A DNA stretch of 64,000 nucleotides from a virus. Positions 1 to 64,000 of this stretch are shown piece by piece. The number at the start of each line of letters is the position of its first letter. The stretch's first letter is position 1. Under the pieces are notes generated by a model. It did not search any database. It had not been told where the DNA came from and saw nothing but the letters and a program-made list of their open reading frames with translations. A program made the translations under genes and the position numbers. The stretch spans positions 1-64,000 of the IMG/VR virus record IMGVR_UViG_3300019886_000067. One strand, given 5' to 3'.

Positions 1-650
1 CGGGCGGGGCATCCGGCACTATCCCAGTGGGGGCATCCGGCAATGCCACAGTGGAGGCATCCGGCAATGCCACAGTGGAGGCATCCGGCAATGCCACAGT
101 GAGGGCATCCGGCAATGCCACAGTGGAGGCATCCGGCAATGCCACAGTGAGGGCATACGAAAATGCCACAGTGGAGGCATCCGGCAATGCCACAGTGAGG
201 GCATATCGTAATACGTCCGTCACTGCTGGCAAGTACGTTGCCGTCCACAAGATGCCTGACCACACGCAGACAATCAATGGCGGTGTTGTCATTGAAGTTC
301 CTGAGATTGATACTGCGGAGGCTTGGCTGGATTACTACGGTGTCGAGCCTGATAGCGATGGTTGCATTACGGTCTACAAGGGCGTCAACGACGAACACCG
401 TAGTGACAATGGCGCGACTTACACCGTTGGTGACTACGCCAAATGTGATGATTGGCGAGACGACGATCAATGCGGTGGTGGTCTACACTTCTGTGCGACG
501 CCTTTCCAGACTCACAGGTACACAAGCGGGCGTAAGTACCTAGCCTGCAAGGTAGAAGTATCGAAGCTCAAAGTCATTTCACCAGACAAGCTCAAGGCTC
601 CGATTTGTTTTGTGGAGCGCGAGGTCAACATCGACGGCGATCCCGTCTAA
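1..650 (+). CDS. DUF7666-like protein with ASGNATV repeats, 5' end outside window
   Basis: The reading frame is open to the left edge, so the N-terminus lies outside the window; the first start codon seen inside (GTG at 27) is probably not the real start. The N-terminal part is a run of eight-residue repeats of the type ASGNATVE/R. After about residue 65 it becomes a non-repetitive domain of about 140 residues with several Cys and Trp residues. The short Gly/Asn/Ala/Thr/Val repeats followed by a compact domain resemble phage proteins annotated as DUF7666, where the repeats probably form a beta-solenoid. Function is unknown. A small hypothetical gene follows 20 bp downstream on the same strand. 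Confidence 0.6.
   Translation, partial: GGASGTIPVGASGNATVEASGNATVEASGNATVRASGNATVEASGNATVRAYENATVEASGNATVRAYRNTSVTAGKYVAVHKMPDHTQTINGGVVIEVPEIDTAEAWLDYYGVEPDSDGCITVYKGVNDEHRSDNGATYTVGDYAKCDDWRDDDQCGGGLHFCATPFQTHRYTSGRKYLACKVEVSKLKVISPDKLKAPICFVEREVNIDGDPV
9..205 (+). repeat. Tandem 24-bp coding repeats
   Basis: About eight head-to-tail copies of a 24-bp unit built on GGCATCCGGCAATGCCAC encode the ASGNATV repeats of the first gene. Copies differ mainly at the codons for E/R and SG/YG/YE. There are no spacers, so this is a coding tandem repeat and not a CRISPR array. Confidence 0.9.
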
Positions 651-670
651 GATAGGAAAAAAAACACATT

Positions 671-1180
671 ATGCCTAAGATAGCAACCCTAGATCAACTG
701 AAGGACTTCGCCAACAAGGTCCGTGAGGCAGGCGGTGGAAATCCTCTTGACGCGTTGATGCCTGCGGTTCCTAGCGACATAGACCAGTGCTTGATCGCAA
801 AGAACCTCAACTTCAATTGCAAGGTCAACACTGATGGTCCGCATGAGGATTGGATCATGGTACTGGAAGACAAAACAATCCGTGACAACATAGCTAAAGC
901 CCTGAAACTGAAAGTGTATGACATTCCGTGTGACGACGAGGAGGACGAGCTTTTCCGCGAGTATGCAGTCATCCTCCCTGTTGCGATTGGGCGTGTCGCC
1001 GCTGAGTTTGATGAGGTTTTCGCGGCAATCTCTGGTCAAGGCTCTCATGCTTGGGTTGACAAAAGCGACCGCAAGGCGCTAAATCGGCTCAAGCGCTTCT
1101 GGCCTTACTTGGAAGCGTCAGTAAAGGAGGCGTACACAAACGCCAGCTTTGTCAACGCTAGAGGAGAATTGGTACTTTGA
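671..1180 (+). CDS. Hypothetical protein, 169 aa
   Basis: ATG start 20 bp after the preceding gene; an A-rich leader (gataggaaaaaaaac) precedes it. The protein is soluble, mixed alpha/beta in composition and acidic in the middle (about residue 95, a DDEEDE patch). I do not recognise a family. The stop codon overlaps the TTG start of the next gene, so the two are probably translationally coupled. Confidence 0.7.
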   Translation: MPKIATLDQLKDFANKVREAGGGNPLDALMPAVPSDIDQCLIAKNLNFNCKVNTDGPHEDWIMVLEDKTIRDNIAKALKLKVYDIPCDDEEDELFREYAVILPVAIGRVAAEFDEVFAAISGQGSHAWVDKSDRKALNRLKRFWPYLEASVKEAYTNASFVNARGELVL

Positions 1181-1548
1181 CACCATCAGGCATGAAGACA
1201 TTTCCTTACCCGACTGACTGGTCAGGTATGATGATTCCGACACGTCAATGTGTGTTTAACAACACGGGCGTGGTGATCGTCTTTGACGAATGTGACGAAG
1301 AGTGCCCAATTCAGATATCAACAAGCTCGTCAGACATCATCGACGCTGAGTGGCTTGATCTAGAGGAGGTCAAACATATCAGAGATACGTTTACTCGGGT
1401 CATCGACTTCTTCAAAGACCAGCCCGACGAGCCTGTGTCTAGCTGTTGTGGCTCTGGGCCGCGTCAGCCTGAGCCAGGGACAGCGGTAGAGGAGCCAGAG
1501 CCCCAGGTGTATATCGAGCTTGGGACACTGGTACTGCTACCCGCTTAG
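1177..1548 (+). CDS. Hypothetical protein, 123 aa
   Basis: The TTG start overlaps the previous stop codon in TTGA and follows a GAGGAGA-type ribosome site. The protein is acidic with a Pro/Glu-rich tail, and a CCGSG motif lies near residue 88. No family recognised. Its 3' end overlaps by about 110 bp the end of a convergent minus-strand membrane protein gene, so one of the two C-termini may be shorter than drawn. Confidence 0.55.
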   Translation: MTPSGMKTFPYPTDWSGMMIPTRQCVFNNTGVVIVFDECDEECPIQISTSSSDIIDAEWLDLEEVKHIRDTFTRVIDFFKDQPDEPVSSCCGSGPRQPEPGTAVEEPEPQVYIELGTLVLLPA

Positions 1549-1687
1549 CGATATGGCGTGCCTCGTGACGGAATGCGAGGCACGCCATCGCAAGCACTAC
1601 GGCCGCTAGAAGGCCCACAGGAGCCCCAGCAAGGCCGGCGGCAATACCAACTAGCCACAAGACGACGTATGCACCTATAGCAGGCAT
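1439..1687 (-). CDS. Small membrane protein, 82 aa
   Basis: One long hydrophobic segment (about residues 2-36, possibly two helices) is followed by a basic stretch and a disordered tail rich in Ala, Pro and Ser. Its ATG overlaps the stop of the upstream gene (1687-2091). It is last in a four-gene minus-strand cassette of small membrane proteins. The role is unknown; such cassettes in phages often act at the envelope. The tail overlaps a convergent plus-strand gene. Confidence 0.6.
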   Translation of the reverse strand: MPAIGAYVVLWLVGIAAGLAGAPVGLLAAVVLAMACLAFRHEARHIAKRVAVPVSQARYTPGALAPLPLSLAQADAAQSHNS

Positions 1688-2091
1688 TAGCGGCTCGGTA
1701 TTGTAGGTGGAGGAGTGACCACGTTCTCACAACCAGGAGCAGGACCAACCTCTTCACGATAATGAGCGCTAGCAAGCAACGAAGCTTGTAGCTCGGATGC
1801 GCTCAGATTGAACTTCTTAGCAAAAGCGTAAGTCTGCTCATCGCTCTGAGTCAAAATGGTGCATATGACAGTGCGGACTTTCTGCCCACGTTCGTGTGAG
1901 TCTTTCAATGCTTGAGTGTTACCGTTGATGGCGTAGCCAATGCCAACTAGCAAGAGGAGAAATCCCACCGTGGCACGTCGGACGTAGGAGCGCAACAGAC
2001 CAAGAGCCTCGTTTTTAGCCTCAACTACGGCTGCTGCCTTGGCGGCGTCTACGATGATTTGCTGGTCGGGTGTTAGCTCGATAGTGGTCAC
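1687..2091 (-). CDS. Membrane-anchored protein, 134 aa
   Basis: The GTG start overlaps the stop of the preceding 39-aa gene. A cytoplasmic N-terminal helix of about 35 residues is followed by one transmembrane segment (about residues 41-56, rich in Leu, Val, Ile). The C-terminal domain of about 75 residues has two Cys (VICTI near 78, GCEN near 122) and a Pro-rich end. The topology suggests a periplasmic or outer-face domain. A spanin-like or envelope role is possible but unproven. Confidence 0.65.
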   Translation of the reverse strand: MTTIELTPDQQIIVDAAKAAAVVEAKNEALGLLRSYVRRATVGFLLLLVGIGYAINGNTQALKDSHERGQKVRTVICTILTQSDEQTYAFAKKFNLSASELQASLLASAHYREEVGPAPGCENVVTPPPTIPSR

Positions 2092-2207
2092 AGTTTCAAC
2101 GATTCAAATAGATGAAGCACAAAGTCTAGTGTCACAATGATAGCAACGTACCAGCCGGTGCGAGGATGTGTGTCCAACACGGCCAGCAATTTCTTGGGCC
2201 AGTTCAA
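2088..2207 (-). CDS. Tiny membrane protein, 39 aa
   Basis: A TTG start shares bases with the upstream stop (TTGA) and its own stop shares bases with the downstream GTG (GTGA). The product begins MNWPKKLL and has one hydrophobic segment, GWYVAIIVTLDFVLHLF. The perfect overlap at both ends and the membrane character support a real gene in a coupled cassette, although it is very short. Function unknown. Confidence 0.6.
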   Translation of the reverse strand: MNWPKKLLAVLDTHPRTGWYVAIIVTLDFVLHLFESLKL

Positions 2208-2386
2208 GATTTCTCACCACTTTGACGCTCTCGGCGCGAAACCCAATCGAATCCCATGATTCCGAATGCTGCCAGTATGACAGTGCCACGTTCTGCGGAG
2301 TGATCTAGCAAAAGCTCGTACAGCGCCGTGAAGGCTCCGATAGATCGTGTGGCCCAATACCACCTGGGGGTTGGAAGTTTGTTCAT
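2204..2386 (-). CDS. Small membrane protein, 60 aa
   Basis: ATG start; first gene of the minus-strand cassette. A hydrophobic segment (about residues 35-50, GTVILAAFGIMGFDW) is followed by a charged C-terminus. It overlaps the next gene by TTGA. It diverges from the plus-strand gene at 2495, so the 108-bp gap between them holds divergent control signals. Confidence 0.6.
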   Translation of the reverse strand: MNKLPTPRWYWATRSIGAFTALYELLLDHSAERGTVILAAFGIMGFDWVSRRERQSGEKS

Positions 2387-2438
2387 TCATTAAGGTTGGT
2401 CGTAGAAGTACATCCAATGGTACAGGACACCTAGCCGC

Positions 2439-2467
2439 TTGACAAAGCGTGACAGTTTTGCTAGGGT
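2439..2467 (+). promoter_or_regulatory. Strong sigma-70-like promoter
   Basis: A perfect -35 box TTGACA (2439-2444), a 17-bp spacer and a -10 box TAGGGT (2462-2467). The same box pair and spacing recurs on the minus strand at 63462-63490. It is expected to drive the plus-strand operon that begins at 2495. Confidence 0.75.
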
Positions 2468-2494
2468 TCTCTTAGATATCAACGAAGAGGGGTT

Positions 2495-2833
2495 ATGCCA
2501 AGCACTTCAACAACTTTTGACTACACAGACCCACGCGGACTTGACGGCGATCCTTTCCAGGTTGCGGCCGTTGCCTGTCACCAGGCCGAGAAAGTCCTTG
2601 GAGTGGCCGAAAAGGCTGTGGATGACGCTTATGTGATGGCGCGTGGCGCTCACATGGAGCGCCAGCTACAGACAGAAGACGAGCCTGATGGCGTCGGCTT
2701 TGCCAACGACCCACTAGGAGCCCGAATCTTGAGCATCCGTGACCGGACGCAAGATATGGCGAAGGCCATCAAAAACGTGGCTGTAGCGGCGAGCTACAAC
2801 CCCAGGAAACCTCCGAAGGAGTTGCCGGCCTAA
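2495..2833 (+). CDS. Hypothetical protein, 112 aa
   Basis: ATG start with an AGAGGGG ribosome site and a strong promoter 28 bp upstream. The product is mostly helical and hydrophilic with no signal peptide or membrane segment. Family not recognised. It is first in a chain of overlapping small early genes; its stop TAA overlaps the next ATG (TAATG). Confidence 0.7.
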   Translation: MPSTSTTFDYTDPRGLDGDPFQVAAVACHQAEKVLGVAEKAVDDAYVMARGAHMERQLQTEDEPDGVGFANDPLGARILSIRDRTQDMAKAIKNVAVAASYNPRKPPKELPA

Positions 2834-3009
2834 TGGCGGATAGAGCAGCCAAGGAACGCAACAAAGCAAGCAAAGGCCGTACCGGACGCCTGACGTTCAA
2901 GAAGCGCAAGAAACTCGGCGCGGCTGTCAAGCGTACGAAGTACAAATTTCCTGACGGTTCCTGGGATTCACCACAGGGCATCGCCCGGCCGCGTCCAAAG
3001 AAAGGATGA
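2833..3009 (+). CDS. Small highly basic protein, 58 aa
   Basis: The ATG overlaps the preceding stop. About one third of the residues are Lys or Arg, with clusters such as FKKRKKLG. This suggests nucleic-acid binding, but no domain is recognised. One of several tiny basic proteins in this genome (see also 18343, 36934, 48443, 63517). Confidence 0.6.
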   Translation: MADRAAKERNKASKGRTGRLTFKKRKKLGAAVKRTKYKFPDGSWDSPQGIARPRPKKG

Positions 3010-3010
3010 C

Positions 3011-3199
3011 ATGCGTATCCGCGTAACACTCACATACGACTACGACGTGAATCCTGAGCATTATCCGGGTTGCGAGAATGCCACGCAGATGGCCGAGTTG
3101 GACATCGACTCTGACCCGGCTGTGATCCTCTCAGGTGACAACTACAATGTGTCTGCCCAGGAGATTCCCGACAAAGAGTTTGAGGGCTCTCAGGTATGA
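3011..3199 (+). CDS. Hypothetical protein, 62 aa
   Basis: ATG one base after the previous stop. The N-terminus MRIRVTLTYDYDV looks like a beta strand pair and the rest is acidic. It overlaps the next ATG by ATGA. No family recognised. Confidence 0.6.
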   Translation: MRIRVTLTYDYDVNPEHYPGCENATQMAELDIDSDPAVILSGDNYNVSAQEIPDKEFEGSQV

Positions 3200-3399
3200 G
3201 CAGTTATTTCCAAATTGAGTTTTCCCCGGTTACGCTTGGTGTTGAAGATATATGGCCTGACGGTGACGATCCACCATCACCATCGGCAGAGGATGCTATT
3301 GCTAAGATGAAAGAGCACAACATCAGTGCTGCTGGTGTCATTAATGAATGGGGACTGATCCCAGCTACATTTGATGTTAATGGAGTTCCTTTCCGGTGA
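3196..3399 (+). CDS. Hypothetical protein, 67 aa
   Basis: ATG overlaps the previous stop (ATGA) and its own TGA overlaps the next GTG. Acidic, soluble, no recognised domain. The tight chain of overlaps supports co-translation. Confidence 0.55.
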   Translation: MSSYFQIEFSPVTLGVEDIWPDGDDPPSPSAEDAIAKMKEHNISAAGVINEWGLIPATFDVNGVPFR

Positions 3400-3569
3400 T
3401 CTATAAATATGATCTACGTTATTTTGCTGAACAATCCGCAAAGGAAGTAGTTGCCAAAGCTGAAAGCCAAAGAGCAAGATTCACGAGAAGTGATCGCTCA
3501 GAGCTTGTGCGCCGGCTACGACAAGAGATTGAATACCACATTGAGCGCTACCAAGAGAAAGAGTCGTAA
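3396..3569 (+). CDS. Hypothetical helical protein, 57 aa
   Basis: The GTG start overlaps the previous TGA, and the terminal TAA overlaps the next ATG (TAATG). The product is charged and predicted almost all helical (EQSAKEVVAKAESQRARFTR in the middle). Function unknown. Confidence 0.6.
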   Translation: MIYKYDLRYFAEQSAKEVVAKAESQRARFTRSDRSELVRRLRQEIEYHIERYQEKES

Positions 3570-3859
3570 TGGGTAAAGGAATTTGTATGTGCGTGACAGG
3601 GCCACCAGTCGGCGGCGTCTGTGGGGCGTGTGGCGCAGTTGGGCCTCCGCTCCCGATGCCGGTTCCCGTGACTGTCCCTTATCCTGTGCCCTATCCGGTA
3701 CCACTTCCAGCCCCATTCCCGAAACGGCCGCATGTGCCTTATCCAGGCGAACCTCTGTCTCCGTGGAAACCACGCTGGTATCACGGCGCTTGGATGGAGA
3801 AGGGCTCCCGCTTTAGGCTGCCGTTGCAGCTTGTTACGCGGAACAAAACGACTGTCTAG
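3569..3859 (+). CDS. Pro-rich Cys-containing protein, 96 aa
   Basis: ATG start in a TAATG overlap. Four Cys lie in the first 21 residues (C6, C8, C18, C21) and are followed by a Pro/Val/Tyr-rich stretch (VPYPVPYPVPLPAPFP). The tail is basic. No family recognised. A hairpin follows 3' of the gene at 3849-3870. Confidence 0.55.
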   Translation: MGKGICMCVTGPPVGGVCGACGAVGPPLPMPVPVTVPYPVPYPVPLPAPFPKRPHVPYPGEPLSPWKPRWYHGAWMEKGSRFRLPLQLVTRNKTTV

Positions 3860-3870
3860 CACGACAGTCG
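3849..3870 (+). terminator. Hairpin, possible terminator
   Basis: CGACTGTC pairs with GACAGTCG around a 6-nt loop, followed by GATTT. It overlaps the end of the Pro-rich gene and precedes the next transcription unit. The U tract is weak, so the terminator role is tentative. Confidence 0.4.
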
Positions 3871-3915
3871 GATTTATGCTAGTCTACTCGAAACTCGAAA
3901 GGAGCGCATAGCCAT

Positions 3916-4140
3916 ATGACTAACTCACAACAGGATGTACTCAACGTGCTCGATAAGCATGGCCCGATGTCCGATCAAGCGCTTGTGCCGTTGGCACAGC
4001 ACATGGGCTCAGTCCATCAATCTTCGTCCGGCATTCGGTCGCGCCGTGCTGAGCTTGTCCGTCTGGGCGAGGTCGTACAAGTGGGCACCATTCCGCTGCC
4101 GAGCGGCCGTGATGCGGCTGTATGGGCAGTCAAAGCATAA
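3916..4140 (+). CDS. Winged-helix DNA-binding protein, 74 aa
   Basis: ATG with an AAAGGAG ribosome site. The length and pattern fit a winged helix-turn-helix: helix near QQDVLNVLDKHG, recognition region near SSGIRSRRAELVRLGEV, then a two-strand wing. Likely a small transcription regulator of early genes; the target is not known. Its stop overlaps the next ATG (TAATG). Confidence 0.55.
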   Translation: MTNSQQDVLNVLDKHGPMSDQALVPLAQHMGSVHQSSSGIRSRRAELVRLGEVVQVGTIPLPSGRDAAVWAVKA

Positions 4141-4319
4141 TGCAGGTTCGTGTATTTGACGATCACGACTCTGATCCTATAGAGTTCGACGGTATTGACC
4201 AAGTTTATTTCATCAACGAGGAAACTCATTCGGACGCCACGAGGCTTGCGCAGCGTGGAAATGATGAGACAATTTTGTTTGTAAATGCGCGCCTTGCTTT
4301 GGCGGTAGAGCTTAAGTGA
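4140..4319 (+). CDS. Hypothetical protein, 59 aa
   Basis: The ATG at 4140 in a TAATG overlap is preferred over an upstream in-frame start. Small acidic protein with alternating strand and helix pattern. No family recognised. Overlaps the next gene by GTGA. Confidence 0.55.
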   Translation: MQVRVFDDHDSDPIEFDGIDQVYFINEETHSDATRLAQRGNDETILFVNARLALAVELK

Positions 4320-4606
4320 GCGCGCCAGCTTTGATCCTCATGGATTCCTATGAAGATGGATACTGTGAGGAAATAGGATGGGTAGAGACGAGCGTGACTG
4401 AGGATGAGGCGCGTGACGCCCTAGCGGAGTTTTGCTTCGATGAAGACGGCAATGCTCCGTACCGTCCTGACTGTGGTCCGGCTGTGAAGGTATGGTTGCA
4501 GCCGGACCCAGCGGATACAACGCCGTACGATGACGAAAAGCCGTGGATAAAATGCGGCGCACACGATCCGGGTTCACTAGAGTTTTGGGAGATAAAAGTC
4601 GTATGA
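4316..4606 (+). CDS. Hypothetical acidic protein, 96 aa
   Basis: GTG start in GTGA. Strongly acidic, with three Cys at intervals (residues 17, 40 and 53) plus one near the C-terminus. No recognised domain. It ends in ATGA with the next gene. Confidence 0.55.
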   Translation: MSAPALILMDSYEDGYCEEIGWVETSVTEDEARDALAEFCFDEDGNAPYRPDCGPAVKVWLQPDPADTTPYDDEKPWIKCGAHDPGSLEFWEIKVV

Positions 4607-4953
4607 CCCATTATCCGGCAACGCTGAGAGCAATCGCTGATTATTGCGATGGGCTCGACTACATAGAAAAGACTATTTGTAGCGACAACCCGAACAAAAT
4701 TGGATTCGGTGACTCATTGCCAGTCACATCCAACGGTGAGTGTGTCGGTCGTTTTGTAAATACCAGCGAGACAGGATGGGCGTTTGAGCCGTTCAAGACT
4801 GACTTTGATGAGAAGCTGACACAGCGTGCGTATCAATGGTTGGGCAATGATCCCGGCCACATTATTAGCATAACTATAAATCAGTCGATAGGAGAGCCTA
4901 CACGAGTTGACGCTTCCTTTGTGAAGCCAGGGCCTACATGCCAGCGCACCTAA
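4603..4953 (+). CDS. Hypothetical protein, 116 aa
   Basis: The ATG at 4603 sits in the ATGA overlap with the previous stop and is preferred over an in-frame start 60 bp upstream. Soluble alpha/beta protein of unknown family. Its 3' end overlaps the helicase gene by 16 bp. Confidence 0.55.
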   Translation: MTHYPATLRAIADYCDGLDYIEKTICSDNPNKIGFGDSLPVTSNGECVGRFVNTSETGWAFEPFKTDFDEKLTQRAYQWLGNDPGHIISITINQSIGEPTRVDASFVKPGPTCQRT

Positions 4954-6797
4954 CGTTGACAGAGGAGGCCCTAGAGCTTGACCTGACTAACTGCAAAGGC
5001 AGTGAGTTTATGGACACTTTGGCGAAGGTCAAGGAGGTCCCAGGACGCCGTTTTGATGGCGACCGCAAGCTCTGGCTTATGCCGCCGGAACCGCTTGTGG
5101 CCGAGCGTGTTATCTACGCCATTCAGCCGACGCATGATGCTTCACTCGCGGAGTGGGCCAGGAGTGCGCGTCAGCAGACAGAGCGCGAGCTTGTCTCGCC
5201 GCTGCCGGAAGACGGCACGCTGACGATCCCGTGGTCAACCGAGCGCGCCTCCTGGCAACCCCAGGAAGTCAACGGAGAACCGTTCATTGGCTTGAAGGCA
5301 CATCAGCGCGCCATAGTCGAGGCTGTGGCGCAGGGAGCGCTTAGGGCTGTCATAGCGGACGATATGGGGCTCGGCAAGACGGGCACTGCACTAGCGGCCG
5401 TATCTGAGGCTGCCTCTAAGCTGCTCGACGCAGGTATTGTCCCGGCCGGCGAGGATGAAGCTCGCTACTACACTGGTGATGATCCCAGGCTCATAGTCTG
5501 CCCCAACAGTGTCAAGGGTGTCTGGGCACGAGAGATTGAGCGTTGGCTTGGGCCTAATGAGCCCGTGCAGATCATTGACGGCACGACCCCGGCCGTGCGG
5601 CATAAACAGATCGTAGACGCATTGAGCGATCCTACGTGGGTTGTCGTGAACTACGAGCAACTACGTGTGATGAAGGAAAAGAAGAAGCTCCGCAACGGTG
5701 GCACGAAGACAGTGACCGTGATGAAGGAGCCTCTGTTTGAGAGTGCCAATTGGTTTGCTGTGATTGCAGACGAGGCGCACCGTGCCAAGAACCGCAAGGC
5801 AGCACAGACCAAGGGTCTCTTCCGAATTCAAGGTCAGATCATGCTTGCGCTGACGGGCACGCCATTGATGAACGCTCCTGACGAGCTTTGGTCTCTTCTT
5901 CACTGGCTATTCCCGAAGGACTACACAAGCTACTGGCGTTTCTACGAGCAATACGTTGACTACATCGAGGGGTATTTCGGTAAGGTCATCACTGGCGTAA
6001 AAAACCCTGATGCTCTGCGTTTTGAGTTGAACAAACGACTTTACCGCAGGACGAAGGCACAAGTGCTAGACTTGCCGGAAAAGACGCGCGTGACAATCCC
6101 TGTCAAGCTTGATTCCAAGCAACGTAAAATATACACCGAAGCAGAAAAGGGGCTATGGCTTGAGATTGAGAAGGCGATTGAGAAGGGCGATCAAACGGCT
6201 GCGCGACTCGTACAGGCGGCGGACACCGGAAAGAATATCTACACCATTCCCAACGGCGCTGCAAGGACTGTACGACTACGGCAGATACTCTCAACCCCAG
6301 CACTGCTAGGAGGCGAGGACCATTCAGCCAAGATGGATGCTTTGGTCGAGAACATTCTCGACAACAAGCACAAGCCGCACGACGTTTTCTCTGAGTTTGT
6401 TCAGTCGTGCGACATATTGGCTGACCGTCTACGGACCCACGGCCTTTCTGTCGAGACGTACACAGGAGAAACAGAGGAGCACGTCCGCACAGAACTTGAG
6501 GACGAGTTCCAACGGGGCAACATCAATGTACTGGTCGGGACCATCGGCGCAATGCGGGAAGGTATCACTCTCACCGCTTCCGATACATCCCATTTCCTAG
6601 AGCGCGCATGGGTGCCCGGCTGGAACGAGCAGGCAGAGGACCGTAAACATAGGATCGGCCAACGCGCTTCTGTTACTATTTACATCTACGAGGTAGAAAA
6701 CTCCGTAGACGACGGCAAGATAGCACCAACGAACCGTCTCAAGGAGCGTATAGTAAAGACTGTGCTCCCCAAGGACACAATTAAGGAGGAACGCTAG
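4938..6797 (+). CDS. SNF2-type DNA helicase/translocase
   Basis: A 619-aa superfamily 2 enzyme that should move along DNA using ATP. An N-terminal domain of about 110 residues resembles the HARP/SMARCAL1-type substrate domain (FDGDRKLWLMP). Walker A is DDMGLGKT (about residue 143), the Walker B box is ADEAH (about 276), and motif III is ALTGTP (about 305). The C-terminal RecA lobe ends with the SNF2-type motif HRIGQ. A role in replication restart or recombination is likely. The ATG overlaps the upstream gene. A membrane protein gene follows 5 bp downstream. Confidence 0.88.
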   Translation: MPAHLTLTEEALELDLTNCKGSEFMDTLAKVKEVPGRRFDGDRKLWLMPPEPLVAERVIYAIQPTHDASLAEWARSARQQTERELVSPLPEDGTLTIPWSTERASWQPQEVNGEPFIGLKAHQRAIVEAVAQGALRAVIADDMGLGKTGTALAAVSEAASKLLDAGIVPAGEDEARYYTGDDPRLIVCPNSVKGVWAREIERWLGPNEPVQIIDGTTPAVRHKQIVDALSDPTWVVVNYEQLRVMKEKKKLRNGGTKTVTVMKEPLFESANWFAVIADEAHRAKNRKAAQTKGLFRIQGQIMLALTGTPLMNAPDELWSLLHWLFPKDYTSYWRFYEQYVDYIEGYFGKVITGVKNPDALRFELNKRLYRRTKAQVLDLPEKTRVTIPVKLDSKQRKIYTEAEKGLWLEIEKAIEKGDQTAARLVQAADTGKNIYTIPNGAARTVRLRQILSTPALLGGEDHSAKMDALVENILDNKHKPHDVFSEFVQSCDILADRLRTHGLSVETYTGETEEHVRTELEDEFQRGNINVLVGTIGAMREGITLTASDTSHFLERAWVPGWNEQAEDRKHRIGQRASVTIYIYEVENSVDDGKIAPTNRLKERIVKTVLPKDTIKEER

Positions 6798-6802
6798 ATC
6801 AA

Positions 6803-7132
6803 ATGAGTTGGTTTCGTAAAACAAAAGAGGAGGGCACTTATCCTTCTCGTCAAACAACATTGCGCAAAGAGGCGCGCAGTCGGCGGCGCAAGCGTTTCAT
6901 TGAAAATTCGTTTACGAAGCTGCTTATTGGACTAGCAGCAATAGGCATCATAGGCGTTATTGTGCTGCTTAGTGCAGTCGTAACTTATTTTGGATGGAAC
7001 CACGGCGTTGTTAACGTCATCAAGGCTTGCGGCGGTGATGCCGGCGGCATTAGTTTGACAACGGCTGTGTTCACAAACATGGCTCTAGCTGCCCTGCGTG
7101 GTGGTAACGGAGCTAAGTTTAAAACGCAATGA
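6803..7132 (+). CDS. Membrane protein, 109 aa
   Basis: Very basic N-terminus (RSRRRKRF near residue 27) followed by one strong transmembrane segment (about 38-60). A second, weaker hydrophobic stretch lies near the C-terminus. Topology: N-terminus probably inside. No family recognised. It overlaps the next gene by ATGA. Confidence 0.6.
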   Translation: MSWFRKTKEEGTYPSRQTTLRKEARSRRRKRFIENSFTKLLIGLAAIGIIGVIVLLSAVVTYFGWNHGVVNVIKACGGDAGGISLTTAVFTNMALAALRGGNGAKFKTQ

Positions 7133-7548
7133 GCGACCAGGAGCGTCTAGCATCCCGCTTCCGCCGGCTCGTAGAGCTACGTGAGAAGCGGGATGAAGAC
7201 AAGACCAAAGCCGAGAAGTCAGAGGTCGAGTACCGTGAGTACGAGTCCGAGCTTTTCGAGGAGCTTCAAGATGGGCCGATGCAGGGCACCTTGCGCTTTG
7301 ATCTTGGCGGTAACATCGGCGTAGTCACCTTTACTCCTCGGGAGACAAAGTTCGGCCGTATCGTTGACGCGGAAGCGGCCGTGCAATACTTCGAGGAGCG
7401 AGAGCTTGCGCAGGAGTTCACAAAGCCGTCTATCGAGAAGCGAAAGCTGAACGAGTTGGTACGTGATCTTCTTGAGCAGGGCAAGTCAATGCCTGATGGT
7501 ATTGACTGGTATGCGAGACGTGGAATCACGATTTCGCGCAAGAGTTAA
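7129..7548 (+). CDS. Hypothetical replication-region protein, 139 aa
   Basis: A helical charged N-terminal half (coiled-coil-like, residues 1-48) is followed by a small beta domain and a helical C-terminus ending GITISRKS. Similar small proteins occur between helicase and DNA-binding protein genes in actinophages, but I do not know a function. ATG in ATGA. Confidence 0.6.
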   Translation: MSDQERLASRFRRLVELREKRDEDKTKAEKSEVEYREYESELFEELQDGPMQGTLRFDLGGNIGVVTFTPRETKFGRIVDAEAAVQYFEERELAQEFTKPSIEKRKLNELVRDLLEQGKSMPDGIDWYARRGITISRKS

Positions 7549-7578
7549 ACAACGGAAAACAGTGGAGGTAAACAAACC

Positions 7579-8421
7579 TTGAGCGCAAAGGGAACAGCAA
7601 TAGCAACAACGGACGAGGAGACTAGTACAGCGCTCGCCGTCGCTAACGAGACAGCCGCAGCGGTAGCAGCCGCTCAGGCTGAGGAGTTTGACGACGATCT
7701 GCTTCAGACTCCGATCCTCAAGGTGGGACAGGCTCTTACCCGTGAGGTTCAGGAGGGCGAGGCAGAGGCCGGCGAATTCATCAACACTCTTACCAATGAG
7801 GGTCTTGGCGATACTGTCGAGTTCATCGTCTCCTACTACAACAAGGGACGCTTTGCAAGCGATGACGATGGCCGCGCCTATGTCGCGTTTACGTCTGAGA
7901 TTCCTCCAAGCTGGGAGCCGCTTGTCGGCGCTGAGTTTGTCGGGGAGCCGTTCTCGGAGTATTCGGAGGCGGAGGAGCAGTTCAAGGCAGCCGTCAACGC
8001 TAAAGAGCGTGAATGGGGTAAAGGTCCGCTCGTATCCACTACTCACAACTTCACGGGCCTTGTGCTTGTGGATGGTGAGGACGGGTCTGAGTATCAGCCT
8101 GTAAGGCTGAGCCTCAAGCGCACGGACGTTCAGGCAGCCCGCAAGATCACGACGCTTCAGCGTGCAGTGCTGCGCAACAAGCCGGCGTGGGATAAGGTGC
8201 TGAAACTGTCCACGGAGAAGAAGGATTTTGGCAAGAACACTGCCTTCATCATCAGCCCTTCTCTGGTCAAGATGGTTCGTGATACGACCCCGGAGGAGAA
8301 GATTGCAGCCTCCGAAGTCGCCCTTGCCGTAATGCACGGCCGCGTCAACACCACAGGCGCAGAGGAGGCTTTGGCTGACAAGCCGGCTGAACCTGGCGAT
8401 GGTGGTGGCCTGGCTGTATAA
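7579..8421 (+). CDS. Putative DNA-binding protein of replication region, 280 aa
   Basis: TTG start 8 nt after GGAGG-type sequence. The N-terminus is low-complexity Ala/Thr/Glu. Residues 40-230 form one domain with several aromatic residues (for example near VEFIVSYYNKGRF) and the conserved-looking LSLKRTDVQAARKI. The C-terminus is disordered and ends GDGGGLAV. Position and composition suggest a single-stranded DNA-binding protein, but this is inferred from context only. Confidence 0.55.
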   Translation: MSAKGTAIATTDEETSTALAVANETAAAVAAAQAEEFDDDLLQTPILKVGQALTREVQEGEAEAGEFINTLTNEGLGDTVEFIVSYYNKGRFASDDDGRAYVAFTSEIPPSWEPLVGAEFVGEPFSEYSEAEEQFKAAVNAKEREWGKGPLVSTTHNFTGLVLVDGEDGSEYQPVRLSLKRTDVQAARKITTLQRAVLRNKPAWDKVLKLSTEKKDFGKNTAFIISPSLVKMVRDTTPEEKIAASEVALAVMHGRVNTTGAEEALADKPAEPGDGGGLAV

Positions 8422-8427
8422 GTGATT

Positions 8428-8500
8428 TTCAGTGAGGCGGTACAAGTCCGCCGTAAGCTATTTGTCGAGCCAATTTGGCCGGGATGCTACTCACTGAGAA
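8428..8500 (+). ncRNA. Structured leader between genes
   Basis: TTCAGTGAG pairs with CTCACTGAG across about 50 nt, enclosing an inner hairpin GGCGG/CCGCC and a GCCA/TGGC hairpin. This would fold as a branched element just upstream of the ribosome site of the next gene. It does not match a riboswitch I recognise. It may be a regulatory leader or an mRNA processing site. Confidence 0.4.
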
Positions 8501-8518
8501 CTACTAAGGAGGAACAAC

Positions 8519-8776
8519 TTGGTCGTGGCAACTATGGATAAGACCGAAGATACACCACGCTTCACAGAGGAGCAGCTTTGCGCCGACAGGGCGATTCAGC
8601 GCACGGGAGCAAAGCAGCCGTCTATGACAGCGTTGATGCAGGCCATGAGAAAGTATGGCCCCGATGGCATACTTGAGTCAGCGATCCACCTTGACGAAGA
8701 GCAATATGATAAGCTCGCCGTTGCGGTAAAGAAAATGAAATTCAATAGACGAGCGAGGAAGTGGGAAGCTGCCTAA
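8519..8776 (+). CDS. Hypothetical protein, 85 aa
   Basis: TTG start with an excellent AAGGAGG site 6 nt upstream; an ATG five codons later is the alternative. Helical, charged protein with no recognised domain. The structured leader at 8428-8500 lies immediately upstream. The next gene appears to overlap its 3' end. Confidence 0.6.
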   Translation: MVVATMDKTEDTPRFTEEQLCADRAIQRTGAKQPSMTALMQAMRKYGPDGILESAIHLDEEQYDKLAVAVKKMKFNRRARKWEAA

Positions 8777-9083
8777 TGAGCCTCAACCCGTAGTCAAGGC
8801 CGGCGTATTTCCTGTTTTCATACTTGACCAGGAAAACGTTTGGGTCGATCCCCAGGGATACGCGCACCGCATTGATCTTCTCTCCGAAGAAGACGTGCTT
8901 TGGTGCATTGACTACGCGCTCGCTAATGCCAGGTGGCTACGCGACGCTTGGGCTAAGGACAAAAAGGAGACGTTCGACGTTGCTGTTAGAGCACGACGTT
9001 GGGTGTTGGATCGCAAGGTCACACGAAAGCTGATGCGCCGGCTAGTGGAATTGGAAGGAGAGAACGATCAAAGGCATATTTGA
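8769..9083 (+). CDS. Hypothetical protein with non-canonical start, 104 aa
   Basis: A coherent protein (VFPVFILDQENVWVDPQG near the start, then a helical basic C-terminus) extends well upstream of the first ATG/GTG/TTG in frame, which is GTG at 8895. The frame is closed by a stop at 8736. The best candidate start is CTG at 8769, behind GAGGAAG and overlapping the previous stop. The start is uncertain; starting at 8895 would remove about 40 plausible residues. Function unknown. Confidence 0.5.
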   Translation: MPNEPQPVVKAGVFPVFILDQENVWVDPQGYAHRIDLLSEEDVLWCIDYALANARWLRDAWAKDKKETFDVAVRARRWVLDRKVTRKLMRRLVELEGENDQRHI

Positions 9084-9402
9084 CATAACAGCCGTCCCGC
9101 AGTTTGGTAAAAGGCTTTGGCGTGCTCACGGCTATGTGGACGTTTACCACGATAAGTCATGGGCGTCTTTTGAGGGCCACTTTATTTCTCCTGAAGCTGT
9201 TAACGGAGAATTTAGGAACACTTGGCAGCCTCATGCTATGCGTGGCGCTTGGTCACGCGATCCTCAGCGCGCAATCGCTAAGGTCAAGATAAAGCTATGT
9301 AAGGCGCGGAGCCAAGACGAGGATTACCAGATAGCAGACGAGAAGCGCGAGCGTCGCAAGGTGCGCGTAGAGTGGAATCCAGATGAGGAGTGCCCGTTTT
9401 GA
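9067..9402 (+). CDS. Hypothetical protein with AUC start, 111 aa
   Basis: The frame continues upstream of the first canonical start (ATG-like codon at 9136) with a sensible sequence, IKGIFDITAVPQFGKRLWRA. ATC at 9067 sits exactly 6 nt after GGAG, the optimal spacing, and no ATG, GTG or TTG lies nearby in frame. I therefore call ATC the start. Small alpha/beta protein, C-terminus basic then acidic. Family unknown. Confidence 0.6.
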   Translation: MKGIFDITAVPQFGKRLWRAHGYVDVYHDKSWASFEGHFISPEAVNGEFRNTWQPHAMRGAWSRDPQRAIAKVKIKLCKARSQDEDYQIADEKRERRKVRVEWNPDEECPF

Positions 9403-10337
9403 GCCAACTAAATGACTTCATGCGACTGTTCTGCGGCCGTACAGACGCCTACGGCACAGGCAAGGGCCAGTGGATCAAGAAAGAGCCCACAGCGGCCGTC
9501 TACACTGAGCATCTTGCGGGCAAAGGCTACGGGCTCGGCATCGCGCCGTTGCTTGATGACGCCACGGTTCACTTCGCTGCCATCGACCTTGATGAGCCCG
9601 ACTTTGACGCTGCGCGTGAAATGCAGGAGTTCCTTAGCTTCGGCACGACTTGGGTTGAGGAAAGTCGCTCGGGTAACGCACACGTCTGGGCGTTCTTTGA
9701 GAAGCCTATTGAGGCGTGGATTACGCGCGGTGTGATGCGCGAAGCTACGGCCGCCATTGGTAAGCCCACAGTCGAGGTATTTCCGAAGCAAGATCGTTTG
9801 CTTGAGGGAATGGTGGGCAATTACATCAACCTGCCTTACCACGGCGACAAACGGCCGATGCTAACTCGCTCTGGCGACAATCCTTACAGCTTGCGTGGAT
9901 TCCTTAGCGCAGCTTTGGAGAAACTAAACTCGCCGGCCGATTGGCGTAAGCGCGCTGATTGGTTGATGGTCACGCCACCGGATCAGCGGAAGACAGAACG
10001 TCAAGATTTCGGCACAGGTAAAGAACTTCATATGTGTGCGGAGTGGATCATCGCTAATCGTGATGAGTGCCCAATAGCTGAAGGGCATCGTAACGTGGTG
10101 TACTTCAATCTGGCGAAGATGCTCAGCCACTACGAGGGATTCGACCATGAGGAGGCGTGGGATTTGCTCTGCATGGTCAGGGATAGCTCAGACGCCCAAG
10201 GGGTGGATCACGTTGCAAACACTGAGCTTCGAAGGATTTTGCGCAACGCAGAGCGCGGTGGATTTACGAGTACCGGCTGTGACGACCCACTCATGCAGCC
10301 GTACGTCCATCCCGACTGTCCTATAGCTCATGGGTAA
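9399..10337 (+). CDS. Archaeo-eukaryotic-type primase/polymerase
   Basis: Start chosen as TTG at 9399, overlapping the previous stop (TTGA), with GGAG upstream. The 312-aa protein has the AEP catalytic pattern: DLDEPDFD (about residues 65-72) supplies metal-binding Asp residues, SGNAHVW (about 92) the third motif, and EVFPKQD plus GNYINLPYH (about 130-147) match TOTE-type primases. A helical C-terminal part ends in a Cys/His-containing segment (CDDP...HPDCP). It should make primers for phage replication with the helicase and PolA-type polymerase nearby. Confidence 0.75.
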   Translation: MSQLNDFMRLFCGRTDAYGTGKGQWIKKEPTAAVYTEHLAGKGYGLGIAPLLDDATVHFAAIDLDEPDFDAAREMQEFLSFGTTWVEESRSGNAHVWAFFEKPIEAWITRGVMREATAAIGKPTVEVFPKQDRLLEGMVGNYINLPYHGDKRPMLTRSGDNPYSLRGFLSAALEKLNSPADWRKRADWLMVTPPDQRKTERQDFGTGKELHMCAEWIIANRDECPIAEGHRNVVYFNLAKMLSHYEGFDHEEAWDLLCMVRDSSDAQGVDHVANTELRRILRNAERGGFTSTGCDDPLMQPYVHPDCPIAHG

Positions 10338-10464
10338 GACTTTCCTTGCTATGGCTGTTATAGGATTCGTCGGCCTTGGCATTGTTGAGGCATGTGAAGG
10401 CGACTACAAGAAGGGCATATCTTCGCTGCTGTTGGCAATAGTAAATGGAGCGCTGCTTTCTTGA
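10330..10464 (+). CDS. Tiny membrane protein, 44 aa
   Basis: The ATG overlaps the end of the primase gene and the stop overlaps the next TTG (TTGA). Two hydrophobic stretches (FLAMAVIGFVGLGIV and SSLLLAIVNGALLS) flank a short charged turn, so it may span the membrane twice. Function unknown. Confidence 0.55.
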   Translation: MGKTFLAMAVIGFVGLGIVEACEGDYKKGISSLLLAIVNGALLS

Positions 10465-10904
10465 TAGTGCAGGATAAGCCTCTGGGCGGCTTGCGTGGAT
10501 TGCCGCGTCCTCTCTGCAACCAAGCAGAGACGATGCGGCCGGTTCCGTGGAGCCAAGGGGCATCCTGGGGGAGTGCAGACGCTCATCGTAAACAGATAGC
10601 AATTGTCCAGAGCAGGTGTCTCGTGTGTGGTGAAATTGTGCGCGAGGGAGTTGTTTTCGTGCGTACACAAAAGAGTGATAAGGCTAAACCAGGCCATCCG
10701 CCAGTCAAGGATTCATACGACATTAACGACTTGCAACATGAAAATGTGGTTGTCGAAGGTGCCCTCCATGAGAAGTGTGCTACATTGACGCGCGCTCATT
10801 GCAAGCCTATTCAAGAAAGATTGCGTGACGGAATTTATGCCCAACGGCCGTATGAGCGGAAACGCTATAAGCCCGGCACGAAGCTAAGGATTGAGTATCA
10901 ATGA
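10461..10904 (+). CDS. Putative zinc-binding protein, 147 aa
   Basis: TTG start in TTGA. A CLVCGE pair (about residue 53) and a later LHEKC (about 106) with His residues suggest a zinc-binding fold, perhaps HNH- or PARP-finger-like, but no full nuclease motif is visible. The C-terminus is basic. Co-translated with the RepA-like helicase gene that follows in ATGA. Confidence 0.55.
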   Translation: MIVQDKPLGGLRGLPRPLCNQAETMRPVPWSQGASWGSADAHRKQIAIVQSRCLVCGEIVREGVVFVRTQKSDKAKPGHPPVKDSYDINDLQHENVVVEGALHEKCATLTRAHCKPIQERLRDGIYAQRPYERKRYKPGTKLRIEYQ

Positions 10905-12079
10905 CTGAGAGCATCGTAGATCAGTTCGCGGCGCTCCTAGCCGCCGAGCCTAACGACGCTAAGCGTGCGCAGATAATCCAGCGCGCCAAGATGCTCGCCA
11001 TGAACACGGCTAAGGTCGAGGTTTTCGAGCCTCCGATTATGTCGCTAGGTGAGTACCTTGACACGCCCATCGAGATACCCCCCGCGCTTGTCGGCCCGAC
11101 CATCGTAGTCCGAGGCGAGCTAACCGCAACTCTCGGCCGCGCTGGCTACGGCAAGACGACGATGAACCTCAACAGGATTCTTCGGTGGGCAGCCGGCAAG
11201 CCTCTCTTCGACACCTTCACGGACGCAGACGGTGGCGCATATCTCAAGCCAGACCATCCTCTCCGCATTCTCATCATCGAGAACGAGGGCAGCGCCGGCA
11301 TGTTTCATCACAAGATGGGCGTCATGGTCAATAACTGCGGCCCGATTCTCGATGATGAGGACCGTGACCTTATTCGTGAGAACGTGCTCGTGTGGGGCGA
11401 CGGTGGATACTCTGGATTGAAGCTGGACGATCCCACCATGCTCGGCAAGGTGCGCGCCGGCTGTGAGAAGTTCGAGCCTGAGATTGTCTTTATCGAGCCC
11501 TTCCGTTCGCTGTGGAAAGGCGAGGAGAATTCGTCTACTGATATGGCGAATATGGTAGACAACCTAGTTGCCTTGGCTACAGACTACGGCGCAGGGATCA
11601 TCCTCAGCCACCATGAGCGCAAGAGCGGTGCAGGCGAGGACGGCGAGCTTATGTCAGCCGGCCGTGGTTCTACGGTGCTTGAGGGCGTCGTAGCGCTGAT
11701 GGAGAATTTTCAGAAGGCCAAGGGTGGCGACTTCCGTGAAATCACATGGTCAAAGGCGCGCTACTTGCAGCCGCCGCCGCCCACGCGCATGAAGTACGAG
11801 CCTGCAAATCATTGGTACAATCACGTACCGCTCGATGAAATCGAGAACAGCATCTTGGTCGCTCTAGGTGATAATTCCGAAGAGCCCATGACTGCAACAA
11901 CGCTTGCCGAAGAGCTTAGTGAGAAGAAGACAAAGTTGTATCCAGTTCTCACTAGGCTTGCCAGTGAGGGTAGATTGCGTAAGCTGCCGTCTGTGAGTAA
12001 CGGCGAAGGATCAACAGGGCCACGATACAGGTTGCCCACAGGTGACAACGAGACAGAACACGGAGGACTAGCACTGTGA
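10901..12079 (+). CDS. RepA-like hexameric helicase (RecA-fold ATPase)
   Basis: 392 aa. An N-terminal helical region (1-65) precedes a RecA-type ATPase core. Walker A is GRAGYGKTT (about residue 79-87), the Walker B region is EIVFIEP (about 190), and the sensor-like ILSHH lies near 228. The C-terminal 80 residues read as a winged helix (TATTLAEELSEKKTKLYPVL). This architecture fits the AAA_25/RepA group that acts as replicative helicase in phages and plasmids. It lies between the primase and polymerase genes, which supports that role. Confidence 0.8.
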   Translation: MTESIVDQFAALLAAEPNDAKRAQIIQRAKMLAMNTAKVEVFEPPIMSLGEYLDTPIEIPPALVGPTIVVRGELTATLGRAGYGKTTMNLNRILRWAAGKPLFDTFTDADGGAYLKPDHPLRILIIENEGSAGMFHHKMGVMVNNCGPILDDEDRDLIRENVLVWGDGGYSGLKLDDPTMLGKVRAGCEKFEPEIVFIEPFRSLWKGEENSSTDMANMVDNLVALATDYGAGIILSHHERKSGAGEDGELMSAGRGSTVLEGVVALMENFQKAKGGDFREITWSKARYLQPPPPTRMKYEPANHWYNHVPLDEIENSILVALGDNSEEPMTATTLAEELSEKKTKLYPVLTRLASEGRLRKLPSVSNGEGSTGPRYRLPTGDNETEHGGLAL

Positions 12080-12693
12080 GCGATTCAGATACATTGTTCA
12101 ATGACCTTGTGAGAGGCGTTGTGTATGGTGACGGAGATCGGCAGTGGCCTACGGCTGCAATGCACTTGCTTGAGCTAGTGCAGACAATCTCCAAGTCCGG
12201 CGACCCCAGCGAGCCTTTCTTTTACTTGGGTGGTCCCATGACTGGAATCCCACAGTTCAACTTTCCTCACTTCGATCACGTCGCTGGGGTGCTGCGGGAG
12301 CGTGGCTACAACATCATTTCACCAGCCGAGCTTGATGAGCCAGAGACGCGTGACGCGGCGCTAGCGTCCTCAGATGGTGCGCCAGGATCAGGCGCAGCGA
12401 ACGACGAGCCCTACGAGTCTTTCCTTGCACGAGACCTAATCATCGTGTCGATGCCTGCGTGCATCGGTGGTATCTTTATCAACGGCTGGCAGCACTCGCG
12501 CGGTGCTCGTGGTGAGAGTTGGGTTCTACAATTCCTGAACAAGGATTTGTATGAGTACGACGAGTTTGACGGCAGCCCCGTGTTGACCGCAATCTCACAC
12601 AGAGACGACCGCTTGACAGAGCTTGGTGTGGACGCACAGGGCGTCCCGCTTGATCTGCCGGGCGTTAAGACAGCGGAGGCTTACCGTGGCTAA
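12076..12693 (+). CDS. Nucleoside 2-deoxyribosyltransferase-like protein (DUF4406)
   Basis: GTG start in GTGA. The motif YLGGPMTGIPQFNF (about residue 48) is the hallmark of DUF4406, a branch of the nucleoside 2-deoxyribosyltransferase fold. The usual later ARDLIIVSMPACIGGIF and NGWQHSRGA elements are present near 120 and 136. It probably acts on nucleotides or nucleosides in phage DNA precursor metabolism. 205 aa, longer than the minimal domain. Confidence 0.75.
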   Translation: MSDSDTLFNDLVRGVVYGDGDRQWPTAAMHLLELVQTISKSGDPSEPFFYLGGPMTGIPQFNFPHFDHVAGVLRERGYNIISPAELDEPETRDAALASSDGAPGSGAANDEPYESFLARDLIIVSMPACIGGIFINGWQHSRGARGESWVLQFLNKDLYEYDEFDGSPVLTAISHRDDRLTELGVDAQGVPLDLPGVKTAEAYRG

Positions 12694-13198
12694 TCTTGGA
12701 TTCGTAGATATCGAGACGACAGGGCTTGACCCGGACAAGCATCAGGTTCTTGAGGTTGCAATACTGACAGAGCCGTTTGGGGATCAGGTCCACATTAGCC
12801 TCCCTATCAACCCTGGGAATGCCTCTGAGCAGGCACTAGAGACCAACGGCTACTACGCGCGGCGGAATGAGTTGCTTGAGATACAGCACACGCGAGAAGA
12901 GGCAGCCGAAATAGTACGTGACGCCCTTCAAGGTCACGTATTCATTGCAAACAATCCGTCATTCGATGCGGCTTTCTTGTCACGGCTACTGAGGGACTTC
13001 GGATACGGGCCTTCCTGGCACTACCACTTGGTAGACATCAAGTCTCTGGTGGCAGGTTACTTCGGCGTAGCCCCACCGTGGAACACAGCAAAGATAGCCG
13101 AGCTAGCCAACGTACCGCTGCCGGCCGACGCGCACACAGCGCTGGCGGACGCACAGTGGAACTTGGCGGTATACAAGTCTCTTGGGTTGGAGGGCTAA
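12686..13198 (+). CDS. DEDDh 3'-5' exonuclease
   Basis: The GTG start at 12686, 5 nt after GCGGAGG, is preferred over an in-frame start 63 bp upstream. The RNase T/DnaQ motifs are all visible: FVDIETTG (Exo I, about residue 5), NNPSFDAAF (Exo II, about 91) and HTALADA (Exo III with the catalytic His, about 150). 170 aa, the usual size for a stand-alone domain. Likely proofreading or DNA processing. Confidence 0.85.
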   Translation: MANLGFVDIETTGLDPDKHQVLEVAILTEPFGDQVHISLPINPGNASEQALETNGYYARRNELLEIQHTREEAAEIVRDALQGHVFIANNPSFDAAFLSRLLRDFGYGPSWHYHLVDIKSLVAGYFGVAPPWNTAKIAELANVPLPADAHTALADAQWNLAVYKSLGLEG

Positions 13199-13199
13199 G

Positions 13200-13580
13200 T
13201 TGCCTTATCTAACTGACCAGCGTAAGTTTGACATCGACAACGATCCTAAGCACCCGCTGGTGGGTGCTGGTGACTTGACGTACGTGTTCACACGCACTGC
13301 ACTCGATACTCCCGATGGAGAATTCTCGGACGCTCTACTGGACGCAATTAAGCGCTACATGCCACGACAGCCGCGCTACGAAAATTACGCGATTGTGCTA
13401 GGATGCTTGGACAGCACAAGGAGAGAGCTTCGCCGCAGGGAAGATTCTCAGACCACGGCTCGCAAGAACCGAATCAATCATGCCTGGTACAGGCTGACGC
13501 TGTTCTCGGAAAGCTATTACAAGAACGTAATTGCTCCGTACGAGAATGAGAAGATCAAGCAGAACGGAGACGTGTTCTAG
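13200..13580 (+). CDS. Hypothetical protein, 126 aa
   Basis: Start TTG at 13200 is chosen because GGAGGG lies 6 nt upstream. Mixed alpha/beta with a strongly charged helical middle (RRELRRREDSQ). No recognised family. TAG overlaps the next GTG (TAGTG). Confidence 0.6.
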   Translation: MPYLTDQRKFDIDNDPKHPLVGAGDLTYVFTRTALDTPDGEFSDALLDAIKRYMPRQPRYENYAIVLGCLDSTRRELRRREDSQTTARKNRINHAWYRLTLFSESYYKNVIAPYENEKIKQNGDVF

Positions 13581-13780
13581 TGGACGACGATCTTGTAGAG
13601 GTTTGGTTCGACGGATCAATCAAGCTCCCCCGATTTAACATACGTCTTGCTCAGGGAGATTTCACTCAAGCCGTGCAGAATGAGCTTGGTTCCAGCGGCG
13701 CTGTAATTGAGAGCGCTCAGGACGAAAACGATTGCTACACACTTGAGCAGCACGAAGCAGATGAGGAGAATAAAGGTTGA
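13580..13780 (+). CDS. Hypothetical acidic protein, 66 aa
   Basis: GTG start in TAGTG overlap; own stop overlaps the TTG of the dNMP kinase gene. Acidic, no domain recognised. Its place in a coupled operon supports expression. Confidence 0.55.
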   Translation: MDDDLVEVWFDGSIKLPRFNIRLAQGDFTQAVQNELGSSGAVIESAQDENDCYTLEQHEADEENKG

Positions 13781-14382
13781 GACTAATCGGAATTAATGGC
13801 TACAAGACGGCTGGCAAGGATTCAACATTCCAAGCGGTGCAGGCACGTGTCAGTGACCGCTTGAATGTTCAGCGGGCCGGATTCGCTGACAAGCTCAAGA
13901 TCATGGCGGCGAAGGCTATTGGTTACGATGCTCCCGACGAGGATTTGATCGCATGGATGGACGAGGCTAAGCAGTGCTGGGAGTTCAACGTCATCAGGAA
14001 ACCAGAGTGTGAGACAATTTCACAGTTCAGCGGCCGGCAGTACCTTCAATGGTTTGGTGGTCACGCGCGCACGGTCTTCGGTGATTCTTTTTGGGTAGAT
14101 CAAGTTCTACCTAAACCAATAGGCGATCCAATAGGTAACTCTCTTGCACTAAAGCGTCGCTACCCAGGCATTGATATTCTCTGTGTGACAGACGTGCGCT
14201 ATCCGAACGAGGCTCACCGCGTACTTGACCTTGGAGGCGAGGTATGGGTTGTCGAGCGTCCGGGCCTAGAGAGCGACGGCCATTCTTCCGAGGAGCCGCT
14301 GCCGGCCGAGCTTGTCAACTTCACAATTCCAAATGACGGCACGCTTTTGGAGTTGGAGGAAAGAGTGGCTGCTTTCGTATGA
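13777..14382 (+). CDS. Deoxynucleoside monophosphate kinase
   Basis: TTG start in TTGA. 201 aa with a modified P-loop GYKTAGKD (about residue 8-15) and the DVRYPNEA motif (about 147) typical of phage dNMP kinases of the T4 gp1 type. It should phosphorylate dNMPs to dNDPs with ATP to feed phage DNA synthesis. The genomic place, between nucleotide and polymerase genes, agrees. Confidence 0.8.
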   Translation: MRLIGINGYKTAGKDSTFQAVQARVSDRLNVQRAGFADKLKIMAAKAIGYDAPDEDLIAWMDEAKQCWEFNVIRKPECETISQFSGRQYLQWFGGHARTVFGDSFWVDQVLPKPIGDPIGNSLALKRRYPGIDILCVTDVRYPNEAHRVLDLGGEVWVVERPGLESDGHSSEEPLPAELVNFTIPNDGTLLELEERVAAFV

Positions 14383-15014
14383 GGGTCTATACACGGGTAA
14401 AGCCCGATGTCGATAGAGTTCTTGACGCCGAACTACTATGTACGGTGTGCGATGAATGGCAGCCCAAGGATGAGTTCTACACAAGGAAAGGCGGCGGTAG
14501 GACCAAAAACGCCTCTGAGAAATATAGTCATCGCTGCAAGGACTGTCAGAAACTTTATCATGGGCTGAGTGCTATAAACGGAGCGTGTCCTACAGTCACG
14601 CAGATGCGTGAGAGCCTGAACAGAGGGGCATACAGCATCGTCGCCTCGCTCAATCAAGCACGTCATCCGCAGCGCGAGATAACGCCTCTGTCTCCAGAGG
14701 AGTTGAAGCTGCGTCGTGAGCGCCAGGAAGCTAAAGAACTAGCGGCTGGCAAGCCCGACCTATGCTATCTCGTAGGTATGGAGGGTGATGATACGGCCGT
14801 GAAGATCGGACACAGCACCAATCCTCCTGCGCGTCTTGGCGAGTACCAGGCCGGCAACCCCAGGAAACTTACGGTGCTGGCGACTATAGACGGCGGTCAG
14901 CAGCGAGAGCGCGAGCTTCACCAGCGCTTCATCCGTAATCATCAGGATTGGATGGTTGGTGAGTGGTTCGCCAAGGACCCTGCAATCCTGAACGAGTTCA
15001 AAGTTACTATATGA
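14379..15014 (+). CDS. GIY-YIG/T5orf172-type nuclease with zinc ribbon
   Basis: 211 aa. The N-terminus carries a Cys4 ribbon (CTVCDEW, then HRCKDC). The C-terminal half reads as the T5orf172/Mug113 branch of GIY-YIG: CYLVGME...AVKIGHSTNPPARL (about residue 128-150), then ELHQRF (about 178) and GEWF near the end. Such proteins are often free-standing homing nucleases; an additional DNA repair role cannot be excluded. ATG in ATGA. Confidence 0.75.
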   Translation: MRVYTRVKPDVDRVLDAELLCTVCDEWQPKDEFYTRKGGGRTKNASEKYSHRCKDCQKLYHGLSAINGACPTVTQMRESLNRGAYSIVASLNQARHPQREITPLSPEELKLRRERQEAKELAAGKPDLCYLVGMEGDDTAVKIGHSTNPPARLGEYQAGNPRKLTVLATIDGGQQRERELHQRFIRNHQDWMVGEWFAKDPAILNEFKVTI

Positions 15015-15214
15015 ACCTCGTGATTAACTATCAATGTTGTCCTACCTGTGGTGTCGTAGTACACATATACGGAGAGGGAGAAACTGCTAGTAAGTTGGCT
15101 CAAACAGTGCATGACGTGTGGCACAAGCAGCTTGACGAGCGTATCAGGTCGGCCGCGTCTGTTGGTATGTCCGGCGACAGAGCAGCACAGATGTCACAGC
15201 CGCTAGGAGGCTAA
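15011..15214 (+). CDS. Hypothetical protein with CCPTC motif, 67 aa
   Basis: Start ATG at 15011 in ATGA overlap; a longer in-frame start is rejected. A CCPTC motif near residue 9 suggests metal binding, but only one Cys pair is seen. It lies directly before the polymerase gene. Confidence 0.55.
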   Translation: MNLVINYQCCPTCGVVVHIYGEGETASKLAQTVHDVWHKQLDERIRSAASVGMSGDRAAQMSQPLGG

Positions 15215-15216
15215 CC

Positions 15217-17052
15217 TTGATTGACTTTGACGTAGAGACGACCGGGCTTCAGCCCTGGTCAGGCAAACAAGAAGCCTTCATGTATCAGTTCTTCGACCCC
15301 GAGGTATCTGATACGGCCGAGGCTCTGTTCCCTGGTGTAGATGATGCACGCATTCAGTGGTGGTTTGATCGTGGCGCTAAAGTTGGCATCAGAGCTTGGA
15401 ATACTAAGTTCGACCGTGCGTTTGCGGATATCTCGCCTTACAGCATCCCTGGGGATGGCGTATGGTACGACGGTATGCTTGTGGCTCACGCCGTCAACGA
15501 GCGTCGGAGCGTCGCTCTGAAGAACGTTGCAGAGGAAATGCTAGGCGAGCAGGCCAAGGACACACAAAAGGAGGTCAAGAGTTGGCTTACCGCTGAGCGC
15601 GCCCGCCGCAAGAAGGTAGCCGCTGAGGCCGGCGAGGAGCTTGTCGAGCCGGATTACTCCACAGTGCCGCGCGAGTTGATGATTCCGTATGGGCTTGAAG
15701 ATGTGTACCTCACGAGGAACATTTCTGACAGCTACGATGGCCTGCTTGAGCAGCAACCGGATCTTCAAGGTGTGTACGACTTTGAGCGCGAGGTACTTGA
15801 CGCTCTGTACGCGATGGAGAAGCGCGGGCTGCCGGCAGATGAGCTTGGCTATCGCAAGCTAGAGGTAGAGGTAATCAACAAACTGGACGCCCTTGAGGAG
15901 AACGTTCAGCGCCTCGCCGGCTCAGAGGACTTCAACCCAAAGTCGTCTGCTCAGGTCATCAAAGCGCTCGAAGATCGTGGCGCAGATATGTCCTACATGG
16001 CAACGTCAGATGGCGTGGTGAAGTCGGCGGACAAAGAGAACCTAGAAGCCGTCGATGACGAGCTTGCTACGGCCATCTTGGAGTTCCGCGCTGAGTTCAA
16101 GACATTGAGCACATACGTCCGACCGTACATCGGCAGGCACTATGACTCTGGCCTGCGCATGTGGTTCGAGCCGTTCGTCGGACCAGACGGCCGTATCCAC
16201 GCCAACTACCGCCAGGTAGGTGCGCGCACAGGCCGTATGTCCTGCTCTGCGCCGAACATGCAGAACCAGCCACGAGACGATCTACGGCTGCGCTACAACG
16301 TGTGTGCAGAAGAGGGCTACAAGCTTGTAGCGTGCGATCTGAGCAACATTGAGATGCGGTTGTTCGCTGCCTACGCGGGCGAAGGCCGGATGCTTGATGC
16401 TGTGCGGGAAGGCGCAGACCTTCACGTCCAGACTGCCGAGTTCATCGGGATCAAGGACCGCAAGCGTGCCGGCGGCGCAGTCGAGAGCGCCCGTCAGCGC
16501 GGAAAGACGTTCAACTTCTCCATTGTCTACGGCGGCGGCTTGCGTACGATCAAGCGTCAGCAGCGCGTAGACCAGGCAGAAGCGCGTCTCATGCGCCGTC
16601 GCTACTACGATGCTTACCCCGAGGTTGAAAAGCTACAGCAGCGTGTAGAATTTCGACTGCAAGACCAGGGGTACATCAAGGATATGTGGGGTCGTCGCTA
16701 CCGCTGTGACAACCCACGCAAGGAAGCGTACAAGTTCGTCAACTATCTGATTCAGGGAACAGCCGCGCAGGTGCTAAAGGACGCGGTTGTAAGTCTACAC
16801 AAGGACGGTGTTCCTGTGGTGGCTTTGGTTCACGATGAGGTCGTGGCCCATGTACCTGAGAAAGACGCTGAGGAAGTAAAGCAGCTAATCATCAAGCGTC
16901 TGACTGAGCAAGCGCAACCAGGAGGGAAGCTATGGGTAGGGGACAAAGCAATAGTGCCGCTTGACGCCGAGGGTGACATCGTTGACCGTTGGTCTGACGC
17001 TAAGCCAATGAAAGACGGCAAACTGTTCGTCCCGAATTGGGCACAGGCATGA
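15217..17052 (+). CDS. DNA polymerase I-type (family A) with 3'-5' exonuclease domain
   Basis: TTG start 5 nt after AGGAGG. 611 aa. The N-terminal DEDDy-type proofreading domain starts with DFDVETTG (residue 3-10) and contains NTKFDRAF and YGLEDVYL. The polymerase domain has motif A DLSNIEMR (canonical DYSQIELR), motif B with RGKTFNFSIVYGGG, and motif C LVHDEV. No 5'-3' exonuclease domain is present, as usual for phage PolA enzymes. This is the replicative polymerase, working with the primase and helicases upstream. Confidence 0.93.
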   Translation: MIDFDVETTGLQPWSGKQEAFMYQFFDPEVSDTAEALFPGVDDARIQWWFDRGAKVGIRAWNTKFDRAFADISPYSIPGDGVWYDGMLVAHAVNERRSVALKNVAEEMLGEQAKDTQKEVKSWLTAERARRKKVAAEAGEELVEPDYSTVPRELMIPYGLEDVYLTRNISDSYDGLLEQQPDLQGVYDFEREVLDALYAMEKRGLPADELGYRKLEVEVINKLDALEENVQRLAGSEDFNPKSSAQVIKALEDRGADMSYMATSDGVVKSADKENLEAVDDELATAILEFRAEFKTLSTYVRPYIGRHYDSGLRMWFEPFVGPDGRIHANYRQVGARTGRMSCSAPNMQNQPRDDLRLRYNVCAEEGYKLVACDLSNIEMRLFAAYAGEGRMLDAVREGADLHVQTAEFIGIKDRKRAGGAVESARQRGKTFNFSIVYGGGLRTIKRQQRVDQAEARLMRRRYYDAYPEVEKLQQRVEFRLQDQGYIKDMWGRRYRCDNPRKEAYKFVNYLIQGTAAQVLKDAVVSLHKDGVPVVALVHDEVVAHVPEKDAEEVKQLIIKRLTEQAQPGGKLWVGDKAIVPLDAEGDIVDRWSDAKPMKDGKLFVPNWAQA

Positions 17053-17357
17053 CGGTAAACGGAGACACGATCAAGGCCCTTGAGAGCGTCTACGCTGAGC
17101 GCCAGCGTCAAGACGCTAAGTGGGGCTCACAGCGGGAGTTGCCTGATCCTGTCTGGCTTGCGATCCTCACAGAGGAGGTAGGTGAGTCAGCGCAAGAGGT
17201 ACTGACTCGCATACCAGGCAACGAGGAGGCCGGCAAAGGCCACGGCGACTTGCGCGAAGAGCTTGTGCAAGTCGCCGCCGTGGCTGTTGCTTGGGTTGAG
17301 GCTCTTGACATCAAAGACAGAGAAGATACGTTGGTGCTATGCGCGACATCCTCTTGA
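17049..17357 (+). CDS. MazG-like nucleotide pyrophosphohydrolase
   Basis: Start ATG at 17049 in ATGA with the polymerase stop. 102 aa, all helical. The motif RQRQDAKWG...LTEEVGE (about residue 13-46) and the later DLREELVQVAAVAVAW match the metal-binding EExxE and ExxD pattern of MazG-like proteins. It probably hydrolyses NTPs or dNTPs, or lowers host ppGpp signalling. Confidence 0.75.
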   Translation: MTVNGDTIKALESVYAERQRQDAKWGSQRELPDPVWLAILTEEVGESAQEVLTRIPGNEEAGKGHGDLREELVQVAAVAVAWVEALDIKDREDTLVLCATSS

Positions 17358-17755
17358 GCAACGATGTACCTTTGACAGAGAAAGATGTTGAAGACATCTT
17401 TGCTAAGTGGGTGAAGCGTCTACGCCTGCGGCATTGGCAGTTTGATCTTTGCTTTGACCAACAACCAAATAAAGAGAGCCAAGAGGCCGAAATAATCATG
17501 CCGGCCGACTATGACTACGGCCAGGTGCTTTTTGCTTCTAACTGGCAGGATTGGTCTAACGAACTTGTCAATGAGGTTTTGGTGCATGAGTTGATCCATG
17601 CTTGTCTGCATAAAATCCATGTTGCGGGGCTTGAAGGTAAGAACGGTTACAGTCCAGAAGCCGCTAAGCTGTATGTTCGGCGGTTCATTCACGAGATAGA
17701 GCGCGCCACGGACGCATTGACAGTAACGTTGATTCACCATCTTGGTAACGTCTGA
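17339..17755 (+). CDS. Zincin-like putative metalloprotease, 138 aa
   Basis: ATG at 17339, overlapping the MazG-like gene by 19 bp. A VHELIHACLH motif (about residue 83) is the HExxH zinc site, and a second Glu lies downstream. The size and N-terminal WQFDLCF strand resemble small phage zincins related to SprT-like domains. A second gene of this type, with HELLH, lies at 46845-47255. Substrate unknown. Confidence 0.6.
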   Translation: MRDILLSNDVPLTEKDVEDIFAKWVKRLRLRHWQFDLCFDQQPNKESQEAEIIMPADYDYGQVLFASNWQDWSNELVNEVLVHELIHACLHKIHVAGLEGKNGYSPEAAKLYVRRFIHEIERATDALTVTLIHHLGNV

Positions 17756-17759
17756 TCTG

Positions 17760-17765
17760 GTACGA
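17760..17765 (+). promoter_or_regulatory. Possible extended -10 promoter
   Basis: CTGGTACGAT carries a TACGAT -10 box preceded by TGG, the same TGGTAC context found upstream of three genes at 51147, 53905 and 57175. A GTG start follows 10 nt downstream. No convincing -35 box. Confidence 0.35.
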
Positions 17766-17775
17766 TAGGGGTAAC

Positions 17776-17967
17776 GTGGGATATCTAGACAAACGCAGAG
17801 AGCTAAGAATTGAGCTTTATTCGCGCCGTATTGCTGAGCTTACCGAGGCAATAGAAGGCATTGATGAGGAGCTTTACGCCACAACCCTGTATGAACTTAA
17901 AGAGAGGCGCAAGCGTCTAGCTGTTAAGCGCTCAGACCTAATCAAGAAGAGAGGAACATCACTGTGA
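17776..17967 (+). CDS. Small coiled-coil protein, 63 aa
   Basis: GTG start after GGGGTAAC. Nearly all residues fall in a charged helix with heptad-like spacing (RIELYSRRIAELTEAIEGI). Function unknown. The stop overlaps the next GTG. Confidence 0.6.
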   Translation: MGYLDKRRELRIELYSRRIAELTEAIEGIDEELYATTLYELKERRKRLAVKRSDLIKKRGTSL

Positions 17968-18356
17968 GTTACCCAGCCGGCACCATCCTATCCCGTAAGG
18001 TTCCATTTGAGGAGCCAGAGAGTGGAGAGCCTGACCTTACTGCGTACAACGACATTCAGATCATCGGGCCGAGCCCGATTCAGACTAATGTTCGTATGGG
18101 TGAGTGGGTAGGTCAGCAAGGAGACAAGCTTTCCTTCAAGCCACTTAGCTTTGGTGAGGTTCTTGATCGTCCGCAGGGCGAGCTTGAACAGGACTACGAG
18201 GTAGTCTCCGAACCTGCAAAGGTCCGGCCGCTGACTCATACAATCGAGGTCATCGAGCCAGGTCCGAGCCCTGAGTCGATATTCCGCGCAGAGGACGCAG
18301 CCGCCGGCCTTGTCAAGTCGGAGACGCGCCAGGAGACTCCGCTTGAAGCCGTATAA
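17964..18356 (+). CDS. Hypothetical protein, 130 aa
   Basis: GTG start in GTGA with GAGAGGAAC upstream. Acidic, Pro-rich, probably partly disordered at the C-terminus. No family recognised. Overlaps the next gene by 14 bp. Confidence 0.6.
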   Translation: MSYPAGTILSRKVPFEEPESGEPDLTAYNDIQIIGPSPIQTNVRMGEWVGQQGDKLSFKPLSFGEVLDRPQGELEQDYEVVSEPAKVRPLTHTIEVIEPGPSPESIFRAEDAAAGLVKSETRQETPLEAV

Positions 18357-18519
18357 GACACGCGCGCAGCGCATAGAGGCAAAGCGCAAGCGTCGTCTCT
18401 ATCGTCAGCGCAACAGGACGCCAGAGCAAGAGGCAAAACGCCTCCTGCGCATGAAGAAGACGCTTGAGGCAGGCGTCGTTGCGTGTTACCCAAAGAAAGC
18501 TGAGCCAGATGCTTCGTAG
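18343..18519 (+). CDS. Small Arg/Lys-rich protein, 58 aa
   Basis: Start TTG at 18343, 6 nt after AGGAG; an upstream in-frame start is less likely. The sequence is a basic helix (RIEAKRKRRLYRQRNRTPE). It is probably nucleic-acid binding, but no domain is recognised. Confidence 0.55.
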   Translation: MKPYKTRAQRIEAKRKRRLYRQRNRTPEQEAKRLLRMKKTLEAGVVACYPKKAEPDAS

Positions 18520-18715
18520 CGCGGCTGTAGCCCAAATAGAAGAGTGGGCGGCCGAGGCTGAAAACGGCAACTACCATGATTTCTCTGCTGTGCTTAGTGC
18601 GCTAGCGGAATCTGTCAAGGAGTGCTATGGTCTCGAAGTTATGACGATCATCAAGTCTTATGATGCGTACCCTCCGAGGAACAACATAGTGGAGTTGGTG
18701 ATAGAAGATGAGTAA
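18509..18715 (+). CDS. Hypothetical protein, 68 aa
   Basis: Start ATG at 18509 overlaps the previous gene by 11 bp. Helical acidic N-terminal half, then a beta-rich end. No family recognised. Confidence 0.5.
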   Translation: MLRSAAVAQIEEWAAEAENGNYHDFSAVLSALAESVKECYGLEVMTIIKSYDAYPPRNNIVELVIEDE

Positions 18716-18998
18716 GCGCAATCGTCGTAACGCAAAGAAGCTTAAAAAGTTGCGGAAAGCGCTCCGCAAAGATACGCTGCCGGTCTACATTGACCTTGTA
18801 AGGTGGCTGATGGATCGTAAAGAGGCAAACACTGTTGGCGGCGCAAAGAAGATCATTGCCGCCGGTCGTGTGCGCTCTGAGTCTCACACGCTGGGGCTGA
18901 CTACGATCCCACTTGAGGACGGCAAAGAGCTACAGGTGCCGGCGCGGTACATTTCCGCTCGTCATCGTCACTCTATTTCCGTCGTACCCGCAATCTAA
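18708..18998 (+). CDS. Possible S4-like RNA-binding protein, 96 aa
   Basis: ATG start. A very basic N-terminus (about 30 residues, 40 percent Lys/Arg) precedes a segment, LVRWLMDRKEANTVGGAKKI followed by IAAGRVRSES, that follows the S4 RNA-binding pattern of two helices and a turn ending in AGRV. If correct, this protein binds structured RNA such as tRNA or rRNA, which fits the rest of the genome. Family assignment is an inference by eye. Confidence 0.45.
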   Translation: MSKRNRRNAKKLKKLRKALRKDTLPVYIDLVRWLMDRKEANTVGGAKKIIAAGRVRSESHTLGLTTIPLEDGKELQVPARYISARHRHSISVVPAI

Positions 18999-19013
18999 AG
19001 GAGTTGTTCGTCT

Positions 19014-19442
19014 ATCAGACTTCGTAACGCCCTAGCGGCACTCAGTCTCACACTCGCTTTTTCCACAACCCCAGGGATCACAGGAACATCAGCAGCGGAA
19101 AAGATACACTGGCATGAGGCGGGCGCGAGCATTTACGGCGGCTTCTGTGACGAAAGCCAAACCAAAGGATATCGTGGTACTTACCTCCCTGGGAATCCTT
19201 GGGGCTTTGCTGAGCTTGGTATGGGAAGCGCGATGGGTGGCCTGCCAAATGGCACGCGCGTTCGTGTCCTCAGTCCGGTCACGCACAGGCGCAAGTGGAT
19301 AACGAAGGATGACATCGGAGCCGGCGGTGATTCCGTTGAAGGGCTTCCGAGGGTGATTGATTTGTACGCTCCCGTGGCAGCATACTTGGCAGGCGCAAGT
19401 TGCTCGTGGACCGGCCGCATACTCTGGCGTCTCAAAGGCTAA
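19014..19442 (+). CDS. Secreted RlpA-like double-psi beta-barrel protein, AUC start
   Basis: The frame encodes a clear signal peptide (RLRNALAALSLTLAFS) followed by an RlpA-type domain: GASIYGGFCD, then GTRVRVLSP and the DPBB pattern GLPRVIDLYAPVAAYL. None of the usual start codons occurs between the upstream stop (18996) and the signal peptide. ATC at 19014, 10 nt after AAAGGAG, is the only sensible start. The domain suggests cell-wall binding or lytic transglycosylase-like activity outside the membrane. An internal ATG at 19221 would lose the signal peptide and half of the domain. Confidence 0.65.
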   Translation: MRLRNALAALSLTLAFSTTPGITGTSAAEKIHWHEAGASIYGGFCDESQTKGYRGTYLPGNPWGFAELGMGSAMGGLPNGTRVRVLSPVTHRRKWITKDDIGAGGDSVEGLPRVIDLYAPVAAYLAGASCSWTGRILWRLKG

Positions 19443-19459
19443 CCTGATAACCTTTAGGT

Positions 19460-19678
19460 ATGCAGACTAGCGCGAATCTACAACCTCCCGGTAAGTATTT
19501 CACTCTACAGCTTACCATCACTGATGTATCAGAGGATGACATACGGGCGGCTGTAGCCGACGACGACTGCAACGCTATCCTCGTCAAACAGCTAGGCGTG
19601 CAAGCCGAACAAGCAATCAGACGCGCGCTAAGCGCGTCGAACATCCTTGAGACAGCGCTAGGTGACTTTGATGGGTAA
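19460..19678 (+). CDS. Hypothetical protein, 72 aa (first of three similar small genes)
   Basis: ATG start. It has a beta-strand start (FTLQLTITDVSEDD) followed by a helical part. The next two genes share a similar length and order of strand and helices, and all three begin near a PP/NP motif. Tandem duplication is possible. Function unknown. Confidence 0.55.
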   Translation: MQTSANLQPPGKYFTLQLTITDVSEDDIRAAVADDDCNAILVKQLGVQAEQAIRRALSASNILETALGDFDG

Positions 19679-19868
19679 TCCTCCCGCAGCACTACTTATA
19701 GCTCTGCCTTTGGACAAGCAGTTGGTAGAGGAAGCCGTCGTAGACCACCTTGGAGCCAAAGAGGACTTGATCCTCCAACTCATTGACTCCGCCGAGGAAG
19801 AAATTCGTCGTGCTTGTGCTGGGGACAGAATCCGCAACCTATTGGAGGACATTTCAAGTGGAGCCTAA
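19671..19868 (+). CDS. Hypothetical protein, 65 aa (second of three)
   Basis: ATG at 19671 overlaps the previous stop region by 8 bp. Acidic helical protein beginning MGNPPAALLIALPLD. Similar in outline to its neighbours on both sides. Confidence 0.5.
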   Translation: MGNPPAALLIALPLDKQLVEEAVVDHLGAKEDLILQLIDSAEEEIRRACAGDRIRNLLEDISSGA

Positions 19869-20025
19869 TCCAGACAACACAGTCACTACAGTAGGGCTAG
19901 AAATCCCCGTTGCCTCAGCGATGCTGAAGGATGCACAATTTGATTTCAAATTCAGGGATGCTCTCATAGATTTGATGCTTGCTTCGTGCCGCCGTCAACT
20001 AGAGGTCATTCTGAATGGACAATAA
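19858..20025 (+). CDS. Hypothetical protein, 55 aa (third of three)
   Basis: GTG at 19858 follows GGAGG with 9-nt spacing and overlaps the preceding gene. Beta start (TVTTVGLEIPV) then helix, like the two genes before it. Overlaps the RuvC-like gene by 11 bp. Confidence 0.5.
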   Translation: MEPNPDNTVTTVGLEIPVASAMLKDAQFDFKFRDALIDLMLASCRRQLEVILNGQ

Positions 20026-20539
20026 CAGCCGTTGGCTTTGTGTTGATCCCGGTGAGACTACTGGTTGGTCACTCTGGAAGGGTGAGCGCCTACTTGGTGG
20101 CGGTCAGACACCGCTCTGGGCGTTTGCTCACGATGTCTACGACGCAATCAAAGACAACGTAGGTCCGCTCGCTACTGGCGAGACCGATCTGCTTGCGGCC
20201 GGTGTCAATGCTGAGGACAATGTAGGACAGATAGAGCTTGTCGTGTGTGAGAAGTTCGCTTTGTACCCGTGGGCCGCAAAAGACTTGGCGTTTGATGAAT
20301 TCCGCACATCACAATTGATCGGGGCGCTCACTTTCACATGCGCGCTGCATCAAGTTGAGCTTCATAAGCAGCCTGCTTCGATCAAGGAGCGCGCTATGGC
20401 TGGCGGAGCCAAGGAGTTGTTCGTCCGGCCGCTACACGAAAATCGGCATCAGAACGACAGCATCATGCACGGAGTTTTCTACTACCAAGTTGAGATACGT
20501 GGCGTGAACCTTCAGATACCAGACGGGACAAAGAAGTGA
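20015..20539 (+). CDS. RuvC-like Holliday junction resolvase
   Basis: 174 aa with the RNase H fold pattern: CVDPGETTGWSLW (first catalytic Asp, about residue 10), VVCEKFALYPW (Glu, about 74) and the C-terminal NDSIMHGVFY (acidic pair near 148). Phage members resolve branched DNA before packaging. The position just ahead of the terminase genes fits that job. Confidence 0.75.
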   Translation: MDNNSRWLCVDPGETTGWSLWKGERLLGGGQTPLWAFAHDVYDAIKDNVGPLATGETDLLAAGVNAEDNVGQIELVVCEKFALYPWAAKDLAFDEFRTSQLIGALTFTCALHQVELHKQPASIKERAMAGGAKELFVRPLHENRHQNDSIMHGVFYYQVEIRGVNLQIPDGTKK

Positions 20540-20685
20540 TCGACCCCAGGGATCATGTGATGAAGAACGGCAAGAACATCGTGCTCAATCTAGGATGGTG
20601 TGGGCTGATATTTTCCTGGGGAACCTGGGGCGAATTTCTTGACAAATTCAAGCTGCAACAGCGCCGTGACTTCTATGACGCTTAA
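20536..20685 (+). CDS. Small hypothetical protein, 49 aa
   Basis: GTG in GTGA overlap with the RuvC-like gene. A Trp-rich hydrophobic centre (WCGLIFSWGTWGEF) and a basic end. It may touch the membrane. Function unknown. Confidence 0.45.
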   Translation: MIDPRDHVMKNGKNIVLNLGWCGLIFSWGTWGEFLDKFKLQQRRDFYDA

Positions 20686-20734
20686 AGCCTGGTGGCATGT
20701 GATTCTCTACACGATAGGATTTAGGAAACGCTGA
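20675..20734 (+). CDS. Possible micro-ORF, 19 aa
   Basis: ATG at 20675 overlaps the previous gene and its stop overlaps the next start (TGATG). The product is MTLKAWWHVILYTIGFRKR, an amphipathic hydrophobic peptide. The unbroken overlap chain argues for translation, but 19 codons is too short to be sure. Confidence 0.3.
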   Translation: MTLKAWWHVILYTIGFRKR

Positions 20735-20907
20735 TGCCTCATAAGCTGTACTTTGGACAGTTCGCTCGCACTGATGAGGATGTCGTATTGCGCGCGTCGG
20801 TTGAACTGCGTGAAATGCTCATCAAAATGGTGCCCAACGAAACCTTGACGATTACTCGTAATGACTTGCAGGCAGGACCAACGGCGTTTACGGTGTCATT
20901 TGCATGA
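20734..20907 (+). CDS. Hypothetical protein, 57 aa
   Basis: ATG in TGATG; the stop overlaps the start of the peptidyl-tRNA hydrolase gene (ATGA). Small alpha/beta protein with no recognised family. Its conserved coupling suggests co-expression with pth2. Confidence 0.5.
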   Translation: MPHKLYFGQFARTDEDVVLRASVELREMLIKMVPNETLTITRNDLQAGPTAFTVSFA

Positions 20908-21338
20908 TTGATCCGTGTATGTACCTCTTCGTAAACCGTGGCCTGTGGATGTCTCCTGGGAAGATTGCGGCGCAGGCTGCTCATGCAGCCGTCGAGGCGT
21001 ACCGCATTTCTGACCAGGAAAGCAACATCTTCCGGCTGTGGTATCGAGGCGGTCACTACAAGAAGATTGTCCTGCTCGGGAGAGACGAGAACCATATGCG
21101 CAACATCGAGGCATATCTTACCGCTCGGGACATTCCTTTGGTAACTATCATTGATGAGGGACATACAGAGATTGCGCCGCTAAGTATCACTGCTATCGGC
21201 TGCGCTGTGCTCGACAAGGCACACGCAAACAACGCGGCGATCTTCTCTACGTTTGAGCTTTACAAGGATGAGCCGCCGCCTAAGAAAGACAATCGCTCTC
21301 CTTGGCAGAAGTTCAAAGACTTTCTAAGCGAAAGCTGA
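20904..21338 (+). CDS. pth2: Peptidyl-tRNA hydrolase, Pth2 family
   Basis: 144 aa. MSPGKIAAQAAHAAVEAY (about residue 16-33) is the Pth2 signature with the catalytic Lys and His; TEIAPLSITAIG (about 89-100) is the second conserved block. The enzyme frees tRNA from peptidyl-tRNA that has dropped off ribosomes. Pth2 is typical of archaea and eukaryotes and is scattered in bacteria and phages, so its presence here is notable. It fits with the phage tRNA arrays, the CCA-adding enzyme and the GGQ protein. A disordered basic tail of about 25 residues follows the domain. Confidence 0.88.
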   Translation: MIDPCMYLFVNRGLWMSPGKIAAQAAHAAVEAYRISDQESNIFRLWYRGGHYKKIVLLGRDENHMRNIEAYLTARDIPLVTIIDEGHTEIAPLSITAIGCAVLDKAHANNAAIFSTFELYKDEPPPKKDNRSPWQKFKDFLSES

Positions 21339-21339
21339 T

Positions 21340-21400
21340 ATAGTATTTCTTATGGTCATGGTTATGGTGACTAGAAAACCAAACCGACCAGAGAGCCGTG
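21340..21400 (+). promoter_or_regulatory. Promoter and inverted-repeat region
   Basis: TATAGT at about 21339-21344 is a good -10 box. ATGGTCATGGT is followed 40 bp later by ACCATGA, forming an inverted repeat over the start codon of the HTH gene. This arrangement could give self-control of the downstream gene. No clear -35 box. Confidence 0.4.
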
Positions 21401-21403
21401 ACC

Positions 21404-21730
21404 ATGAGAGTACAACTACTAGGAGACTACGATCCTCAACCCGAGGAAAGCATCAATGGGCAGGGTGAGCCGCGCGTGCTTACTTGTGATGTGGCTGCTG
21501 TGCTACAGCCTGTCGTCCGGCCTGACGATGATGACTCAGGTTCTTCAGTCTCTTTGATAGCAGAGAAGGCAGAAACCAGCACACGCACAGTCTACCGGGT
21601 GCTCTCACTGCACACTGACACGATCAACCTAGACCTAGCAGACAGGCTATGCCTAGCGGCCGGCGACCACCTGGCAAGCTGCCGACTCAAGCACTCAGAC
21701 GGCACGATTCGGGCGTACTTCAGTCTATAA
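21404..21730 (+). CDS. Helix-turn-helix protein, 108 aa
   Basis: ATG at 21404 is chosen over the GTG two codons upstream. Residues 50-85 (SLIAEKAETSTRTVYRVL, then DLADRLCLAAG) form a Cro/XRE-like helix-turn-helix. It sits alone between an upstream inverted repeat and the terminase genes, so it may regulate late or structural genes or itself. Confidence 0.55.
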   Translation: MRVQLLGDYDPQPEESINGQGEPRVLTCDVAAVLQPVVRPDDDDSGSSVSLIAEKAETSTRTVYRVLSLHTDTINLDLADRLCLAAGDHLASCRLKHSDGTIRAYFSL

Positions 21731-21739
21731 TTAATACAC

Positions 21740-22225
21740 ATGGCTGACAACACTTCCAACTTGAAGCCTTTCACTGGTGGGCCTGACCCACGCCGAGGCG
21801 CTGCGCAAAGTCCAGTGCTAGATGACGAGGCCAAGTTTGATCTGTTCGTTATATCTCTCTGTGATGGTGCTACAAACGGAGAGCTTGCAGAGGTTTTCGG
21901 AGTTAGTACGCGGTCGATCACTAACTATAAGCGCGATCCTCGCGTCCGGGCTGCTTCCCTAAAGCTGATAGAAGATCGCGTTCTCCGTATTGCGCGCAGG
22001 ACTGATTCCATCATCGAGCAGCGCCTACAAGACGCTGAGCAGCTTGACACCGACACGCTGTTGAAGATTCGTAAGGAGTTCCTTGGCGGAGCATTCAGAC
22101 TGCAAACCCAGGGAGGCAAGACGGACGCCAAAACGATCAACGATGCAATGGATGAGATTGAGGAGAATCCTGAGTTTGCTAAGGAGCTACAGGAGCTTCT
22201 AGCGCGTCAGCCAGCCAAGGGGTAG
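21740..22225 (+). CDS. terS: Terminase small subunit
   Basis: 161 aa. A helix-turn-helix (LAEVFGVSTRSITNYK, about residue 50-65) precedes a long helical region, the layout of DNA-recognition subunits of phage terminases. It directly precedes the large subunit gene (3-bp gap). It should bind the packaging site on phage DNA and load the motor. Confidence 0.75.
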   Translation: MADNTSNLKPFTGGPDPRRGAAQSPVLDDEAKFDLFVISLCDGATNGELAEVFGVSTRSITNYKRDPRVRAASLKLIEDRVLRIARRTDSIIEQRLQDAEQLDTDTLLKIRKEFLGGAFRLQTQGGKTDAKTINDAMDEIEENPEFAKELQELLARQPAKG

Positions 22226-22228
22226 CCG

Positions 22229-23680
22229 GTGGCTTCTAACAAGCTACGCGCCTTGGCAGAGGCCGACCCAGAGGGCGCTAGGGCGCTCCTAGAAAAACTG
22301 CAAGCCAAGGTAGTCATACCCCACGCGGGCGGTCAGCAGGAGATTATGGAAGACGAAACACGCTTTCAGATCGTGTGCTGCGGCCGTCGATTCGGAAAGA
22401 CTGTGGTTGGCGCTAAGAAGGCGCTAAAGAAGTGTCGCTCACATAATCAGATGGTGTGGTGGGTTGCGCCCACATACAAGGTTGTCAAGCGTGGATATAA
22501 AGAGGTTCTACGCCAGCTTCCAGACAACGTACTAACCCACGCTCCGCCGAACGATTCAGCGTTTGACGCCGGCCGCAGTGTCGTACTGAAGTTCCAAAAC
22601 GGCAGTAAGATGGAGTTCTACTCCGCCGAGCGTCCAGAGGGAATGCTTGGAGAGGGCGTCGATTACGTGGTGCTGGACGAGGCGGCTACTATGCCTAAGC
22701 ACGTCTGGGAGACGGTCGTGCGTCCTACGCTGATCGACCGTGAGGGCCAAGCCCTGATGATCTCTACGCCGCGTGGGCGCAACTGGTTCTACTACCTATG
22801 GCTACGAGGCCAGAAGGACGGCACTGGCTACAAGTCATGGCGCTTCCCCACGGCCGCTAACCCACACTTGCCGCCATCTGAGATAGAGGATATGAAGGCG
22901 ACGATGCCGCTTGTGACGTTCCAGCAGGAGGTTCTAGCTGAGTTCATCGCTTCCGCCGGCAGCGTGTTCAGGTTCAACGCCGATATCATCATAGAGCAAA
23001 TGCGACCCCAGGGAAGAGTTGTCGTTGGGGTTGACTTGGCGAAGACAAATGATTTCACTGTGTTCAGTGCTGGCAACTCTAGCGATATGACGCCTTGCGG
23101 GTTTGATCGTTTCAACGAGGTCGCCTGGAAAGTCCAACGCGAGCGCCTAAAGCAATTTGTAAAGCAGTTGAAGAAAGAAGGAGCTACGCATGTGACGCTC
23201 TTGATGGATTCGACCGGCGTAGGCGACCCTATCGTAGAGGAAATGGAAGCAGACGGCTTCGATGTCGTCGGCATAAATTTCACCAAAACCAAGCAACACA
23301 TGGTCACTCAGCTTTCAAAGGACTTGGAAGACGGGCAAGTGCGGCTATTTGAAGGCGAAGAAATTCACGAGTTCGAGAACTACACGTACAAAATCACGGA
23401 CGCCGGCCGCTGGACCTACTCTGCGCCAGAGGGTCAGCACGACGATTGTGTGGCCGCTAAGATGCTGCAACATTGGGGGATCGTGCAGGAGGGAGCCCCA
23501 GATGTCACGTCCATATCTGCGTCTGACGACGACCCAGAAGAGGAAGACGAGGAGGATGAGTACGACTACCTACTTGATGAGGAAGCGTCCGACACGGGCA
23601 TTCCTGTCAGCGTAACGATAGAGGCAGACACCACGGCAATGCTGATGGGTCGAATGTCTGCGTGGACTGGCGAGCGCTAA
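22229..23680 (+). CDS. terL: Terminase large subunit
   Basis: 483 aa, GTG start. The ATPase domain has Walker A CCGRRFGKT (about residue 46-54), Walker B VDYVVLDEAA (about 144-153) and the coupling motif region STPRG. The C-terminal RNase H-like nuclease shows GVDLAKTNDF (about 266), LMDSTGVGDP (about 325) and HDDCVAAK (about 405), which supply the metal-binding acidic residues. The tail is acidic and probably disordered. It drives headful or site-specific DNA packaging into the prohead. Confidence 0.93.
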   Translation: MASNKLRALAEADPEGARALLEKLQAKVVIPHAGGQQEIMEDETRFQIVCCGRRFGKTVVGAKKALKKCRSHNQMVWWVAPTYKVVKRGYKEVLRQLPDNVLTHAPPNDSAFDAGRSVVLKFQNGSKMEFYSAERPEGMLGEGVDYVVLDEAATMPKHVWETVVRPTLIDREGQALMISTPRGRNWFYYLWLRGQKDGTGYKSWRFPTAANPHLPPSEIEDMKATMPLVTFQQEVLAEFIASAGSVFRFNADIIIEQMRPQGRVVVGVDLAKTNDFTVFSAGNSSDMTPCGFDRFNEVAWKVQRERLKQFVKQLKKEGATHVTLLMDSTGVGDPIVEEMEADGFDVVGINFTKTKQHMVTQLSKDLEDGQVRLFEGEEIHEFENYTYKITDAGRWTYSAPEGQHDDCVAAKMLQHWGIVQEGAPDVTSISASDDDPEEEDEEDEYDYLLDEEASDTGIPVSVTIEADTTAMLMGRMSAWTGER

Positions 23681-23740
23681 TGCGTCTTATCTGATGCCTT
23701 ACGGCCGTATACGGGCTTAAAGCGTCACTTTAGGCACACA

Positions 23741-23767
23741 AAGGGCCGCTCAGTGAGCGGCCCTTTG
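23741..23767. terminator. Bidirectional terminator between the two gene arms
   Basis: A perfect 12-bp stem (AAAGGGCCGCTC with GAGCGGCCCTTT) and a 3-nt loop. Flanking A and T tracts let it work on both strands. It separates the plus-strand terminase operon from the convergent minus-strand lysis and structural genes. Confidence 0.85.
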
Positions 23768-23812
23768 GCTAGATGGATCGCCTCCTTTCCTTGCGGTTAG
23801 GAAGACTTCAAC

Positions 23813-24301
23813 CTACGGGGTAGTCGTTGTAGTGGTTACTCCTGTTGCGGCTTGATCCGCTGCTGGTGCAGCCGGATCAATGCCTGCCGGATTGGCTGGG
23901 TCTACTGGTGTCACGTCCGGCTGGGCCGGCGTGTCTGTGGTTGGCGCAGCATCGACAGGTGCATCAGCAGGAGACGTCTGGTCTGCCGGTGTCTCAGCGC
24001 CAGTCGTTGCAGCAGCAAGCGTGTTGCTTGCGGCCGTCAGATCAGCGGTCAAGCCGTCGATCTGGTCCTGCGTGACGTTGCCTGCCTCAAGCGCAGCAAC
24101 CTTGTCCGCAAGAGAAGCAAGCTCCGTAGAAGCTGCTGCATCTGCGTCCTGTGCTGCCTTCACTGCCACCTGAAGCGCGGTTAGATCGGTCACTAGTTTG
24201 TTTACCTTTCGTACGAGTCGTTGAACTGTCTTGTATAGCTGGTGGTGAGAGAATTGCTCGAACGCGCCAAGCTCATCAATCTCATCCTCCTCAACCCACA
24301 T
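23813..24301 (-). CDS. Coiled-coil protein with Ala/Pro/Thr-rich tail, 162 aa
   Basis: A helical region (residues 15-95) with coiled-coil character is followed by a disordered tail ending in a Thr run. It lies downstream of the holin-like gene at the end of the lysis module. It may be a structural or holin-associated protein; no family recognised. Confidence 0.55.
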   Translation of the reverse strand: MWVEEDEIDELGAFEQFSHHQLYKTVQRLVRKVNKLVTDLTALQVAVKAAQDADAAASTELASLADKVAALEAGNVTQDQIDGLTADLTAASNTLAAATTGAETPADQTSPADAPVDAAPTTDTPAQPDVTPVDPANPAGIDPAAPAADQAATGVTTTTTTP

Positions 24302-24304
24302 GGG

Positions 24305-24709
24305 CTACTCCGGTGCGCCTGGCGAGGAGACGAACGGAATGCCGTTCTTCGCAATGCCACGCGCTACTGCGTAAACAGCCGCTAGGCCGGTTAGCGCAAC
24401 CTTATCAGTTGGCGGCAGCGTAGAGATAACGTCGTTCAGTGCCGCAGCAATGCCGGCCCAAAACTCAGTTGTCTTCCATCCTGCCTTTGACTCCTTGATG
24501 AGAGGCGGAAGATCCGTCTCAAGGGCATGGACAGTAGGGCTTGCGGCAACTGCCTCCGCTGCCTGCAATGCCTCTACTCCGCTAGCAACCCCAGGGGACC
24601 TAACAACGTCCTCAACAGCGGCTACAGCGTTGTCCTGCACCGCCTGTGAAGTCTGCCCTGCTGGGGTATCTGGTGTAGCGGCCGACTCTGGGCCTAGTGT
24701 ATCTGCCAT
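24305..24709 (-). CDS. Holin-like membrane protein, 134 aa
   Basis: A disordered Ala/Thr-rich N-terminus (1-70) precedes KAGWKTTEFWAGIAAALNDV and a second hydrophobic segment around LTGLAAVYAVARGIAK. The WKTTEFW start followed by two membrane helices is common in phage holin-like proteins. It follows the endolysin genes, which supports a lysis role. A direct pore-forming function is not shown. Confidence 0.6.
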   Translation of the reverse strand: MADTLGPESAATPDTPAGQTSQAVQDNAVAAVEDVVRSPGVASGVEALQAAEAVAASPTVHALETDLPPLIKESKAGWKTTEFWAGIAAALNDVISTLPPTDKVALTGLAAVYAVARGIAKNGIPFVSSPGAPE

Positions 24710-24715
24710 AGTCTT

Positions 24716-25078
24716 TCAATTCTCCTTACGTGGATGATGACTAAGCTCCTGAGCCAAGCATTCTTCGATCTTAGCTTTACGCCTGTCTCCCATAAATGGT
24801 AGCACACGGAGCATCAAAGTTTCTGCTTGTTGCGCCCCCCACTGGACTGCATAAACTGGCTTCTCTTTGGGCCTATTCTTACGCCCATCACAACAGATTG
24901 TGCCTTTATAGTTGGTGTACTCTGCTGCTCGTTCCAATATATCTATGTCAGTCATTTGGAGGCTAACGCGTAGATTAGGACGCCAGCCATCCTTAGCCTT
25001 CATTGCGCGAAAACAACCCTCTCCATCCAAGAGGCCAGCAAGCCAAAGAGTCTTCTCCCTCTCTGTTAGGTCAAGAAT
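24716..25078 (-). CDS. LAGLIDADG-type homing endonuclease, AUU start
   Basis: The protein contains WLAGLLDGEGCF, the diagnostic LAGLIDADG helix and turn, followed by about 95 residues. In frame, no ATG, GTG or TTG precedes the motif. ATT at 25078, 6 nt after GGAGAG, is the best start; the TTG inside the motif itself cannot give a working protein. It overlaps the end of the lysozyme gene by 13 bp. At about 120 aa it would act as a dimer. Probably a selfish free-standing homing nuclease in the lysis cassette. Confidence 0.7.
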   Translation of the reverse strand: MLDLTEREKTLWLAGLLDGEGCFRAMKAKDGWRPNLRVSLQMTDIDILERAAEYTNYKGTICCDGRKNRPKEKPVYAVQWGAQQAETLMLRVLPFMGDRRKAKIEECLAQELSHHPRKEN

Positions 25079-25737
25079 AGGTTTCTCTCCGCCTCACGAC
25101 GATTCAATAGCCCTTGTAGCACTTTCCCGCCGGCCCTTGACCATTCTAGCAAAGAGTTAGCAGCAGCGCGGTAGTTTTTGTCCCGTAGGTTTTTGCCTAC
25201 ATGAGTGCTTGTGCTAACTCCACCAACGCCTACGTTGTAGACGAAGCTGGTTAGTGCATCAAACTCATTCTGATCTAGTTTGACGCCGATGGCACGCACG
25301 GCTGGCGCGTAATGCTGGTTTAGATCGTTGTGAAGAAGAGTCGTTGCCTCCGGCTCTGTCAGACGGCCGGCACGACGTTGACCCTTGGCCCACACTGCGC
25401 CAGGATGGACATTCTCTGTGTGACCATAGCCAACTGTCGGCACGCCAACGCTGTCGTGATAGATCGTGCCGCTGAATCCCTCGAAGTGCTTGATGAAGTT
25501 GACACCATGATCGCTGACTTCTCTGGCGTTGGAGAACTTTGCTTTCTGTTGTGCAAGCTTGCGATCTAGGGCGACACGCTTCTGATGAGCTTCGGAGTAG
25601 AGCACCCACCACTTCGCACGCAGGGAGTGGATCGCTGGGGTTCCTGTCTGGTGGCGGTACTTGAACCACTGCCCATAACGATAGTTCTCGCGTGCGCGCC
25701 AAATTGCTCGGGATGCTACAAGTGTCGGCTTTGCCAT
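25066..25737 (-). CDS. Endolysin, lysozyme-type muramidase (GH24)
   Basis: 223 aa. After a basic N-terminal helix region (1-78), the GH24 domain starts at FIKHFEGF (catalytic Glu near residue 88), then VPTVGYGHT and the C-terminal substrate-cleft motif ALTSFVYNVG. It should cut the glycan strands of peptidoglycan at the end of infection. No signal peptide, so it depends on a holin. It is followed by a LAGLIDADG gene and preceded by an M15-like gene. Confidence 0.85.
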   Translation of the reverse strand: MAKPTLVASRAIWRARENYRYGQWFKYRHQTGTPAIHSLRAKWWVLYSEAHQKRVALDRKLAQQKAKFSNAREVSDHGVNFIKHFEGFSGTIYHDSVGVPTVGYGHTENVHPGAVWAKGQRRAGRLTEPEATTLLHNDLNQHYAPAVRAIGVKLDQNEFDALTSFVYNVGVGGVSTSTHVGKNLRDKNYRAAANSLLEWSRAGGKVLQGLLNRREAERNLFLT

Positions 25738-25740
25738 GCT

Positions 25741-26265
25741 TTACCTTTTAGTTCGGTAGTAGTTTGCAAGGCGCTTGCGGGCGTTAGCCACAGGCGAGCG
25801 ACGGAAGCACATATGATGCGCCTCAGAGGTTGTCGGGTACGGACGGTACACGTCGTATCCACTACGGTTTAGCCAGTCCACAAGAGGACCGCAGTCGTTC
25901 GGACGGCCGGCGCTTTCTACGTCTATGCCAAGCTGGAACGGCTGTAGTTTCTCGTAAAGGCGGCCGACTACTCCATCCCCGATCAGCAAGTGAGTTCCAC
26001 GATTAGGCGGATTTGCAGGCAAAAAGCCTGGTAGACCTTTGGCAAACCCTTCATAGAGATACTGCTGGTCGTGGAGATTAGTGCCGTACTTGCGGTTAAA
26101 CGAAGAGATTGTAGAGCGCCTACGATCACCGCTGGACACTCTAAACTTTTGTCCGTGGTAACGGGCATCAAGTAGAGCCCAAGCCTGGGCACGGTAAATC
26201 GGAACGTCGTAGTAATTGACGATGTGATAAGCCGGCGAGAGAATACTAAGAGGAGAGCGAGCCAT
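25741..26265 (-). CDS. Putative M15-like peptidase/lysis protein, 174 aa
   Basis: The pattern SSGDRRRS, then GTHLLIGDG, LGIDVES and SEAHHMC resembles the S-R, H...D and H-x-H zinc positions of D-Ala-D-Ala or endolysin peptidases of family M15, and a similar layout is used by phage cell-wall amidases. The match is by motif order only. It lies next to the muramidase gene, so a two-enzyme lysis set is likely. Confidence 0.5.
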   Translation of the reverse strand: MARSPLSILSPAYHIVNYYDVPIYRAQAWALLDARYHGQKFRVSSGDRRRSTISSFNRKYGTNLHDQQYLYEGFAKGLPGFLPANPPNRGTHLLIGDGVVGRLYEKLQPFQLGIDVESAGRPNDCGPLVDWLNRSGYDVYRPYPTTSEAHHMCFRRSPVANARKRLANYYRTKR

Positions 26266-26281
26266 ACAAGTAGTCTATCAC

Positions 26282-26743
26282 TTATCCCAGACTTGCGACG
26301 AAAGATATGCTGTAAAGGGAAATCCAAGAGCCAGTAGCGCCAGTATTAGTCGTACCGCCAATTGAGCCTCCTATCAAGATAGTCCCATCGGACCTGACAG
26401 GAACGTATGCACTACCAACATTCGTCCCATCAAAGTAGAAAGACGGGAAAAGGATGTTCAGTGCCGGACGATAGCCTTCCGGCAGCGTAGCGATAGTTGC
26501 CCCATATGAGTAAGGGCTAGTTGCTTTAACAAGTCCTTGTATCCGAACGATGCCATTAGAATCCTTCGAATACTTACAAGTGACGTTGCCCAATTCGTAG
26601 TTGGCAAAGCCAGCATTGAATGGAAGACCATTCCATGCTGTAGTGCGCGCCCCTTCAATCTGAGTCAAGCGCTGTTCAATTTCAGCTAGGCGTTGGGCCA
26701 TAGCCTGTTCGCGGTTGATTGGCTGAGGATTTCTTAGGCCCAT
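26282..26743 (-). CDS. Short tail fibre-like protein, 153 aa
   Basis: A short coiled coil (AMAQRLAEIEQRLTQIEGA) is followed by a beta-rich domain of about 115 residues with Gly/Thr-rich turns. The layout fits a trimeric fibre or base-plate knob. It follows the tail hub gene with a 1-bp gap. Confidence 0.6.
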   Translation of the reverse strand: MGLRNPQPINREQAMAQRLAEIEQRLTQIEGARTTAWNGLPFNAGFANYELGNVTCKYSKDSNGIVRIQGLVKATSPYSYGATIATLPEGYRPALNILFPSFYFDGTNVGSAYVPVRSDGTILIGGSIGGTTNTGATGSWISLYSISFVASLG

Positions 26744-26744
26744 T

Positions 26745-27860
26745 TTAGCTTGTGTTAGACAACGTTAGTGTCTGTGTCTCCTTGAAGTTTTCATCGAGCG
26801 CGTATTCCGCTCCCCACACACGCACCATTGCATCGAAGTGTATCACTTCCTTCTGTACGATACGCACGCGCACACTGTCTCCGATTTTGTAATCAACACC
26901 GACACTAGGGACAGGAGAGACGCCAGTCAAAGCATTAGGTGCAACATTCGTGGACGGCTGAAAGACTATTGTCTGACGTGGATTCTTGCGGACTTCAATA
27001 TTCTCATTGACGAGAGCTTGCCGTAGAGTTGTGTTCAAGATGTTGGCCGTAACAAGAGCTTCCTGTAGACCATATGTCGAAATGCTTGAGGCATTTTCAG
27101 CACTCACAGTCGGAGCGCCGGCCGCTTCCGGGCCTGCGGCAGTAAAGTTGTAAGCACGGTTAGCCAAAGTCGTACGATCTACCGTGCGCGTAAACGAAGC
27201 AATGTTATTGCGGCCGACTCCCCACTCAAACACAGCGTTGGCCTGTTCGACGTTAATCTCATTGGCGATGATAATACGCCCGATCTTTTGGCTCACCACT
27301 AGGCCATTGATGTAGTTCTCCTGCGGGATGATGTCCCAATCGAAGCCTTCAGCCGTGTTGGACATATCATCTAGCACTTCGGCTAGCGTTCTGTAAGGCG
27401 TGGATTCGTAGATGGCCGTACTGCCGCCGCTAATTGGTCCTGTCGTGTAGTCAATATGCGTCTCACCCTCAGCGTTGGCAGAAGCAAGATGTTCGATGAA
27501 CTTGGCAGACCTAGCATTGGCTCCCAGCGTTTTGATACCTGAAGCCTGACGACCGCGTAGACGTTGAGTAAATATCCACTCAGGACCAGAAGCATTGACT
27601 TGAATGGTCGCATTGTCTCCTGCTCCTACTTCTGCCACGGTGATAAGCGGGCCGTAGAAGAGTAGTACCTTGTTCCGGTAAATCTTCAAATAGCCGAGGT
27701 CGCTAATCATGCTTACGGCTAGTGGATTGTCTAGCCTAATGTTAAAGCTAGCCGTGTTAACTTTGTTCAACGGTAGAGTTAGCTTAGCTTCACGGAAATT
27801 AAGTATATCTCCAAGAGGCTTAAATGTTGAATCAGTTAGTTGCCAGGACCATTCAGTCAT
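26745..27860 (-). CDS. Tail hub protein, Gp37-like
   Basis: 371 aa; start ATG at 27860, just after the stop of the distal tail gene. WSWQLTDSTFKPLGDI and NTASFNIRLDNP at the N-terminus, then KIYRNKVLLFYGPL, match the siphovirus ReqiPepy6 Gp37-like family of base-plate hub proteins. It should cap the tail tube and link the distal tail ring to the fibre. No enzymatic domain seen. Confidence 0.75.
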   Translation of the reverse strand: MTEWSWQLTDSTFKPLGDILNFREAKLTLPLNKVNTASFNIRLDNPLAVSMISDLGYLKIYRNKVLLFYGPLITVAEVGAGDNATIQVNASGPEWIFTQRLRGRQASGIKTLGANARSAKFIEHLASANAEGETHIDYTTGPISGGSTAIYESTPYRTLAEVLDDMSNTAEGFDWDIIPQENYINGLVVSQKIGRIIIANEINVEQANAVFEWGVGRNNIASFTRTVDRTTLANRAYNFTAAGPEAAGAPTVSAENASSISTYGLQEALVTANILNTTLRQALVNENIEVRKNPRQTIVFQPSTNVAPNALTGVSPVPSVGVDYKIGDSVRVRIVQKEVIHFDAMVRVWGAEYALDENFKETQTLTLSNTS

Positions 27861-27861
27861 G

Positions 27862-30726
27862 CTAAATCCAGGCGTTGCGCCATTCCACAATAGCGCTCAT
27901 ACTTTCGGCTTTCAATTGTGCCACAATCTCAATCCTATTTTCCCCAGGCACTAGCCCAAACCATTCAGTAGCAGCAAAGTTGACCGAGCCATAGATAGAG
28001 CCGGTAGCCGTTGATACCGTCCGGTTTAGCGTGTCAATAACGCCGGTAAATGTAGGTTCTGTCAGACTAATTGTGTTCACTGTGCCTGTGAGAGCATTAA
28101 TCCATGTGGCGTTAGACGCGCTAACGAATATGCCTCGTGGTTCAGCTTGTCCAGCAACCCATTCATTTTCTACTTCCGTGCCAGTTATTGTAGAGCGGCC
28201 TATGGTGCCGCTGGCAGTATTAGTCCAGTAAATATGTCCAGCATCTACAGCTATACTAGTAGCTTTAGTCCCAGAAACGATTGTTTTAGGGCTGGCTCCG
28301 CTGAGAAGAGATTCCTTGATTTCTCCTGTAGTAGTAGCCCACCATAGTTTTGTGGCTGTTACAAGAATCCCTGAGCCTTTGAGCATATTAGCGCCGGCAA
28401 TGATTGTTGTTTTTTCAGTTCCAGTTAGGGTCGTCCTGTTGATGTTGGTTCTGTCCCCATAGAATAGATTTGATTCATTCGCGGCTATGCCAAAGATTTC
28501 TTCTGGCAAAGTTGCAGTAAACACAAATTCATCAGAGAAAAAGCCCTTTAGGGTTGAGTGAACACTGTAGTTGCCTCCCCCTGGGTTGTTGAAGCAGACA
28601 TACATCTTAGTCCCATTTGCTGCTAGACCTGACGGAACAGCAGGCGTGAGGCTATTCCATGTGTTATTTAGTCCTGTTCCATTTATGCCTATCTTACCAA
28701 AAGCAATTGAGTTGTATGTGTACCAAAATGTGCTGCCGTCGTTTGCTACATAGGAGACGCCGCTGGACAAACCTCCCGCAAGCTGAATAGACAATGCTGG
28801 GTTGTAGTTGATAACAACCTGTTGTTTGGTTGTGGCATTGACTACTTCAAAGTTACGTGGTTTGCCTGTAAATATTATTAGCGGGTAAGTGATAACACTA
28901 CCTGTATTAGTAACTACCTTATACCCTGTGATTGGCACAGAGGAGATCGTACCTTCATTGAAGTTCGTAATAAAGAGGGTAGCTGTTTCGCCTGTTCCAG
29001 TGATCGCACTTCCATATGGGCCGGCCGCGCCAGAGTTGATGAAGTCTTCCATTATGTTTTCGCCATTAAGGTCAGCCCGTCTTACCTGACCACCTGCGTA
29101 GCAGCACCAATAGATATTTGTGGCACTAACGCAAGGATAAGCGGGTTCATTGCCTCCTTTAGAGATCCAAGAGTTTTCTATGCTTGCTCCGGCTATTGTG
29201 GCACGCCCAATCAAGCCATTTTTACGATCAGCCCAATATATATGCCCAGCATCAACACAAATACCGGATACATTGTTGAGCGGAAACAACCAGTTAGCTT
29301 CGATAGTGCCGCCGGCAACCGTCATGCGGCCGATAGCAAATTCCTTGGCCCAATAAATATGACCTGCGTCAACTGCAATACCTGCGCCGCCGGTAGTTAC
29401 AGCCTGCCACACACTTTCGATTGTTCCTCCCGCAACTGTGCAGCGACCTATGCCTTTTGTGCTGTTCCAATAGACGTGACCAGCATCTACAGCAACCCCA
29501 TTAGAGGATTCAGCTATAGTGACCCATTTAGGTTCAACGGAACCTCCTGAAATGGTAGCCCGACCAATGAAAGCTTCTCCCGAGCACCAATAAACATGCA
29601 CGCCATCTGTGGCAACTGCCTTGGGATGTATACCAGTGGAAAGTAGTTGCTGAACAATAGCCGGAAAAACATTTGCGCTCTGAGCGGTAGTGCCATAGAG
29701 ACGAGGATCGGCCGCTACCATCAAAAGCTGAAAGCTCTTAGACCATCCACCTGTAATACGGCAAGCCTGTTGACGGCGTACTTTCACAAACTGTCGTTCT
29801 CCGCCGGCCGGTGTCCATTCCAGCGTGGCATCTTCGCGCATGGCATTTGAAGCCTGAAGCAGTTTGGTGATCTTGATGTTACGATCTTCATTGCTGGTGA
29901 CGTTGTATATCGTGCCAGAAAGAGTAATCGGGCGACGACCGTGGAAGAAACTTCCATGAACACCACCGTCCATGCCTGTGATGTTCTCCGCGTTCTCGCG
30001 CACTTCCGGCGAATCAAGTCCAGTAGCTTCCGTGATAGAGCCAACGAAGTTAGGATCGAATGGGTCGTTGAACGTCGCAATAGTTCCGTCCGGGCCGGTG
30101 AGCGTGTACTTGGTCGAAAGCTGAGGACCGGACGGCAGAATAGCCCCAGGATGGTTAAGCCTGTTCCAGAAGTTTGTAGCAGACTTTCCAGCAGCGCCGG
30201 CCCATTCGTATCCCTCAACATCACCATCTACATAACTTTCAGTGGCGCTAACAGCAGTAAAGATTATTTTCAGTGCAGCAGGCGTAACAGGAGTACGAAT
30301 TGTAAAAAAGGCTGTTCCTGTTTTAGTCGGTGTCAGCGTAACAAAGCGACGATTCCAACCTAGAGCAGTCTGCGTCCATGCAACAAGGTTATTGCCTACA
30401 ACGCTAGAACCAAGACCCGCTTCAAGTTTATGCCCGGCAATTTCTTCATACACCGAGAACCATACAGTGATCGGAATTCCTTCTACAACAGGAATTTCTT
30501 CGATCATTGTTCCTTCAAATGTAGCTGTGCCGGCAGTCGTTATGTTGCAATAGCTTGTTAGGCCAAAAATACTTGCAGACTGGCTATACCCAGGAATTTG
30601 CTGCACCAAAGTGGTTGCTCCCAAGTTGACGAAGAAAGATGATGTGGTGCGCCAGCCAAACGCAGACGTAGCCCCATTGCCGTCATGCGAGAATCCTGGG
30701 TTTATGATTGGGTTTACAGCGGCCAT
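27862..30726 (-). CDS. Distal tail protein (Dit-like) with inserted YW-repeat beta-propeller
   Basis: 954 aa. An N-terminal jelly-roll domain (about 1-190) is followed by a Dit core segment (LSTKYTLTGPDGTIATFNDP to about 350). Then come about twelve repeats of roughly 40 residues built around VDAGHIYWA...IGRATI (about 360-860), which read as one or more beta-propellers of the type found in virginiamycin B lyase-like proteins. The C-terminal 70 residues (LVPGENRIEIVAQL) resume the Dit-like fold. The propeller probably projects from the tail tip and may bind host surface sugars. Confidence 0.7.
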   Translation of the reverse strand: MAAVNPIINPGFSHDGNGATSAFGWRTTSSFFVNLGATTLVQQIPGYSQSASIFGLTSYCNITTAGTATFEGTMIEEIPVVEGIPITVWFSVYEEIAGHKLEAGLGSSVVGNNLVAWTQTALGWNRRFVTLTPTKTGTAFFTIRTPVTPAALKIIFTAVSATESYVDGDVEGYEWAGAAGKSATNFWNRLNHPGAILPSGPQLSTKYTLTGPDGTIATFNDPFDPNFVGSITEATGLDSPEVRENAENITGMDGGVHGSFFHGRRPITLSGTIYNVTSNEDRNIKITKLLQASNAMREDATLEWTPAGGERQFVKVRRQQACRITGGWSKSFQLLMVAADPRLYGTTAQSANVFPAIVQQLLSTGIHPKAVATDGVHVYWCSGEAFIGRATISGGSVEPKWVTIAESSNGVAVDAGHVYWNSTKGIGRCTVAGGTIESVWQAVTTGGAGIAVDAGHIYWAKEFAIGRMTVAGGTIEANWLFPLNNVSGICVDAGHIYWADRKNGLIGRATIAGASIENSWISKGGNEPAYPCVSATNIYWCCYAGGQVRRADLNGENIMEDFINSGAAGPYGSAITGTGETATLFITNFNEGTISSVPITGYKVVTNTGSVITYPLIIFTGKPRNFEVVNATTKQQVVINYNPALSIQLAGGLSSGVSYVANDGSTFWYTYNSIAFGKIGINGTGLNNTWNSLTPAVPSGLAANGTKMYVCFNNPGGGNYSVHSTLKGFFSDEFVFTATLPEEIFGIAANESNLFYGDRTNINRTTLTGTEKTTIIAGANMLKGSGILVTATKLWWATTTGEIKESLLSGASPKTIVSGTKATSIAVDAGHIYWTNTASGTIGRSTITGTEVENEWVAGQAEPRGIFVSASNATWINALTGTVNTISLTEPTFTGVIDTLNRTVSTATGSIYGSVNFAATEWFGLVPGENRIEIVAQLKAESMSAIVEWRNAWI

Positions 30727-33700
30727 TACAACGCAGCCCCAAGCTCCCAGGCAACGCCCTGAGACCAGGCGTGCGGCTCAGGTGGTGGCTGCTGGAAGTG
30801 GTTGTTTACGTGCATGTTCACTACGTTTGGCTGTGCTGTGGTTTGGGCTACGGCGTTTTGTCCGCCGCCGCCCGTGAAAGCTGGCTGTGCCGGCACTTGC
30901 GTAGGAGCCTGCGCCCAAATAGGCTTGAAGTTACCGCCGTAGTTGGTATAGAGTTCCTGACGAACTTGGCTAAAGTTTACCATATCGTTGTAAGCGTTGC
31001 TTTCAGCGACGCCCTTATCCTGGGCGACTTGTTCTGCAAGCCCCTGATACGTGCCACGGGCGGATGTCACATCGTTAGCAATTTCAGTGATTGTTTCGTC
31101 CGGTGCTCCGCCTGCCTCAGCCTTAGCAAGCACACCTTCCCAAAAGCTTTGTAGGTTCAAGGAGGACGCAAGGTCATCCTGAATCGTTGGAAGCTCCTCG
31201 TTCTGAGGCGTGTTCGGATTGTCTGGCATGTTGTTGGTTTGCGCAATAGCGTAAGCCTTGTTTAGGCTCGCTAGGGTGCCCTTCATCCCAAGCTCTTCAA
31301 CATACTTGTCGGCGCTCGGGGGACCTTCAGCTTCGGCAGCAGACGATCCTTCTGGGCCGTAAGTTTCCATCGAAGTAGTTTCAACGCTCGCGCTTTCAGT
31401 TGCAGCTTCTTCTTTTTCAATGCTGTCTATTAGCGCCGTAAAGGCTGCGCTAGGGTACTTGGAAGCGATAGCCTGCGCCGTACGCTTAGCATTGCCAAGG
31501 ATGCCCTGTAGCTTACCGATTGATCCACGACGGTCTCCCAGGATTGCATTCCAGCCATTTGCGCCTTCCTTGAGTTTATTGTCTCCTGTCCTGTTGTATT
31601 CGGAAGCAATGTTCTGAAGTCGTGTTTGATCTGTACCGATCACATTGTTCAGATGTTCAATTTCTTTGTTGGCTGCCTCTAGCCTTCCCTTGTCGGCGTG
31701 CGCCGTCCTAGAGTCAGCTTCTAGTTGTGGAATGGACTTGTAGTTGACGTGACGATATACACCGCCGGTCTTCTCGACTACGCGAATGCCGCGCTCGTAT
31801 TCCGCAAGAGTTTCTTCTGCGTGCTTAGTAGATTTCTTAGCGGATGCAAGGCTCTTGCCCTTCTTGCCGTGCTCTGATTCCTTCGCATGATGCAAAGACT
31901 TCAGAGCAGAGTCCTTCTGATTCTTGAGCGTGACAAGCTTGTTTTTCTCAGAGCTTAGAGCCTGGTCGATCTTGCTGGTTATTTCTTCTACCTGGCCCAT
32001 CGGCACGGCCGCAGCCGAGTACGGGTCTGGTATTTTCAGAGCGACGATTGCTTTAGCGGTCGTGCCTGTTCCTGGCGCAGAGTCTCCGGTGGCTGCTTTG
32101 CCTTTACCTTTTTTAGCCGGCGCTTTTTTAGCCGATTTCTTGCCCTTAGCGGCTTCGTCCACGTTGTAGCCGAGAGCGTCCGCAGCTTCCTTCAGGTAAA
32201 CAACGTTGTCCCCACGGTAAGCAGGATTAGTAGCGATGACATACTCGTTGCGGTTCTCCTCACCTACAAGCAGCGTCGGACGATTGTACTTTCCGCCGGT
32301 TGTCTTTTCCCAAGGTTCGTGAACGCCGCCCTCTGCTTTGCCAAATACTTTGCTGACCGCATTAGTCACCGTGTTGACCGTATGAGTGGCGATTGTTACT
32401 GTCTTGGAAGCAATGCCGGCGATTGCGTCTCCTAGAGACTGCACAGCCCCAAGGCCAGAAACATCGGCCGTAACTTTGGAGTTGTGCTGAGTCGGAACGC
32501 CCAGGATTGCAGCAGCCGCGCGGCGGGCTATGGCAGAGACGCCATCGTGTCCAACAATGTTGCTGTTCTTGGTTGGGATTTTGATTCCAAGTATGTGATC
32601 TAGCGTCGCCACGGCCGCAGGGCCACCGTGACTAATAATCGCTACCTGCTTAGCAGACAGTTTGATGCCATCAATGTGCTGTAGAAGTGCCACAACCTTC
32701 GGGCCGTCCGAGGCGCTGATGTGAACGTACTTAGCTGCAATCTGAGCATTCGATAGAGACTGAAGAGCCTGCTTAGCGCTAGACGCATCCGCCACAACCT
32801 TCATAACGACCTTCTGGCTTAGGCCAGCGCCAAGTGCCGAGCTTGCAGCCTTGGAGACAGACGCCACGTCGTTGCTGCTTGTGAACTTGGTTGCGATTTT
32901 CAGCGCGATTGGCTTGCTGCCGGTTCGCGCTAGGTTGCCAATGGCCTGTTCAGCCTGCTTGGAAAGTTCAGGCAAGCCACGGTACGAGCGTACGAGGTTA
33001 GAACTAACGGCAGCCTGGCGGTTCAATGCTTGCGTAAGCTGACCAGCCTGGTAGATACGCTGTTCTTCGATCTTGGCAAGTTCCTTGGCGTCAGAAAACT
33101 CCTTGACTCCGCCGAGCTTAGTCTTGTCTTCCTTCATCTGCTGGTGCTTAGACGCAGAGAGCTTCTGCGTAGCAGCAACAGCCTTTTCAAGACCTTCAAC
33201 GTCCTTACCTGATGCAGTTTCGGCGGCTTTAGATTGTGTCTGGTATTCGCTGCGCAGGCGGATGTTCTGACGCAGGGCTTCGTTGTAGGATAGTTCGGCG
33301 CGCTCGTGCTCTACTGTGCCCTTGTGTGTATGGTCAAGCTGCTCCTTGAGTTCCTTCAAGCCAATGTTGGAGGCGTGTAGCTGAGACCCAGATTCAGTCA
33401 TCGCCGTCGTTAGGCCACCCCAGGAAGCCTTGAGACGCGCGTTAGCCGTGGCTCCCTGGTGTAGCTGACCTTCAAGTTCAGACGCGGCATCCTTGGTTTT
33501 GAGGAAGTGGAAGGCTAGTAGGCCGGCTCCTGCTACCAAAGCAGAGATTCCAAGGGTCTCAGGTGCCAGGACGGCTCCGAGGCCCGCTACGGACGCTGTA
33601 AGGCCCTCTGTGGCGACCTCAGCGGTGCCGATCTCGGACGCTGCCGCTGCTCCGCCGCCTGCACCGAAGATTCCCTTGACAAAGTTGAGGCCCTTGCCGA

Positions 33701-36020
33701 GCAAGCCGCCGCCTGCGGCTGCCCCAGCGGCACCCTCAGCCGCACTTGCAGCGCCGCCGGCCGCTCCACCTGCTGCCTCAGCGGTGCCAATCTCCGCCCC
33801 TGCTGCTGCGCCGCCGCTCATCAGCGCGGCGCGTATCTCAGCGGCTACGGCCGAGCCAGCCTCCGTCATCGACACAGCTATGGTTGCGCCGGCCGTGCGA
33901 GCCCCGCCGACTAGACCGCTTCCAATGTTGAACGCGCCAGTACCTAGAGCCTTGATTGTTCCTATTGCGCCAAGCTCACGCATCAAGGACACAGCCTTGA
34001 CAAGCATCCCAATAAAGCTGCCAATCTTATTGACCGCAAAGATCGCACCGATGGTCGCTCCAAGAGCGCCTAGTGGGCCACCTAGACCCACTAGTTTTGT
34101 GATGCCCTCAATGAGCCTTGCCACAAAGCTAATTCCGTGTAGAAGTCCTGTAGTGAATGGGGCAAGTAGGTTGCTCCACTGCACAAACGAAGCGATAAGC
34201 GGGCCAAGCGCGCCGGCCAACGCCTTCACATCATCAGCCGAGCGGTTGAAGAAGCGCGTCATATCCTGCTGACCCTTACCAGTCTGCAAGAATTTGTTCC
34301 ACGAATCAGTAGCGTGGCTCATGGAGCGCACGAGATTGTCGCCCGCATCCGCGCTGCCGTTTAGGACAGTGCCAAGTAGTTTACCGAGTGAGCCGAATAG
34401 GTGTATCAAGTCGCCAGCGTGCGAGCCCAGGCGCGTAATCTCACCGTCGAGCTTAGCGCCAGGCTGAGTTGCCTTGTCAAGATCGGACGCCCATTTGCGG
34501 AATCCATCGCCGGCCGGACCAGCAAAGATACGTGCGCCCGCCTCGCCTACGTGGATGAAAGCCGCTCCAATGTGCTGAAGCCCAGACAGCGCCGGCAAAA
34601 GGAACTTGTTAGCGCTAGACCCCAGGGAATCAAACATTTTGATACCACTCGGGGAGCGCATCTTAGCCAGCACGTTATCCAAGCGCGAGGATACGATGTT
34701 CATAGTTGTGTCTGTGTTGTGCGCAAGCCCTGGCATGAGCTTCGCGGCAGTTTCGATTCCGTGGGAGAGCACAGAACCGAAGTCACGCTTGGCCGTTGCA
34801 CCTGTTAGGTGTGCCCACTCTGTGCTCATCAGGTGTAGCCCGATTGCAGCATCACGGGCTTGCGGGCTGACGCTCTTCAGCGTCGAATTCATCTGGTCCT
34901 GGGCTGTCTTGGCTTGCTTGGAATCCTTGCCGTACTTCTGAATGGCAGTAGCGTAAGCCTTAGTAGCCGCCTCAGCCGCAGAGAAATCAGCGATTGCCGG
35001 CTTGAGAGCAGCAAACATTCCACCAAAGTTGAGTGCAAGTCCGGTAACTACACCACTAGCCACACTAGCGGCTCCAACAAAGCCTGTCCCTAGTACCCCA
35101 ATCAGGGACACGAGCCCTCCTCCAAGGCTCGTTAGGATCGGAGATAGGGCCGCCGCCGCAGCCGCAAGTGTTCGCGCCGTGCCGGAAATCGGTCCGGCGC
35201 TGATACGGATGTTGCCGATGTTGTCGGCCTTGTTGCCGATGTCATTCAGGAATCCAAGCAGTTTGATCTTCGTGCGCTGCAAGAATCCCTCATCGGTGTC
35301 AACCTTGACGTGTACCGGCGGGTGCCCACCAATAGCATTTAGCTCCGCCTTCACAGCCGCCATGCGCGAGCGTAGGAAGTCCTCATCAAGGCCAAGCTTG
35401 ATCTTCGCCTCCTTACCAAACGGCGTACGCTGCTGCGCAACCTTCTCGATCTTGTCTGTAAGGCCGGCGTACTCCTTGCGAAGCTGAGCGATTCGCTGCT
35501 GTTGCTTGGCTGCCGCAAGCTCAGCGCGCGTGGCTGCTGTGCTCTCAAGATAAGCTGCCTTTTCAGCATCCTTAGAAGCACGAGCCTCCGCTGCCTGAAC
35601 TTGCGCGCGGCGGCGAGAATAAGTGTCGTATGCTTTCTGACGGTCAGACTCAGCCTTGGCGATTGCAGCCTCGGCCGCAAGAGCCTTCTCGGCACCTTGT
35701 ACCTCGATCTTGACCTCAGCCTTGCGGCCATTCAAGCGAGTGAGAGAAAGTTCAGCAGCCGCTATCTTGCGGTCAAGGTCATCCTTATTAGCCTTGACGA
35801 CTACCTCTGCACGCTCAGCCTTGAGCGAGTCGATCTTAGCTTTTACGCGATCAACAGCCTCATCGAAGCGTGCGGTCTCCGCGTCGATCTTAGCCTTAGC
35901 CTCCATGCGGCTGATAGCCGCCATTTTGGCCTGAAACTCTGCCTCTACACGATCTAGGCCAGCGCGAGCATCACCGTCGTTTAGGGTGATATTGATATCG
36001 CCTTTTGCAACCTCTGTCAT
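30726..36020 (-). CDS. Tape measure protein
   Basis: 1764 aa. The first 230 residues are charged coiled coil. Hydrophobic segments typical of tape measures lie near 285-345 and 640-680. Residues 700-850 are Ala/Gly-rich and carry more hydrophobic stretches. A Lys-rich linker (KKAPAKKGKGK) lies near 1325, then another coiled coil, and a Pro/Gln-rich C-terminus. No peptidase or lytic domain was recognised. At about 0.15 nm per residue the tail would be roughly 260 nm. It lies after the two tail chaperone frames, the usual order. Confidence 0.9.
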   Translation of the reverse strand: MTEVAKGDINITLNDGDARAGLDRVEAEFQAKMAAISRMEAKAKIDAETARFDEAVDRVKAKIDSLKAERAEVVVKANKDDLDRKIAAAELSLTRLNGRKAEVKIEVQGAEKALAAEAAIAKAESDRQKAYDTYSRRRAQVQAAEARASKDAEKAAYLESTAATRAELAAAKQQQRIAQLRKEYAGLTDKIEKVAQQRTPFGKEAKIKLGLDEDFLRSRMAAVKAELNAIGGHPPVHVKVDTDEGFLQRTKIKLLGFLNDIGNKADNIGNIRISAGPISGTARTLAAAAAALSPILTSLGGGLVSLIGVLGTGFVGAASVASGVVTGLALNFGGMFAALKPAIADFSAAEAATKAYATAIQKYGKDSKQAKTAQDQMNSTLKSVSPQARDAAIGLHLMSTEWAHLTGATAKRDFGSVLSHGIETAAKLMPGLAHNTDTTMNIVSSRLDNVLAKMRSPSGIKMFDSLGSSANKFLLPALSGLQHIGAAFIHVGEAGARIFAGPAGDGFRKWASDLDKATQPGAKLDGEITRLGSHAGDLIHLFGSLGKLLGTVLNGSADAGDNLVRSMSHATDSWNKFLQTGKGQQDMTRFFNRSADDVKALAGALGPLIASFVQWSNLLAPFTTGLLHGISFVARLIEGITKLVGLGGPLGALGATIGAIFAVNKIGSFIGMLVKAVSLMRELGAIGTIKALGTGAFNIGSGLVGGARTAGATIAVSMTEAGSAVAAEIRAALMSGGAAAGAEIGTAEAAGGAAGGAASAAEGAAGAAAGGGLLGKGLNFVKGIFGAGGGAAAASEIGTAEVATEGLTASVAGLGAVLAPETLGISALVAGAGLLAFHFLKTKDAASELEGQLHQGATANARLKASWGGLTTAMTESGSQLHASNIGLKELKEQLDHTHKGTVEHERAELSYNEALRQNIRLRSEYQTQSKAAETASGKDVEGLEKAVAATQKLSASKHQQMKEDKTKLGGVKEFSDAKELAKIEEQRIYQAGQLTQALNRQAAVSSNLVRSYRGLPELSKQAEQAIGNLARTGSKPIALKIATKFTSSNDVASVSKAASSALGAGLSQKVVMKVVADASSAKQALQSLSNAQIAAKYVHISASDGPKVVALLQHIDGIKLSAKQVAIISHGGPAAVATLDHILGIKIPTKNSNIVGHDGVSAIARRAAAAILGVPTQHNSKVTADVSGLGAVQSLGDAIAGIASKTVTIATHTVNTVTNAVSKVFGKAEGGVHEPWEKTTGGKYNRPTLLVGEENRNEYVIATNPAYRGDNVVYLKEAADALGYNVDEAAKGKKSAKKAPAKKGKGKAATGDSAPGTGTTAKAIVALKIPDPYSAAAVPMGQVEEITSKIDQALSSEKNKLVTLKNQKDSALKSLHHAKESEHGKKGKSLASAKKSTKHAEETLAEYERGIRVVEKTGGVYRHVNYKSIPQLEADSRTAHADKGRLEAANKEIEHLNNVIGTDQTRLQNIASEYNRTGDNKLKEGANGWNAILGDRRGSIGKLQGILGNAKRTAQAIASKYPSAAFTALIDSIEKEEAATESASVETTSMETYGPEGSSAAEAEGPPSADKYVEELGMKGTLASLNKAYAIAQTNNMPDNPNTPQNEELPTIQDDLASSLNLQSFWEGVLAKAEAGGAPDETITEIANDVTSARGTYQGLAEQVAQDKGVAESNAYNDMVNFSQVRQELYTNYGGNFKPIWAQAPTQVPAQPAFTGGGGQNAVAQTTAQPNVVNMHVNNHFQQPPPEPHAWSQGVAWELGAAL

Positions 36021-36045
36021 ATGATTTCACCCCCTAGATCACAAC

Positions 36046-36080
36046 GACCGCACGAAACGTATAGTACGTTTCGTGCGGTC
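36046..36080. repeat. Perfect 16-bp inverted repeat before tape measure gene
   Basis: GACCGCACGAAACGTA and TACGTTTCGTGCGGTC flank a 3-nt loop. It sits between the tail chaperone frames and the tape measure gene, 26 bp upstream of its start codon. No U tract follows on either strand, so it is not a typical terminator. It could trim expression between tail chaperone and tape measure, act as an RNase site, or bind a dimeric protein. Confidence 0.8.
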
Positions 36081-36102
36081 TCGATTGCTGTGAATGAGTA
36101 CA

Positions 36103-36315
36103 TCATGCTCCTACGCGCTGCCTTAGATCGTCTGTATTTTTCTGCCAATCCTTCTTCTTTGCTTCCTCTTCGGCAGCTTTTCTTTCCTGCAAATACTTCA
36201 ATGTGACTGCCTCAGTGACCATGTAGTCGATCACATCGTCATCTGAGAATTTTGGAAACGGCCGTCCAGCCTCCTTGCTAATCGCCAGAATCCTCGTAGC
36301 TATAGGGGAGGCCAC
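36103..36315 (-). CDS. Tail assembly chaperone, frameshift extension (T part)
   Basis: A second frame that overlaps the end of the chaperone gene by 38 bp, in the +1 frame. Its C-terminal sequence (charged helix YLQERKAAEEEAKKKDW) is typical of the T part of G/GT pairs. The overlap contains CTC CCC TAT; a +1 shift at CCC-T would fuse residue 143 of G to this frame, giving about 209 residues. An independent GTG start at 36315 is possible but lacks a good ribosome site. Confidence 0.65.
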   Translation of the reverse strand: MASPIATRILAISKEAGRPFPKFSDDDVIDYMVTEAVTLKYLQERKAAEEEAKKKDWQKNTDDLRQRVGA

Positions 36316-36733
36316 GAAAGGAGCGCCACTCTTTTACACTCTCCAATCCTGCCAAATGATGTCCAACGGCATCAAGATCGCGTTGCCTGGTAGCAATCTC
36401 CACTATCATTTCCTTGTCCTCAAAAGGAATAGCGCCGCTGGAAAAGTCCTCTTCTGTGACGGTTGGTGCCTTCACAGTAAGCACGCAGAGCTTGTTGAAG
36501 AAGTCTGCTTGCTGAACGATGTCCTCGCGTGTAACATCACGCTTGCCGGCGGCTACCTTGATAGCCATATCAACAAGCTCGTTTGGAATCTGGCCTGTCT
36601 TTACAAGGCCAGGAAGGTCGGGAACCTCAATCTCAACGACCGTGCTAGAAGGCAATGTGATCGTGTGAGTTTTGTTCTTCTTCCACTGCGCTAGCGAAGT
36701 GGGCTTAGCTGGACTGTCTAGTGCTGTCGGCAT
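36278..36733 (-). CDS. Tail assembly chaperone (G part)
   Basis: 151 aa; ATG 8 nt after AGGAGG. Position directly before the tape measure gene, size and helical C-terminal half fit the tail chaperone that coats the tape measure during tail assembly. The end of the frame overlaps the T frame (36103-36315) with a CCC-T slip site candidate. Confidence 0.75.
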   Translation of the reverse strand: MPTALDSPAKPTSLAQWKKNKTHTITLPSSTVVEIEVPDLPGLVKTGQIPNELVDMAIKVAAGKRDVTREDIVQQADFFNKLCVLTVKAPTVTEEDFSSGAIPFEDKEMIVEIATRQRDLDAVGHHLAGLESVKEWRSFRGLPYSYEDSGD

Positions 36734-36878
36734 TCGTTGTGTCCTCCTCGGACTGTACGGTGTTTAGTGTGTCTCTGATACGCGCAAGGTCGCGTACTAC
36801 AATCCTACTCTCTTTAGAGACGCGCTTAGCGTTAGCGAGAGCTAGATCGACCTGTGCGTTAAGGCTGTGATCGGCCAT
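36705..36878 (-). CDS. Small helical protein, 57 aa
   Basis: ATG start, overlapping the chaperone gene by 29 bp in another frame; the chaperone's ribosome site lies inside it. Charged helix (LALANAKRVSKESRIVVRDL). Function unknown; its place between tail tube and chaperone suggests a tail or assembly role. Confidence 0.5.
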   Translation of the reverse strand: MADHSLNAQVDLALANAKRVSKESRIVVRDLARIRDTLNTVQSEEDTTNADSTRQSS

Positions 36879-36903
36879 ACATCAATGCTAGGCCATGACT
36901 AGC

Positions 36904-36935
36904 CAAAAAGAAGAGCCCCTAACGGGGCTCTTCTT
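36904..36935 (-). terminator. Rho-independent terminator
   Basis: On the minus strand, AAGAGCCCC pairs with GGGGCTCTT around GTTA, followed by CTTTTT. It ends the capsid-to-tail-tube transcript after the small basic gene at 36934. Downstream tail genes must then use another promoter or read-through. Confidence 0.85.
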
Positions 36936-37047
36936 ATTTCTTCTTGGAAGACTTCTTTCGAGTCTTCTTGGCTGGTTTTGCGGCCGTAGCCTTCTTTTTG
37001 TAGCCTGGAAGGAACTGAGGAGGGACTTTGCCCTTCTTAGCCGCCAT
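36934..37047 (-). CDS. Tiny Lys-rich protein, 37 aa
   Basis: ATG 1 nt after the preceding stop. Nearly half Lys/Arg in the second half (KKTRKKSSKKK). Its stop lies within the terminator hairpin region. Probably nucleic-acid binding or a capsid-interior peptide; function unknown. Confidence 0.5.
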   Translation of the reverse strand: MAAKKGKVPPQFLPGYKKKATAAKPAKKTRKKSSKKK

Positions 37048-37048
37048 C

Positions 37049-37246
37049 TTAGATCGTGCCCGAATAACCTGGCGCGTTGGCCGGCTTAGGTGCTGGCTTC
37101 AGAGACCTTTTGAAGGTCGGACGAGCCGGGGGCACAGGCTTGGAAACTGTTCCCTGTCCTGTGACAGTCACAGAAGCAAGCGGGCTCTGTCCGAATCCTG
37201 GCTTTGTAAGACGTGGGTCTGGTTTAGTCTGGTATTTGTTCGCCAT
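37049..37246 (-). CDS. Pro/Lys-rich small protein, 65 aa
   Basis: ATG start 10 bp after the tail tube gene. Disordered, rich in Pro, Lys and Thr, with no hydrophobic core. Function unknown; likely virion-associated from its context. Confidence 0.5.
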   Translation of the reverse strand: MANKYQTKPDPRLTKPGFGQSPLASVTVTGQGTVSKPVPPARPTFKRSLKPAPKPANAPGYSGTI

Positions 37247-37256
37247 TTCATTCCTC

Positions 37257-38231
37257 TTAGTAGCTAGCTACCTGATTCTTCACGACAGCCGTGATGATGC
37301 TGCCGGATGTCGGACGCTGACCCACAGCACGGACGGAAGCTGTGATCGGGGCACCGGAAGCGTCTGGCGCTACCGGGAACTCCTCGTAAGCAATAGTCGG
37401 AAGCGTGAACTTGACCTGATTGTTTGCGCCGTTGTCAAACTGGAAGTCAGCAGACGTAGTGAAAATCTGGTTAGAGATTTCGGTTCCCGATTCCCCGCCG
37501 TAATGGAACTTGTTGTACTCAGCAAGAGTTTCGAAAATGATGTCGAACGAAAGGCTGATCTGGCGCTGCCCAACAACAACATCATACGGAAGGAAGTCAT
37601 CCGTTTGCTGTACTGTGACGTTGTTGTCGATGGTCAAGTCCATGCTGGAAATCAGCGCAGTTGCTCCACCGCCAAGCGTGACAGTCGCGTTGTTGTAGTT
37701 GTATACATAGCCGTTTTGAAGGCTAATTACCGGAGAGGTAGACGGATCAGAAGTAAGACGCGTGCTCTTGAGCCCCATGATGTTAGCCTGCGCTGTGAGC
37801 GGCTGCCCTGCGCTAGTCTTGACCTCAAGGGACGAAAGGAAACAATCCTGATGACGCTCAAAGAGCGTGTCAGATAGATCATTCCAGAATGTGACATAAG
37901 GAATCGACTGAGCGGCCGTGATCGTATGCGTGTAGTTAGCTGCACCCGTTACGGCATCAGCGCCTAGCACGTAGAAAAGGAAAGCCCCAATGCTAGCATC
38001 ACGAACATAGACTTCTGGGTTGCCAGAAACGCCGCCGGTCTTGACGAAGGATACTCCCTGGTCACGGTTGGAGTCGGTCTCTGCTAGCTGGTCAAATTCA
38101 CGGGTAGGTGCAATCGCGCCGCCAACATACGGAGACTTGAAAGCCTTGAGGGCTTCAACGGTAGCTGGTGTACCCTTGACTGTCTGCTTCTGGTACATCA
38201 ACCATGCTGTATTCCCGCGTAGACCGGCCAT
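37257..38231 (-). CDS. Major tail tube protein
   Basis: 324 aa, beta-rich. The order (after connector, neck and tail terminator genes; before chaperones and tape measure) and the opening MAGLRGNTAWLMYQKQTVKG followed by many strand-like segments fit siphovirus tail tube subunits. It should polymerise into hexameric rings around the tape measure. Its ATG overlaps the preceding stop codon. Confidence 0.75.
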   Translation of the reverse strand: MAGLRGNTAWLMYQKQTVKGTPATVEALKAFKSPYVGGAIAPTREFDQLAETDSNRDQGVSFVKTGGVSGNPEVYVRDASIGAFLFYVLGADAVTGAANYTHTITAAQSIPYVTFWNDLSDTLFERHQDCFLSSLEVKTSAGQPLTAQANIMGLKSTRLTSDPSTSPVISLQNGYVYNYNNATVTLGGGATALISSMDLTIDNNVTVQQTDDFLPYDVVVGQRQISLSFDIIFETLAEYNKFHYGGESGTEISNQIFTTSADFQFDNGANNQVKFTLPTIAYEEFPVAPDASGAPITASVRAVGQRPTSGSIITAVVKNQVASY

Positions 38232-38836
38232 TAGCTAGATGCTCCTGTCGTTGGTGTTGCAGAGCTAGACGACGAAGCGGCCGGCGTAGCTGCTGGTGAA
38301 GTTGTGTCTACCGTTGGAGCAGAGCTAGAGGAAGACGTGGAAGCTACTGCTGGGGAAGTATTTTCAGTTTTCGTGGAAACTGGCTCAACCGGAGGAGTTG
38401 CACCTGGCGCAGATGGGTCTTCCGCGAACGGAAGCTCTGGCTTGGCTGCAACGCCGATAATCGTGAGAGCGTCTGCAACTGCCTGTCCGACTGGCGGAGA
38501 GCCGGCGCTTACGCTTTGCTCACCTGTAACGACCTCTTCAATGGCAGCTTGGTTGGCTGCGGCTGCTGCCTTTGCCTCTGGCGAAGCCTGAGCGCTCAAA
38601 TGGTCAGCTTCCGGGTTAGTGTGCGGGTCGTTCTTGTCAACCGGCGGAGCATCCGGGTCTACTGGCGGGGTGTCATACTCAACGTCAAGCCAAGCGTTTA
38701 CGCGCGCATTACCGATAACAGCTTGGTCATCAGTGACAAACTTCGGAGTAGCGGAACTCAGCGTAAAGTCTACGTTGCCAACGGAAAAGTTTTCTACGCC
38801 GCTTGGCGCGTCAGCAGACTTTGTGATTGTAGCCAT
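38231..38836 (-). CDS. Low-complexity Ala/Ser/Pro/Thr-rich protein, 201 aa
   Basis: A short beta-like N-terminal segment (FSVGNVDFTLSSATP to about residue 55) is followed by 145 residues of Ala/Pro/Ser/Thr/Asp low complexity ending in Ser runs. Probably a virion surface or flexible linker protein. No family recognised. Confidence 0.55.
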   Translation of the reverse strand: MATITKSADAPSGVENFSVGNVDFTLSSATPKFVTDDQAVIGNARVNAWLDVEYDTPPVDPDAPPVDKNDPHTNPEADHLSAQASPEAKAAAAANQAAIEEVVTGEQSVSAGSPPVGQAVADALTIIGVAAKPELPFAEDPSAPGATPPVEPVSTKTENTSPAVASTSSSSSAPTVDTTSPAATPAASSSSSATPTTGASS

Positions 38837-38871
38837 GAGATAAAGAATAGCTGGTGGGACGACAAAAACCG

Positions 38872-39327
38872 TTAGCCAGAAGTCTCGATCAAAGCCGAGT
38901 TATTTCCGCGAGCAACCACTGTTGCTTCAAAGCGTGTCTTGTTGCCAGTTGGGTCGTCTGGATAGACGATTCTCAGAAGGTCAAAGTACCACACAGCGCC
39001 CGTCCTGGGATCAGCCCCGGAGCGAATAGACTGCCTGAATCGCTCAGCCTGAGTCTCTATGACAGTAGGGGATACAGTCTGTTCGCGGTCAACCTCAAGC
39101 GTGTACTTACCAAAGAACTGTACCACTATCTCATACTCGTTCACAAACTTGTCACGAGCATTAGCCGTGGAGCGTTCTGGATACACACCAAGCATGGTAC
39201 GAGAGTCGCCCAGAGACGGATGCAGCTTATCATCCTTTACAGGGAATTGGTCAGCCGCAAACTCTGTTTCAAGCGCTGTTATCAACGCTTTACGCGCTGT
39301 AGTCTCAGGTGCGATTACTTCAGTCAC
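38872..39327 (-). CDS. Tail terminator/completion protein
   Basis: 151 aa, alpha/beta. Position between the HK97-gp10-like neck gene and the tail tube gene fits the ring that ends tail growth. The first 90 residues (RKALITALETEFA, then ARDKFVNEYEIVVQFFG) follow the fold pattern of tail completion proteins. The assignment is mostly from gene order. Confidence 0.6.
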   Translation of the reverse strand: MTEVIAPETTARKALITALETEFAADQFPVKDDKLHPSLGDSRTMLGVYPERSTANARDKFVNEYEIVVQFFGKYTLEVDREQTVSPTVIETQAERFRQSIRSGADPRTGAVWYFDLLRIVYPDDPTGNKTRFEATVVARGNNSALIETSG

Positions 39328-39336
39328 TAGTCTATT

Positions 39337-39780
39337 CTACCCAGGATAGTAGCGCTTCGCGTAATCCATCCAAGTTGACATCATAATCAGATAAGCCGGC
39401 CGTAGATATGGGTGTGCTGGGTTTCCTGGGTGCTGAATCATATTACTGCCGGGACGCCACATTCGCCCCATCTTTTCCCAGAAGAACGACACAGCGCCAG
39501 TAATCTCGTGAGGACCAGCGCCTTTCTCTTGGTATAGAGCATGGCGAGCGTCCGCCTCCCAATGCGCAGTAGTGGCCGTAGAGGACGACCTAATAGAATC
39601 CACAATGCGAGGCGTACGAGGATCAGGCTTGTGGCCCTTTGGCGCAAATTGGCGTGACAGATCAGCGCCTTTCTCAGCGATGTCTTTCATCGTCTCAGCG
39701 CCAGCCAGCTTGCATTCAGCAATGAAGCGGCCGAATCCATTACGCGCGATCACCTTATTCGAGACGGCGATGTCGCCCAT
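39337..39780 (-). CDS. HK97-gp10-like neck protein
   Basis: 147 aa. The segment AEKGADLSRQFAP, the T/ADARHALYQEKGAGPH stretch and the AHPYLRPAY end are characteristic of the HK97 gp10 family, which joins the connector to the tail. It lies between connector and tail terminator genes, as expected. Confidence 0.75.
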   Translation of the reverse strand: MGDIAVSNKVIARNGFGRFIAECKLAGAETMKDIAEKGADLSRQFAPKGHKPDPRTPRIVDSIRSSSTATTAHWEADARHALYQEKGAGPHEITGAVSFFWEKMGRMWRPGSNMIQHPGNPAHPYLRPAYLIMMSTWMDYAKRYYPG

Positions 39781-39791
39781 TTTAGACTCCT

Positions 39792-40733
39792 TTAGATTTG
39801 GAATCTAACGTAGGACGCTAGAATGTCTTGCGCCTGTGGTGGGATGGCCTGTGGAGCGCCGGAAGTGCGGTTAGACGTGGTGTAAGAGTACCCAGCGATG
39901 CTCTCGGAGACATACTCCTCTGGCTTCTCAGACATCACAGCGGCCGTCCATATAGTTGCACGCTTGACATCGGCTGGCACAGTCGGCCAACCCCAGGCAG
40001 CCGTTACCTTCACGGTAGGAATCAACCCAGGCCAACCACGATCCCTAGAAACCACATCAAGATTGTAGTTAAAGCCCATCTGCGGGCTATAGATGCCGGC
40101 CCAATGAGGAATCGTGAGGTAGTTGTATGGTGGGCCTTCCTGGGGCTCAGGACGCCAGTAGAACGTATCAATCGGAGTTTCAAAGCCGCCGAAGATAAAG
40201 GCTACGGCCGTCACAGACATACAGTCGTCAATGTCTAGGAACCCAGAAGAGTCATACTCATATGTGCGGATTCCTGGGGTTTCTGGAAGCCCAAACGCGC
40301 GATCAGCAAACTTACGGATAGCGGCCGAAGCGCCTTCAATCGCTGATATTAGTTTTGCATCGCGTACTGTGTCAGGGTCGCCGGCTGCTATGTTCATGGC
40401 AGCCTTTAGTTCGTCTAGGGTTATGAGATTAGGAGGTTCGGTAGTGCCTGGTGCAGGACCAGAAAACACTTCTAGGACGTCAGAGGCTACGTGCCCACTG
40501 CCATCCTTCCATACAATCGCATAGGAACCAGCCGTAGCAGGAGCAGTAATCCTTGTGTAGTAGATGCCAGACCCGGCAGGGACCTCGCTGATCCCGGCTG
40601 TAGAAGGTGCAATTGCTACTGTGTCGTCAGATAGCTTGATTACTTCAACAGTAATCGTCCCTACAAGTCCAGTTTCAGCACCATCAACGGCGCTCTCTAC
40701 ATGCTGTCCTGGGTTTGCCGGAATGTAAGACAT
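39792..40733 (-). CDS. Head-tail adaptor with N-terminal Ig-like domain
   Basis: 313 aa. Residues 1-95 read as a beta-sandwich with SGIYYTRITAPATAGSY. From about 105 (LDELKAAMNI..GDPDTVRDAKLISAI) the helical gp6-like connector fold begins, with the RKFADRAFG element. Such proteins form the ring below the portal. The extra N-terminal domain is unusual in size and may decorate the neck. Confidence 0.7.
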   Translation of the reverse strand: MSYIPANPGQHVESAVDGAETGLVGTITVEVIKLSDDTVAIAPSTAGISEVPAGSGIYYTRITAPATAGSYAIVWKDGSGHVASDVLEVFSGPAPGTTEPPNLITLDELKAAMNIAAGDPDTVRDAKLISAIEGASAAIRKFADRAFGLPETPGIRTYEYDSSGFLDIDDCMSVTAVAFIFGGFETPIDTFYWRPEPQEGPPYNYLTIPHWAGIYSPQMGFNYNLDVVSRDRGWPGLIPTVKVTAAWGWPTVPADVKRATIWTAAVMSEKPEEYVSESIAGYSYTTSNRTSGAPQAIPPQAQDILASYVRFQI

Positions 40734-40742
40734 ATCTATAGC

Positions 40743-41111
40743 TTACTGTGTGTCGAATACTTTGTCGTCAAACACAGGAATCCAAGAAACAATTTCTAGT
40801 GTTGCTGCTATTTTTCCGTCAGGAAGCACAGCCAACAAAGTAAACAAACCAGGAATATTTCCGTTGCCGCAGGTAATAAGCACCTTAGCTTTCGGCCACA
40901 TGGTGTTGCTAGCTATCTGAGCGACTGCCTGTCCGGCGGTATATGTTTTAGCTTCACCAAGACCTCGAAGACAAACTAGTCCTTGGTCTGTCAACGCTGC
41001 CGCTGGGGCTCTATATGGTTCCCCAAAGGCTGCTATACCAGTCAGAGAATGAAAAGAAAGAGGGGTAGCTTCGCCTTCTCCTGTTTTTTCTTTGCTGGGA
41101 AATTTAGCCAT
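40743..41111 (-). CDS. Hypothetical head protein, 122 aa
   Basis: ATG start. A basic disordered start is followed by a beta-rich domain with Gly turns (LITCGNGNIPGLFTLLAVLP). Sits between capsid and adaptor genes, so a head decoration or fibre role is possible. No family recognised. Confidence 0.5.
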   Translation of the reverse strand: MAKFPSKEKTGEGEATPLSFHSLTGIAAFGEPYRAPAAALTDQGLVCLRGLGEAKTYTAGQAVAQIASNTMWPKAKVLITCGNGNIPGLFTLLAVLPDGKIAATLEIVSWIPVFDDKVFDTQ

Positions 41112-41134
41112 AGAACAAGTTTAGTCTTAGAAAT

Positions 41135-41162
41135 GGCGAAACCGGCACAAGGCCGGCTTCGA
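41135..41162 (-). terminator. Hairpin after the capsid-linked gene
   Basis: On the minus strand AAGCCGGC pairs with GCCGGTTT around a short loop, followed by CGCCATTTC. It could reduce read-through from the very highly expressed capsid gene into the tail genes. The U tract is poor. Confidence 0.5.
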
Positions 41163-41186
41163 GAGGGAGGAGAGTATGGCGGTTAC

Positions 41187-41579
41187 TTACTCAGCAGCGA
41201 AAACATCCTCTGGCGCACGGGCATCGGCGTAAGCAGCACCGATTGGCGTCAGAGCATCGCCCCGACCTTGCGGCGGGACCTGCACTGCAAGAGGGTCACT
41301 GGTGTCTGTGATGACACGATCCGCTTTGACGTGCGTCTCATGTACCGGGACTACAGACTGCGGAGCAGCCGGCGTACCCTGAACCTGAGCCGTTGTCGTA
41401 CCGGACGTAACCTGTACGCTAACCGGACCATCTGGGTCTGTTACGGCCGCAGAAGGCTCCGTAGCAGACGCACCATCTGGTAGCGGTGGCGTTACTGGTG
41501 TGACTGGCGCAGCGGGAGTCACTGCGCTAGTCGTGTCAGCAGCGGTTGTGTCAGTTGTAGTTGTTGTCTCGTCAGCCAT
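41187..41579 (-). CDS. Thr/Ala/Pro-rich low-complexity protein, 130 aa
   Basis: It starts 11 bp after the major capsid stop. A Thr/Ala/Pro/Val-rich disordered sequence with a short polar C-terminus. Possibly a capsid-associated extension or decoration protein. No family recognised. Confidence 0.55.
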   Translation of the reverse strand: MADETTTTTDTTAADTTSAVTPAAPVTPVTPPLPDGASATEPSAAVTDPDGPVSVQVTSGTTTAQVQGTPAAPQSVVPVHETHVKADRVITDTSDPLAVQVPPQGRGDALTPIGAAYADARAPEDVFAAE

Positions 41580-41590
41580 GTTCTTTCCCC

Positions 41591-42979
41591 TTAGCCGTTT
41601 GCCAGTCCTGTGCCGCCAATTACGTTGAACGCCAGCGGGCTACGGGCTGCCGTGAAGCCTACGCGGCTCTCGGCACGGAATACGGTCTGGTTGGTCGTGA
41701 AGTAGACGTGCGGGCTCTCGTCAACTGTGATTCCCTGGCGGTCAAGGATCAAAGCCTCACGGAAGTCACCGATGATGACACGGGACTCGTTTGTGCCTGC
41801 TCCAAGGTTAGTCGGGACACGGTTGGACAGAATGACTTCTACTCCAAATAGTGTCTGCTGAGGACCGTTGACGAATGTGCGCGGAGTGCTTGGGTCGTAA
41901 CCTGCACCGAAGTTGCTGCGCGGGGCAATCGTGTAGTGGCCTACCGAGTCACGGGACTTGAGGATACGAGTCCAGGTTCGCGGGTGCATGACAATTGCGG
42001 ACGGCTGACCCCAAGAAGTCTGTACCGAAGCGATTGCGTCAAGGATTTTATCCAGTAGCGCGCCTTCAGCAGCAGGGTCTTTCGGAGAAGCTTCCGTGAT
42101 CGTCGTAGTACCGATGCCCGGAGTGTTCAGGATGCCAAGTGGCTGTCCTGTGCCGGAACCGATCATAAACGCTGTCTCTTCAAGAGCAACAAGGCGCTTC
42201 GCAAGATCAGTTGTTACCAACTGGTCTACGGCCGGGTTGGAATCCTGAAGAAGCTGGTTAGAAATCGTAGCAAGACCGGCTGCTGTGAACACGGAAGCCG
42301 TGATCGTAGCCAGTGTCATCGCTGTGCTCTCAGGCTTCGTTGCAAGCTCGGCTACCCATCCGGCAGTCGTGCTGAGTCCTAGCTGGTCAAGCTGGATTGC
42401 GTTAGTGTTGACATTCAGAGAAGAGCAAAGCCCACGAAGAACGTTGTCCTGCTCACGAGCGAGAACTAGCTGACGCTCAAGAAGCGGCTGAACAAGGTAT
42501 CCACCCTGAGAGCCGGTGCCCTCAGTCATAGCCTTGCCCTCTGCTGTGGTGCTAAACCCAGCGTCAGAGTAAGACTTGGCACCTAGAGCAAGACGCTCCT
42601 GGGCTGCCGGATTACCTTTGTTGGCAAGATGAATGTCCACATACGGAGAGAACTCGCCCGTTGTGTATGGGTTGTCAGGATCGTCCGCAGCCTTACCCTC
42701 TGTGGTTGCTGCTACAACGAATCCCTCGCCTGGCTTACGGAGGTTAGCGATAATCTCCTGAAGCGTTCCAACCTCGGCAGTAAGAGACTTTACCTCTTCA
42801 GCGTTGAGAGCGGTGTCACGCTCCTTGAAAAGGAGGTCAAGCTGTGGCTTGATGTCTTTCTCAATCAGACCCTTGACCTCTGCTACCTGGCCGTTGTCTG
42901 CCTCTGCTGTAGCTAGGAGAGCAGTTGCCTTCTCCTGAAGCTCAGTAATCTTCGCTGTGATCTGCTCTGTGGTCTCCAT
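41591..42979 (-). CDS. Major capsid protein, HK97 fold
   Basis: 462 aa. Residues 1-100 are a coiled-coil delta domain (scaffold-like), probably removed by the prohead protease. The remainder reads as the HK97-type subunit: MTEGTGSQGGYLVQP, LLERQLVLAREQDN, then the long middle with SWGQPSAIVMHPRTW and the VESPHVYFTT-like end. It forms the icosahedral shell. Confidence 0.9.
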   Translation of the reverse strand: METTEQITAKITELQEKATALLATAEADNGQVAEVKGLIEKDIKPQLDLLFKERDTALNAEEVKSLTAEVGTLQEIIANLRKPGEGFVVAATTEGKAADDPDNPYTTGEFSPYVDIHLANKGNPAAQERLALGAKSYSDAGFSTTAEGKAMTEGTGSQGGYLVQPLLERQLVLAREQDNVLRGLCSSLNVNTNAIQLDQLGLSTTAGWVAELATKPESTAMTLATITASVFTAAGLATISNQLLQDSNPAVDQLVTTDLAKRLVALEETAFMIGSGTGQPLGILNTPGIGTTTITEASPKDPAAEGALLDKILDAIASVQTSWGQPSAIVMHPRTWTRILKSRDSVGHYTIAPRSNFGAGYDPSTPRTFVNGPQQTLFGVEVILSNRVPTNLGAGTNESRVIIGDFREALILDRQGITVDESPHVYFTTNQTVFRAESRVGFTAARSPLAFNVIGGTGLANG

Positions 42980-43019
42980 GTCTATTCCTAAATTTAGTGG
43001 TCAGTGTGACAAATCGAAA

Positions 43020-43934
43020 CTAGCAGGTTTCAATTTGAGGAAGTGGTCCTAGTTCTGCGGCCAAAGCATGTGCTTCACGCGCGATTCCATCAAGGTAGTT
43101 CTTTACTCGTGCCACAAGAGCGTCGATACGCTCATCTTCAGCACCATGCCCATTATCCTTAGTCGTAGACAGGGAATTGGTCTGCTGCTCAAGCTTCAAA
43201 AGCAATGCTAGGAACCACAAATCTTCAGGGCTGCCCTTCACGGACTTTCCCTCTGGGTACCTAGTGCTTATTGTGTCCAACGTAGAATCAAGGCTGTTCA
43301 GCAAGTCAGAGATACCACTAAAGTCTCCGACCAACTCGGACTGAGTAGGCTCAGGCACGACAATATCTCCTAGCGCCTTTCCGGCGACAATAGAAAAGGC
43401 CGGCGCAGAATGCACGGGAACTGGCGTAACGCTAATCTCTGTGAAGTCCATATCAGAAATGCGGGTTCCCAGCTTTGTAAGCTTACGCTTGAAGAAGCCG
43501 CCGACGCTCAAAGCAGTGAGAGTGCCTTTCTTGATCTGGTTGTAGTACGTGCCAAGCTCAGGATGTGTGCGAATCGCACCATCTACTCGGGCGCGCATAC
43601 GAAGGCCCTTGCCCTCAACCTCTTCAAGGTCAAGTACCTTGCCGAGAATCTTTTCGTGTTTGTGGTGGAAACACAAAGCGGCCGGACCACTCAGGAATGC
43701 CTTGATGCCACGCTGGAAAGCTCCGTCAGTGAAGTTCTCGCCTTGGCGGTCAACTCCATCAAACGTTGCAGCCCAACCCTCGATAATCAAGTCCCCGTCG
43801 TCAAGCTCTGTAACTACGTTTCCTGGTGTGCCGTCCTCTAGGGCCTTAGCCTCTAGTTGGAACGGGAAATTGAAGGCAACAATGTCGCTATCGCTGTCGA
43901 GCGTACGAACGAAAAGCTCTGTTGGCAAATCCAT
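43020..43934 (-). CDS. Prohead maturation protease (HK97-type, U35)
   Basis: ATG at 43934 is chosen (304 aa) and a longer upstream frame rejected. The herpesvirus-type triad is visible: LCFHHKHE (His), TLTALSVGGFF (Ser) and an acidic residue near ISVTPVPVH. It should cleave the capsid delta domain. A TATTAT -10 box lies 6 nt before the ATG and no ribosome site is seen, so translation is probably leaderless. The C-terminal 100 residues are extra, helical, of unknown role. Confidence 0.85.
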   Translation of the reverse strand: MDLPTELFVRTLDSDSDIVAFNFPFQLEAKALEDGTPGNVVTELDDGDLIIEGWAATFDGVDRQGENFTDGAFQRGIKAFLSGPAALCFHHKHEKILGKVLDLEEVEGKGLRMRARVDGAIRTHPELGTYYNQIKKGTLTALSVGGFFKRKLTKLGTRISDMDFTEISVTPVPVHSAPAFSIVAGKALGDIVVPEPTQSELVGDFSGISDLLNSLDSTLDTISTRYPEGKSVKGSPEDLWFLALLLKLEQQTNSLSTTKDNGHGAEDERIDALVARVKNYLDGIAREAHALAAELGPLPQIETC

Positions 43935-43940
43935 ACACAA

Positions 43941-43946
43941 ATAATA
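43941..43946 (-). promoter_or_regulatory. Leaderless-type promoter for the capsid operon
   Basis: TATTAT -10 box 6 nt upstream of the protease ATG on the minus strand, placed directly after the terminator at 43962-43983. The same 6-nt spacing to the start codon is seen at 51147, 53905, 57175 and 63455. No clear -35 box. Confidence 0.5.
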
Positions 43947-43961
43947 CGTCCCACAACGACA

Positions 43962-43983
43962 ACGAGCCGCCCGAAGGCGGCTC
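43962..43983 (-). terminator. Hairpin terminator upstream of the capsid operon
   Basis: GAGCCGCC pairs with GGCGGCTC across TTCG, a very stable tetraloop hairpin, 22 nt after the IPT gene stop. It separates the IPT gene transcript from the capsid operon. Confidence 0.75.
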
Positions 43984-44005
43984 GAAGACAACTTACAAGT
44001 AGTGG

Positions 44006-44734
44006 CTATTTCTTCAGAACGCTAGATGTCTGCGTATAAACCGTGAATGTGCCTGCCACACCGCCGGCAGCTTCAGATTTCAGAGACAAGCGAAGTTGAG
44101 GCCCGAACTGTTTACCTTCAAAGTTTGCCGCCGTAAAGACAGGGGTTGCAGCGGCGATTGCAGCCGTTTCAGCAAACGACGCAGATGCCTCCCAAGTTTT
44201 GCCGCCATCAAAGGAATCTTCAAGGGCAACCTTGACTTTAGGAGTACCTTCAATTTCGCCAAAGTTTGTCTCTACAGTCACGTAGTCATACGGAGAATAG
44301 TCTCCCTGCAACGCAACCTTTAGTGTTTCGGCCCCTGCAAACTTCAAATACGAAGCAGGAGATTTGATTTCTGCTACTTTTAGGGAACCTACAGGAACAG
44401 ACTCAAAGAGGCGACCGCTTGCCTTGGTGGCCGAAGAAACAGGCCAGAACACAAATGTTTCTGTTGTTTCGGACGTGCCGGCATTAGCGCCTGATGGCGT
44501 GCTAACAACAACCCCAACAGGACCAGTGATGTACTTAGTCCCGTTCGCATTAATGCTCTGAGGACTTACAGCTTTGATTTCAGTAGCAGATTCTACTTTG
44601 AACGACGCAGCCGCCAATTTACCGAAGGAAACAGACGTAGCGCCTGTGAATTCCGTGCCGGCAATAATGACTGTTGTTCCACCCGTAGGAGGACCACCGT
44701 TGTTAGTTACTGAAGTTACTGTAGGAGCAGCCAT
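44006..44734 (-). CDS. IPT/TIG-domain virion protein, 242 aa
   Basis: The N-terminal 95 residues (PTVTSVTNNGGPPTGGTTV, then FTGATSVSFG and the VVVSTPSG strand) match the IPT/TIG Ig-like domain. The rest is another beta domain. Such domains decorate phage capsids or tails and bind sugars weakly. The TIG pattern is common in soil actinobacterial surface proteins, hinting at the host group. Confidence 0.7.
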   Translation of the reverse strand: MAAPTVTSVTNNGGPPTGGTTVIIAGTEFTGATSVSFGKLAAASFKVESATEIKAVSPQSINANGTKYITGPVGVVVSTPSGANAGTSETTETFVFWPVSSATKASGRLFESVPVGSLKVAEIKSPASYLKFAGAETLKVALQGDYSPYDYVTVETNFGEIEGTPKVKVALEDSFDGGKTWEASASFAETAAIAAATPVFTAANFEGKQFGPQLRLSLKSEAAGGVAGTFTVYTQTSSVLKK

Positions 44735-44765
44735 AAGAATAATCTACTTTGCTGAGTGCCAGAGC

Positions 44766-44990
44766 CTACTCTAGCTCGGATGGTTCGACAGAAGACACCT
44801 TGCTTGCGTTGATCGCAATTTGCGTATTAGCCTTTGTGGCTCTGTCAAAGTAGACAAACGGAGTACGCCTTTGAGGAGTCTCTGCGTCCTCCAAAGCCCA
44901 CGACAGTTGTTTCTCAACCTCTGAAACACTTCCAACTACATAATAGGAAGCGCGGTCACACCAAATACGTGAAGTAATTTGCTCAGACAT
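44766..44990 (-). CDS. Hypothetical protein, 74 aa
   Basis: ATG start after AAGGAGAAAA. Small alpha/beta protein (RIWCDRASYYVVGS then a helix SEVEKQLSWAL). It sits just downstream of the ribonucleotide reductase. Function unknown. Confidence 0.55.
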   Translation of the reverse strand: MSEQITSRIWCDRASYYVVGSVSEVEKQLSWALEDAETPQRRTPFVYFDRATKANTQIAINASKVSSVEPSELE

Positions 44991-45026
44991 TCAGTTTTCT
45001 CCTTTTGTGTGTGTAGGAGAGACTAA

Positions 45027-46736
45027 CTATACACCACAGACGCCACCGACGCAGGTTTCCTCATTGCCCTCAAACACGGTTCCCTCGTGCTCAAGCGCCC
45101 ATGCAAGGTCAACTGGATTGCGTGGTTGGCCGGCACGCGCACCATCTGGATACACAGTAATGCCACGCAGATCAGGCAAGAAACGTAGCATTACATTGCT
45201 AAACGTACTACTTTCCTCCTCGTCAGTGATAGGTTTAGCAAGATTCACTGTAGAACTGATGGCATGATCGGTGTGTGCTTGCAAATACGCCTGTTGCGCC
45301 ATGCGGCGCTCTGGCATGAGAGAGAGCGTGTGCGCGTCCTCTATTTGCTCTGGCTTGATTCCTTCTCGTACAAGGCGCGCGGCCGTAGGGTCAACGACCA
45401 CATGCTGAGTGTGGTAGTTGGCGTTTGGTTTAGCCACGACGACATTTCGCTTCTCAGCGGCAGAGAAGAGAGGATCAGCCGATGGTGTGGACTCGGCAAT
45501 AATGCCGATTGTGCCGTTAGGAGCTATGGCAGTAGCAGCAATAGAGCGCGATAGACCAAGCTTGTCCTGCTGTTCGTTCGCATACTCAAGCGCACGGGAA
45601 TATTGCTCCATGTAGGGAGACAATACGTCAAAAGCGTCGTCTGTGCCATATTTCACGCCCTTCTTGATTAGGAACTCATGGACGCCAATCAAGCCCAGGC
45701 CAAGCCGGCGATTCTTGTCACGCACTTCCTTGATCTTGTCGTAGGGCACATCTGAGTAGAGGCTGCCGGCTGTCAAGAACAGCACAGCATCGCGCACTGC
45801 GCCGCCGAACTGTGCAGGCGACTCAAAGCGTGGCATCACCAGGCTACCCAAATTGCAGATGTCAGAATCGTCCGCAGAAGTTATCTCTGTGCAGGCGTTG
45901 CGCAGAACCTCGTCTTTGTATTGGCCTGTGTCAATCGTGAAACCAGGCTCGCCGTGCTTGAGCATGTGGCCGACCGCTGTCTTATACACGCGATTCGCCC
46001 AAGAATGCCAGTCTCCTCCGTCAGGAGCAATTGCATCACAGCGGTCGCGCAAAGCGTTCTCGTGCTCAAGGCAGTGAAAGAAGGCGTCATCTAGCGTAAC
46101 ACTAATGTTCGTCGTGTCCATCGGCGCAGGGAAATTCCAGTCCTTTTCCTTGAGCGCACGAATCTCATCAGACCAATCCTTGCAAGTAATAAATGCAAAG
46201 ATATCGGGATGCCACCAAGGAAGCCCAGCCCATATAGCCGAGCGGCGATTCCCGCCCTGTAGATAGCAACGTCCCTGGTCGTTCACAAGCTGCATGAGCG
46301 CCTGTGGCCCGGAGGCTGTGCCCCCGGTACGACTGATCGGAGCCCCAGACTCACGGATATCTCCATACCAGACACCAATCCCAGCGCCGGTCATCAACGC
46401 CATAGCGCTCTTGTAAGCCAAGTCAGCCCAACCCTCACGGGAATCCTCGGCGCGCAGTAGAACGCAGTTGCAGACTTGATGCAGGTCACGTCCGGCTGCG
46501 TATAGATAGCGCCCGCCAGCGATGAACTGCCGGCGGCTGTGGAGGCCATATAGCCGGTCTGCCACGTCTTGTATGAAGGATACGTTGCCTTGGGCGCTAG
46601 GAGCCCCGTAGAGAGCCCCTGTGACGGCTCCTACGACACGCTTGCTAGTCCCGTTCCAATCGCCATCCTGGGGATGCTTGTATCGTGCCTCGTAAATGCT
46701 TTGCGCGAATGGCGAATCGAACGTCTGAGAGTGCAA
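45027..46736 (-). CDS. nrdJ: Adenosylcobalamin-dependent ribonucleotide reductase (class II)
   Basis: 569 aa, TTG start 4 nt after AGGAGGA. VCNCVLLRAEDSREGW, MTGAGIGVWYGDIR and SRTGGTASGP mark the class II large subunit, with active-site Cys residues near 69-71 and in the NACTEITSAD segment. The C-terminus ends ETCVGGVC, a redox-active Cys pair. No ATP-cone is present, so the enzyme is short. It makes dNTPs from rNTPs or rNDPs using B12 from the host. No B12 riboswitch is seen in the 108-nt leader. Confidence 0.9.
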   Translation of the reverse strand: MHSQTFDSPFAQSIYEARYKHPQDGDWNGTSKRVVGAVTGALYGAPSAQGNVSFIQDVADRLYGLHSRRQFIAGGRYLYAAGRDLHQVCNCVLLRAEDSREGWADLAYKSAMALMTGAGIGVWYGDIRESGAPISRTGGTASGPQALMQLVNDQGRCYLQGGNRRSAIWAGLPWWHPDIFAFITCKDWSDEIRALKEKDWNFPAPMDTTNISVTLDDAFFHCLEHENALRDRCDAIAPDGGDWHSWANRVYKTAVGHMLKHGEPGFTIDTGQYKDEVLRNACTEITSADDSDICNLGSLVMPRFESPAQFGGAVRDAVLFLTAGSLYSDVPYDKIKEVRDKNRRLGLGLIGVHEFLIKKGVKYGTDDAFDVLSPYMEQYSRALEYANEQQDKLGLSRSIAATAIAPNGTIGIIAESTPSADPLFSAAEKRNVVVAKPNANYHTQHVVVDPTAARLVREGIKPEQIEDAHTLSLMPERRMAQQAYLQAHTDHAISSTVNLAKPITDEEESSTFSNVMLRFLPDLRGITVYPDGARAGQPRNPVDLAWALEHEGTVFEGNEETCVGGVCGV

Positions 46737-46805
46737 CTGATCCTCCTGCTGAAGGTGTGTTTTGGTCTATGTGTCACCCTCAAAGCGGTGAAGAGCGATT
46801 TAGGA

Positions 46806-46811
46806 ATACTA
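46806..46811 (-). promoter_or_regulatory. Possible extended -10 promoter for nrdJ
   Basis: TTGCTAGTAT on the minus strand: a TAGTAT -10 box preceded by TGC, like the tRNA array promoters. About 70 nt of untranslated leader follows to the nrdJ start. Confidence 0.4.
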
Positions 46812-46844
46812 GCAAGATTCGGAGCACATGGTACGAGCGCGTAA

Positions 46845-47255
46845 TCAATCGTTCCACGCACGTACCAGTGCTACCGCCAGCCTATCTACAAGCTGCTCCT
46901 CGGCGCGCACATATGACGCCTCTACTACCTCGTACACATCTTTATGTAGCTTCTCTTCAAAGGTGTCTTCAACTCTACGAATGTCTCGCGTGTGGCAATG
47001 AAGAAGCTCGTGAACGATGCTCTTCTCAAGAAAGAAGTCATCTAGCTCAGGACCAAACCACTCTTCAGGCTTCGCCCAATCAACCAAGTCAGGCTTGACA
47101 ACTAGCGTGGCCTGCTCATACTGAGAAGACCGATGGCACTCCATCGCTGCTGTCTCTTCTTCAGGCTCCTCAAAGCGAACATCAATCATCCACTGGTCGA
47201 GCCCTAGCCGGGCCTGCCATTCAGACGTGAGAGCTATGATTTCTTCGCGGGTCAT
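46845..47255 (-). CDS. Zincin-like putative metalloprotease, 136 aa
   Basis: IVHELLHCHTRDI (about residue 80) is a HExxH zinc site with a further His. The N-terminal WQARLGLDQWMIDVRFEE resembles the strand region of the plus-strand zincin at 17339. The two are probably distant paralogues. ATG overlaps the previous gene's stop. Substrate unknown. Confidence 0.6.
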   Translation of the reverse strand: MTREEIIALTSEWQARLGLDQWMIDVRFEEPEEETAAMECHRSSQYEQATLVVKPDLVDWAKPEEWFGPELDDFFLEKSIVHELLHCHTRDIRRVEDTFEEKLHKDVYEVVEASYVRAEEQLVDRLAVALVRAWND

Positions 47256-47509
47256 GCAGGATGCACGATTTCAATGCCGAGAGCCGCACAGTCCTCGTCA
47301 GTCAATGGAGTCAAATCAGGCTCATGCTGGGAAGCGTAATAGCTCTCAAATTCAGCATGGCGCTTTGTGCTAAGTGCGTCTTTCTTGTCCAAAGGTTTGA
47401 CTCCTCGATATCGTTTTGTCTCTGTTCGACAAGTTGGGCAAATCTCGTACTCGTCGTCATCAGGCCACGTCTCACAGCCCATCGCACATCTGCGGCCGAA
47501 CTGAATCAC
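47252..47509 (-). CDS. Small zinc-ribbon protein, 85 aa
   Basis: GTG start in GTGA overlap. Cys residues CAMGC (9, 13) and CPTC (24, 27) can form one zinc ribbon. The rest is helical and acidic. Function unknown. Confidence 0.55.
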   Translation of the reverse strand: MIQFGRRCAMGCETWPDDDEYEICPTCRTETKRYRGVKPLDKKDALSTKRHAEFESYYASQHEPDLTPLTDEDCAALGIEIVHPA

Positions 47510-47637
47510 GCGGCTAGCGTCGGCAGAAAGAACTCAATAGCGCCGGCTACTAGCGCCAGGATCGCGCCCAAAATTGGATTGAACAGAGCAAGCAGCACAG
47601 CCGCTACGAGAACGCATGTGACGGCAGGTGCAGGCAT
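47506..47637 (-). CDS. Tiny membrane protein, 43 aa
   Basis: ATG in TAATG overlap with the previous gene and the TGA overlaps the next GTG. Two closely spaced hydrophobic segments (CVLVAAVLLALFNP and LGAILALVAGAIEFF). Function unknown. Confidence 0.55.
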   Translation of the reverse strand: MPAPAVTCVLVAAVLLALFNPILGAILALVAGAIEFFLPTLAA

Positions 47638-47828
47638 TACTCCGCCACCTCCTCAATGATGAGAATGTTCGGGACGTTGACCATGACGTGACCGCCGTTC
47701 ATATCATCCATCGACATAAACGTCTTCCCCTGCGCGGAAGCCATATTCAGTTGATTCATCGCCTGTGTGTAATCCTCGTCAAGTTCGCGCTGCGTGAGCA
47801 CGTCCTTCATAGTCACGACTATAGCCAT
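47637..47828 (-). CDS. Hypothetical protein, 63 aa
   Basis: ATG start behind GAGAGGATTG. A hydrophobic strand-like N-terminus (MAIVVTMKDVL), a charged helix, and a beta end VMVNVPNILII. Possibly structural or regulatory; no family recognised. Confidence 0.55.
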   Translation of the reverse strand: MAIVVTMKDVLTQRELDEDYTQAMNQLNMASAQGKTFMSMDDMNGGHVMVNVPNILIIEEVAE

Positions 47829-47838
47829 TTCAATCCTC

Positions 47839-48204
47839 TCAAGGGTTCTGGTACGACCTACTAGATACTACTCCCTGAAAACGCGGCCAAAGCCCGATTG
47901 CGTCGTCCACGGCGCACACGCGCACCATACCCTTGTCAAGTTTCTCACCAACATGCTCGACAATGCAAACGTCTGAGTCCTCATCATCCATCAGCCGGAC
48001 GTGGAGTTTCGGGTCATACGGAACGTCGGCTAGCGCCGACTCGTCGCAATGGACAGTAGAGAAACACTTCCAGACCATTTTGCCAGATGGATCAGGCTGC
48101 TTGAGCCTAAACACATGGCCGGAGCATGGCTCTGGTGGAAGGTTTCCGCCTTCGGCTTCAATGGCGTTGCAGAGCGCCACGTAATCGTCAGGGTGATAGT
48201 TCAT
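47839..48204 (-). CDS. Hypothetical protein, 121 aa
   Basis: Start ATG at 48204 is chosen because GAGG lies 6 nt upstream; a TTG start 12 nt earlier overlaps the previous gene more. Alpha/beta protein with Cys near residues 7, 27, 43 and 50. No family recognised. Confidence 0.55.
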   Translation of the reverse strand: MNYHPDDYVALCNAIEAEGGNLPPEPCSGHVFRLKQPDPSGKMVWKCFSTVHCDESALADVPYDPKLHVRLMDDEDSDVCIVEHVGEKLDKGMVRVCAVDDAIGLWPRFQGVVSSRSYQNP

Positions 48205-48418
48205 ATTGGTCCTCAAGAAAGCGCGTGAATTTGGACGGCTTCAGGACTCGTCCTGTACTCGACCCAAAGACCGACTCTCCGTTGACTTTGAGAGCCCACA
48301 GCCGCCAGACAGGATGCTCAGTAGTGGTGTCCACTCCACGCGAAAACTCAATCTTGACCGGCCCGCAGACCAGATCATAGTCGTCGTTTCCCTTGTCTAG
48401 GAACTGAAGCTCGCTCAC
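48188..48418 (-). CDS. Hypothetical protein, 76 aa
   Basis: ATG start. Beta-rich, with WRLWALKVNGESVFG in the centre. Overlaps the next gene by 17 bp. No family recognised. Confidence 0.55.
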   Translation of the reverse strand: MSELQFLDKGNDDYDLVCGPVKIEFSRGVDTTTEHPVWRLWALKVNGESVFGSSTGRVLKPSKFTRFLEDQYELSP

Positions 48419-48442
48419 CCGAGAAGCGTACCAGAAAACGAC

Positions 48443-48607
48443 TTAGTGCGCCGGCTTCTTACGTTTGTAGCCATCGACACGAACTACTGGCTTGCGCCTG
48501 CCTTTGGAATAGTTCGATCCACGGGGCGAACGAGTATGGCCCTTGACGCCAACTGCGTTTCCTGCACGCGGTGAGCGCTTACGTGGTGCGCGTCCCTTGG
48601 TAGCCAT
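48443..48607 (-). CDS. Small highly basic protein, 54 aa
   Basis: ATG overlaps the portal stop (TAATG), so it is translationally coupled to the portal gene. About 35 percent Lys/Arg with Gly and Pro (RAPRKRSPRAGNAVG). It may condense DNA inside the head or help capsid assembly. Function not shown. Confidence 0.6.
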   Translation of the reverse strand: MATKGRAPRKRSPRAGNAVGVKGHTRSPRGSNYSKGRRKPVVRVDGYKRKKPAH

Positions 48608-50913
48608 TAGGTCGCCACCGCTGGGACGAATGCTCTACGACAGCGCGGGTGCTCAAGCGGATTCTCGCGGGCCTGCTCAATCGTCCATAGCTGGCCGTCT
48701 GCCTCTGCGCAAGGCTCATCGCTGTCTGTACCGTCGCTCACCACCACATGAGTATAGCCAGAGCCCTCAGCAACCGCTAGCGTACCTTCGTTGTAGCCGC
48801 GCGTCGCCTCAGTCAGAGCTATGCCAGAAGCATCGCCCTCAACCCAATCGGCTACGGCCGCTTGGACCTCGGCCTGAATGTCCGCAAGCGTAGACTCGCT
48901 AGTGCGGTTGGCCTTCACAGCCTCGGCAATCTTCTTCTTGAATGTCGATGTGACCGCCTGGACGCCAGAGTCCTTGCGCGCCACAAGCTCATCTACGAGC
49001 GCTTCATAGTCGATTTCGCCGGCCGGCTTGAGGCCGATCTGAGCATGATGAATCGCTGCGGCCGACATCACGCGCAGCAGCGCTTTCTCGTAGGCTTCCG
49101 TGGCAAGTTCGTTGAAGCTCTTCCACGCCTCAGAGTTGCGCAGGCGAGAGACCACATCAGAAGCCTTGAATGCCTTGCCCTCCGCTGTATCTATAAGTCC
49201 ACGCTCAAGCACGCGCGCAGCCTTACCCAGATCGCTTTCGAAGTCAGACACGATGGCATCAACCTCTTCGACTCGCTTTCCTGCTAGCGCGTCTTCTGGG
49301 CGTACCTCACTATCAAGCTTTGGCCCCACACTGACTTTTGCCGGCTGTGTCAATGCCTTATGCTCAATCTCCTGCAAACGGCCAAGCACTTCATCAACAC
49401 TGAACGACCTTTTCGCCTTGCGGCTATGAATGTTGCCGTTCTTGCGGTTACTCAAACGCAAACTCTCAACTAGATCGTCTAGTGCCTTTTTGCCGGCGAT
49501 TGCCTTAGCGCCGGACGGAAGAGCCTTACCTGGCTTCGGAAAGGCTTTCGTGTTCGAGCGGTTAGGCGGACGCCCAGGCTCGCCCGGCAGGCCAGGATCA
49601 GGGAAACCCTGGCCTTCTGCTAGTTCGCCGCCTTCAGCCTCTTCGCCAGGCAGATTGAGTGTGATTTCGCCTATCTCTTTGTCAGGGTGCGGGCCAAGTC
49701 CGGCGAGCTTGCGAAGCTCGTCTACAATGATGCCCGGTAGTTGCCCAAACGAACCCGCCATGTGTGCCTGCTCTTCTGGTGATAGTTGATATTCATAGTC
49801 AATCGCGTATACTAGTCCCCAAGCCGCAACTAGTTCGGCCGTGATCTTCTTCTGAAGCTTGTTCATCAGCGGCCGTGCTGTCTTTGCGTCGAAGTGCTGT
49901 TGGGCTTCATGGAGCGGTTCAGTAGTCGCCTCGTCAGAGATTCCCAGGAGCTTCGGGTTCATACGGAACCACGAGAAGATACGATCACGGCTCATTTTCG
50001 AAAGCTCAGCAAACCCAGCATCCCCAGCATTCGGAGCAAACGAGTTGAGCTTTAGCCCAGCCTCAAGCACGAGAAGTTCTCCCGCATTTTTAGGACCGGC
50101 CGCACGAGCGCGTAGCTGAGCGCGAATCTTCTTGAATACATCCCTGGGGACGCGGCGCTCGGATTCAATAGCGACAGACGGCATCGCTTTGTTCTCCATA
50201 AACGAAGCCTGCGTATCTGTCAAAGCAATCTCAAGATCGGCTGCGCGGCCGGCACCTTGGATCAGGCCAACCCCGTAGTACGGATTCTCCGGGTCAGGGT
50301 TTCCCATTCGGAAATGAATGACATCCTTGGGTTCAATCGCCAACTTGTCAGCATTTGGAATTTGGTAGACGTATGCGGCTGGACCCCACGGCTTCGTGAC
50401 GACTTCAACGTACGGCGGAGCTAGACGGTAGAGCGCCAGAGGACGGCCGGCATCGTTGTTGCGCCACTTGAACCAATACGAGTTGCCTACCAGCAGCAAG
50501 TCCATCACAAGCAGTTCCATCATTTCGATGTAATCCATATACGGATTTGGCTTCTCAAGAAGCTGTGCCAAGCCTTCCGGCGGAGCTACAGGATCGCCAG
50601 GGACGCGAACCGGCGATAGAGGCGCAGGCTTCTCAAAGTGGTATTCGGCGCTGGCGACCGTATCTGCCACGAAGCGCGTGCAGTCCATGACCCAATCCAT
50701 CGCTTGGTTGCCGCCGTAGGCACTCAGGTAGCGGCCGGCTCCGCGCTGCGCGAGTCGTGGCCCTCCTGGGACCGCATCGTTCGGACTCTTGCCTGGGACC
50801 TTGCCGAGATTCAGGTCTGTGAGCCCAACCGGCCTTCCTGGGTCCATGAACGCAGGATGAGGCCCAAGGGCCTTTCCTTCTACCTGAATGCGCGCAAGCT
50901 CCTTCAAATCCAC
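48607..50913 (-). CDS. Portal protein fused to MuF-like head morphogenesis domain
   Basis: 768 aa, GTG start. The HK97-type portal domain (about 1-470) has VMDLLLVGNSYWFK, LYRLAPPYVEVV, DVIHFRMGNPDPENP and KLLGISD. A linker of about 100 disordered residues leads to a helical region, and residues 660-768 carry the MuF-type end ALTEATRGYNEG...HPRCRRAFVP. Such fusions join portal and minor head protein, usually separate genes. Leaderless-like start: TAAACT lies 7 nt upstream. Confidence 0.88.
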   Translation of the reverse strand: MDLKELARIQVEGKALGPHPAFMDPGRPVGLTDLNLGKVPGKSPNDAVPGGPRLAQRGAGRYLSAYGGNQAMDWVMDCTRFVADTVASAEYHFEKPAPLSPVRVPGDPVAPPEGLAQLLEKPNPYMDYIEMMELLVMDLLLVGNSYWFKWRNNDAGRPLALYRLAPPYVEVVTKPWGPAAYVYQIPNADKLAIEPKDVIHFRMGNPDPENPYYGVGLIQGAGRAADLEIALTDTQASFMENKAMPSVAIESERRVPRDVFKKIRAQLRARAAGPKNAGELLVLEAGLKLNSFAPNAGDAGFAELSKMSRDRIFSWFRMNPKLLGISDEATTEPLHEAQQHFDAKTARPLMNKLQKKITAELVAAWGLVYAIDYEYQLSPEEQAHMAGSFGQLPGIIVDELRKLAGLGPHPDKEIGEITLNLPGEEAEGGELAEGQGFPDPGLPGEPGRPPNRSNTKAFPKPGKALPSGAKAIAGKKALDDLVESLRLSNRKNGNIHSRKAKRSFSVDEVLGRLQEIEHKALTQPAKVSVGPKLDSEVRPEDALAGKRVEEVDAIVSDFESDLGKAARVLERGLIDTAEGKAFKASDVVSRLRNSEAWKSFNELATEAYEKALLRVMSAAAIHHAQIGLKPAGEIDYEALVDELVARKDSGVQAVTSTFKKKIAEAVKANRTSESTLADIQAEVQAAVADWVEGDASGIALTEATRGYNEGTLAVAEGSGYTHVVVSDGTDSDEPCAEADGQLWTIEQARENPLEHPRCRRAFVPAVAT

Positions 50914-50943
50914 CAGTAGAAGTTTACGGCCGCCACTGGCTAA

Positions 50944-51138
50944 GTGGTACGAAGCCCAATTAGCACGAACACCGAACGGCGTGCCGCCACTAACCTGTAG
51001 ACCCTCTAAGAGGGTCTACTACGGCTTCGTGGCCGCAAGCCGCATAACTAAGCCAATCTCAAAGAGTACATTCGTACCACTTGCACCCCAAACGTACCAC
51101 GTAAATAACGGCCGCAAAGAGTCGGCCGATGTGGTACG
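50944..51138. promoter_or_regulatory. Four copies of GTGGTACG in divergent control region
   Basis: GTGGTACG occurs at 50944-50951 and 51131-51138 on the plus strand and as CGTACCAC at 51073-51080 and 51093-51100. The copy at 51131 supplies a TACGCT -10 box 6 nt before the ATG at 51147. The minus-strand copies could supply promoters for the portal operon. The same TGTGGTAC block precedes two further genes (53905, 57175). Confidence 0.5.
50997..51019. repeat. Hairpin between divergent transcription units
   Basis: GTAGACCC and GGGTCTAC flank a TCTAAGA loop. It lies in the 233-bp gap between the portal gene (minus) and the gene at 51147 (plus). It may insulate the two promoters. Confidence 0.5.
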
Positions 51139-51146
51139 CTTCCGAT

Positions 51147-51455
51147 ATGAAGCTAAGGCAGACCCAAACTGAAATGCTTGAGGACGCGGATAAGGCGATT
51201 GAGAACGCTCGCGCTGTGCGTGAGTTTCACGCCAAGCGCAACAAGCGCGGGAGCCGGCAGCGCGAGACCGATATCAGGCTGGCGCTAGAGCGCCTTAGAG
51301 ACGCCATGAAGCCGATTCGGCGCGCGATAGCTAAATTCCCCTACGATCCTACTGGATTGGACGCAGAGAGCCTTAAAACCGCCTCTCAGGACATCCAAAA
51401 GGAGCGCCGCAAGCTCTGGAAGATGAAGGCCACAAAAAGGAAGAGGAAAAATTGA
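51147..51455 (+). CDS. Basic helical protein, 102 aa
   Basis: ATG at 51147 lies 6 nt after the -10 box TACGCT, so translation is probably leaderless; an in-frame start 18 bp upstream is less likely. Charged helices with many Arg/Lys (RSRRNKRGSRQ-like segments) and a KRKRKN end. Function unknown. Overlaps the next gene by TTGA. Confidence 0.6.
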   Translation: MKLRQTQTEMLEDADKAIENARAVREFHAKRNKRGSRQRETDIRLALERLRDAMKPIRRAIAKFPYDPTGLDAESLKTASQDIQKERRKLWKMKATKRKRKN

Positions 51456-52108
51456 CTCAGGAAATAGCAAACGGCTGCCAAGTCCACAAGAACCTAGACG
51501 GTGGCGTGACAATTGTCCAAAGAGACAACGGCACCATACACCTCAGCCGCAAAGAGCTTGTTGAGTTTGTGATCTTTGCCTCAAACCATATAAGGCATAC
51601 GAGAGCCGAACACTCTCAGTCAGTCCTTTTGATGGGAGGCCCGTATCACGGCGAATGGAGAGAGATTCCAGCGGCCGTACAGATTCTTACGTTCCCGCAG
51701 CTAGACAAGCCGTGTTATGTGGCTGATCTTGGAGTAACCCCAGGGACGATGGACTACACCAACCACGTCTATTCGAAAGCCAATGACATTGCCATCGGCG
51801 GGATTAGGTTTCCGTTCGAGATTTTCGAGCATTCGTCGTTGCGCGAGGCCAACATCGCTAGGGCTGCTCGTCTACTTGAGGAAGAGTTGAATGTTAACGG
51901 TACTCGGCAGACGATCACCAAACAGGACTTGGATTTTCGTAGGCAAGATATGGCTAAGGTCCAAGTTGAGGTAGAGGAGGCTAACCGCAAACGAAATTGC
52001 GCGGTCAATCAGCTAACTCAGTCCGAAAAGCGCTGCAAACAGACATACGAAGATGGATTGCGTTTGACTGCCAAGCGTCGCGCTCTTCAGTTCCATCACG
52101 GCGTTTAA
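51452..52108 (+). CDS. Hypothetical protein, 218 aa
   Basis: TTG start in TTGA. Mixed N-terminal domain (about 1-130, with SVLLMGGPYHGEW near 60) and a helical coiled-coil C-terminus (VEVEEANRKRNCAVNQLTQ). Function unknown. A strong terminator follows. Confidence 0.6.
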   Translation: MTQEIANGCQVHKNLDGGVTIVQRDNGTIHLSRKELVEFVIFASNHIRHTRAEHSQSVLLMGGPYHGEWREIPAAVQILTFPQLDKPCYVADLGVTPGTMDYTNHVYSKANDIAIGGIRFPFEIFEHSSLREANIARAARLLEEELNVNGTRQTITKQDLDFRRQDMAKVQVEVEEANRKRNCAVNQLTQSEKRCKQTYEDGLRLTAKRRALQFHHGV

Positions 52109-52113
52109 CGCGG

Positions 52114-52141
52114 AAAGGCCCGCTGATATCAGCGGGCCTTT
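52114..52141. terminator. Perfect palindromic bidirectional terminator
   Basis: A fully palindromic 28-bp sequence (AAAGGCCCGCTGAT then its complement) with A and T tracts at the ends. It stops the plus-strand operon and, in the other direction, the first tRNA array. Confidence 0.85.
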
Positions 52142-52163
52142 CAAGCGGGGTGATTCCTACAAG

Positions 52164-52240
52164 TACGGCGAACGAGAATCGAACTCGCATTATCCACGCT
52201 GAGAACGTGGGGTCCTAGTCCTAGTTAGACGACCGCCGCG
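52164..52240 (-). tRNA. tRNA-Glu (CUC)
   Basis: Anticodon loop TTCTCAG gives CTC, reading GAG. T-arm GCGAG-TTCGATT-CTCGT, acceptor closed with one or two G-U pairs. No encoded CCA. Last gene of array 1 in transcription order. Confidence 0.85.
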
Positions 52241-52242
52241 TA

Positions 52243-52314
52243 TAGCAGACCGAGGATTCGCGCCTCGCTCCCAGGCTTATGAGGCCCGGATGGTCACTAG
52301 ACCACCTGTCTGCA
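52243..52314 (-). tRNA. tRNA-Met (CAU), initiator-like
   Basis: Anticodon loop CTCATAA. The acceptor stem has six pairs and a mismatch at position 1-72, the hallmark of bacterial initiators. The anticodon stem is GC-rich (CGGGC/GCCTG) and the T-loop is CGCGAAT instead of TTCGAAT. Likely an initiator-type tRNA, but elongator Met or Ile2 are possible. Confidence 0.7.
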
Positions 52315-52315
52315 A

Positions 52316-52387
52316 AGTCCCTGTCGGGATTCGAACCCGAACCATTCGCTTAGGAGGCAAACGCGCTATCCATTACGCCACAAGGAC
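52316..52387 (-). tRNA. tRNA-Arg (CCU)
   Basis: Loop CTCCTAA gives CCT, reading AGG. T-arm TCGGG-TTCGAAT-CCCGA, full acceptor stem, no CCA. Confidence 0.9.
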
Positions 52388-52390
52388 ATA

Positions 52391-52459
52391 TCTCCCTACT
52401 GAGAATCGAACTCAGCCTAACAGATTAGAAGTCCGCCGTCCCGATCCACGGGCAAGGAG
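52391..52459 (-). tRNA. tRNA-Arg (UCU)
   Basis: Loop CTTCTAA gives TCT, reading AGA. The D-loop is very short (about 5 nt), total about 69 nt. T-arm regular, no CCA. Confidence 0.8.
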
Positions 52460-52463
52460 TAAG

Positions 52464-52532
52464 TCCCAAGAGCAGGATTCGAACCTGCACCGCGCGGCTT
52501 ATGAGTCCGCCGTGTCACCTAGACATCCTGGG
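52464..52532 (-). tRNA. tRNA-Met (CAU), second copy
   Basis: Loop CTCATAA, full acceptor including a C1-G72 pair, so probably the elongator. It could be tRNA-Ile2 if the C is converted to lysidine. A/G mismatch at 31-39. Confidence 0.75.
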
Positions 52533-52537
52533 TAGAG

Positions 52538-52606
52538 CGGGGAAGCAACGAATCGAACGCTGGCCTGCGGGTTTGGAATCCGCTTGGTCTCCATGACCTC
52601 TTCCCC
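52538..52606 (-). tRNA. tRNA-Trp (CCA)
   Basis: Loop TTCCAAA gives CCA, reading UGG; discriminator G as usual for Trp. Acceptor GGGGAAG/CTTCCCC, no encoded 3' CCA. Confidence 0.85.
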
Positions 52607-52609
52607 TGG

Positions 52610-52653
52610 TTTCGTGTGCCCACCCACTATCGGGGGTAACACGACACACGAAA
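52610..52653 (-). ncRNA. Structured spacer in tRNA array 1
   Basis: TTTCGTGTG pairs with CACACGAAA (9 bp) with an inner CCC/GGG stem. It lies between tRNA-His and tRNA-Trp and is not part of either. It could guide processing of the array transcript. Confidence 0.45.
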
Positions 52654-52654
52654 G

Positions 52655-52729
52655 GGTGTCTGACGGGATTCGAACCCGCATCGAACCGGATCACAACCGG
52701 CGGACTTAACCACTTAGACCACAGACACC
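52655..52729 (-). tRNA. tRNA-His (GUG)
   Basis: Loop TTGTGAT gives GTG. The extra G at position -1 opposite discriminator C, required for His, is present. Confidence 0.9.
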
Positions 52730-52734
52730 GTGTA

Positions 52735-52803
52735 TCCCCTTACTGAGAGTCGAACTCAGCACTCAGGCTTCGGAGGCCCGAGACACGATCCGCGTGTAAG
52801 GAG
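52735..52803 (-). tRNA. tRNA-Arg (CCG)
   Basis: Loop CTCCGAA gives CCG, reading CGG. Similar in sequence to tRNA-Arg (UCU), with the same short D-arm. T-arm CTGAG-TTCGACT-CTCAG. No CCA. Confidence 0.85.
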
Positions 52804-52807
52804 TTGT

Positions 52808-52861
52808 CACTAGTGGGCTCGCGGGAAGCCCTTTATGAGGGACCTATCTCCCTCGCTAGTG
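52808..52861 (-). ncRNA. Three-way-junction RNA element in tRNA array 1
   Basis: CACTAG (52808) pairs with CTAGTG (52861) around two hairpins, GGGCT/AGCCC and GAGGGA/TCCCTC. This makes a compact three-way junction between tRNA-Asp and tRNA-Arg (CCG). No known family recognised. Confidence 0.55.
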
Positions 52862-52864
52862 TAG

Positions 52865-52939
52865 CGCTGATGATGGGACTCGAACCCACGACATTCCGCT
52901 CGACAGGCGGACGCTCTGACCAAACTGAGCTACATCAGC
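52865..52939 (-). tRNA. tRNA-Asp (GUC)
   Basis: Loop CTGTCGA, stem TCCGC/GCGGA, acceptor GCTGATG/CATCAGC, discriminator G. Regular cloverleaf. Confidence 0.92.
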
Positions 52940-52945
52940 GTAAAG

Positions 52946-53019
52946 CCTCCCCGACAGGATTCGAACCTGTAACCTCTGGTTTCGTAGACCAGCGCGCTAT
53001 CCAATTACGCTACGGAGAG
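52946..53019 (-). tRNA. tRNA-Arg (ACG)
   Basis: Loop CTACGAA, stem CTGGT/ACCAG. Reads CGU (and CGC, CGA if A34 becomes inosine, which needs the host deaminase). Discriminator G. Confidence 0.9.
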
Positions 53020-53022
53020 TTA

Positions 53023-53106
53023 TGCGAGTGGTGGGAGTCGAACCCACATGGCCCTTCGGCCGGCGCGGTTTGAACGCACTGCGTATCCCAATTCCACCAC
53101 ACTCGC
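53023..53106 (-). tRNA. tRNA-Leu (CAA)
   Basis: Class II tRNA with a long variable arm (GCCGGCCGAAGGGCC-type). Loop TTCAAAC gives CAA, reading UUG; discriminator A as usual for Leu. Confidence 0.88.
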
Positions 53107-53109
53107 GTA

Positions 53110-53192
53110 TACGTTCGGAGGGAGTCGAACCCTCAATCCCGATGGGCACTGGCTTCTAAGACCAGCGTGTATACCAATTCCACCACGAACGC
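53110..53192 (-). tRNA. tRNA-Leu (UAG)
   Basis: Long variable arm, loop CTTAGAA gives TAG. Acceptor GCGTTCG/CGAACGT, discriminator A. Confidence 0.9.
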
Positions 53193-53195
53193 TCA

Positions 53196-53278
53196 TGCGA
53201 TTGACAAGAGTCGAACTTGCACATTCCGAAGAACACTGCCTCCTCAAGGCAGGGCGTCTACCATTCCGCCACAATCGC
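53196..53278 (-). tRNA. tRNA-Leu (GAG)
   Basis: Long variable arm, loop TTGAGGA, stem CTGCC/GGCAG, acceptor GCGATTG/CAATCGC. Discriminator A. Confidence 0.9.
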
Positions 53279-53284
53279 TTAAAG

Positions 53285-53358
53285 TCAGGATGGCTGGATT
53301 TGAACCAGCGGCTTCCTCCGTCCGAGGGAGGCACGCTACCAGGCTGCGTCACATCCTG
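53285..53358 (-). tRNA. tRNA-Pro (CGG)
   Basis: Loop CTCGGAC, stem CCTCC/GGAGG, acceptor CAGGATG/CATCCTG, T-loop TTCAAAT. Discriminator A. Confidence 0.9.
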
Positions 53359-53363
53359 TTGAG

Positions 53364-53438
53364 TCGGGATAGAAGGATTTGAACCTTCGGCTTCACCGCC
53401 CCAAACGGCGCGCTCTGACCAGACTGAGCTATATCCCG
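53364..53438 (-). tRNA. tRNA-Pro (UGG)
   Basis: Loop TTTGGGG gives TGG. Acceptor CGGGATA/TATCCCG, T-arm GAAGG-TTCAAAT-CCTTC. Confidence 0.9.
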
Positions 53439-53444
53439 AAAAAG

Positions 53445-53517
53445 CTCTTGCGCTAGGATTCGAACCTAGACCTAACGGGTTAACAGCCCGTCGTGCTGCC
53501 GTTGACACCACGCAAGA
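53445..53517 (-). tRNA. tRNA-Asn (GUU)
   Basis: Loop CTGTTAA, stem ACGGG/CCCGT, acceptor TCTTGCG/CGCAAGA, discriminator G. Regular. Confidence 0.92.
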
Positions 53518-53523
53518 TCGAAG

Positions 53524-53595
53524 CTGGGGAGGTAGGATTCGAACCTACATCGGGCCGGGTCAGAGCCGTCCATCTTGCCATTAGACCACTCCCCA
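53524..53595 (-). tRNA. tRNA-Gln (CUG)
   Basis: Loop CTCTGAC gives CTG. Acceptor TGGGGAG/CTCCCCA with U1-A72 and discriminator G, both typical of Gln. Confidence 0.9.
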
Positions 53596-53600
53596 GGGTA

Positions 53601-53672
53601 ATGCGGAGGCTGGATTCGAACCAGCATCGAATGGGTTCAAGGCCCACCATCATGCCGTTAGACCACTCCGCA
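53601..53672 (-). tRNA. tRNA-Gln (UUG) with C33
   Basis: Stem GTGGG/CCCAT encloses CCTTGAA, anticodon TTG. Position 33, almost always U, is C here. U1-A72 matches the other tRNA-Gln. First gene of array 1 after the promoter at 53684. Confidence 0.8.
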
Positions 53673-53683
53673 GCAGAAAGAAC

Positions 53684-53689
53684 AACATA
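53684..53689 (-). promoter_or_regulatory. Promoter of tRNA array 1
   Basis: AGATGTGCTATGTT on the minus strand gives an extended -10 (TGC TATGTT) 12 nt before the first tRNA. The block AGATGTGCTA recurs at array 3 (60476) and TGCTA at array 2. Confidence 0.6.
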
Positions 53690-53712
53690 GCACATCTTCG
53701 TGCCAAAGGTCG

Positions 53713-53750
53713 GGTCGTCCGGTCCCAATTCGGGATGGAACCGGACGACC
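53713..53750. repeat. Long hairpin upstream of array 1
   Basis: GGTCGTCCGGT pairs with ACCGGACGACC across 16 nt. It lies in the 232-bp gap between array 1 and the CCA-adding enzyme gene, on the upstream side of the array promoter. A second, weaker GTGCG/CGCAC structure spans 53760-53798. Apart from promoters no gene is seen in this gap. Confidence 0.6.
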
Positions 53751-53869
53751 GTCGCAAGAGTGCGCTCTCTGGGCTAGCTCTCCAACCCTACGCGCACCAG
53801 GAACGCAACTAATGGGCTGTACGTGCTCTAGGCGTCTCTGCCGAAGACTGTAGCAGATTCTTTGCGGTG

Positions 53870-53898
53870 TTGCACGTCAAGCGAATCTGTGGTACGGT
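53870..53898 (+). promoter_or_regulatory. Leaderless promoter of the CCA-adding enzyme gene
   Basis: TTGCAC (53870-53875), 17-bp spacer ending TGTGG, TACGGT (53893-53898), then 6 nt to the ATG at 53905. No ribosome site, so translation is likely leaderless. Confidence 0.65.
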
Positions 53899-53904
53899 TC
53901 CCCC

Positions 53905-55347
53905 ATGAAGACAACTCCCGATCAGTTCATGGCGAGCCTTGGCTTGCCAGAGGTATATCGCGTTGGAGGTTCAGTCCGAGACGAAGTTCTCGGCCGGCGC
54001 TCCAAAGACTCCGACTATATGGTTCGGGGCTCCACGCTTAATGAGATTAGGTCGGCTGTCGGGCGCGCGGGTGCTAAGCCGAGCAAGCTCAAGCTACGCA
54101 CAGGTGTTGAGGTAGGTGTACGGGCCGCAGTCAAGGGGCTCGGCTTGCTTGAGATTGTTCTGCCGCGCACAGAGCGCTCAACTGGACCCGGCCGGCACGA
54201 TTTCGAGATTCATTGTTCGCCTGATATCCGACTTGAGGAAGATGCTCTTCGTCGTGACTTCAAAATGAATGCGATCTACCTCAACATCGCTTCTCAGCAC
54301 TATGTTGATCCGCTTGGTGGGCTTGATGATATAAAACGTAAACTCATCAACACCACACATGCTGATTCCTTCAAGGAAGACCCGCTTCGCACGCTTCGAG
54401 CGCTGCGTTTCTGTTCTACGTTGCCAGGATTTTGTCTGTCAGGAACTACACACAACCAAATGTGCGACCATGCGCCGGCCGTAACTGGTCTGACGACGAA
54501 AGGTGTCTCTGCTACCGCATTTGATGAGCTTTGCAAGCTGCTCATGGGCAGTCGGCCAAGCTTGGCGCTGGAATTGATGGCCGAAACAGGCGTTATGGCG
54601 GTTTTCCTGCCTGAGCTTGTGCCAATGCTTGACTTCGAGCAGCGTTCGCGCTACCACGAGAAGACAACAAGCAAGCACACGTTCGATGCTGTGCAGGCGG
54701 CGGCTAATATGCACCAACACGCGCCGCTTCGCGTACGTTTGGCACTACTTTTCCACGATTCCGGCAAGCCTTTGATGGCTTGGACAGGCGAGGACGGCCT
54801 TCAGCATTACTACGCGCTTGATCCAAAGCGAGCAGTAGAGCTAAATGCACCAATCGCCGCACTTGAATCACACGAGGCATGGGGCGTCAAGCAAGCGCAC
54901 GCTGCTCTAACGCGCCTTGGCGCTCCAAAGAAGCTACGCCAAGACGTTGAAACACTGATTGCGCGCCATATGTTGCCGCTGCATGAGAACTTTAGGCCGA
55001 TCAAGGTACGCAAGTTGCGTGCAGAGCTTGGCGACGAGCTTTTGCGTGACCTAATCACGCATCGGCTGGCTGATGTGCTCGGCAAGGGCGGTGACACAAC
55101 GGCCGCTGTAGAAGTTCTGACGTGGATTGCCAACGAGCAAGACAGGGCCATCGCCGGCCATGTGCCGCTAAGTCCGAAGGAACTTGATATAAGTGGCCGT
55201 GAACTTGTTGCGCTAGGTTTGAACGGCCGCGAAATCGGACGCGTGCAGAAGCAGCTACTACACGAGGTACTTGCTCAGCCTAAGCTCAACACAAACGAGT
55301 GGCTTGTCAATCGAGCCAAGGTCATACGCCACAAGGATATGAAATGA
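53905..55347 (+). CDS. cca: CCA-adding tRNA nucleotidyltransferase
   Basis: 480 aa. The nucleotidyltransferase head starts with YRVGGSVRDEVLGRRSKDSDY (G-G/S and DxD motifs, residues 18-38). EDALRRDFKMNAIYLN (about 111) and KEDPLRTLRALRF (about 154) are the conserved neck motifs. An HD domain (LLFHDSGKPL, about 282) follows, then a helical tail. It adds CCA to tRNA 3' ends and can repair them. This matters here because the phage tRNA genes do not encode CCA. Leaderless start; overlaps the next gene by ATGA. Confidence 0.9.
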   Translation: MKTTPDQFMASLGLPEVYRVGGSVRDEVLGRRSKDSDYMVRGSTLNEIRSAVGRAGAKPSKLKLRTGVEVGVRAAVKGLGLLEIVLPRTERSTGPGRHDFEIHCSPDIRLEEDALRRDFKMNAIYLNIASQHYVDPLGGLDDIKRKLINTTHADSFKEDPLRTLRALRFCSTLPGFCLSGTTHNQMCDHAPAVTGLTTKGVSATAFDELCKLLMGSRPSLALELMAETGVMAVFLPELVPMLDFEQRSRYHEKTTSKHTFDAVQAAANMHQHAPLRVRLALLFHDSGKPLMAWTGEDGLQHYYALDPKRAVELNAPIAALESHEAWGVKQAHAALTRLGAPKKLRQDVETLIARHMLPLHENFRPIKVRKLRAELGDELLRDLITHRLADVLGKGGDTTAAVEVLTWIANEQDRAIAGHVPLSPKELDISGRELVALGLNGREIGRVQKQLLHEVLAQPKLNTNEWLVNRAKVIRHKDMK

Positions 55348-55547
55348 GCGCTCCGATTTATCCTCCGTGGACGAAGAAGTACAAGCTAAGCTACCTTGGC
55401 TTCAATAACTACGAGGTAATAGAGGAGTCATCAAAAGACATACTCGCGGTCGGTCCTTTGGAGTATGGCGAGGCACAAGACATTGCTGATCGCGCCAATT
55501 CCGAACTCACAGCCGAACGTGTCAAGAACAGAAACAAGGCCAAATGA
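55344..55547 (+). CDS. Hypothetical protein, 67 aa
   Basis: ATG in ATGA with the CCA enzyme stop. Begins MSAPIYPPWTKKYKLSYLGF; beta then helix, with a Lys-rich end. Co-transcribed with cca. No family recognised. Confidence 0.55.
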   Translation: MSAPIYPPWTKKYKLSYLGFNNYEVIEESSKDILAVGPLEYGEAQDIADRANSELTAERVKNRNKAK

Positions 55548-55723
55548 TAAATCTGGCCTTTGTCTGCGCCGGCCTGCTGGGTGTTTTGATGTTCATGTGT
55601 CTCGCGCACGAACGCGAGCTTGAGCGTGAAGAGTGCCCACATCTTAATTGCCGCGAATTTGGAAGCTCCTACAATATCACTATCTGTTTTTGCCCAGATT
55701 GCGGAAAGGTAGACCTACTATGA
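55544..55723 (+). CDS. Small membrane-anchored zinc-ribbon protein, 59 aa
   Basis: ATG in ATGA. A hydrophobic N-terminus (LAFVCAGLLGVLMFMCLA) is followed by CPHLNC and CFCPDC, a likely zinc ribbon on the cytoplasmic or outer face. The stop overlaps the next ATG. Function unknown. Confidence 0.55.
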   Translation: MINLAFVCAGLLGVLMFMCLAHERELEREECPHLNCREFGSSYNITICFCPDCGKVDLL

Positions 55724-56163
55724 TCCTGCGTAACCAAGCCATATGTACGCTGTGTGGCGACCACATCAAGTCGATACACAAACATGATTTCAAATCTTGT
55801 TTATGTGGAGCGCTATCAGTTGACGGCGGCACTGAGTATCTGCGCCGGCTCGGCAACCCAGGAGAGTACAGAGACACGTCTATTTGTATTCCCGAGCAGC
55901 TTCCGATCAAGGAGGCCGCAAAGTATCTCGGCGTCGTAGTGGCGCTGGGAGATACGGCCGTTGCAGGAACTTCGTGGCTAGAAGGCCAGTTGATAGGTCA
56001 GTTCAAGACTAAGCCTTGGTTCAAGCCGCCGAAGGACAAACGACAACTACTCAAGTGGTGTCGGAAGCTCGTGGAATGGGAGTTGGTTGATGAGCTTACG
56101 ACTAAGGGCGACGCTCAGTGCTATTGGAAATCCAAAGTCGAGCTAGCTACTTGGACTGATTAA
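55720..56163 (+). CDS. DUF7695-like protein with zinc-binding N-terminus, 147 aa
   Basis: ATG in ATGA. The opening ICTLCGDHIKSIHKHDFKSC followed by CG and SVDGG matches a small phage domain annotated DUF7695, with Cys/His pairs fit for zinc. The C-terminal half is helical, with many Trp and Lys. Family function unknown. Confidence 0.6.
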   Translation: MILRNQAICTLCGDHIKSIHKHDFKSCLCGALSVDGGTEYLRRLGNPGEYRDTSICIPEQLPIKEAAKYLGVVVALGDTAVAGTSWLEGQLIGQFKTKPWFKPPKDKRQLLKWCRKLVEWELVDELTTKGDAQCYWKSKVELATWTD

Positions 56164-56165
56164 TT

Positions 56166-56230
56166 ATGCACGATCACGCAGATTAGATGATGTTCTCTTC
56201 GCCTAGAAGTAAATCTGCGTGATCGTGCAT
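56166..56230. terminator. 19-bp inverted repeat between convergent genes
   Basis: ATGCACGATCACGCAGATT and its exact complement enclose a 27-nt loop. It sits between the convergent genes at 55720 (plus) and 56236 (minus). No U tract. Likely a barrier to convergent transcription or an RNase processing hairpin. Confidence 0.7.
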
Positions 56231-56235
56231 ACGAC

Positions 56236-56556
56236 TTAGTTAGTCTTGGTGACTACTCCGCCTGCCTGGGATTCCTGGGCAGCCAGCGGCAAAGGAGTGG
56301 CCTGCGCTGCTGCTGGTGCAGCCGGCGGAAAAGTAAGTTTCGCAAGCTCATTCTCAGACGTGTCGATACGGCTCTTGACCGTATCTAGGTAGCTCTCAAG
56401 CTGAGCGCTCTGAGAAGCAAGCGCGGAAAGCTGAGAAGTCGCACGAACGAACTCTGCCTTATGTGACTCAAGAAGTTGCTCGGCTGCTGCAATCTTGTGA
56501 GCTACAGTGCCCGGCACAAGCTTCTCGACAAAGTTCAATGCGTCAGAGATATTCAT
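56236..56556 (-). CDS. Coiled-coil protein, 106 aa
   Basis: ATG start. A helical region with heptad pattern (VAHKIAAAEQLLESHKAEFV to about residue 70) is followed by an Ala/Pro-rich tail. It lies downstream of tRNA array 2 on the same strand. It resembles the coiled-coil protein at 23813 in outline. Function unknown. Confidence 0.6.
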   Translation of the reverse strand: MNISDALNFVEKLVPGTVAHKIAAAEQLLESHKAEFVRATSQLSALASQSAQLESYLDTVKSRIDTSENELAKLTFPPAAPAAAQATPLPLAAQESQAGGVVTKTN

Positions 56557-56610
56557 TGGTACAGTGCATCCTTCCCGTGGTTTTGTAGTAGGAGAAGGAT
56601 ACCATTAGAG

Positions 56611-56696
56611 CGGAAGGAGTGGGACTCGAACCCACACGCCGGCTCACGCCGACCTCAGCACTTTCCAGGCGCAGTACCGCTCCTTTGGGTCCTTCC
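56611..56696 (-). tRNA. tRNA-Ser (GGA) with reduced D-arm
   Basis: Loop CTGGAAA gives GGA. Long variable arm (GGTCGGC-GTGA-GCCGGC), acceptor GGAAGGA/TCCTTCC, discriminator G. The D-arm is shortened and pairs poorly; it may not form. Confidence 0.75.
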
Positions 56697-56704
56697 GAAA
56701 GAGA

Positions 56705-56775
56705 AGAGCACGGTTGGATTCGAACCAACGTGAGACGGGTTGCAACCGCCGGCTTCGCCCCTCAGCCACGCACTC
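56705..56775 (-). tRNA. tRNA-Cys (GCA)
   Basis: Loop TTGCAAC gives GCA. Discriminator U, needed for Cys. T-arm GTTGG-TTCGAAT-CCAAC. Confidence 0.88.
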
Positions 56776-56792
56776 ATAAGCGGGATGCACTT

Positions 56793-56843
56793 TGGCGCGC
56801 TCCCGAGTGCGCCTCGCTCTAGACGGCCGCAACCGACGAGCGA
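56793..56843 (-). ncRNA. Structured spacer in tRNA array 2
   Basis: GGCGCGCTC with GAGTGCGCC (one mismatch) and TCGCTC with GAGCGA form two hairpins between tRNA-Ser (GCU) and tRNA-Cys. Not part of either tRNA. Confidence 0.45.
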
Positions 56844-56850
56844 TACTAAG

Positions 56851-56939
56851 CGGTAGGTCAGGGATTCGAACCCTGGGAACACCATTAGATGTTCGCTGGT
56901 TTAGCAAACCAGTCCATTCGGCCGCTCTGGCAACCTACC
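56851..56939 (-). tRNA. tRNA-Ser (GCU)
   Basis: Long variable arm, loop TTGCTAA, stem CTGGT/ACCAG, acceptor GGTAGGT/ACCTACC, discriminator G. Confidence 0.92.
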
Positions 56940-56945
56940 GGAAAG

Positions 56946-57028
56946 CGGAGGGTAAGCGAATCGAACACTCACGCGGTTAGTCGTGCCCTGGGTTTCGAAT
57001 CCAGTTTGCCGCCTTGGCGGTACCCTCC
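56946..57028 (-). tRNA. tRNA-Ser (CGA)
   Basis: Loop TTCGAAA gives CGA, reading UCG. Long variable arm. Acceptor GGAGGGT/ACCCTCC, discriminator G. Confidence 0.88.
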
Positions 57029-57032
57029 GAAA

Positions 57033-57112
57033 TGGAAACGTGAGGAATCGAACCTCATAGTACGAGACAGCGGGGTTACAGCCCACTTGGCGGTCCCAGC
57101 GCCAACGTTTCC
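57033..57112 (-). tRNA. tRNA-Tyr (GUA)
   Basis: Loop CTGTAAC gives GTA. Medium-long variable arm as in bacterial tRNA-Tyr, acceptor GGAAACG/CGTTTCC, discriminator A. First gene of array 2. Confidence 0.9.
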
Positions 57113-57124
57113 GAACGAAGAAGG

Positions 57125-57130
57125 ACTATA
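57125..57130 (-). promoter_or_regulatory. Promoter of tRNA array 2
   Basis: ATGCTATAGT on the minus strand: an extended -10, TGC TATAGT, 13 nt before tRNA-Tyr. It overlaps back-to-back with the plus-strand promoter of the gene at 57175. Confidence 0.6.
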
Positions 57131-57138
57131 GCATACGC

Positions 57139-57168
57139 TCGACACATTCGCGCCAGATGTGGTACAGT
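57139..57168 (+). promoter_or_regulatory. Leaderless promoter
   Basis: TCGACA (57139-57144), 18-bp spacer ending GTGG, TACAGT (57163-57168), then 6 nt to ATG at 57175. Matches the layout at 53905 and 51147. Confidence 0.6.
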
Positions 57169-57174
57169 TCTTCC

Positions 57175-57384
57175 ATGAGCAACGTACAGGCCCTAGTAGG
57201 CAAGCCACTCACATTCTACGCCCGAGGCAAGAAGCGCAACATAGGCACGATCACGGATGTATCTGTCGTAGACAACGGCGTCCGATTCGCCGCAACCGTG
57301 ACTGACAGCGAGGTAGCCAAGCTTCTAGGCGTTGATCCTCCTGTTGAGATAAGCGGTGGTGCTGGCGATGTCTCAAGCACCTAA
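57175..57384 (+). CDS. Small beta-rich protein, 69 aa
   Basis: Leaderless ATG at 57175. Strand-rich protein with KPLTFYARGKKRNIGTITDV; size and pattern resemble small barrel folds. Function unknown. First gene of the operon that contains the phosphoesterase and GGQ genes; overlaps the next. Confidence 0.55.
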   Translation: MSNVQALVGKPLTFYARGKKRNIGTITDVSVVDNGVRFAATVTDSEVAKLLGVDPPVEISGGAGDVSST

Positions 57385-57979
57385 ACTTGATCCTGCAAGT
57401 ACGTGGCTTGTATCTGACACGCACTTTGGGCACGAAAACATCGTCGGCTTCGCCCGCCGCCCGCACGACCATGAGCAAGTCATTATGGAGGAATGGGCAC
57501 AAACTGTTCCCGACGACGGAACGGTACTGCATCTAGGCGACTTGTCTTATAGAAATAACTCGTTCTTCAAGAACATGATCGCCAAGCACTTGACTGGCGC
57601 TCAGAAGCTCTTGATCCAAGGCAACCATGATCGTCAGCGGCCGAACTTCTATCGTGATAGCGGCTTCAAGATCGTTAAGCCTTTTGAGATTCGCTATGTC
57701 ACGCCGAAGGCTGGTGTCTGGACAGTCTCGTTCTCTCACTATCCCCTAAAGAAGTCAGCACATCCGCTTGCATCAGCAGGCGGCCTAAGACGCGTTCATA
57801 TACACGGCCACATTCACAATAACGGGTATGGCGGCAAGAATTCTCCGTTTGTTCCGTTCAGCGCAGGGCAAATCAACATCAGCGTTGAGCAGATGCACTA
57901 TCGCCCCTGCAAACTAGACGACCTTCTCAACGGCTACATAGAAGGTTGCTACGAGCCTCCGAAGGTCGAGGACAAGTGA
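57368..57979 (+). CDS. Calcineurin-like metallophosphoesterase
   Basis: 203 aa; ATG at 57368 is chosen over a GTG four codons earlier. All metal-binding motifs are present in order: SDTHFGH (about residue 16), LGDLSY (about 52), GNHDRQ (about 77), FSHYP (about 118) and HGHIHN (about 141). The enzyme should hydrolyse a phosphodiester or phosphomonoester. In this operon, with an ART-like and a GGQ gene, an RNA end-repair or nucleotide-removal role is possible but unproven. Confidence 0.85.
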   Translation: MSQAPKLDPASTWLVSDTHFGHENIVGFARRPHDHEQVIMEEWAQTVPDDGTVLHLGDLSYRNNSFFKNMIAKHLTGAQKLLIQGNHDRQRPNFYRDSGFKIVKPFEIRYVTPKAGVWTVSFSHYPLKKSAHPLASAGGLRRVHIHGHIHNNGYGGKNSPFVPFSAGQINISVEQMHYRPCKLDDLLNGYIEGCYEPPKVEDK

Positions 57980-58326
57980 ACCTGCCGCCGCTCTATCATT
58001 GGTCGCCCAGCGAGCGCCGCGTCGAAATACTGCAAGATGGGCTCAAGGTGTTCTCTGAGCCAGTCGTTCATGGAGCCGGCCGCGCTCCGTATCTGTGCTT
58101 TGGAACGTGCCCGCGCCAAGCATGGAGTCTATCTGGCGATTTGGATTGGGTGTCAGAAAAAGAGGAATGGGACCTCTGGCAAATCATCCTCTCAAAAGAC
58201 GATGATGTGCATATCAGGATGGAGAGTGGCACATATATTTACGAGGTACGAACGTTCAACTCAATTCCGGCTGATCGTGTGTGGCTTGTTGCGCAACGTG
58301 AGCCGGCGGTCTTCATCGAGCGGTAG
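57976..58326 (+). CDS. Putative ADP-ribosyltransferase-fold protein, 116 aa
   Basis: GTG in GTGA. LYHWSPSERRVEILQDGLKV, then PYLCFGTCPRQAWS and YIYEVRTF resemble the H..., Y/S and E positions of small ART-fold proteins such as RNA 2'-phosphotransferase or DarT/RES relatives. The match is by pattern only. It could act on RNA ends or modify a host protein. Confidence 0.4.
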   Translation: MNLPPLYHWSPSERRVEILQDGLKVFSEPVVHGAGRAPYLCFGTCPRQAWSLSGDLDWVSEKEEWDLWQIILSKDDDVHIRMESGTYIYEVRTFNSIPADRVWLVAQREPAVFIER

Positions 58327-58404
58327 AATGGACAGAATACTTGCGTTTGCGCTACCTTTTTGCCCATACTGCAACTACATCCCGAGCTTCAAGTAACCGC
58401 TGCT

Positions 58405-58734
58405 ATGCCCCGCGAAAAAGTTCTGACTGTTCGTATTTCTGATTGTGAGATTCAGACGTTCAAAGCCACCGGCAAAGGTGGGCAGAACCGAGACAAACGC
58501 GATACGGCCGTTCGTATAATCCACCATCAGTCCGGGGCGCGTGGTGAATCACGTGAAGAGCGTGACCAGCTTTCCAACAAGCGCAAAGCCTTTGTCCGCA
58601 TGGCGAACTCAAAGGCATTCAAGGACTGGCTTACAAGAGAGCATAGCCGTCGTATAGCCGACGTAGATGCCTGGCTTGATGAGCAGATGAAGCCAGAGAA
58701 CCTTGATGTTGAGTATGGCTCGGATACCAACTAG
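58405..58734 (+). CDS. GGQ peptide-release-factor-like protein (RF-1 domain)
   Basis: 109 aa; ATG at 58405. FKATGKGGQNRDKRDTAVRI (about residue 19-38) holds the universal GGQ motif and the following RF-1 pattern; the C-terminus is a basic helix. It lacks the codon-reading domains of RF1/RF2, so it resembles ArfB/ICT1-type proteins that release peptides from stalled ribosomes. It is one of four phage-encoded translation functions here. A 22-codon ORF with a CPYC motif (58328-58396) lies just upstream and may be a leader peptide. Confidence 0.82.
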   Translation: MPREKVLTVRISDCEIQTFKATGKGGQNRDKRDTAVRIIHHQSGARGESREERDQLSNKRKAFVRMANSKAFKDWLTREHSRRIADVDAWLDEQMKPENLDVEYGSDTN

Positions 58735-58744
58735 CTCAAACAAC

Positions 58745-58900
58745 ATGCGTGTGTTTAGCGAAGCGCACAAACACAATAACCACTGGCTAGTTGAAGCTGA
58801 ATGGCACGGCAAAATGCGGATTGTCCACAGTGGCCTTGACATCTACGCTGTACTTCGCTGGGCGACCCAGCATGGCTACCACGAGAAAAGCCCTGCCTAA
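58745..58900 (+). CDS. Hypothetical protein, 51 aa
   Basis: ATG at 58745 lies 10 nt after the GGQ gene stop; in-frame starts further upstream overlap that gene. Alpha/beta with WLVEAEWHGKMRIV. No family recognised. A GCAAC/GTTGC hairpin follows at 58912-58924. Confidence 0.45.
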   Translation: MRVFSEAHKHNNHWLVEAEWHGKMRIVHSGLDIYAVLRWATQHGYHEKSPA

Positions 58901-58975
58901 AAGAGCAATTCTGCAACATAGTTGCAACAAAGCTAAATTAGACAGGACCGCAATGGACACCCGTCTTTCCAACGA

Positions 58976-59048
58976 TGCAACCTGTAGGAATCGAACCTAC
59001 GACGCCCGGCTTTTCAGGCCGGCGCTCTACCGTCTGAGCTAAGGTTGC
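58976..59048 (-). tRNA. tRNA-Phe (GAA)
   Basis: Loop CTGAAAA, stem CCGGC/GCCGG, acceptor GCAACCT/AGGTTGC, discriminator A. Confidence 0.92.
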
Positions 59049-59053
59049 TTGTA

Positions 59054-59125
59054 AGCGCGTGACGAGATTCGAACTCGTTCTTCTTGGTTGGAAGCCAAGT
59101 GTGCCGCCATGAACACTTCACACGC
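59054..59125 (-). tRNA. tRNA-Gly (UCC)
   Basis: Loop CTTCCAA, stem CTTGG/CCAAG, acceptor GCGTGTG/CACGCGC, discriminator U. Confidence 0.9.
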
Positions 59126-59128
59126 GAA

Positions 59129-59200
59129 AGGCCGGGCTCTCACCGGACTACAAGCGACCACGCTTGCCTTATGGGTCGGTACTTCCCGACAGTAACTTAA
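59129..59200 (-). ncRNA. Tandem hairpins in tRNA array 3
   Basis: Three hairpins in 70 nt: CCGG/CCGG, CAAGCG/CGCTTG and GTCGG/CCGAC, between tRNA-Thr (CGU) and tRNA-Gly. Not a tRNA. Possibly a processed small RNA or a spacer. Confidence 0.45.
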
Positions 59201-59272
59201 AGCTCTCACCGAGAATCGAACTCGATACTGACGATTACGAAACGTCCGTGTCACCAACAACACCTTGAGAGC
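59201..59272 (-). tRNA. tRNA-Thr (CGU)
   Basis: Loop TTCGTAA gives CGT. Acceptor GCTCTCA/TGAGAGC, T-arm TCGAG-TTCGATT-CTCGG, discriminator U. One mismatch at the top of the anticodon stem. Confidence 0.82.
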
Positions 59273-59275
59273 ACA

Positions 59276-59342
59276 AGCCCCATATCGGAATCGAACCGAT
59301 TCTAGCTGATTACAAAACAGCCGCCAGACCATCAGATAGGGC
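59276..59342 (-). tRNA. tRNA-Thr (UGU)
   Basis: Loop TTTGTAA gives TGT. About 67 nt, with a reduced D-arm. Acceptor GCCCTAT/ATGGGGC, discriminator U as in the other Thr tRNAs. Confidence 0.82.
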
Positions 59343-59431
59343 GTATCCACAGGCTGCCTACTTCTCCTGCTAAGAGGGTCGGCATTTAAAAGGATGTCCA
59401 AAGCAATAAGGACAAGCATTCACCTGTTAGA
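59343..59431 (-). ncRNA. Structured spacer in tRNA array 3
   Basis: CAGG (59350) and CCTG (59423) enclose GCC/GGC and TGTCC/GGACA hairpins, suggesting another multi-branched element between two Thr tRNAs. No T-arm, so not a tRNA. Low confidence in the exact fold. Confidence 0.35.
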
Positions 59432-59503
59432 AGCTGATGACGAGAGTCGAACTCGTAACCCCTCCCATACCAAGGGAGTGCTATACCGTTAAGCCACACC
59501 AGC
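59432..59503 (-). tRNA. tRNA-Thr (GGU)
   Basis: Loop TTGGTAT, stem CTCCC/GGGAG, acceptor GCTGGTG/CATCAGC, discriminator U. Confidence 0.9.
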
Positions 59504-59539
59504 GGGCGTGGCGCTCTAACCAGATTTGAGCTACACCCG
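59504..59539 (-). pseudogene. tRNA relic: acceptor stem plus D-arm
   Basis: On the minus strand GGGTGTAGCTCA begins a tRNA with a regular D-arm (TCTGGTTAGAGC), and ACGCCC follows at once and pairs with GGGTGT. Anticodon and T arms are gone. It looks like an internal deletion that kept the acceptor stem. Confidence 0.6.
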
Positions 59540-59580
59540 AGCAAAGCTCGCGCGGTGGGCTTCGATCCCACAACCTCCAC
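59540..59580 (-). pseudogene. tRNA relic: T-arm fragment
   Basis: GTGGG-ATCGAAG-CCCAC is a T-arm-like hairpin (loop close to TTCGAAT) with no matching anticodon arm. Probably the remains of a lost tRNA gene. Confidence 0.45.
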
Positions 59581-59584
59581 TAAG

Positions 59585-59657
59585 TACCCCCGCAAGGAAT
59601 CGAACCTTGTTCGCTGGCTTAAGAGGCCAGTGCTCATCCTGTTAAAGCTTCGGAGGC
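59585..59657 (-). tRNA. tRNA-Lys (CUU)
   Basis: Loop CTCTTAA, stem CTGGC/GCCAG, acceptor with two G-U pairs, discriminator A. Confidence 0.9.
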
Positions 59658-59663
59658 TTGTAG

Positions 59664-59755
59664 TGCGCCTGATGGGACTCGAACCCACATCCGTTGGTGT
59701 GAAAAACCAATGCTGGGGACAACTCAGTTGCCTCTACCATTTCAGCTACAGACGC
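59664..59755 (-). tRNA. tRNA-Glu (UUC) with insertion near the D-arm
   Basis: Stem TTGGT/ACCAA with loop TTTTCAC, the usual Glu loop, gives TTC. Acceptor GCGTCTG/CAGGCGC and T-arm GTGGG-TTCGAGT-CCCAT are regular. Total is about 92 nt: about 17-19 nt extra lies between the D-loop and the anticodon stem and can form a GGCAAC/GTTGTC hairpin. Confidence 0.75.
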
Positions 59756-59761
59756 TTAAAG

Positions 59762-59835
59762 TGCCCCCTCTGGGATTCGAACCCAGTTCTCACCGCTTAA
59801 AAGGCGGGGTTCTAACACACATGAACTAAGGAGGC
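59762..59835 (-). tRNA. tRNA-Lys (UUU)
   Basis: Loop CTTTTAA gives TTT. Acceptor GCCTCCT/AGGGGGC, T-arm CTGGG-TTCGAAT-CCCAG, discriminator A. Confidence 0.9.
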
Positions 59836-59840
59836 GTGCA

Positions 59841-59913
59841 AGCAACAGACGGGATTCGAACCCGCAACCTTCGACATGGCAAGCCGACGCACTACCGAAC
59901 GTGCTCCTGTTGC
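59841..59913 (-). tRNA. tRNA-Gly (GCC)
   Basis: Loop TTGCCAT gives GCC. Acceptor GCAACAG/CTGTTGC, discriminator U. Confidence 0.9.
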
Positions 59914-59918
59914 GTAAG

Positions 59919-59992
59919 TACGCCCCCAAGGATTTGAACCTTGAACCAACACCTTATAAGGATGCTGCTCTAACCAATTGAGCTAGAGGCGC
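59919..59992 (-). tRNA. tRNA-Ile (UAU)
   Basis: Loop CTTATAA gives TAT, reading AUA directly. This anticodon is rare in bacteria, where AUA is normally read by lysidine-modified CAU. Acceptor and T-arm regular, discriminator A. Confidence 0.85.
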
Positions 59993-59997
59993 GAGAG

Positions 59998-60072
59998 TGG
60001 ATCGAGAAGGATTTGAACCTTCGACAGTTCGCGTATCAGACGAATGCTCTAACCTGACTGAGCTACCGATCC
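59998..60072 (-). tRNA. tRNA-Ile (GAU)
   Basis: Loop CTGATAC, stem TTCGT/GCGAA, acceptor GGATCGG/TCGATCC, discriminator A. Confidence 0.9.
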
Positions 60073-60077
60073 ATGAG

Positions 60078-60151
60078 TGGACAATCTCGGACTCGAACCG
60101 AGGACTTCCGCCTTGTAAAAGCGGCGCTCTAACCAACTGAGCTAATCGTCC
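60078..60151 (-). tRNA. tRNA-Val (UAC)
   Basis: Loop TTTACAA gives TAC. T-arm CTCGG-TTCGAGT-CCGAG, discriminator A. Confidence 0.9.
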
Positions 60152-60155
60152 ATAA

Positions 60156-60224
60156 ACGGGAAGGCTGGACTCGGACCAGCATCTACCGGCCCCACGCCGG
60201 CCGCTCTAATTGAGCTACCTCCCT
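60156..60224 (-). tRNA. tRNA-Pro-like, anticodon uncertain (UGG or GGG)
   Basis: GCCGG/CCGGT encloses CGTGGGG. With a standard 7-nt loop the anticodon would be TGG and position 33 a G; by similarity to the Pro loop NTGGGGN it would be GGG. The D-loop is very short and the 1-72 pair is A-G. T-loop TCCGAGT. May be degenerate. Confidence 0.55.
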
Positions 60225-60226
60225 AG

Positions 60227-60299
60227 TGGTCAATGCTGGACTCGAACCAGCGACTTCGGCGATGTCACCGCCGCGCTCTCCCAACTGAGCTAATCGACC
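60227..60299 (-). tRNA. tRNA-Val (GAC)
   Basis: Loop GTGACAT, stem CGGCG/CGCCG, acceptor GGTCGAT/ATTGACC, discriminator A. Confidence 0.9.
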
Positions 60300-60305
60300 A
60301 AGAAG

Positions 60306-60378
60306 TGGAGAAGATGGGATTCGAACCCACGACATCCTGCTTGCAAAACAGGCGCTCTACCAACTGAGCTACATCCCC
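60306..60378 (-). tRNA. tRNA-Ala (UGC)
   Basis: Loop TTTGCAA gives TGC; T-arm GTGGG-TTCGAAT-CCCAT; discriminator A. The Ala identity pair G3-U70 is present (GGG.../...UCC). First gene of array 3. Confidence 0.9.
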
Positions 60379-60383
60379 TTGGA

Positions 60384-60481
60384 GCGCCAGGCATTACCCG
60401 TGGCGCGTGGTACGGTCAGAGTAGAGGCTGGGACTGGACCGATAGGGCCAGGAGCGTTCTCAAACCGTGAGTAGAACTCTA
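60384..60481 (-). promoter_or_regulatory. Promoter and structured leader of tRNA array 3
   Basis: The extended -10 AGATGTGCTAGAGT has its TAGAGT at 60476-60481. About 95 nt of leader follow before tRNA-Ala, with hairpins CTGG/CCAG and GCGCCA/TGGCGC (60384-60407). A plus-strand TGGTACGGT at 60408-60416 could be an antisense promoter. Confidence 0.5.
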
Positions 60482-60505
60482 GCACATCTACGCGACACAT
60501 GCTGA

Positions 60506-60721
60506 CTAGCGCACGCGAGTGATCCTGTTCTTGAATGGTTCGTATGAATTGAGTATCTTGGACTCTTCAGGATCGGATGTTTCGTAGGCATGGCCGGGGC
60601 TCATTTTAGCCGCCATGACTTTGCCGTTTGGCTCTGCGGCCATCAACAGCGTTTCGCCGCCGGCCAACGGCAGATAGGCCGGCGGTTCATGTTTGAGGTT
60701 GGCGAACAACAGCGCTAGCAT
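60506..60721 (-). CDS. Hypothetical protein, 71 aa
   Basis: The ATG overlaps the stop of the virion-type gene upstream. A short hydrophobic start then a polar domain; KILNSYEPFKNRITRV at the end. The segment TLLMAAEPNGKVMAA suggests a virion-related beta fold. It is similar in tone to the ends of the two genes upstream. Function unknown. Confidence 0.5.
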   Translation of the reverse strand: MLALLFANLKHEPPAYLPLAGGETLLMAAEPNGKVMAAKMSPGHAYETSDPEESKILNSYEPFKNRITRVR

Positions 60722-61581
60722 TAGTCGCCTAGTCTAATGGCCTGCAAGCTAAAGAACGCCTGTGCTCCCGCTCCGTTGACGTATTCTACGCGAACCCAGC
60801 GGGTACTTGGGCGATGAATTATCTCGCCGTAGAATTCACATCCAGTAGCTTTCGCAAGTTCGACTGTCTTTACCTTCTTGAAGGTTATGTTGTCACGGCT
60901 GACTTCTAGAAAGATAGTTCCGATAACATCGGCTGTTGCGCTGACACGGAACTCGTATTGCCCGAGGCTTCCGTTTGAGAAGCCCGTCGCTGTGGCAGTT
61001 GTGGTCAAATCAATAGAGGCTGACTGAACTTTGGCGGCAGAGCCGAGTGTAGTAGAGGAAAGATCGGTCCACTGACCCGGAGCAAATGTGCCACCGACGA
61101 TAGTTCCAGAAGCAGCGAACACCACTCCGACAACTGTCTCATAATTGGACGCACCCTGCGCCACCGATACTTCTACTGTGCCAGATGTGTAAGCCGTGCA
61201 GTGAACGCGAATGTGCGTGGAACCTGCCGGAATCGCTGCCTCCCATGCCACAGTGCTGTTCGTGGCTGCGGAAAGCGGAGTCGTGGTCGGAGAACCAGAA
61301 GCTACGTTAGCGCCTTGAAATCCCATCCATGTTGTGCCGCCGTCATGGCTTGCTTCGCAAATAGCCGTAACACCAGCGTATACACCTTTGAAGTAGAAGA
61401 CACACATAGTTTGTCCTGCTTCTACAGGCGCTATGACTTCTGCGCCGGCACCTGCTGTGCCGGTCAGCGTGCCGTTTACTACGCTATCAGCCTGCTTAGA
61501 TGTCTGCTGTATAAGCTGATTCGAGGCGTTTTCGTTGAAGAGAACGAGTTGCCCCGAGGGCAGTAGGACTGTTGCAGACAT
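60721..61581 (-). CDS. Virion-type beta-sandwich protein, 286 aa
   Basis: Beta-rich, with two repeats of the discoidin/fibronectin-like kind: EASHDGGTTWMGFQG (about residue 80) and LEVSRDNITFKKVKTV (about 225). Such proteins form tail fibres, head decorations or adhesion domains. Not next to the main structural operon, so perhaps an accessory surface protein. Confidence 0.6.
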   Translation of the reverse strand: MSATVLLPSGQLVLFNENASNQLIQQTSKQADSVVNGTLTGTAGAGAEVIAPVEAGQTMCVFYFKGVYAGVTAICEASHDGGTTWMGFQGANVASGSPTTTPLSAATNSTVAWEAAIPAGSTHIRVHCTAYTSGTVEVSVAQGASNYETVVGVVFAASGTIVGGTFAPGQWTDLSSTTLGSAAKVQSASIDLTTTATATGFSNGSLGQYEFRVSATADVIGTIFLEVSRDNITFKKVKTVELAKATGCEFYGEIIHRPSTRWVRVEYVNGAGAQAFFSLQAIRLGD

Positions 61582-61600
61582 TGTAACCTACTATACCTGG

Positions 61601-62617
61601 CTATTCGACTTTCACAACAACCCCAGGAAAGTCGTTTTCCAGTACCTTGATTGTCTGTGGGTCTTCCGTTTCATACGGGGTTCCAGAGTTTAGAACTGCT
61701 GTCACTAGTTGACCGTTTGCAGCCTTGACTTTCTCAATCGTCAGTTTCGTGCCGCTTTTGGTCGGTTCAAACAGCGCTGCGGCTACGGTGTAGGAGAATG
61801 TAGCCGTTGTGGTGCCGCCAGAGTTGTTTTCGGCCGTGACTTTGATGCTGTAGCTTCCAGTCGTTGTAAGCGAGCCCGTGATAAGGCCAGTAATGTTGTT
61901 GATGGTGAGACCAGGAGGCAAGCCACTCGCGCTGTAAAATACAGCGCGAGTGGCAATAATCTGGATTGAAACTTTGCTCCCGGTGGCTTTTTTCTGCGTC
62001 CCTGGGTTCGTAACTTCTGGTGCAGCTTCTTCAGCTTGTTCAGCGGCCATGAAGTTCGTAAATAGCGGGTAGGAGCCTTGGCCGTCAGAGCCAACGAATC
62101 CGGCAGTGAATGGCGTGTTCGGGTCTTTCGCGTTCAAAACGAGAACCCACGAGCCGGAACCTTCAGGCCGGCGGTAAGCTTCTAGTTTGTTGCCCTGCTT
62201 CCAAAGTGCGAATTCATCACCAGCGGCCGGACTTATAGAGCCAGAAAGGCCAATGCTTGATTCAACGCCGCTTTCAACACGGAATATACCAATTAGGAGA
62301 GTAGATGACGTGTTGTGGTAAAACTGGACTCGATAGCCTGAGTGCGTCGTGTTGTTGTAGCAAAGCCACAAGCATCCGAATCGTTCGGCAATATCCGAGC
62401 CGAGTGACCGCTTGATCGTCACAGCATGGTTGTTTTTGAATTCTTTAGCGTTCCAGTAAGACCCAGAAGACAACCCAAAACCCGAGTATGACATTCCGCC
62501 GGCCGCACTTTTCAGAGCACCCGTAGCCCATGTCATCTTACTCCAATTTGCTTTTTCATACCAAGTAGTTTCGGCATGTTGAAGGTTGTCTTGGAGCGTA
62601 AGTTCTTCTAGGAACAC
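61601..62617 (-). CDS. Lectin-like surface protein with putative-Ig domain, 338 aa
   Basis: Residues 1-190 read as a concanavalin/LamG-like jelly roll (LGSDIAERFGCLWLCY, GYRVQFYHN, then DEFALWKQGNKLEAYRR). Residues 195-290 match a bacterial Ig domain of the He_PIG type (SASGLPPGLTINNITGLITG). The last 45 residues (GTPYETEDPQTIKVLE) resemble the 71-aa gene at 60506. Likely a sugar-binding virion protein. Confidence 0.65.
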   Translation of the reverse strand: MFLEELTLQDNLQHAETTWYEKANWSKMTWATGALKSAAGGMSYSGFGLSSGSYWNAKEFKNNHAVTIKRSLGSDIAERFGCLWLCYNNTTHSGYRVQFYHNTSSTLLIGIFRVESGVESSIGLSGSISPAAGDEFALWKQGNKLEAYRRPEGSGSWVLVLNAKDPNTPFTAGFVGSDGQGSYPLFTNFMAAEQAEEAAPEVTNPGTQKKATGSKVSIQIIATRAVFYSASGLPPGLTINNITGLITGSLTTTGSYSIKVTAENNSGGTTTATFSYTVAAALFEPTKSGTKLTIEKVKAANGQLVTAVLNSGTPYETEDPQTIKVLENDFPGVVVKVE

Positions 62618-62655
62618 TCACCAATTCTGCCACAGCAACCGGCTTTCAGCCGTGC

Positions 62656-62704
62656 GACAATATCGTCACATACGCCCGATTCGAACGAATGTGACGATAT
62701 TGTC
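62656..62704 (-). terminator. Inverted repeat directly 3' of the RNase P RNA
   Basis: GACAATATCGTCACAT and its exact complement (16 bp) enclose a 17-nt loop. On the minus strand it starts 6 nt after the RNase P RNA end. It may terminate or define the 3' end of that RNA. No strong U tract. Confidence 0.6.
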
Positions 62705-62710
62705 ACAAAT

Positions 62711-63065
62711 GGGGTCCAGCCTGTAGCCGGGGTTCTGTTCCCAGGACGACAAACCCCTGGGCGACCACGATCTTTCTTACCGGGCTGACTAATTCCCGGC
62801 AGCCGTCCTATGACGTGCCGCTCCAAACCTTGATCGCCCCCGCTATGCTTCGGGCGTCTGTTCTTGGATCGCACCCAGCCTTGGCAACTCGCGCGTGCGC
62901 GCGTCTCGCGGTTCAAGCGTCCCGTGCTACTGTCCGCATCGCTCTCGCAACTTGGCCCCAACAAGGACTCCCGCCGGCCGGTGACGACGAGGTTAGCCCT
63001 CGTCGGGGTGCCCCGAACTTCCTCTCGCGTCCTTCAACCGCGAGCCGCAGTCCGGCTGGCCCACT
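62711..63065 (-). ncRNA. rnpB: RNase P RNA (bacterial type A-like)
   Basis: On the minus strand all landmarks of RNase P RNA appear in order. P1: GGGCCAGCC at the 5' end pairs with GGCTGGACCC at the 3' end. P3: hairpin CTCGCG/CGCGAG. CR-I GAGGAAGTTCGGGG (63011-63024), CR-II ACAGTAGCA (62925-62933), CR-IV AGAAAGATCGTGG, and CR-V ACAGAACCCCGGCT (62725-62738). CR-I CGGGG pairs with CR-V CCCCG to form P4, the catalytic helix. Length about 355 nt is normal. It would remove 5' leaders from pre-tRNAs, including those of the phage arrays. No rnpA gene was seen. Confidence 0.85.
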
Positions 63066-63068
63066 AAA

Positions 63069-63180
63069 ACGAAGAGAGGGATTCGAGCCCTCTACTGCCA
63101 ACATCGCAGCCACCATACCTTGCTCCGCTCCGAAGGTTTCTGTACTTGGAGTCGTTAGACGATAATCCGTGTTGAAACCT
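63069..63180 (-). other. RNase P RNA upstream region with tRNA T-arm-like hairpin
   Basis: GAGGG-CTCGAAT-CCCTC, close to a T-arm, lies just 5' of rnpB, without recognisable anticodon or D arms. Nothing else was identified in this stretch. It may be a tRNA relic or part of the rnpB leader. Confidence 0.35.
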
Positions 63181-63183
63181 ACA

Positions 63184-63240
63184 AACATGGAGAAGGAGGG
63201 ATTCGAACCCTCGTCTTACCGCTGCGCCATTAGCGCGTTA
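63184..63240 (-). pseudogene. Truncated tRNA relic
   Basis: GAGGG-TTCGAAT-CCCTC followed by CTTCTCC-A is a full T-arm and 3' acceptor. Upstream GGCGCAGCGGTAAGAC looks like a D-arm, but the anticodon arm and the 5' acceptor strand are missing. A tRNA that has lost its middle and 5' end. Confidence 0.5.
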
Positions 63241-63281
63241 CACGGCAATCGACACCAAGCCTTCCCCGTCTTCAAACCATA

Positions 63282-63455
63282 TCACGTATAGCGCTCCGGC
63301 GTCTTGGTCGGCCCAAGCAGCCATATCAAGAACTTGTAAAGCAGGTAGAGCCCAATCGCAACACCCAGCACTTCGCCTAGCGCCACGGCCGTTCCTTCGC
63401 CGCCGCCGGACGCGAATCCAACAACTATCAGTAGCAATGCGATAAGAAGTATCAT
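63282..63455 (-). CDS. Small membrane protein, 57 aa
   Basis: ATG at 63455, 6 nt after the -10 box of a strong promoter (leaderless). Two transmembrane segments: MILLIALLLIVVGF and VLGVAIGLYLLYKFLIWLLG, with a GGGEG loop. Holin-like in size and topology, but far from the lysis genes. It lies upstream of the tRNA relic and rnpB on the same strand, so they may share this promoter. Confidence 0.6.
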   Translation of the reverse strand: MILLIALLLIVVGFASGGGEGTAVALGEVLGVAIGLYLLYKFLIWLLGPTKTPERYT

Positions 63456-63461
63456 GCAAGC

Positions 63462-63490
63462 ACCCTAGCAAACCCAGGGAAGCTTGTCAA
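63462..63490 (-). promoter_or_regulatory. Strong sigma-70-like leaderless promoter
   Basis: On the minus strand TTGACA (63485-63490), a 17-bp spacer and TAGGGT (63462-63467), identical in both boxes to the promoter at 2439. The ATG at 63455 starts 6 nt after the -10 box. It may also drive rnpB downstream. Confidence 0.75.
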
Positions 63491-63516
63491 GCGCTACGGA
63501 CCAACTTCCTCGCCAC

Positions 63517-63726
63517 TCATTTCTTCAGGACGTTCAGGTAGAAGCGAGCACGGGCGGCGTTCTTGCCTTTGCCTTTAGCGATGGCACGGACTTTGGCTTG
63601 ATTGACCTTGCCGTTCTTGTTGACGCCGGCCGCTTTGCGAAGCGCACCATTCGATTTGACCTTGAGTGGCTTGCGCTTCTTGGCTGCCGAGCGCTTCCGG
63701 GTCGTTTTCCTCCGGGCCTTAGCCAT
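63517..63726 (-). CDS. Highly basic protein, 69 aa
   Basis: ATG overlaps the previous stop (TGATG). About 40 percent Lys/Arg, starting MAKARRKTTRKRSAAKKRK. Histone H1-like composition. It may compact phage DNA or bind RNA; because rnpB is nearby, an RNA-binding role is worth testing, though it lacks the RNR motif of RnpA. Confidence 0.6.
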   Translation of the reverse strand: MAKARRKTTRKRSAAKKRKPLKVKSNGALRKAAGVNKNGKVNQAKVRAIAKGKGKNAARARFYLNVLKK

Positions 63727-63839
63727 CAGGACACTAGTCCGATCACAAGGCCAATCACGAATCCCACAAAGCCACTCAGGCCGATCAGTTCAAGGTCGTA
63801 GCGTCTCCGTGCTCGTTGGATTGCGGGTATCTGAATCAT
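63726..63839 (-). CDS. Tiny membrane protein, 37 aa
   Basis: ATG overlaps the previous stop (ATGA) and its stop overlaps the next ATG (TGATG). A basic N-terminus (RARRRYDL) and one transmembrane segment (LSGFVGFVIGLVIGLVS). Function unknown. Confidence 0.55.
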   Translation of the reverse strand: MIQIPAIQRARRRYDLELIGLSGFVGFVIGLVIGLVS

Positions 63840-64000
63840 CCGTTCATCCCGTAACGCGCTTGTTCTGCTCCGCCGAGGTCTGGGCGATTGGCTCCCTGCG
63901 CCGGCCGTTTCTGCTCTTGGGACTTGAGGCCGTCTAGGACTTTGCGGCTGATAGGACGACTTGCCCCGCTGGCCTTTACCTTCTTAGAGACCGGACGGTT
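63836..64000 (-). CDS. C-terminal end of a protein cut by the window edge
   Basis: The frame is open to the right edge and ends at 63836 with TGA overlapping the next ATG. The visible 54 residues are basic and polar (GLKSQEQKRPAQGANRPD). Too short to identify. Confidence 0.5.
   Translation of the reverse strand, partial: NRPVSKKVKASGASRPISRKVLDGLKSQEQKRPAQGANRPDLGGAEQARYGMNG

What the first reader, a model, noticed from the sequence alone, without database searches (positions are those of the whole stretch)
51147..63065. A phage translation kit: RNase P RNA, 39 tRNAs, CCA enzyme, Pth2 and a GGQ release factor
The window encodes every step needed to make tRNAs usable and to free stuck ones: 5' end maturation (RNase P RNA), 3' CCA addition, peptidyl-tRNA hydrolysis (Pth2 at 20904) and peptide release (GGQ protein at 58405). 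An S4-like protein at 18708 may add RNA binding. Single items occur in other phages; all together with a complete tRNA set is unusual. The kit could replace host functions that are degraded or blocked in infection, for example by host anticodon nucleases.
Basis: partly seen in the sequence, partly recalled or inferred. Interest (0 to 1): 0.88.

Follow-up and report, generated by a model that had tools for sequence, protein, structure and literature searches.

The report
Viruses carrying their own RNase P
This bacterial virus, like at least a dozen and a half others found here, carries its own streamlined copy of the RNA enzyme that trims transfer RNAs, next to a large set of its own transfer RNAs, which no paper we could search has reported.

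Summary
The window lies in an 80-kb IMG/VR phage record. It encodes 33 confident tRNAs (all 20 amino acids) plus about seven degenerate ones, a CCA enzyme, Pth2 and a GGQ protein. The S4 claim is not supported.

The RNase P RNA (62708-63063, minus) scores only 19 bits against Rfam (cut-off 100). It is nevertheless real: a profile built from relatives without it finds it at E 1e-22. Helices P1, P2 and P4 covary across 13 phage RNAs. The same RNA occurs in about 19 distinct tRNA-rich phage records, including cultured Stenotrophomonas phage DLP6 (unannotated gap) and a 595-kb huge phage. Most score below Rfam's cut-off.

Shared oddities: U for C at P4 position 70, an often shrunken specificity domain, and G248 in the window's clade, where tRNA leaders prefer C-1 instead of U-1. 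cca genes occur mostly where tRNA genes lack CCA.

Best explanation: a phage-adapted RNase P ribozyme, probably using host RnpA, that cuts the phage's tRNA arrays. Homology is near certain; activity is inferred. Pth2 and the GGQ protein are looser companions. The anticodon-nuclease idea is untested.

The parts
62708..63063 (-). Phage RNase P RNA (rnpB-like), diverged class A
   Evidence: RF00010 full length 19.1 bits; nhmmer profile of relatives without window E 9.8e-23; P1/P2/P4 covariation; fold z -3.0
63054..63062 (-). P1 5' strand (GGGCCAGCC)
   Evidence: pairs with 62712-62721; own-pair energy exceeds all cross-pairs
63011..63024 (-). CR-I / P4 5' strand GAGGAAGUUCGGGG with bulged U69 and U at position 70
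62724..62739 (-). CR-V / P4 3' strand AACAGAACCCCGGCUA
62877..63005 (-). Reduced or rearranged specificity (S) domain
   Evidence: 133 nt here, 52-101 nt in the most reduced relatives, 152-173 in cellular-type rnpB
62866..62876 (-). P5 3' strand and J5/15 with G at the position of A248
62822..62831 (-). L15 GGU (tRNA 3' CCA contact) and P15 3' strand
   Evidence: sequence
62768..62777 (-). J18/2 AGAAAGAU
   Evidence: AGRNNRAU in 13 of 13 phage RNAs
62712..62721 (-). P1 3' strand
62653..62707 (-). Hairpin of two near-identical palindromes directly 3' of the RNase P RNA (terminator, processing or operator element; role unknown)
52163..53672 (-). tRNA cluster 1 (17 tRNAs)
56705..57112 (-). tRNA cluster 2 (Cys, Ser, Tyr plus degenerate ones)
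58976..60378 (-). tRNA cluster 3 (13 tRNAs plus degenerate ones)
53905..55347 (+). CCA-adding tRNA nucleotidyltransferase, 480 aa
   Evidence: 50% identical orthologues in relatives
20904..21338 (+). Peptidyl-tRNA hydrolase, archaeal/eukaryotic type Pth2, 144 aa
58360..58734 (+). GGQ-domain-only protein (PHROG 3122), no codon-reading domains and no ArfB-like basic tail

Best explanation
The phage carries a working RNase P ribozyme RNA of its own, descended from a bacterial class A RNase P RNA but long adapted to phage life. It would bind the host's RnpA protein (no phage RnpA was found) and cleave the 5' ends of the phage's tightly packed polycistronic tRNA transcripts, while the phage CCA enzyme completes the 3' ends that the tRNA genes do not encode. 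In this phage's clade the ribozyme has G instead of A at position 248 and the tRNA leaders prefer C at -1, so enzyme and substrates appear to have changed together. Pth2 and the GGQ protein probably recycle tRNA from aborted translation but are separable additions. Shown: homology, conserved helices and catalytic motifs, wide occurrence in tRNA-rich phages, the cca versus encoded-CCA pattern, the 248/N-1 association. Inferred: catalytic activity, RnpA partner, processing of phage tRNAs, timing in infection.
For: Full-length class A match; profile of relatives without the window E 9.8e-23. Own P1 strands pair at mean -17.8 against -7.8 kcal/mol for cross-pairs, 0 of 20000 permutations as good; P4 covaries (GGGG/CCCC, GCGA/UCGC, GACG/CGUC, cellular type in G006), bulged U kept, 9 of 20000; P2 2 of 20000. 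J18/2 motif in 13 of 13, L15 GGU in 13 of 13 (read off the sequences). Relatives score up to 191 bits. All rnpB records tested are tRNA-rich, 10-64 tRNAs; 9.3 tRNAs per 10 kb near rnpB against 0.8 in controls. Phages with a clear cca gene encode CCA in 0-8% of tRNA genes (G054 excepted), phages without or with weak cca in 71-100% (the actinobacterial-type contigs aside). tRNA spacers median 5 nt. 248/N-1 association p 3e-9, position-specific within phages p 5e-4 and 3e-7. The phage CR-I/CR-V pair is not seen in cellular genomes: 1 of 51 pattern hits, itself a likely misbinned phage contig. RnpA absent in 13 records.
Against: U at position 70 slows the E. coli holoenzyme strongly (table: 0.017 to 0.0005 per s; text: about 250-fold; PMC11221534), so the phage RNA could be slow. 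The tRNA-elbow binding module of the S domain is not recognisable in most of these RNAs. In E. coli RNA, biochemistry does not support simple G248/C-1 pairing (PMC10465520); G248 marks a single clade, base composition differs between the groups, and tRNAs within a phage are not independent. In the window the RNA is 2.3 kb from the nearest confident tRNA. 15 other tRNA-rich or cca-bearing phages have no detectable rnpB, so the host enzyme can suffice. No expression data.
Confidence: 0.66

Rival explanations
1. The phage RNA is mainly a decoy or dominant-negative: it binds host RnpA and pre-tRNA but cleaves slowly, so host tRNA maturation is throttled after infection.
For: C70U keeps substrate binding but cuts catalysis in E. 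coli RNase P (PMC11221534), and 12 of the 13 phage RNAs analysed have U there; the J18/2 element is kept while the S domain shrinks.
Against: A decoy needs neither a covarying P4 with the bulged U, nor L15 GGU, nor residue 248 tuned to phage leaders; all carriers have large tRNA arrays of their own that need cleavage.
Confidence: 0.13
2. The phage RNA is a spare copy that keeps normal RNase P capacity up late in infection or in varied hosts, with no special preference for phage substrates.
For: RNase P separates polycistronic tRNAs in E. coli (PMC11143913); canonical actinobacterial-type rnpB sits inside arrays of 33-38 tRNAs in other IMG/VR contigs.
Against: The phage type is strongly diverged with shared changes at 70 and, in one clade, 248 matched by leader composition.
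Confidence: 0.17
3. Decaying remnant of a host rnpB picked up by chance, or assembly chimera.
For: Low Rfam score in the window.
Against: Covarying helices, conserved catalytic motifs and presence across about 19 phage records including a cultured phage speak against both.
Confidence: 0.03

Closest known systems
Bacterial RNase P RNA, class A (Rfam RF00010; E. coli M1 RNA)
   Same: P1, P2, P3, P4 with bulged U, P5, P15 with GGU, J18/2, CR-I and CR-V; end-to-end alignment
   Different: Virus-encoded; window score far below cut-off; U70 instead of C70; G248 in one clade; S domain 52-133 nt in several instead of 152-173; no rnpA in the genomes tested
Phage tRNA clusters with cca (PMC6409571 survey; PHROG 2244)
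   Same: Large tRNA arrays and a tRNA nucleotidyltransferase
   Different: The text of the 2019 survey of tRNA clusters in virus genomes never mentions RNase P; here rnpB is part of the set
Minimal RNase P RNAs lacking the S domain (archaeal type T, mitochondrial; from memory, a lead only)
   Same: Catalytic domain kept, specificity domain reduced
   Different: Here on a bacterial class A core in phages; graded reduction within one family; not tested against those models
Phage tmRNA (for example methylophage Melnitz, PMC9004378)
   Same: Phage-encoded stable translation RNA
   Different: A different RNA; a tRNA-like element near rnpB scores 44.6 bits to tmRNA, just under cut-off

Membership tests
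RNase P RNA class A (RF00010) | Score at or above Rfam gathering (100 bits) | tested here: not met
   Window 19.1 bits; relatives G051 191 and G056 169 meet it, DLP6 54.7, G052 54, G057 66.7, G058 63.5 do not
RNase P RNA class A (RF00010) | P4 pseudoknot helix between CR-I and CR-V with bulged U | tested here: met
   All 13 phage RNAs; covarying in DLP6 and LR756511
RNase P RNA class A (RF00010) | P1 and P2 closing helices | tested here: met
   Permutation test P1 0/20000, P2 2/20000
RNase P RNA class A (RF00010) | L15 GGU that pairs with tRNA 3' CCA; J18/2 AGANNAAU | tested here: met
   J18/2 13/13; GGU read off the sequences in 13/13
RNase P RNA class A (RF00010) | A248 and C70 | tested here: not met
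   Window has G248 and U70; A248 is described as well conserved in bacteria (PMC10465520)
RNase P RNA class A (RF00010) | S-domain tRNA-elbow (T-loop) binding module | tested here: inconclusive
   Recognisable by eye in G051 and G056, not in most others; S-domain lengths; no fold model made
RNase P RNA class A (RF00010) | Catalytic cleavage of pre-tRNA | not testable with these tools
   No experiment
CCA-adding enzyme (class II nucleotidyltransferase) | PolyA_pol head and RNA-binding domains | tested here: met
   PF01743 67 bits and PF12627 36 bits over cut-off
Pth2 | PF01981 over cut-off | tested here: met
   78.5 bits against cut-off 23; best solved match an archaeal protein, 1rlk
ArfB ribosome rescue factor | GGQ domain plus basic C-terminal tail, ArfB model over cut-off | tested here: not met
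   NCBIfam ArfB 23 bits against 100; C-terminus is WLDEQMKPENLDVEYGSDTN, not basic
Class I release factor RF1/RF2 | Codon-reading domains 2 and 4 | tested here: not met
   124 aa, only domain 3 aligned
S4 domain protein at 18708 | S4 Pfam, PHROG or NCBIfam hit | tested here: not met
   No hit

The most novel reading that the evidence does not exclude
Tailed phages have evolved their own family of RNase P ribozymes, partly orthogonal to the host's, in which active-site residues (U70, G248) and the tRNA leaders (C-1) co-evolved while the specificity domain was shed.
Probability: 0.35. Interest if true: 0.93.

Novelty: new variant of a known kind. Interest (0 to 1): 0.82.

Why it matters
RNase P RNA is one of the few catalytic RNAs found throughout cellular life; a widespread virus-encoded branch would be new as far as the held literature shows (CC-licensed PMC only). 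It changes the picture of what phage tRNA arrays need, gives natural variants at residues studied by mutagenesis (70, 248, the S domain), and explains why annotation misses them. How bacterial RNase P binds multimeric tRNA precursors is called open in a 2024 review (PMC11143913); these phages offer matched enzyme and substrate pairs, one of them (DLP6) in culture.

Tried and rejected
The search for related loci with the CCA protein gave nothing; the capsid protein worked. blastn of the window's rnpB in GenBank phages gave only tRNA and tmRNA matches; blastn with two other phage rnpB RNAs gave nothing. Pattern hits L126 and L131 are chance (no CR-I). Of 51 hits of the CR-V variant in cellular genomes, 50 have no CR-I in the stretch held and are taken as chance; the other, L183, is a 12.7-kb contig binned as an archaeon. 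A search with cellular-type rnpB hit six phage records; the unverified gut 'Bacteriophage sp.' records among these and MT835993 hold near-canonical rnpB and are probably contamination (not followed). RnpA absent, so no full phage holoenzyme. The first count of CCA ends was wrong because ARAGORN includes CCA in the gene end; corrected. A covariance model was not built because the RNAs are too long for the calibration limit; a sequence profile was used instead. Structure prediction of the GGQ protein was not spent. The tmRNA-like element near rnpB was folded on its own and left open. A host could not be named.
Full report
What is there. The window is part of an 80,397-base IMG/VR virus record with portal, capsid, head-tail and tail genes, terminase and DNA polymerase. 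On the minus strand between 52163 and 60378 lie 33 tRNA genes for all 20 amino acids, plus about seven degenerate ones. The spacers are short: median 5 nt, 22 of 32 at most 6 nt, and only 1 of 33 encodes CCA. A CCA enzyme, Pth2 and a GGQ protein are on the plus strand. The S4-like protein matches nothing.

The RNase P RNA is real. Rfam's class A model aligns from first to last position at 62708-63063 minus, but at 19.1 bits against a cut-off of 100. Four relatives with 60-62% identical capsid protein also have end-to-end matches of 27-57 bits. Two motif scans, blastn of one hit against GenBank phages and a third scan brought further carriers, for about 19 distinct records in all: contigs of 18-183 kb, cultured Stenotrophomonas phage DLP6 (54.7 bits, E 3.4e-14, in an unannotated gap 4 nt from a tRNA) and the 595-kb phage LR756511 (motifs and P1/P2/P4 pairing only). 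G051 and G056 exceed the Rfam cut-off (191 and 169 bits); G053, G054, G055 and LR756511 are missed by the Rfam model altogether although their motifs and helices are present. A profile built without the window finds the window copy at E 9.8e-23 (four clade members) or 6.9e-9 (14 members); shuffled windows reach only 0.6 and 4.4. The predicted fold is more stable than all 100 shuffles (z -3.0).

Covariation without an alignment. For 13 phage RNAs the 5' and 3' segments expected to form P1, P2 and P4 were paired within and across phages. Own P1 pairs average -17.8 kcal/mol against -7.8 across (0 of 20000 permutations as good); P4 9 and P2 2 of 20000. P4 is GGGG/CCCC in most, GCGA/UCGC in DLP6, GACG/CGUC in LR756511 and of cellular type in G006, always with the bulged U. 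J18/2 is kept in 13 of 13 and the L15 GGU can be read in all 13.

How it differs from cellular RNase P RNA. Twelve of the 13 carry U where E. coli has C70; many of these were not selected on that base (the window, G012, DLP6, LR756511, and those found only by CR-V). In E. coli C70U leaves binding but slows catalysis (PMC11221534). The S domain is 52-101 nt in seven distinct RNAs and 133 in the window, against 152-173 in the cellular-type RNAs used for comparison, while the catalytic domain roughly keeps its size in most. No RnpA gene was found in the 13 records searched. The CR-V variant occurs with CR-I in only 1 of 51 hits among 85,000 cellular genomes, a small contig that is probably phage, so these RNAs were not recently copied from known hosts.

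Link to tRNAs. Every carrier tested has 10-64 tRNAs; loci around rnpB have 9.3 tRNAs per 10 kb against 0.8 in 32 control loci. Clear cca genes are found in phages whose tRNA genes lack CCA (window 1/33, G006 0/30, G011 2/25, G003 1/27, G013 0/23, G052 0/16, G053 0/9; G054 is an exception at 8/11), while phages without or with only a weak cca hit encode CCA (G051 10/10, G055 8/8, G056 5/7, G058 27/29, DLP6 15/15). The actinobacterial-type contigs G041, G047 and G049 have neither a cca hit nor mostly encoded CCA. The tRNA counts are for the loci held, not whole genomes. T4 tRNA dimers are known to lack CCA and to be cut better by RNase P when CCA is present (PMC11143913).

Enzyme and substrate. 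Residue 248, located by hand in J5/15, is G in the window's clade (window, G006, G011/G012/G018, G052) and A in the others. The base before tRNA position 1 is C 58, T 20, A 23, G 1 in G248 phages and T 55, C 20, A 12, G 1 in A248 phages (Fisher C versus T p 3e-9); C is enriched at N-1 over N-3 to N-6 within G248 phages (p 5e-4) and T within A248 phages (p 3e-7). Limits: one clade change, base composition differs (though the window and G052 at 54% GC differ from DLP6 at 54%), tRNAs are not independent, and E. coli biochemistry argues against simple pairing while showing G248 to be the fastest of the four variants on a minimal C-1 substrate (PMC10465520).

The rest of the kit. Pth2 and the GGQ or RF-1 protein co-occur with rnpB in the window, G011/G012/G018, G052 and LR756511, but Pth2 is also common in tRNA-rich or cca-bearing phages without detectable rnpB (5-6 of 15) and the RF-1 gene is missing in several carriers. 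The window's GGQ protein has only release-factor domain 3 and a conserved non-basic C-terminus (M-x-PEN-L), so it is neither RF1/2 nor ArfB by the features tested.

Novelty. No paper on a phage RNase P RNA was found in the searches of the held CC-licensed PMC library; the DLP6 paper lists 30 tRNAs and no RNase P; a 2019 tRNA-cluster survey never mentions RNase P. Most subscription journals and preprints were not searchable, so prior mention cannot be excluded. The thing is a new variant of a known kind: an RNase P RNA, but viral, diverged and tied to phage tRNA arrays.

Noticed in passing
window 62653-62707: Two near-identical 18-nt palindromes (TGTGACRATATYGTCACA) form a hairpin directly 3' of the RNase P RNA and occur nowhere else in the window.
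   Followed up: partly
window 63185-63267 and about 63067-63140, minus: tRNA-like elements just upstream of rnpB; the first scores 44.6 bits to tmRNA (cut-off 47) but only weakly; G006 has a similar short element with a UUUCGAC loop before its rnpB.
   Followed up: partly
L122 (G053) rnpB, minus strand: Its S-domain region holds an open reading frame of about 65 codons (starting ATGTCGTATAAAACG) that runs into the P5 region.
   Followed up: no
L110 (G047), L112 (G041), L115 (G049): IMG/VR contigs of 31-190 kb with canonical actinobacterial-type rnpB (253-280 bits) inside arrays of 33-38 tRNAs; virus status not verified.
   Followed up: partly
L003, L005, L006, L007, L009: Related contigs with an rnpB whose 5' part is replaced or truncated, next to tRNA genes.
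   Followed up: no
L183 (JANWKP010000389.1): Phage-type rnpB on a 12.7-kb contig binned in a Nitrososphaerales archaeon genome, probably a misbinned phage contig.
   Followed up: no
window 9390-10337: Archaeo-eukaryotic primase domain of the TOTE type.
   Followed up: no
window 57356-57979: Metallophosphoesterase gene lying between tRNA clusters on the opposite strand.
   Followed up: no
L120 4379-5572 (G051): RtcB-type RNA ligase encoded near the tRNA and rnpB region.
   Followed up: no

What the first reader, a model, noticed from the sequence alone, without database searches (positions are those of the whole stretch)
62711..63065. A phage-encoded RNase P RNA
The minus strand of this stretch carries the complete set of conserved RNase P RNA blocks in the right order and spacing. 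CR-I GAGGAAGTTCGGGG and CR-V ACAGAACCCCGGCT can pair to form P4 with changes that keep the pairing, and P1 is closed by the two ends. Phages with many tRNAs normally rely on the host's RNase P. A phage-borne copy suggests the phage matures its own tRNAs, or keeps working when host RNase P is limiting.
Basis: partly seen in the sequence, partly recalled or inferred. Interest (0 to 1): 0.9.

Follow-up and report, generated by a model that had tools for sequence, protein, structure and literature searches.

The report
Phage-encoded RNase P RNA family
A bacterial virus that carries tRNAs for all 20 amino acids also carries its own divergent copy of the RNA enzyme that trims tRNA precursors, and so do about twenty other tRNA-rich viral contigs, which suggests that some phages mature their own tRNAs rather than relying wholly on the host's enzyme.

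Summary
The finding is real. The minus strand of 62711-63062 holds a full-length, divergent class-A-like RNase P RNA. Rfam RF00010 aligns end to end but scores only 19 bits, against a gathering score of 100. A profile built only from relatives finds it at E=3e-25 (83 bits; next best hit 4 bits). It lies in an 80-kb tailed-phage contig with 33 tRNAs covering all 20 amino acids, none with an encoded CCA, and a CCA-adding enzyme. No RnpA gene was found. Searches of public viral contigs gave about 19 more tRNA-rich carriers of 5.7-463 kb. Two carry the window's unusual P4 and still score 191 and 255 bits. None of the 20 has RnpA, and 13 have a CCA-adding enzyme. Most share a "phage P4": three compensatory base-pair changes against the near-invariant bacterial helix, with bulged U69 kept. 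In 84,980 prokaryotic genomes the exact signature occurs once, in a small contig whose RNA closely matches a phage RNA. The window RNA and its nearest relatives lack a recognisable canonical specificity domain, so "complete set of blocks" was overstated. Most likely it is a catalytic RNA that uses host RnpA to mature phage tRNAs. No paper describing this was found. Catalysis is untested.

The parts
62711..63062 (-). RNase P RNA (class-A-like, divergent), P1 to P1
   Evidence: RF00010 full-length 19.1 bits; HMM of relatives without window E=3.1e-25
63054..63062 (-). P1 5' strand GGGCCAGCC
   Evidence: pairs with 62721-62711 with one bulged A
62711..62721 (-). P1 3' strand GGCTGGACCCC
63046..63052 (-). 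P2 5' strand GACTGCG
   Evidence: 7/7 pairs with CGTGGTC 62769-62763; P2 is 7 bp in nearly all relatives where it could be assigned
62763..62769 (-). P2 3' strand CGTGGTC
63024..63044 (-). P3 hairpin CTCGCG...CGCGAG
63011..63024 (-). CR-I GAGGAAGUUCGGGG: J3/4 and P4 5' strand AGU(U)CGGGG with bulged U69
   Evidence: same letters in most phage relatives
62724..62738 (-). CR-V ACAGAACCCCGGCUA: J2/4 and P4 3' strand CCCCGGCU (62732-62725)
   Evidence: compensatory to CR-I against the bacterial consensus
63006..63010 (-). P5 5' strand CACCC, pairs with GGGTG 62876-62872
   Evidence: direct reading of the sequence; covaries with CAUCC/GGAUG and CUGC/GCAG in relatives
62877..63005 (-). Specificity-domain region, not canonical: P8-like hairpin 63005-62985, then GGCCGGCGGGAG and variable stems; no CR-II/CR-III
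   Evidence: Infernal skips this part; same layout in G016, G023, G049
62859..62873 (-). CR-IV-like GCGATCCAAGAACAG (bacterial GCAAGGCCAAATAG)
   Evidence: RF00010 alignment; nearly the same in G049
62820..62831 (-). L15-like AAGGTTTGGAGC with the GGU that reads the tRNA 3' CCA in class A RNAs
   Evidence: RF00010 alignment GGU; AAGGTAGGGAGC in G049
62740..62761 (-). Extra hairpin between P2 and CR-V (P19-like) CCCAGG...CCTGGG
   Evidence: similar hairpins in G003, G004, G016, L090, L094
62653..62707 (-). Near-perfect inverted repeat (about 19-bp arms, each itself palindromic) 3 nt after P1; possible terminator or operator
63462..63490 (-). Promoter-like TTGACA-17-TAGGGT upstream of the RNA cluster (weak -10)
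   Evidence: direct reading; not accepted by the consensus scan; relative G010 has TTGACA-17-TAGAGT at the matching place
58976..60378 (-). tRNA array 1 (Ala, Val, Val, Ile, Ile, Gly, Lys, Thr, Lys, Thr, Thr, Gly, Phe), downstream of the RNase P RNA on the same strand
   Evidence: similar order directly behind the RNase P RNA in G010
52163..57112 (-). tRNA array 2; with array 1, 33 tRNAs covering all 20 amino acids, none with an encoded CCA end
53905..55347 (+). CCA-adding enzyme (tRNA nucleotidyltransferase)
   Evidence: phrog_2244 E=6.7e-59, PF01743 E=2.2e-18

Best explanation
The stretch encodes a functional, phage-borne RNase P RNA. Proposed mechanism: (1) the minus strand is transcribed through the RNA and the tRNA arrays during infection (inferred). 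(2) The RNA folds into the class A catalytic core P1-P2-P3-P4-P5-P15 with the bulged U in P4; sequence and covariation support this fold. (3) It binds the host's RnpA protein, because the phage has no recognisable one (absence shown, use of host RnpA inferred). (4) It cleaves the 5' leaders and short spacers of the tandem phage pre-tRNAs (inferred). (5) The phage CCA-adding enzyme finishes the 3' ends, which lack encoded CCA (gene shown, activity inferred). The phage thus carries the RNA catalyst for the 5' end and the enzyme for the 3' end of its tRNAs.
For: Full-length RF00010 alignment. Profile from relatives without the window: E=3.1e-25, shuffles at most 8.1 bits. Relatives of the same phage group (capsid protein 60-62% identical, or same tRNA order) carry the RNA: G010 56.9 bits, G015/G016/G023 27-28 bits, G049 54 bits. 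Other viral contigs carry it above the Rfam threshold with the same P4: G050 (300 kb) 255 bits, G048 (168 kb) 191 bits. P4 shows three compensatory pair changes against the bacterial consensus (67-359, 68-358, 71-356) with U69 kept, plus further covariation in L094 (71-356 G-C) and L096 (71-356 A-U, 74-353 A-U), found by a search that did not use P4. All 16 carriers tested have 10-69 tRNAs; 13 of 20 have a CCA-adding enzyme. In G010 the RNA sits directly in front of the tRNA-Ala array.
Against: The window RNA itself is far below the RF00010 gathering score. Its canonical specificity domain, which grips the T-loop of pre-tRNA, is not recognisable, so substrate binding must differ or be weaker. 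No expression or cleavage data. No RnpA in any carrier, so activity depends on a heterologous protein. The P1, P2, P3 and P5 arms were chosen by eye, so their 100% pairing is partly by construction.
Confidence: 0.8

Rival explanations
1. The RNA is a decoy: an RNase P RNA mimic that binds host RnpA (or pre-tRNA) and lowers host RNase P activity, helping takeover, without being a good catalyst itself.
For: No phage RnpA, so the RNA must share or sequester the host protein; the specificity domain is eroded in the window group.
Against: The catalytic helix P4 with its bulged U is the best-conserved part and is kept by compensatory changes, as is the J2/4 ACAGAA block; a decoy for RnpA need not keep the active site. 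It would also harm the phage's own tRNAs, which need 5' processing.
Confidence: 0.1
2. It is a decaying, non-functional copy of a host rnpB captured by the phage.
For: Low RF00010 score and missing CR-II/CR-III in the window; L096 holds a second, broken copy beside a short complete one.
Against: Decay does not produce matched changes on both strands of P4, P1, P2 and P5 across about 15 contigs, nor keep a position beside a tRNA array in diverged relatives. G048 and G050 keep an almost canonical RNA.
Confidence: 0.05
3. It is an RNase P-derived RNA with a different main substrate or role, for example processing of tmRNA-like RNAs or phage mRNAs, tRNA maturation being secondary.
For: In the window an 83-nt tRNA-like RNA and a second T-arm-like element lie just upstream; G003 and G048 have tmRNA genes near the RNase P RNA; the specificity domain is altered.
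Against: The constant association is with tRNA genes: 16/16 records tested. The tmRNA model also scores ordinary tRNAs at up to 41 bits.
Confidence: 0.05

Closest known systems
Bacterial RNase P RNA class A (Rfam RF00010, rnpB, M1 RNA)
   Same: Order P1-P2-P3-CR-I-P5-...-P15-CR-V, P4 formed by CR-I and CR-V with a bulged U, GAGGAA and ACAGAA blocks, GGU in L15; two phage relatives with the same P4 score 191 and 255 bits.
   Different: Encoded by a phage beside tRNA arrays without rnpA. P4 carries three base-pair replacements (G67-C359, U68-G358, G71-C356) that the exact search found in only one contig of 84,980 prokaryote genomes. The window group and the G001-G004 group lack recognisable CR-II/CR-III.
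Divergent RNase P RNAs of CPR bacteria and RNAs without P12 in Thermoproteaceae (PMC8172020)
   Same: Score below Rfam thresholds, lost or altered specificity-domain helices such as P12, catalytic core kept.
   Different: Those are the only RNase P RNA of a cell; here the RNA is viral and additional to the host's. P4 differs.
Phage tRNA arrays processed by host RNase P, as in T4 (PMC11143913)
   Same: Tandem tRNA precursors with short spacers and no encoded CCA.
   Different: T4-type phages depend on the host enzyme; these phages carry the catalytic RNA, and many a CCA-adding enzyme.

Membership tests
Bacterial RNase P RNA, class A (RF00010) | Covariance-model score at or above the gathering score of 100 bits | tested here: not met
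   Window 19.1 bits, though full-length 1-367. Relatives with the same P4 reach 191 and 255 bits.
RNase P RNA (universal core) | P4 helix between CR-I and CR-V with a bulged uridine, kept by covariation | tested here: met
   8/8 pairs in the window; of 15 phage RNAs counted 14 pair 8/8 and one 7/7; pair changes on both sides at 4 of 8 pairs.
RNase P RNA (universal core) | P1 closes the ends; P2 and P3 in the canonical order around CR-I and CR-V | tested here: met
   arms chosen from constrained folds, so partly by construction.
Bacterial RNase P RNA, class A (RF00010) | Specificity domain with CR-II/CR-III (P7-P12 with the T-loop motifs) | tested here: not met
   Not aligned in the window or G049; present in G050.
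Bacterial RNase P RNA, class A (RF00010) | GGU in L15 that pairs with the tRNA 3' end | tested here: inconclusive
   GGU aligned at 62829-62827 within AAGGTTTGGAGC; P15 itself not resolved.
RNase P holoenzyme | Protein subunit RnpA encoded with the RNA | tested here: not met
   PF00825: 0 of 20 carriers over the cut-off, control 10 of 14 genomes. The host protein would have to serve.
RNase P | Cleavage of pre-tRNA 5' leaders | not testable with these tools
   Needs an in vitro or in vivo assay.

The most novel reading that the evidence does not exclude
Phages carry a distinct lineage of RNase P RNA marked by a re-written active-site helix P4 (AGU-U-CGGGG : CCCCGGCU) that is shared by RNAs with quite different specificity domains (canonical in G050 and G048, rebuilt in the window and G001-G004 groups) and essentially absent from cellular genomes. 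The shared signature would mean that the RNA is old in phages or is passed between them, and that P4 was changed for a reason particular to infection, for example to stay active while host RNase P RNA is attacked, inhibited or outcompeted, or to avoid an agent that reads the invariant bacterial P4. The RNA, the tRNA arrays and the CCA-adding enzyme would form a phage tRNA-maturation kit that only borrows the host's RnpA.
Probability: 0.35. Interest if true: 0.95.

Novelty: new variant of a known kind. Interest (0 to 1): 0.87.

Why it matters
RNase P RNA is one of the few ribozymes found in nearly all cells; a virus carrying its own would add a ribozyme to the phage translation toolkit and extend phage self-sufficiency to tRNA 5' maturation. 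The phage RNAs are natural experiments on the ribozyme: compensatory changes in a helix that hardly varies in bacteria, and specificity domains that are rebuilt or reduced (one relative spans only about 200 nt). They give directly testable questions: can P4 be rewritten without losing activity, can a class A core work without CR-II/CR-III, and why do phages with full tRNA sets not rely on the host enzyme.

Tried and rejected
Chance resemblance: rejected and by the 32 of 36 capsid relatives with no RF00010 hit at E<=1 (many of them short fragments, so this is a weak control). Host contamination: rejected, because the contig carries TerL, capsid, portal and protease genes and a tRNA array in an order close to that of relatives. 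First reading of P4 as shifted by one base with a deletion and an insertion: replaced by three in-register compensatory pair changes, because CR-I and CR-V keep their lengths. Relatives among isolated phages: blastn found none of the phage type in 50,697 INPHARED records. With a canonical-type RNA the hits were a Salmonella genome, two Acinetobacter phage MD-2021a records not followed up, an unannotated gut contig, and 'Microcystis phage MaAM05', whose flanks (fabI, engB, glyS) look bacterial; not counted. E. coli-like rnpB copies in IMG/VR contigs (330-334 bits) were treated as cellular contamination. CCA-adding enzyme as a bait in viral contigs found nothing. A full-length covariance model of the phage RNAs was not attempted, because calibration is limited to shorter models. 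Literature searches for phage or viral RNase P RNA found no report; the library holds open-access papers only.

Full report
WHAT IS THERE. The minus strand of 62711-63062 carries CR-I GAGGAAGTTCGGGG (63024-63011) and CR-V ACAGAACCCCGGCTA (62738-62724). Rfam RF00010 aligns over its whole length (1-367) to 62708-63063 at 19.1 bits, E=0.001 in a 1.1-kb search and 1.8e-5 for the whole 80,397-bp virus record, against a gathering score of 100. To test it without circularity I built a profile from four relatives (G010, G016, G023, G049) with the window left out: it finds 63077-62724 at 83.2 bits, E=3.1e-25. The next place in the window has 4.1 bits, and 20 shuffled windows reach at most 8.1 bits. The RNA is real.

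ANATOMY. With CR-I and CR-V held unpaired, the folds show P1, P2 and P3 in the canonical order in most relatives. In the window, P1 pairs GGGCCAGCC with GGCUGGACCCC (one bulged A), P2 pairs GACUGCG with CGUGGUC, P3 pairs CUCGCG with CGCGAG, and P5 pairs CACCC with GGGUG. A CR-IV-like GCGAUCCAAGAACAG and an L15-like AAGGUUUGGAGC with GGU follow, then an extra hairpin between P2 and CR-V. CR-II and CR-III of the specificity domain are not there: Infernal skips that part, which instead holds an 8-bp hairpin, GGCCGGCGGGAG and variable stems. The same layout is seen in the relatives G016, G023 and G049. So 'complete set of blocks' is too strong; 'complete catalytic core' is fair.

THE P4 SIGNATURE. 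Bacterial CR-I/CR-V, GAGGAA-AGUCCGGG-C and ACAGAA-CCCGGCUU-A, are almost all upper case (strongly conserved) in the RF00010 consensus. The window has GAGGAA-GUUCGGGG-C and ACAGAA-CCCCGGCU-A. Lengths are equal. Read in register, three pairs change on both sides: A67-U359 to G-C, G68-C358 to U-G, C71-G356 to G-C, with the bulged U69 in place (E. coli numbering from my own knowledge). These RNAs share the signature: G001, G002, G003, G004, G015, G016, G023, G048, G049, G050 and contig L090. Most were found by patterns that required it. A further search by a motif outside P4 gave four more: L093 with the same P4, L095 with it except an A-A at the terminal pair, L096 with A-U at 71-356 and at 74-353, and L094 with bacterial pairs at 67 and 68 but G-C at 71-356. 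That is the pattern expected of a helix under selection for pairing. G050 (300 kb) and G048 (168 kb) score 255 and 191 bits on RF00010, so RNAs with this P4 can be RNase P RNAs beyond reasonable doubt. In 84,980 prokaryotic genomes the exact signature (spacing 226-286) occurs once, in a 12.7-kb contig of a Nitrososphaerales MAG; its RNA closely resembles that of G003, so it is probably phage DNA, although its proteins gave no phage-family hit.

PHAGE CONTEXT. The window has TerL (22229-23680), capsid (41591-42979), protease, portal (48607-50913), family A DNA polymerase and SNF2-type helicase genes, 33 tRNAs for all 20 amino acids, none with an encoded CCA end, and a CCA-adding enzyme at 53905-55347. 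In G010, a phage with 62% capsid identity, an RNase P RNA with bacterial-type P4 (56.9 bits) stands directly in front of the array Ala-Val-Val-Gly-Ile-Lys, with a TTGACA-17-TAGAGT promoter-like site upstream. G049 has a similar array order. Two capsid relatives without a hit, G013 and G014, appear to be fragments ending before the locus, to judge by capsid position and length. Canonical-P4 RNase P RNAs also sit inside tRNA arrays of G041 (463 kb), G042 and G043 and beside tRNAs in G044 (182-253 bits). Sixteen of 16 carriers tested have 10-69 tRNAs. Thirteen of 20 have a CCA-adding enzyme. None of 20 has RnpA over the cut-off, while 10 of 14 control genomes do. TerL (phrog_2) is seen in 9 of 16, TerL PF03237 also in G052, and portal genes in G001 and G044. 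G002, G003, G042, G043, G051, G053 and G054 rest on IMG/VR's classification and on their RNA content; the capsid match places G010.

HOW IT MOST LIKELY WORKS. Shown: the gene, the core fold with compensatory changes, the association with tRNA arrays and CCA-adding enzymes, and the absence of RnpA. Inferred: the RNA is transcribed, binds host RnpA, cuts phage pre-tRNAs at +1, and the phage enzyme then adds CCA. The conserved catalytic helix argues against a decoy or a decaying copy; the altered specificity domain leaves open how substrates are held.

NOVELTY. Eight literature searches found no report of an RNase P RNA in a phage; only open-access papers are held, so this is not proof. Divergent RNase P RNAs that fall below Rfam thresholds and lack specificity-domain helices are known in CPR bacteria and Thermoproteaceae (PMC8172020), which supports reading a low score as divergence. 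I call it a new variant of a known kind: a viral branch of RNase P RNA with its own P4.

LIMITS. Carriers are metagenomic contigs, mostly fragments; hosts are unknown. Helix arms were picked by eye except P4, which is fixed by the conserved blocks. No expression or activity data.

Noticed in passing
window 63185-63267 (-): An 83-nt tRNA-like RNA just upstream of the RNase P RNA that neither ARAGORN nor RF00005 (gathering) calls as a tRNA: acceptor GGGGAAG:CUUCUCC with a G3-U70 pair (alanine identity), T arm, and a tmRNA-like 5' part; RF00023 44.6 bits with the tag region missing. G010 has a similar 60-nt RNA at about L079:1440-1500. The tmRNA model also scores ordinary tRNAs at up to 41 bits, so a tagless mini-tmRNA is only a lead.
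   Followed up: partly
window 62653-62707: Near-perfect inverted repeat (TGTGACAATATCGTCACAT / ATGTGACGATATTGTCGCA), each arm also palindromic, right behind the RNase P RNA; the only such site in the window. Possible operator or terminator without a T run.
   Followed up: partly
window 63067-63149 (-): A second T-arm-like element (GAGGGCTCGAATCCCTC) between the tRNA-like RNA and the RNase P RNA; no full tRNA recognised.
   Followed up: no
L061/L077 (G041, 463 kb), L063/L076 (G042), L070/L078 (G043), L075 (G044): Canonical-type RNase P RNAs of 182-253 bits inside or beside tRNA arrays of large viral contigs, tRNA-Cys just before and tRNA-Gly just after in three of them.
   Followed up: partly
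L096 (G054), about positions 4900-5450, minus strand: Two RNase P RNA copies in tandem: a broken one of the G001-G004 type and a complete one of only about 200 nt whose P4 covaries.
   Followed up: partly
L006:2272-2620 (G003) and L084:10443-10753 (G048): tmRNA genes near the phage RNase P RNA; the G003 one fits the permuted or betaproteobacterial tmRNA models best.
   Followed up: no
MW495066.1 (Microcystis phage MaAM05): Record deposited as a 274-kb phage carries fabI, engB, glyS and an RNase P RNA fragment match; it looks like bacterial chromosome.
   Followed up: no
L090 (JANWKP010000389.1): Contig binned in a Nitrososphaerales archaeon MAG carries the phage-type RNase P RNA; probably a misbinned phage contig.
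   Followed up: partly
window 9390-10337 (+): Protein with an archaeo-eukaryotic primase domain of the TOTE conflict-system type (PF22548, E=1.1e-19), next to helicase and polymerase genes.
   Followed up: no
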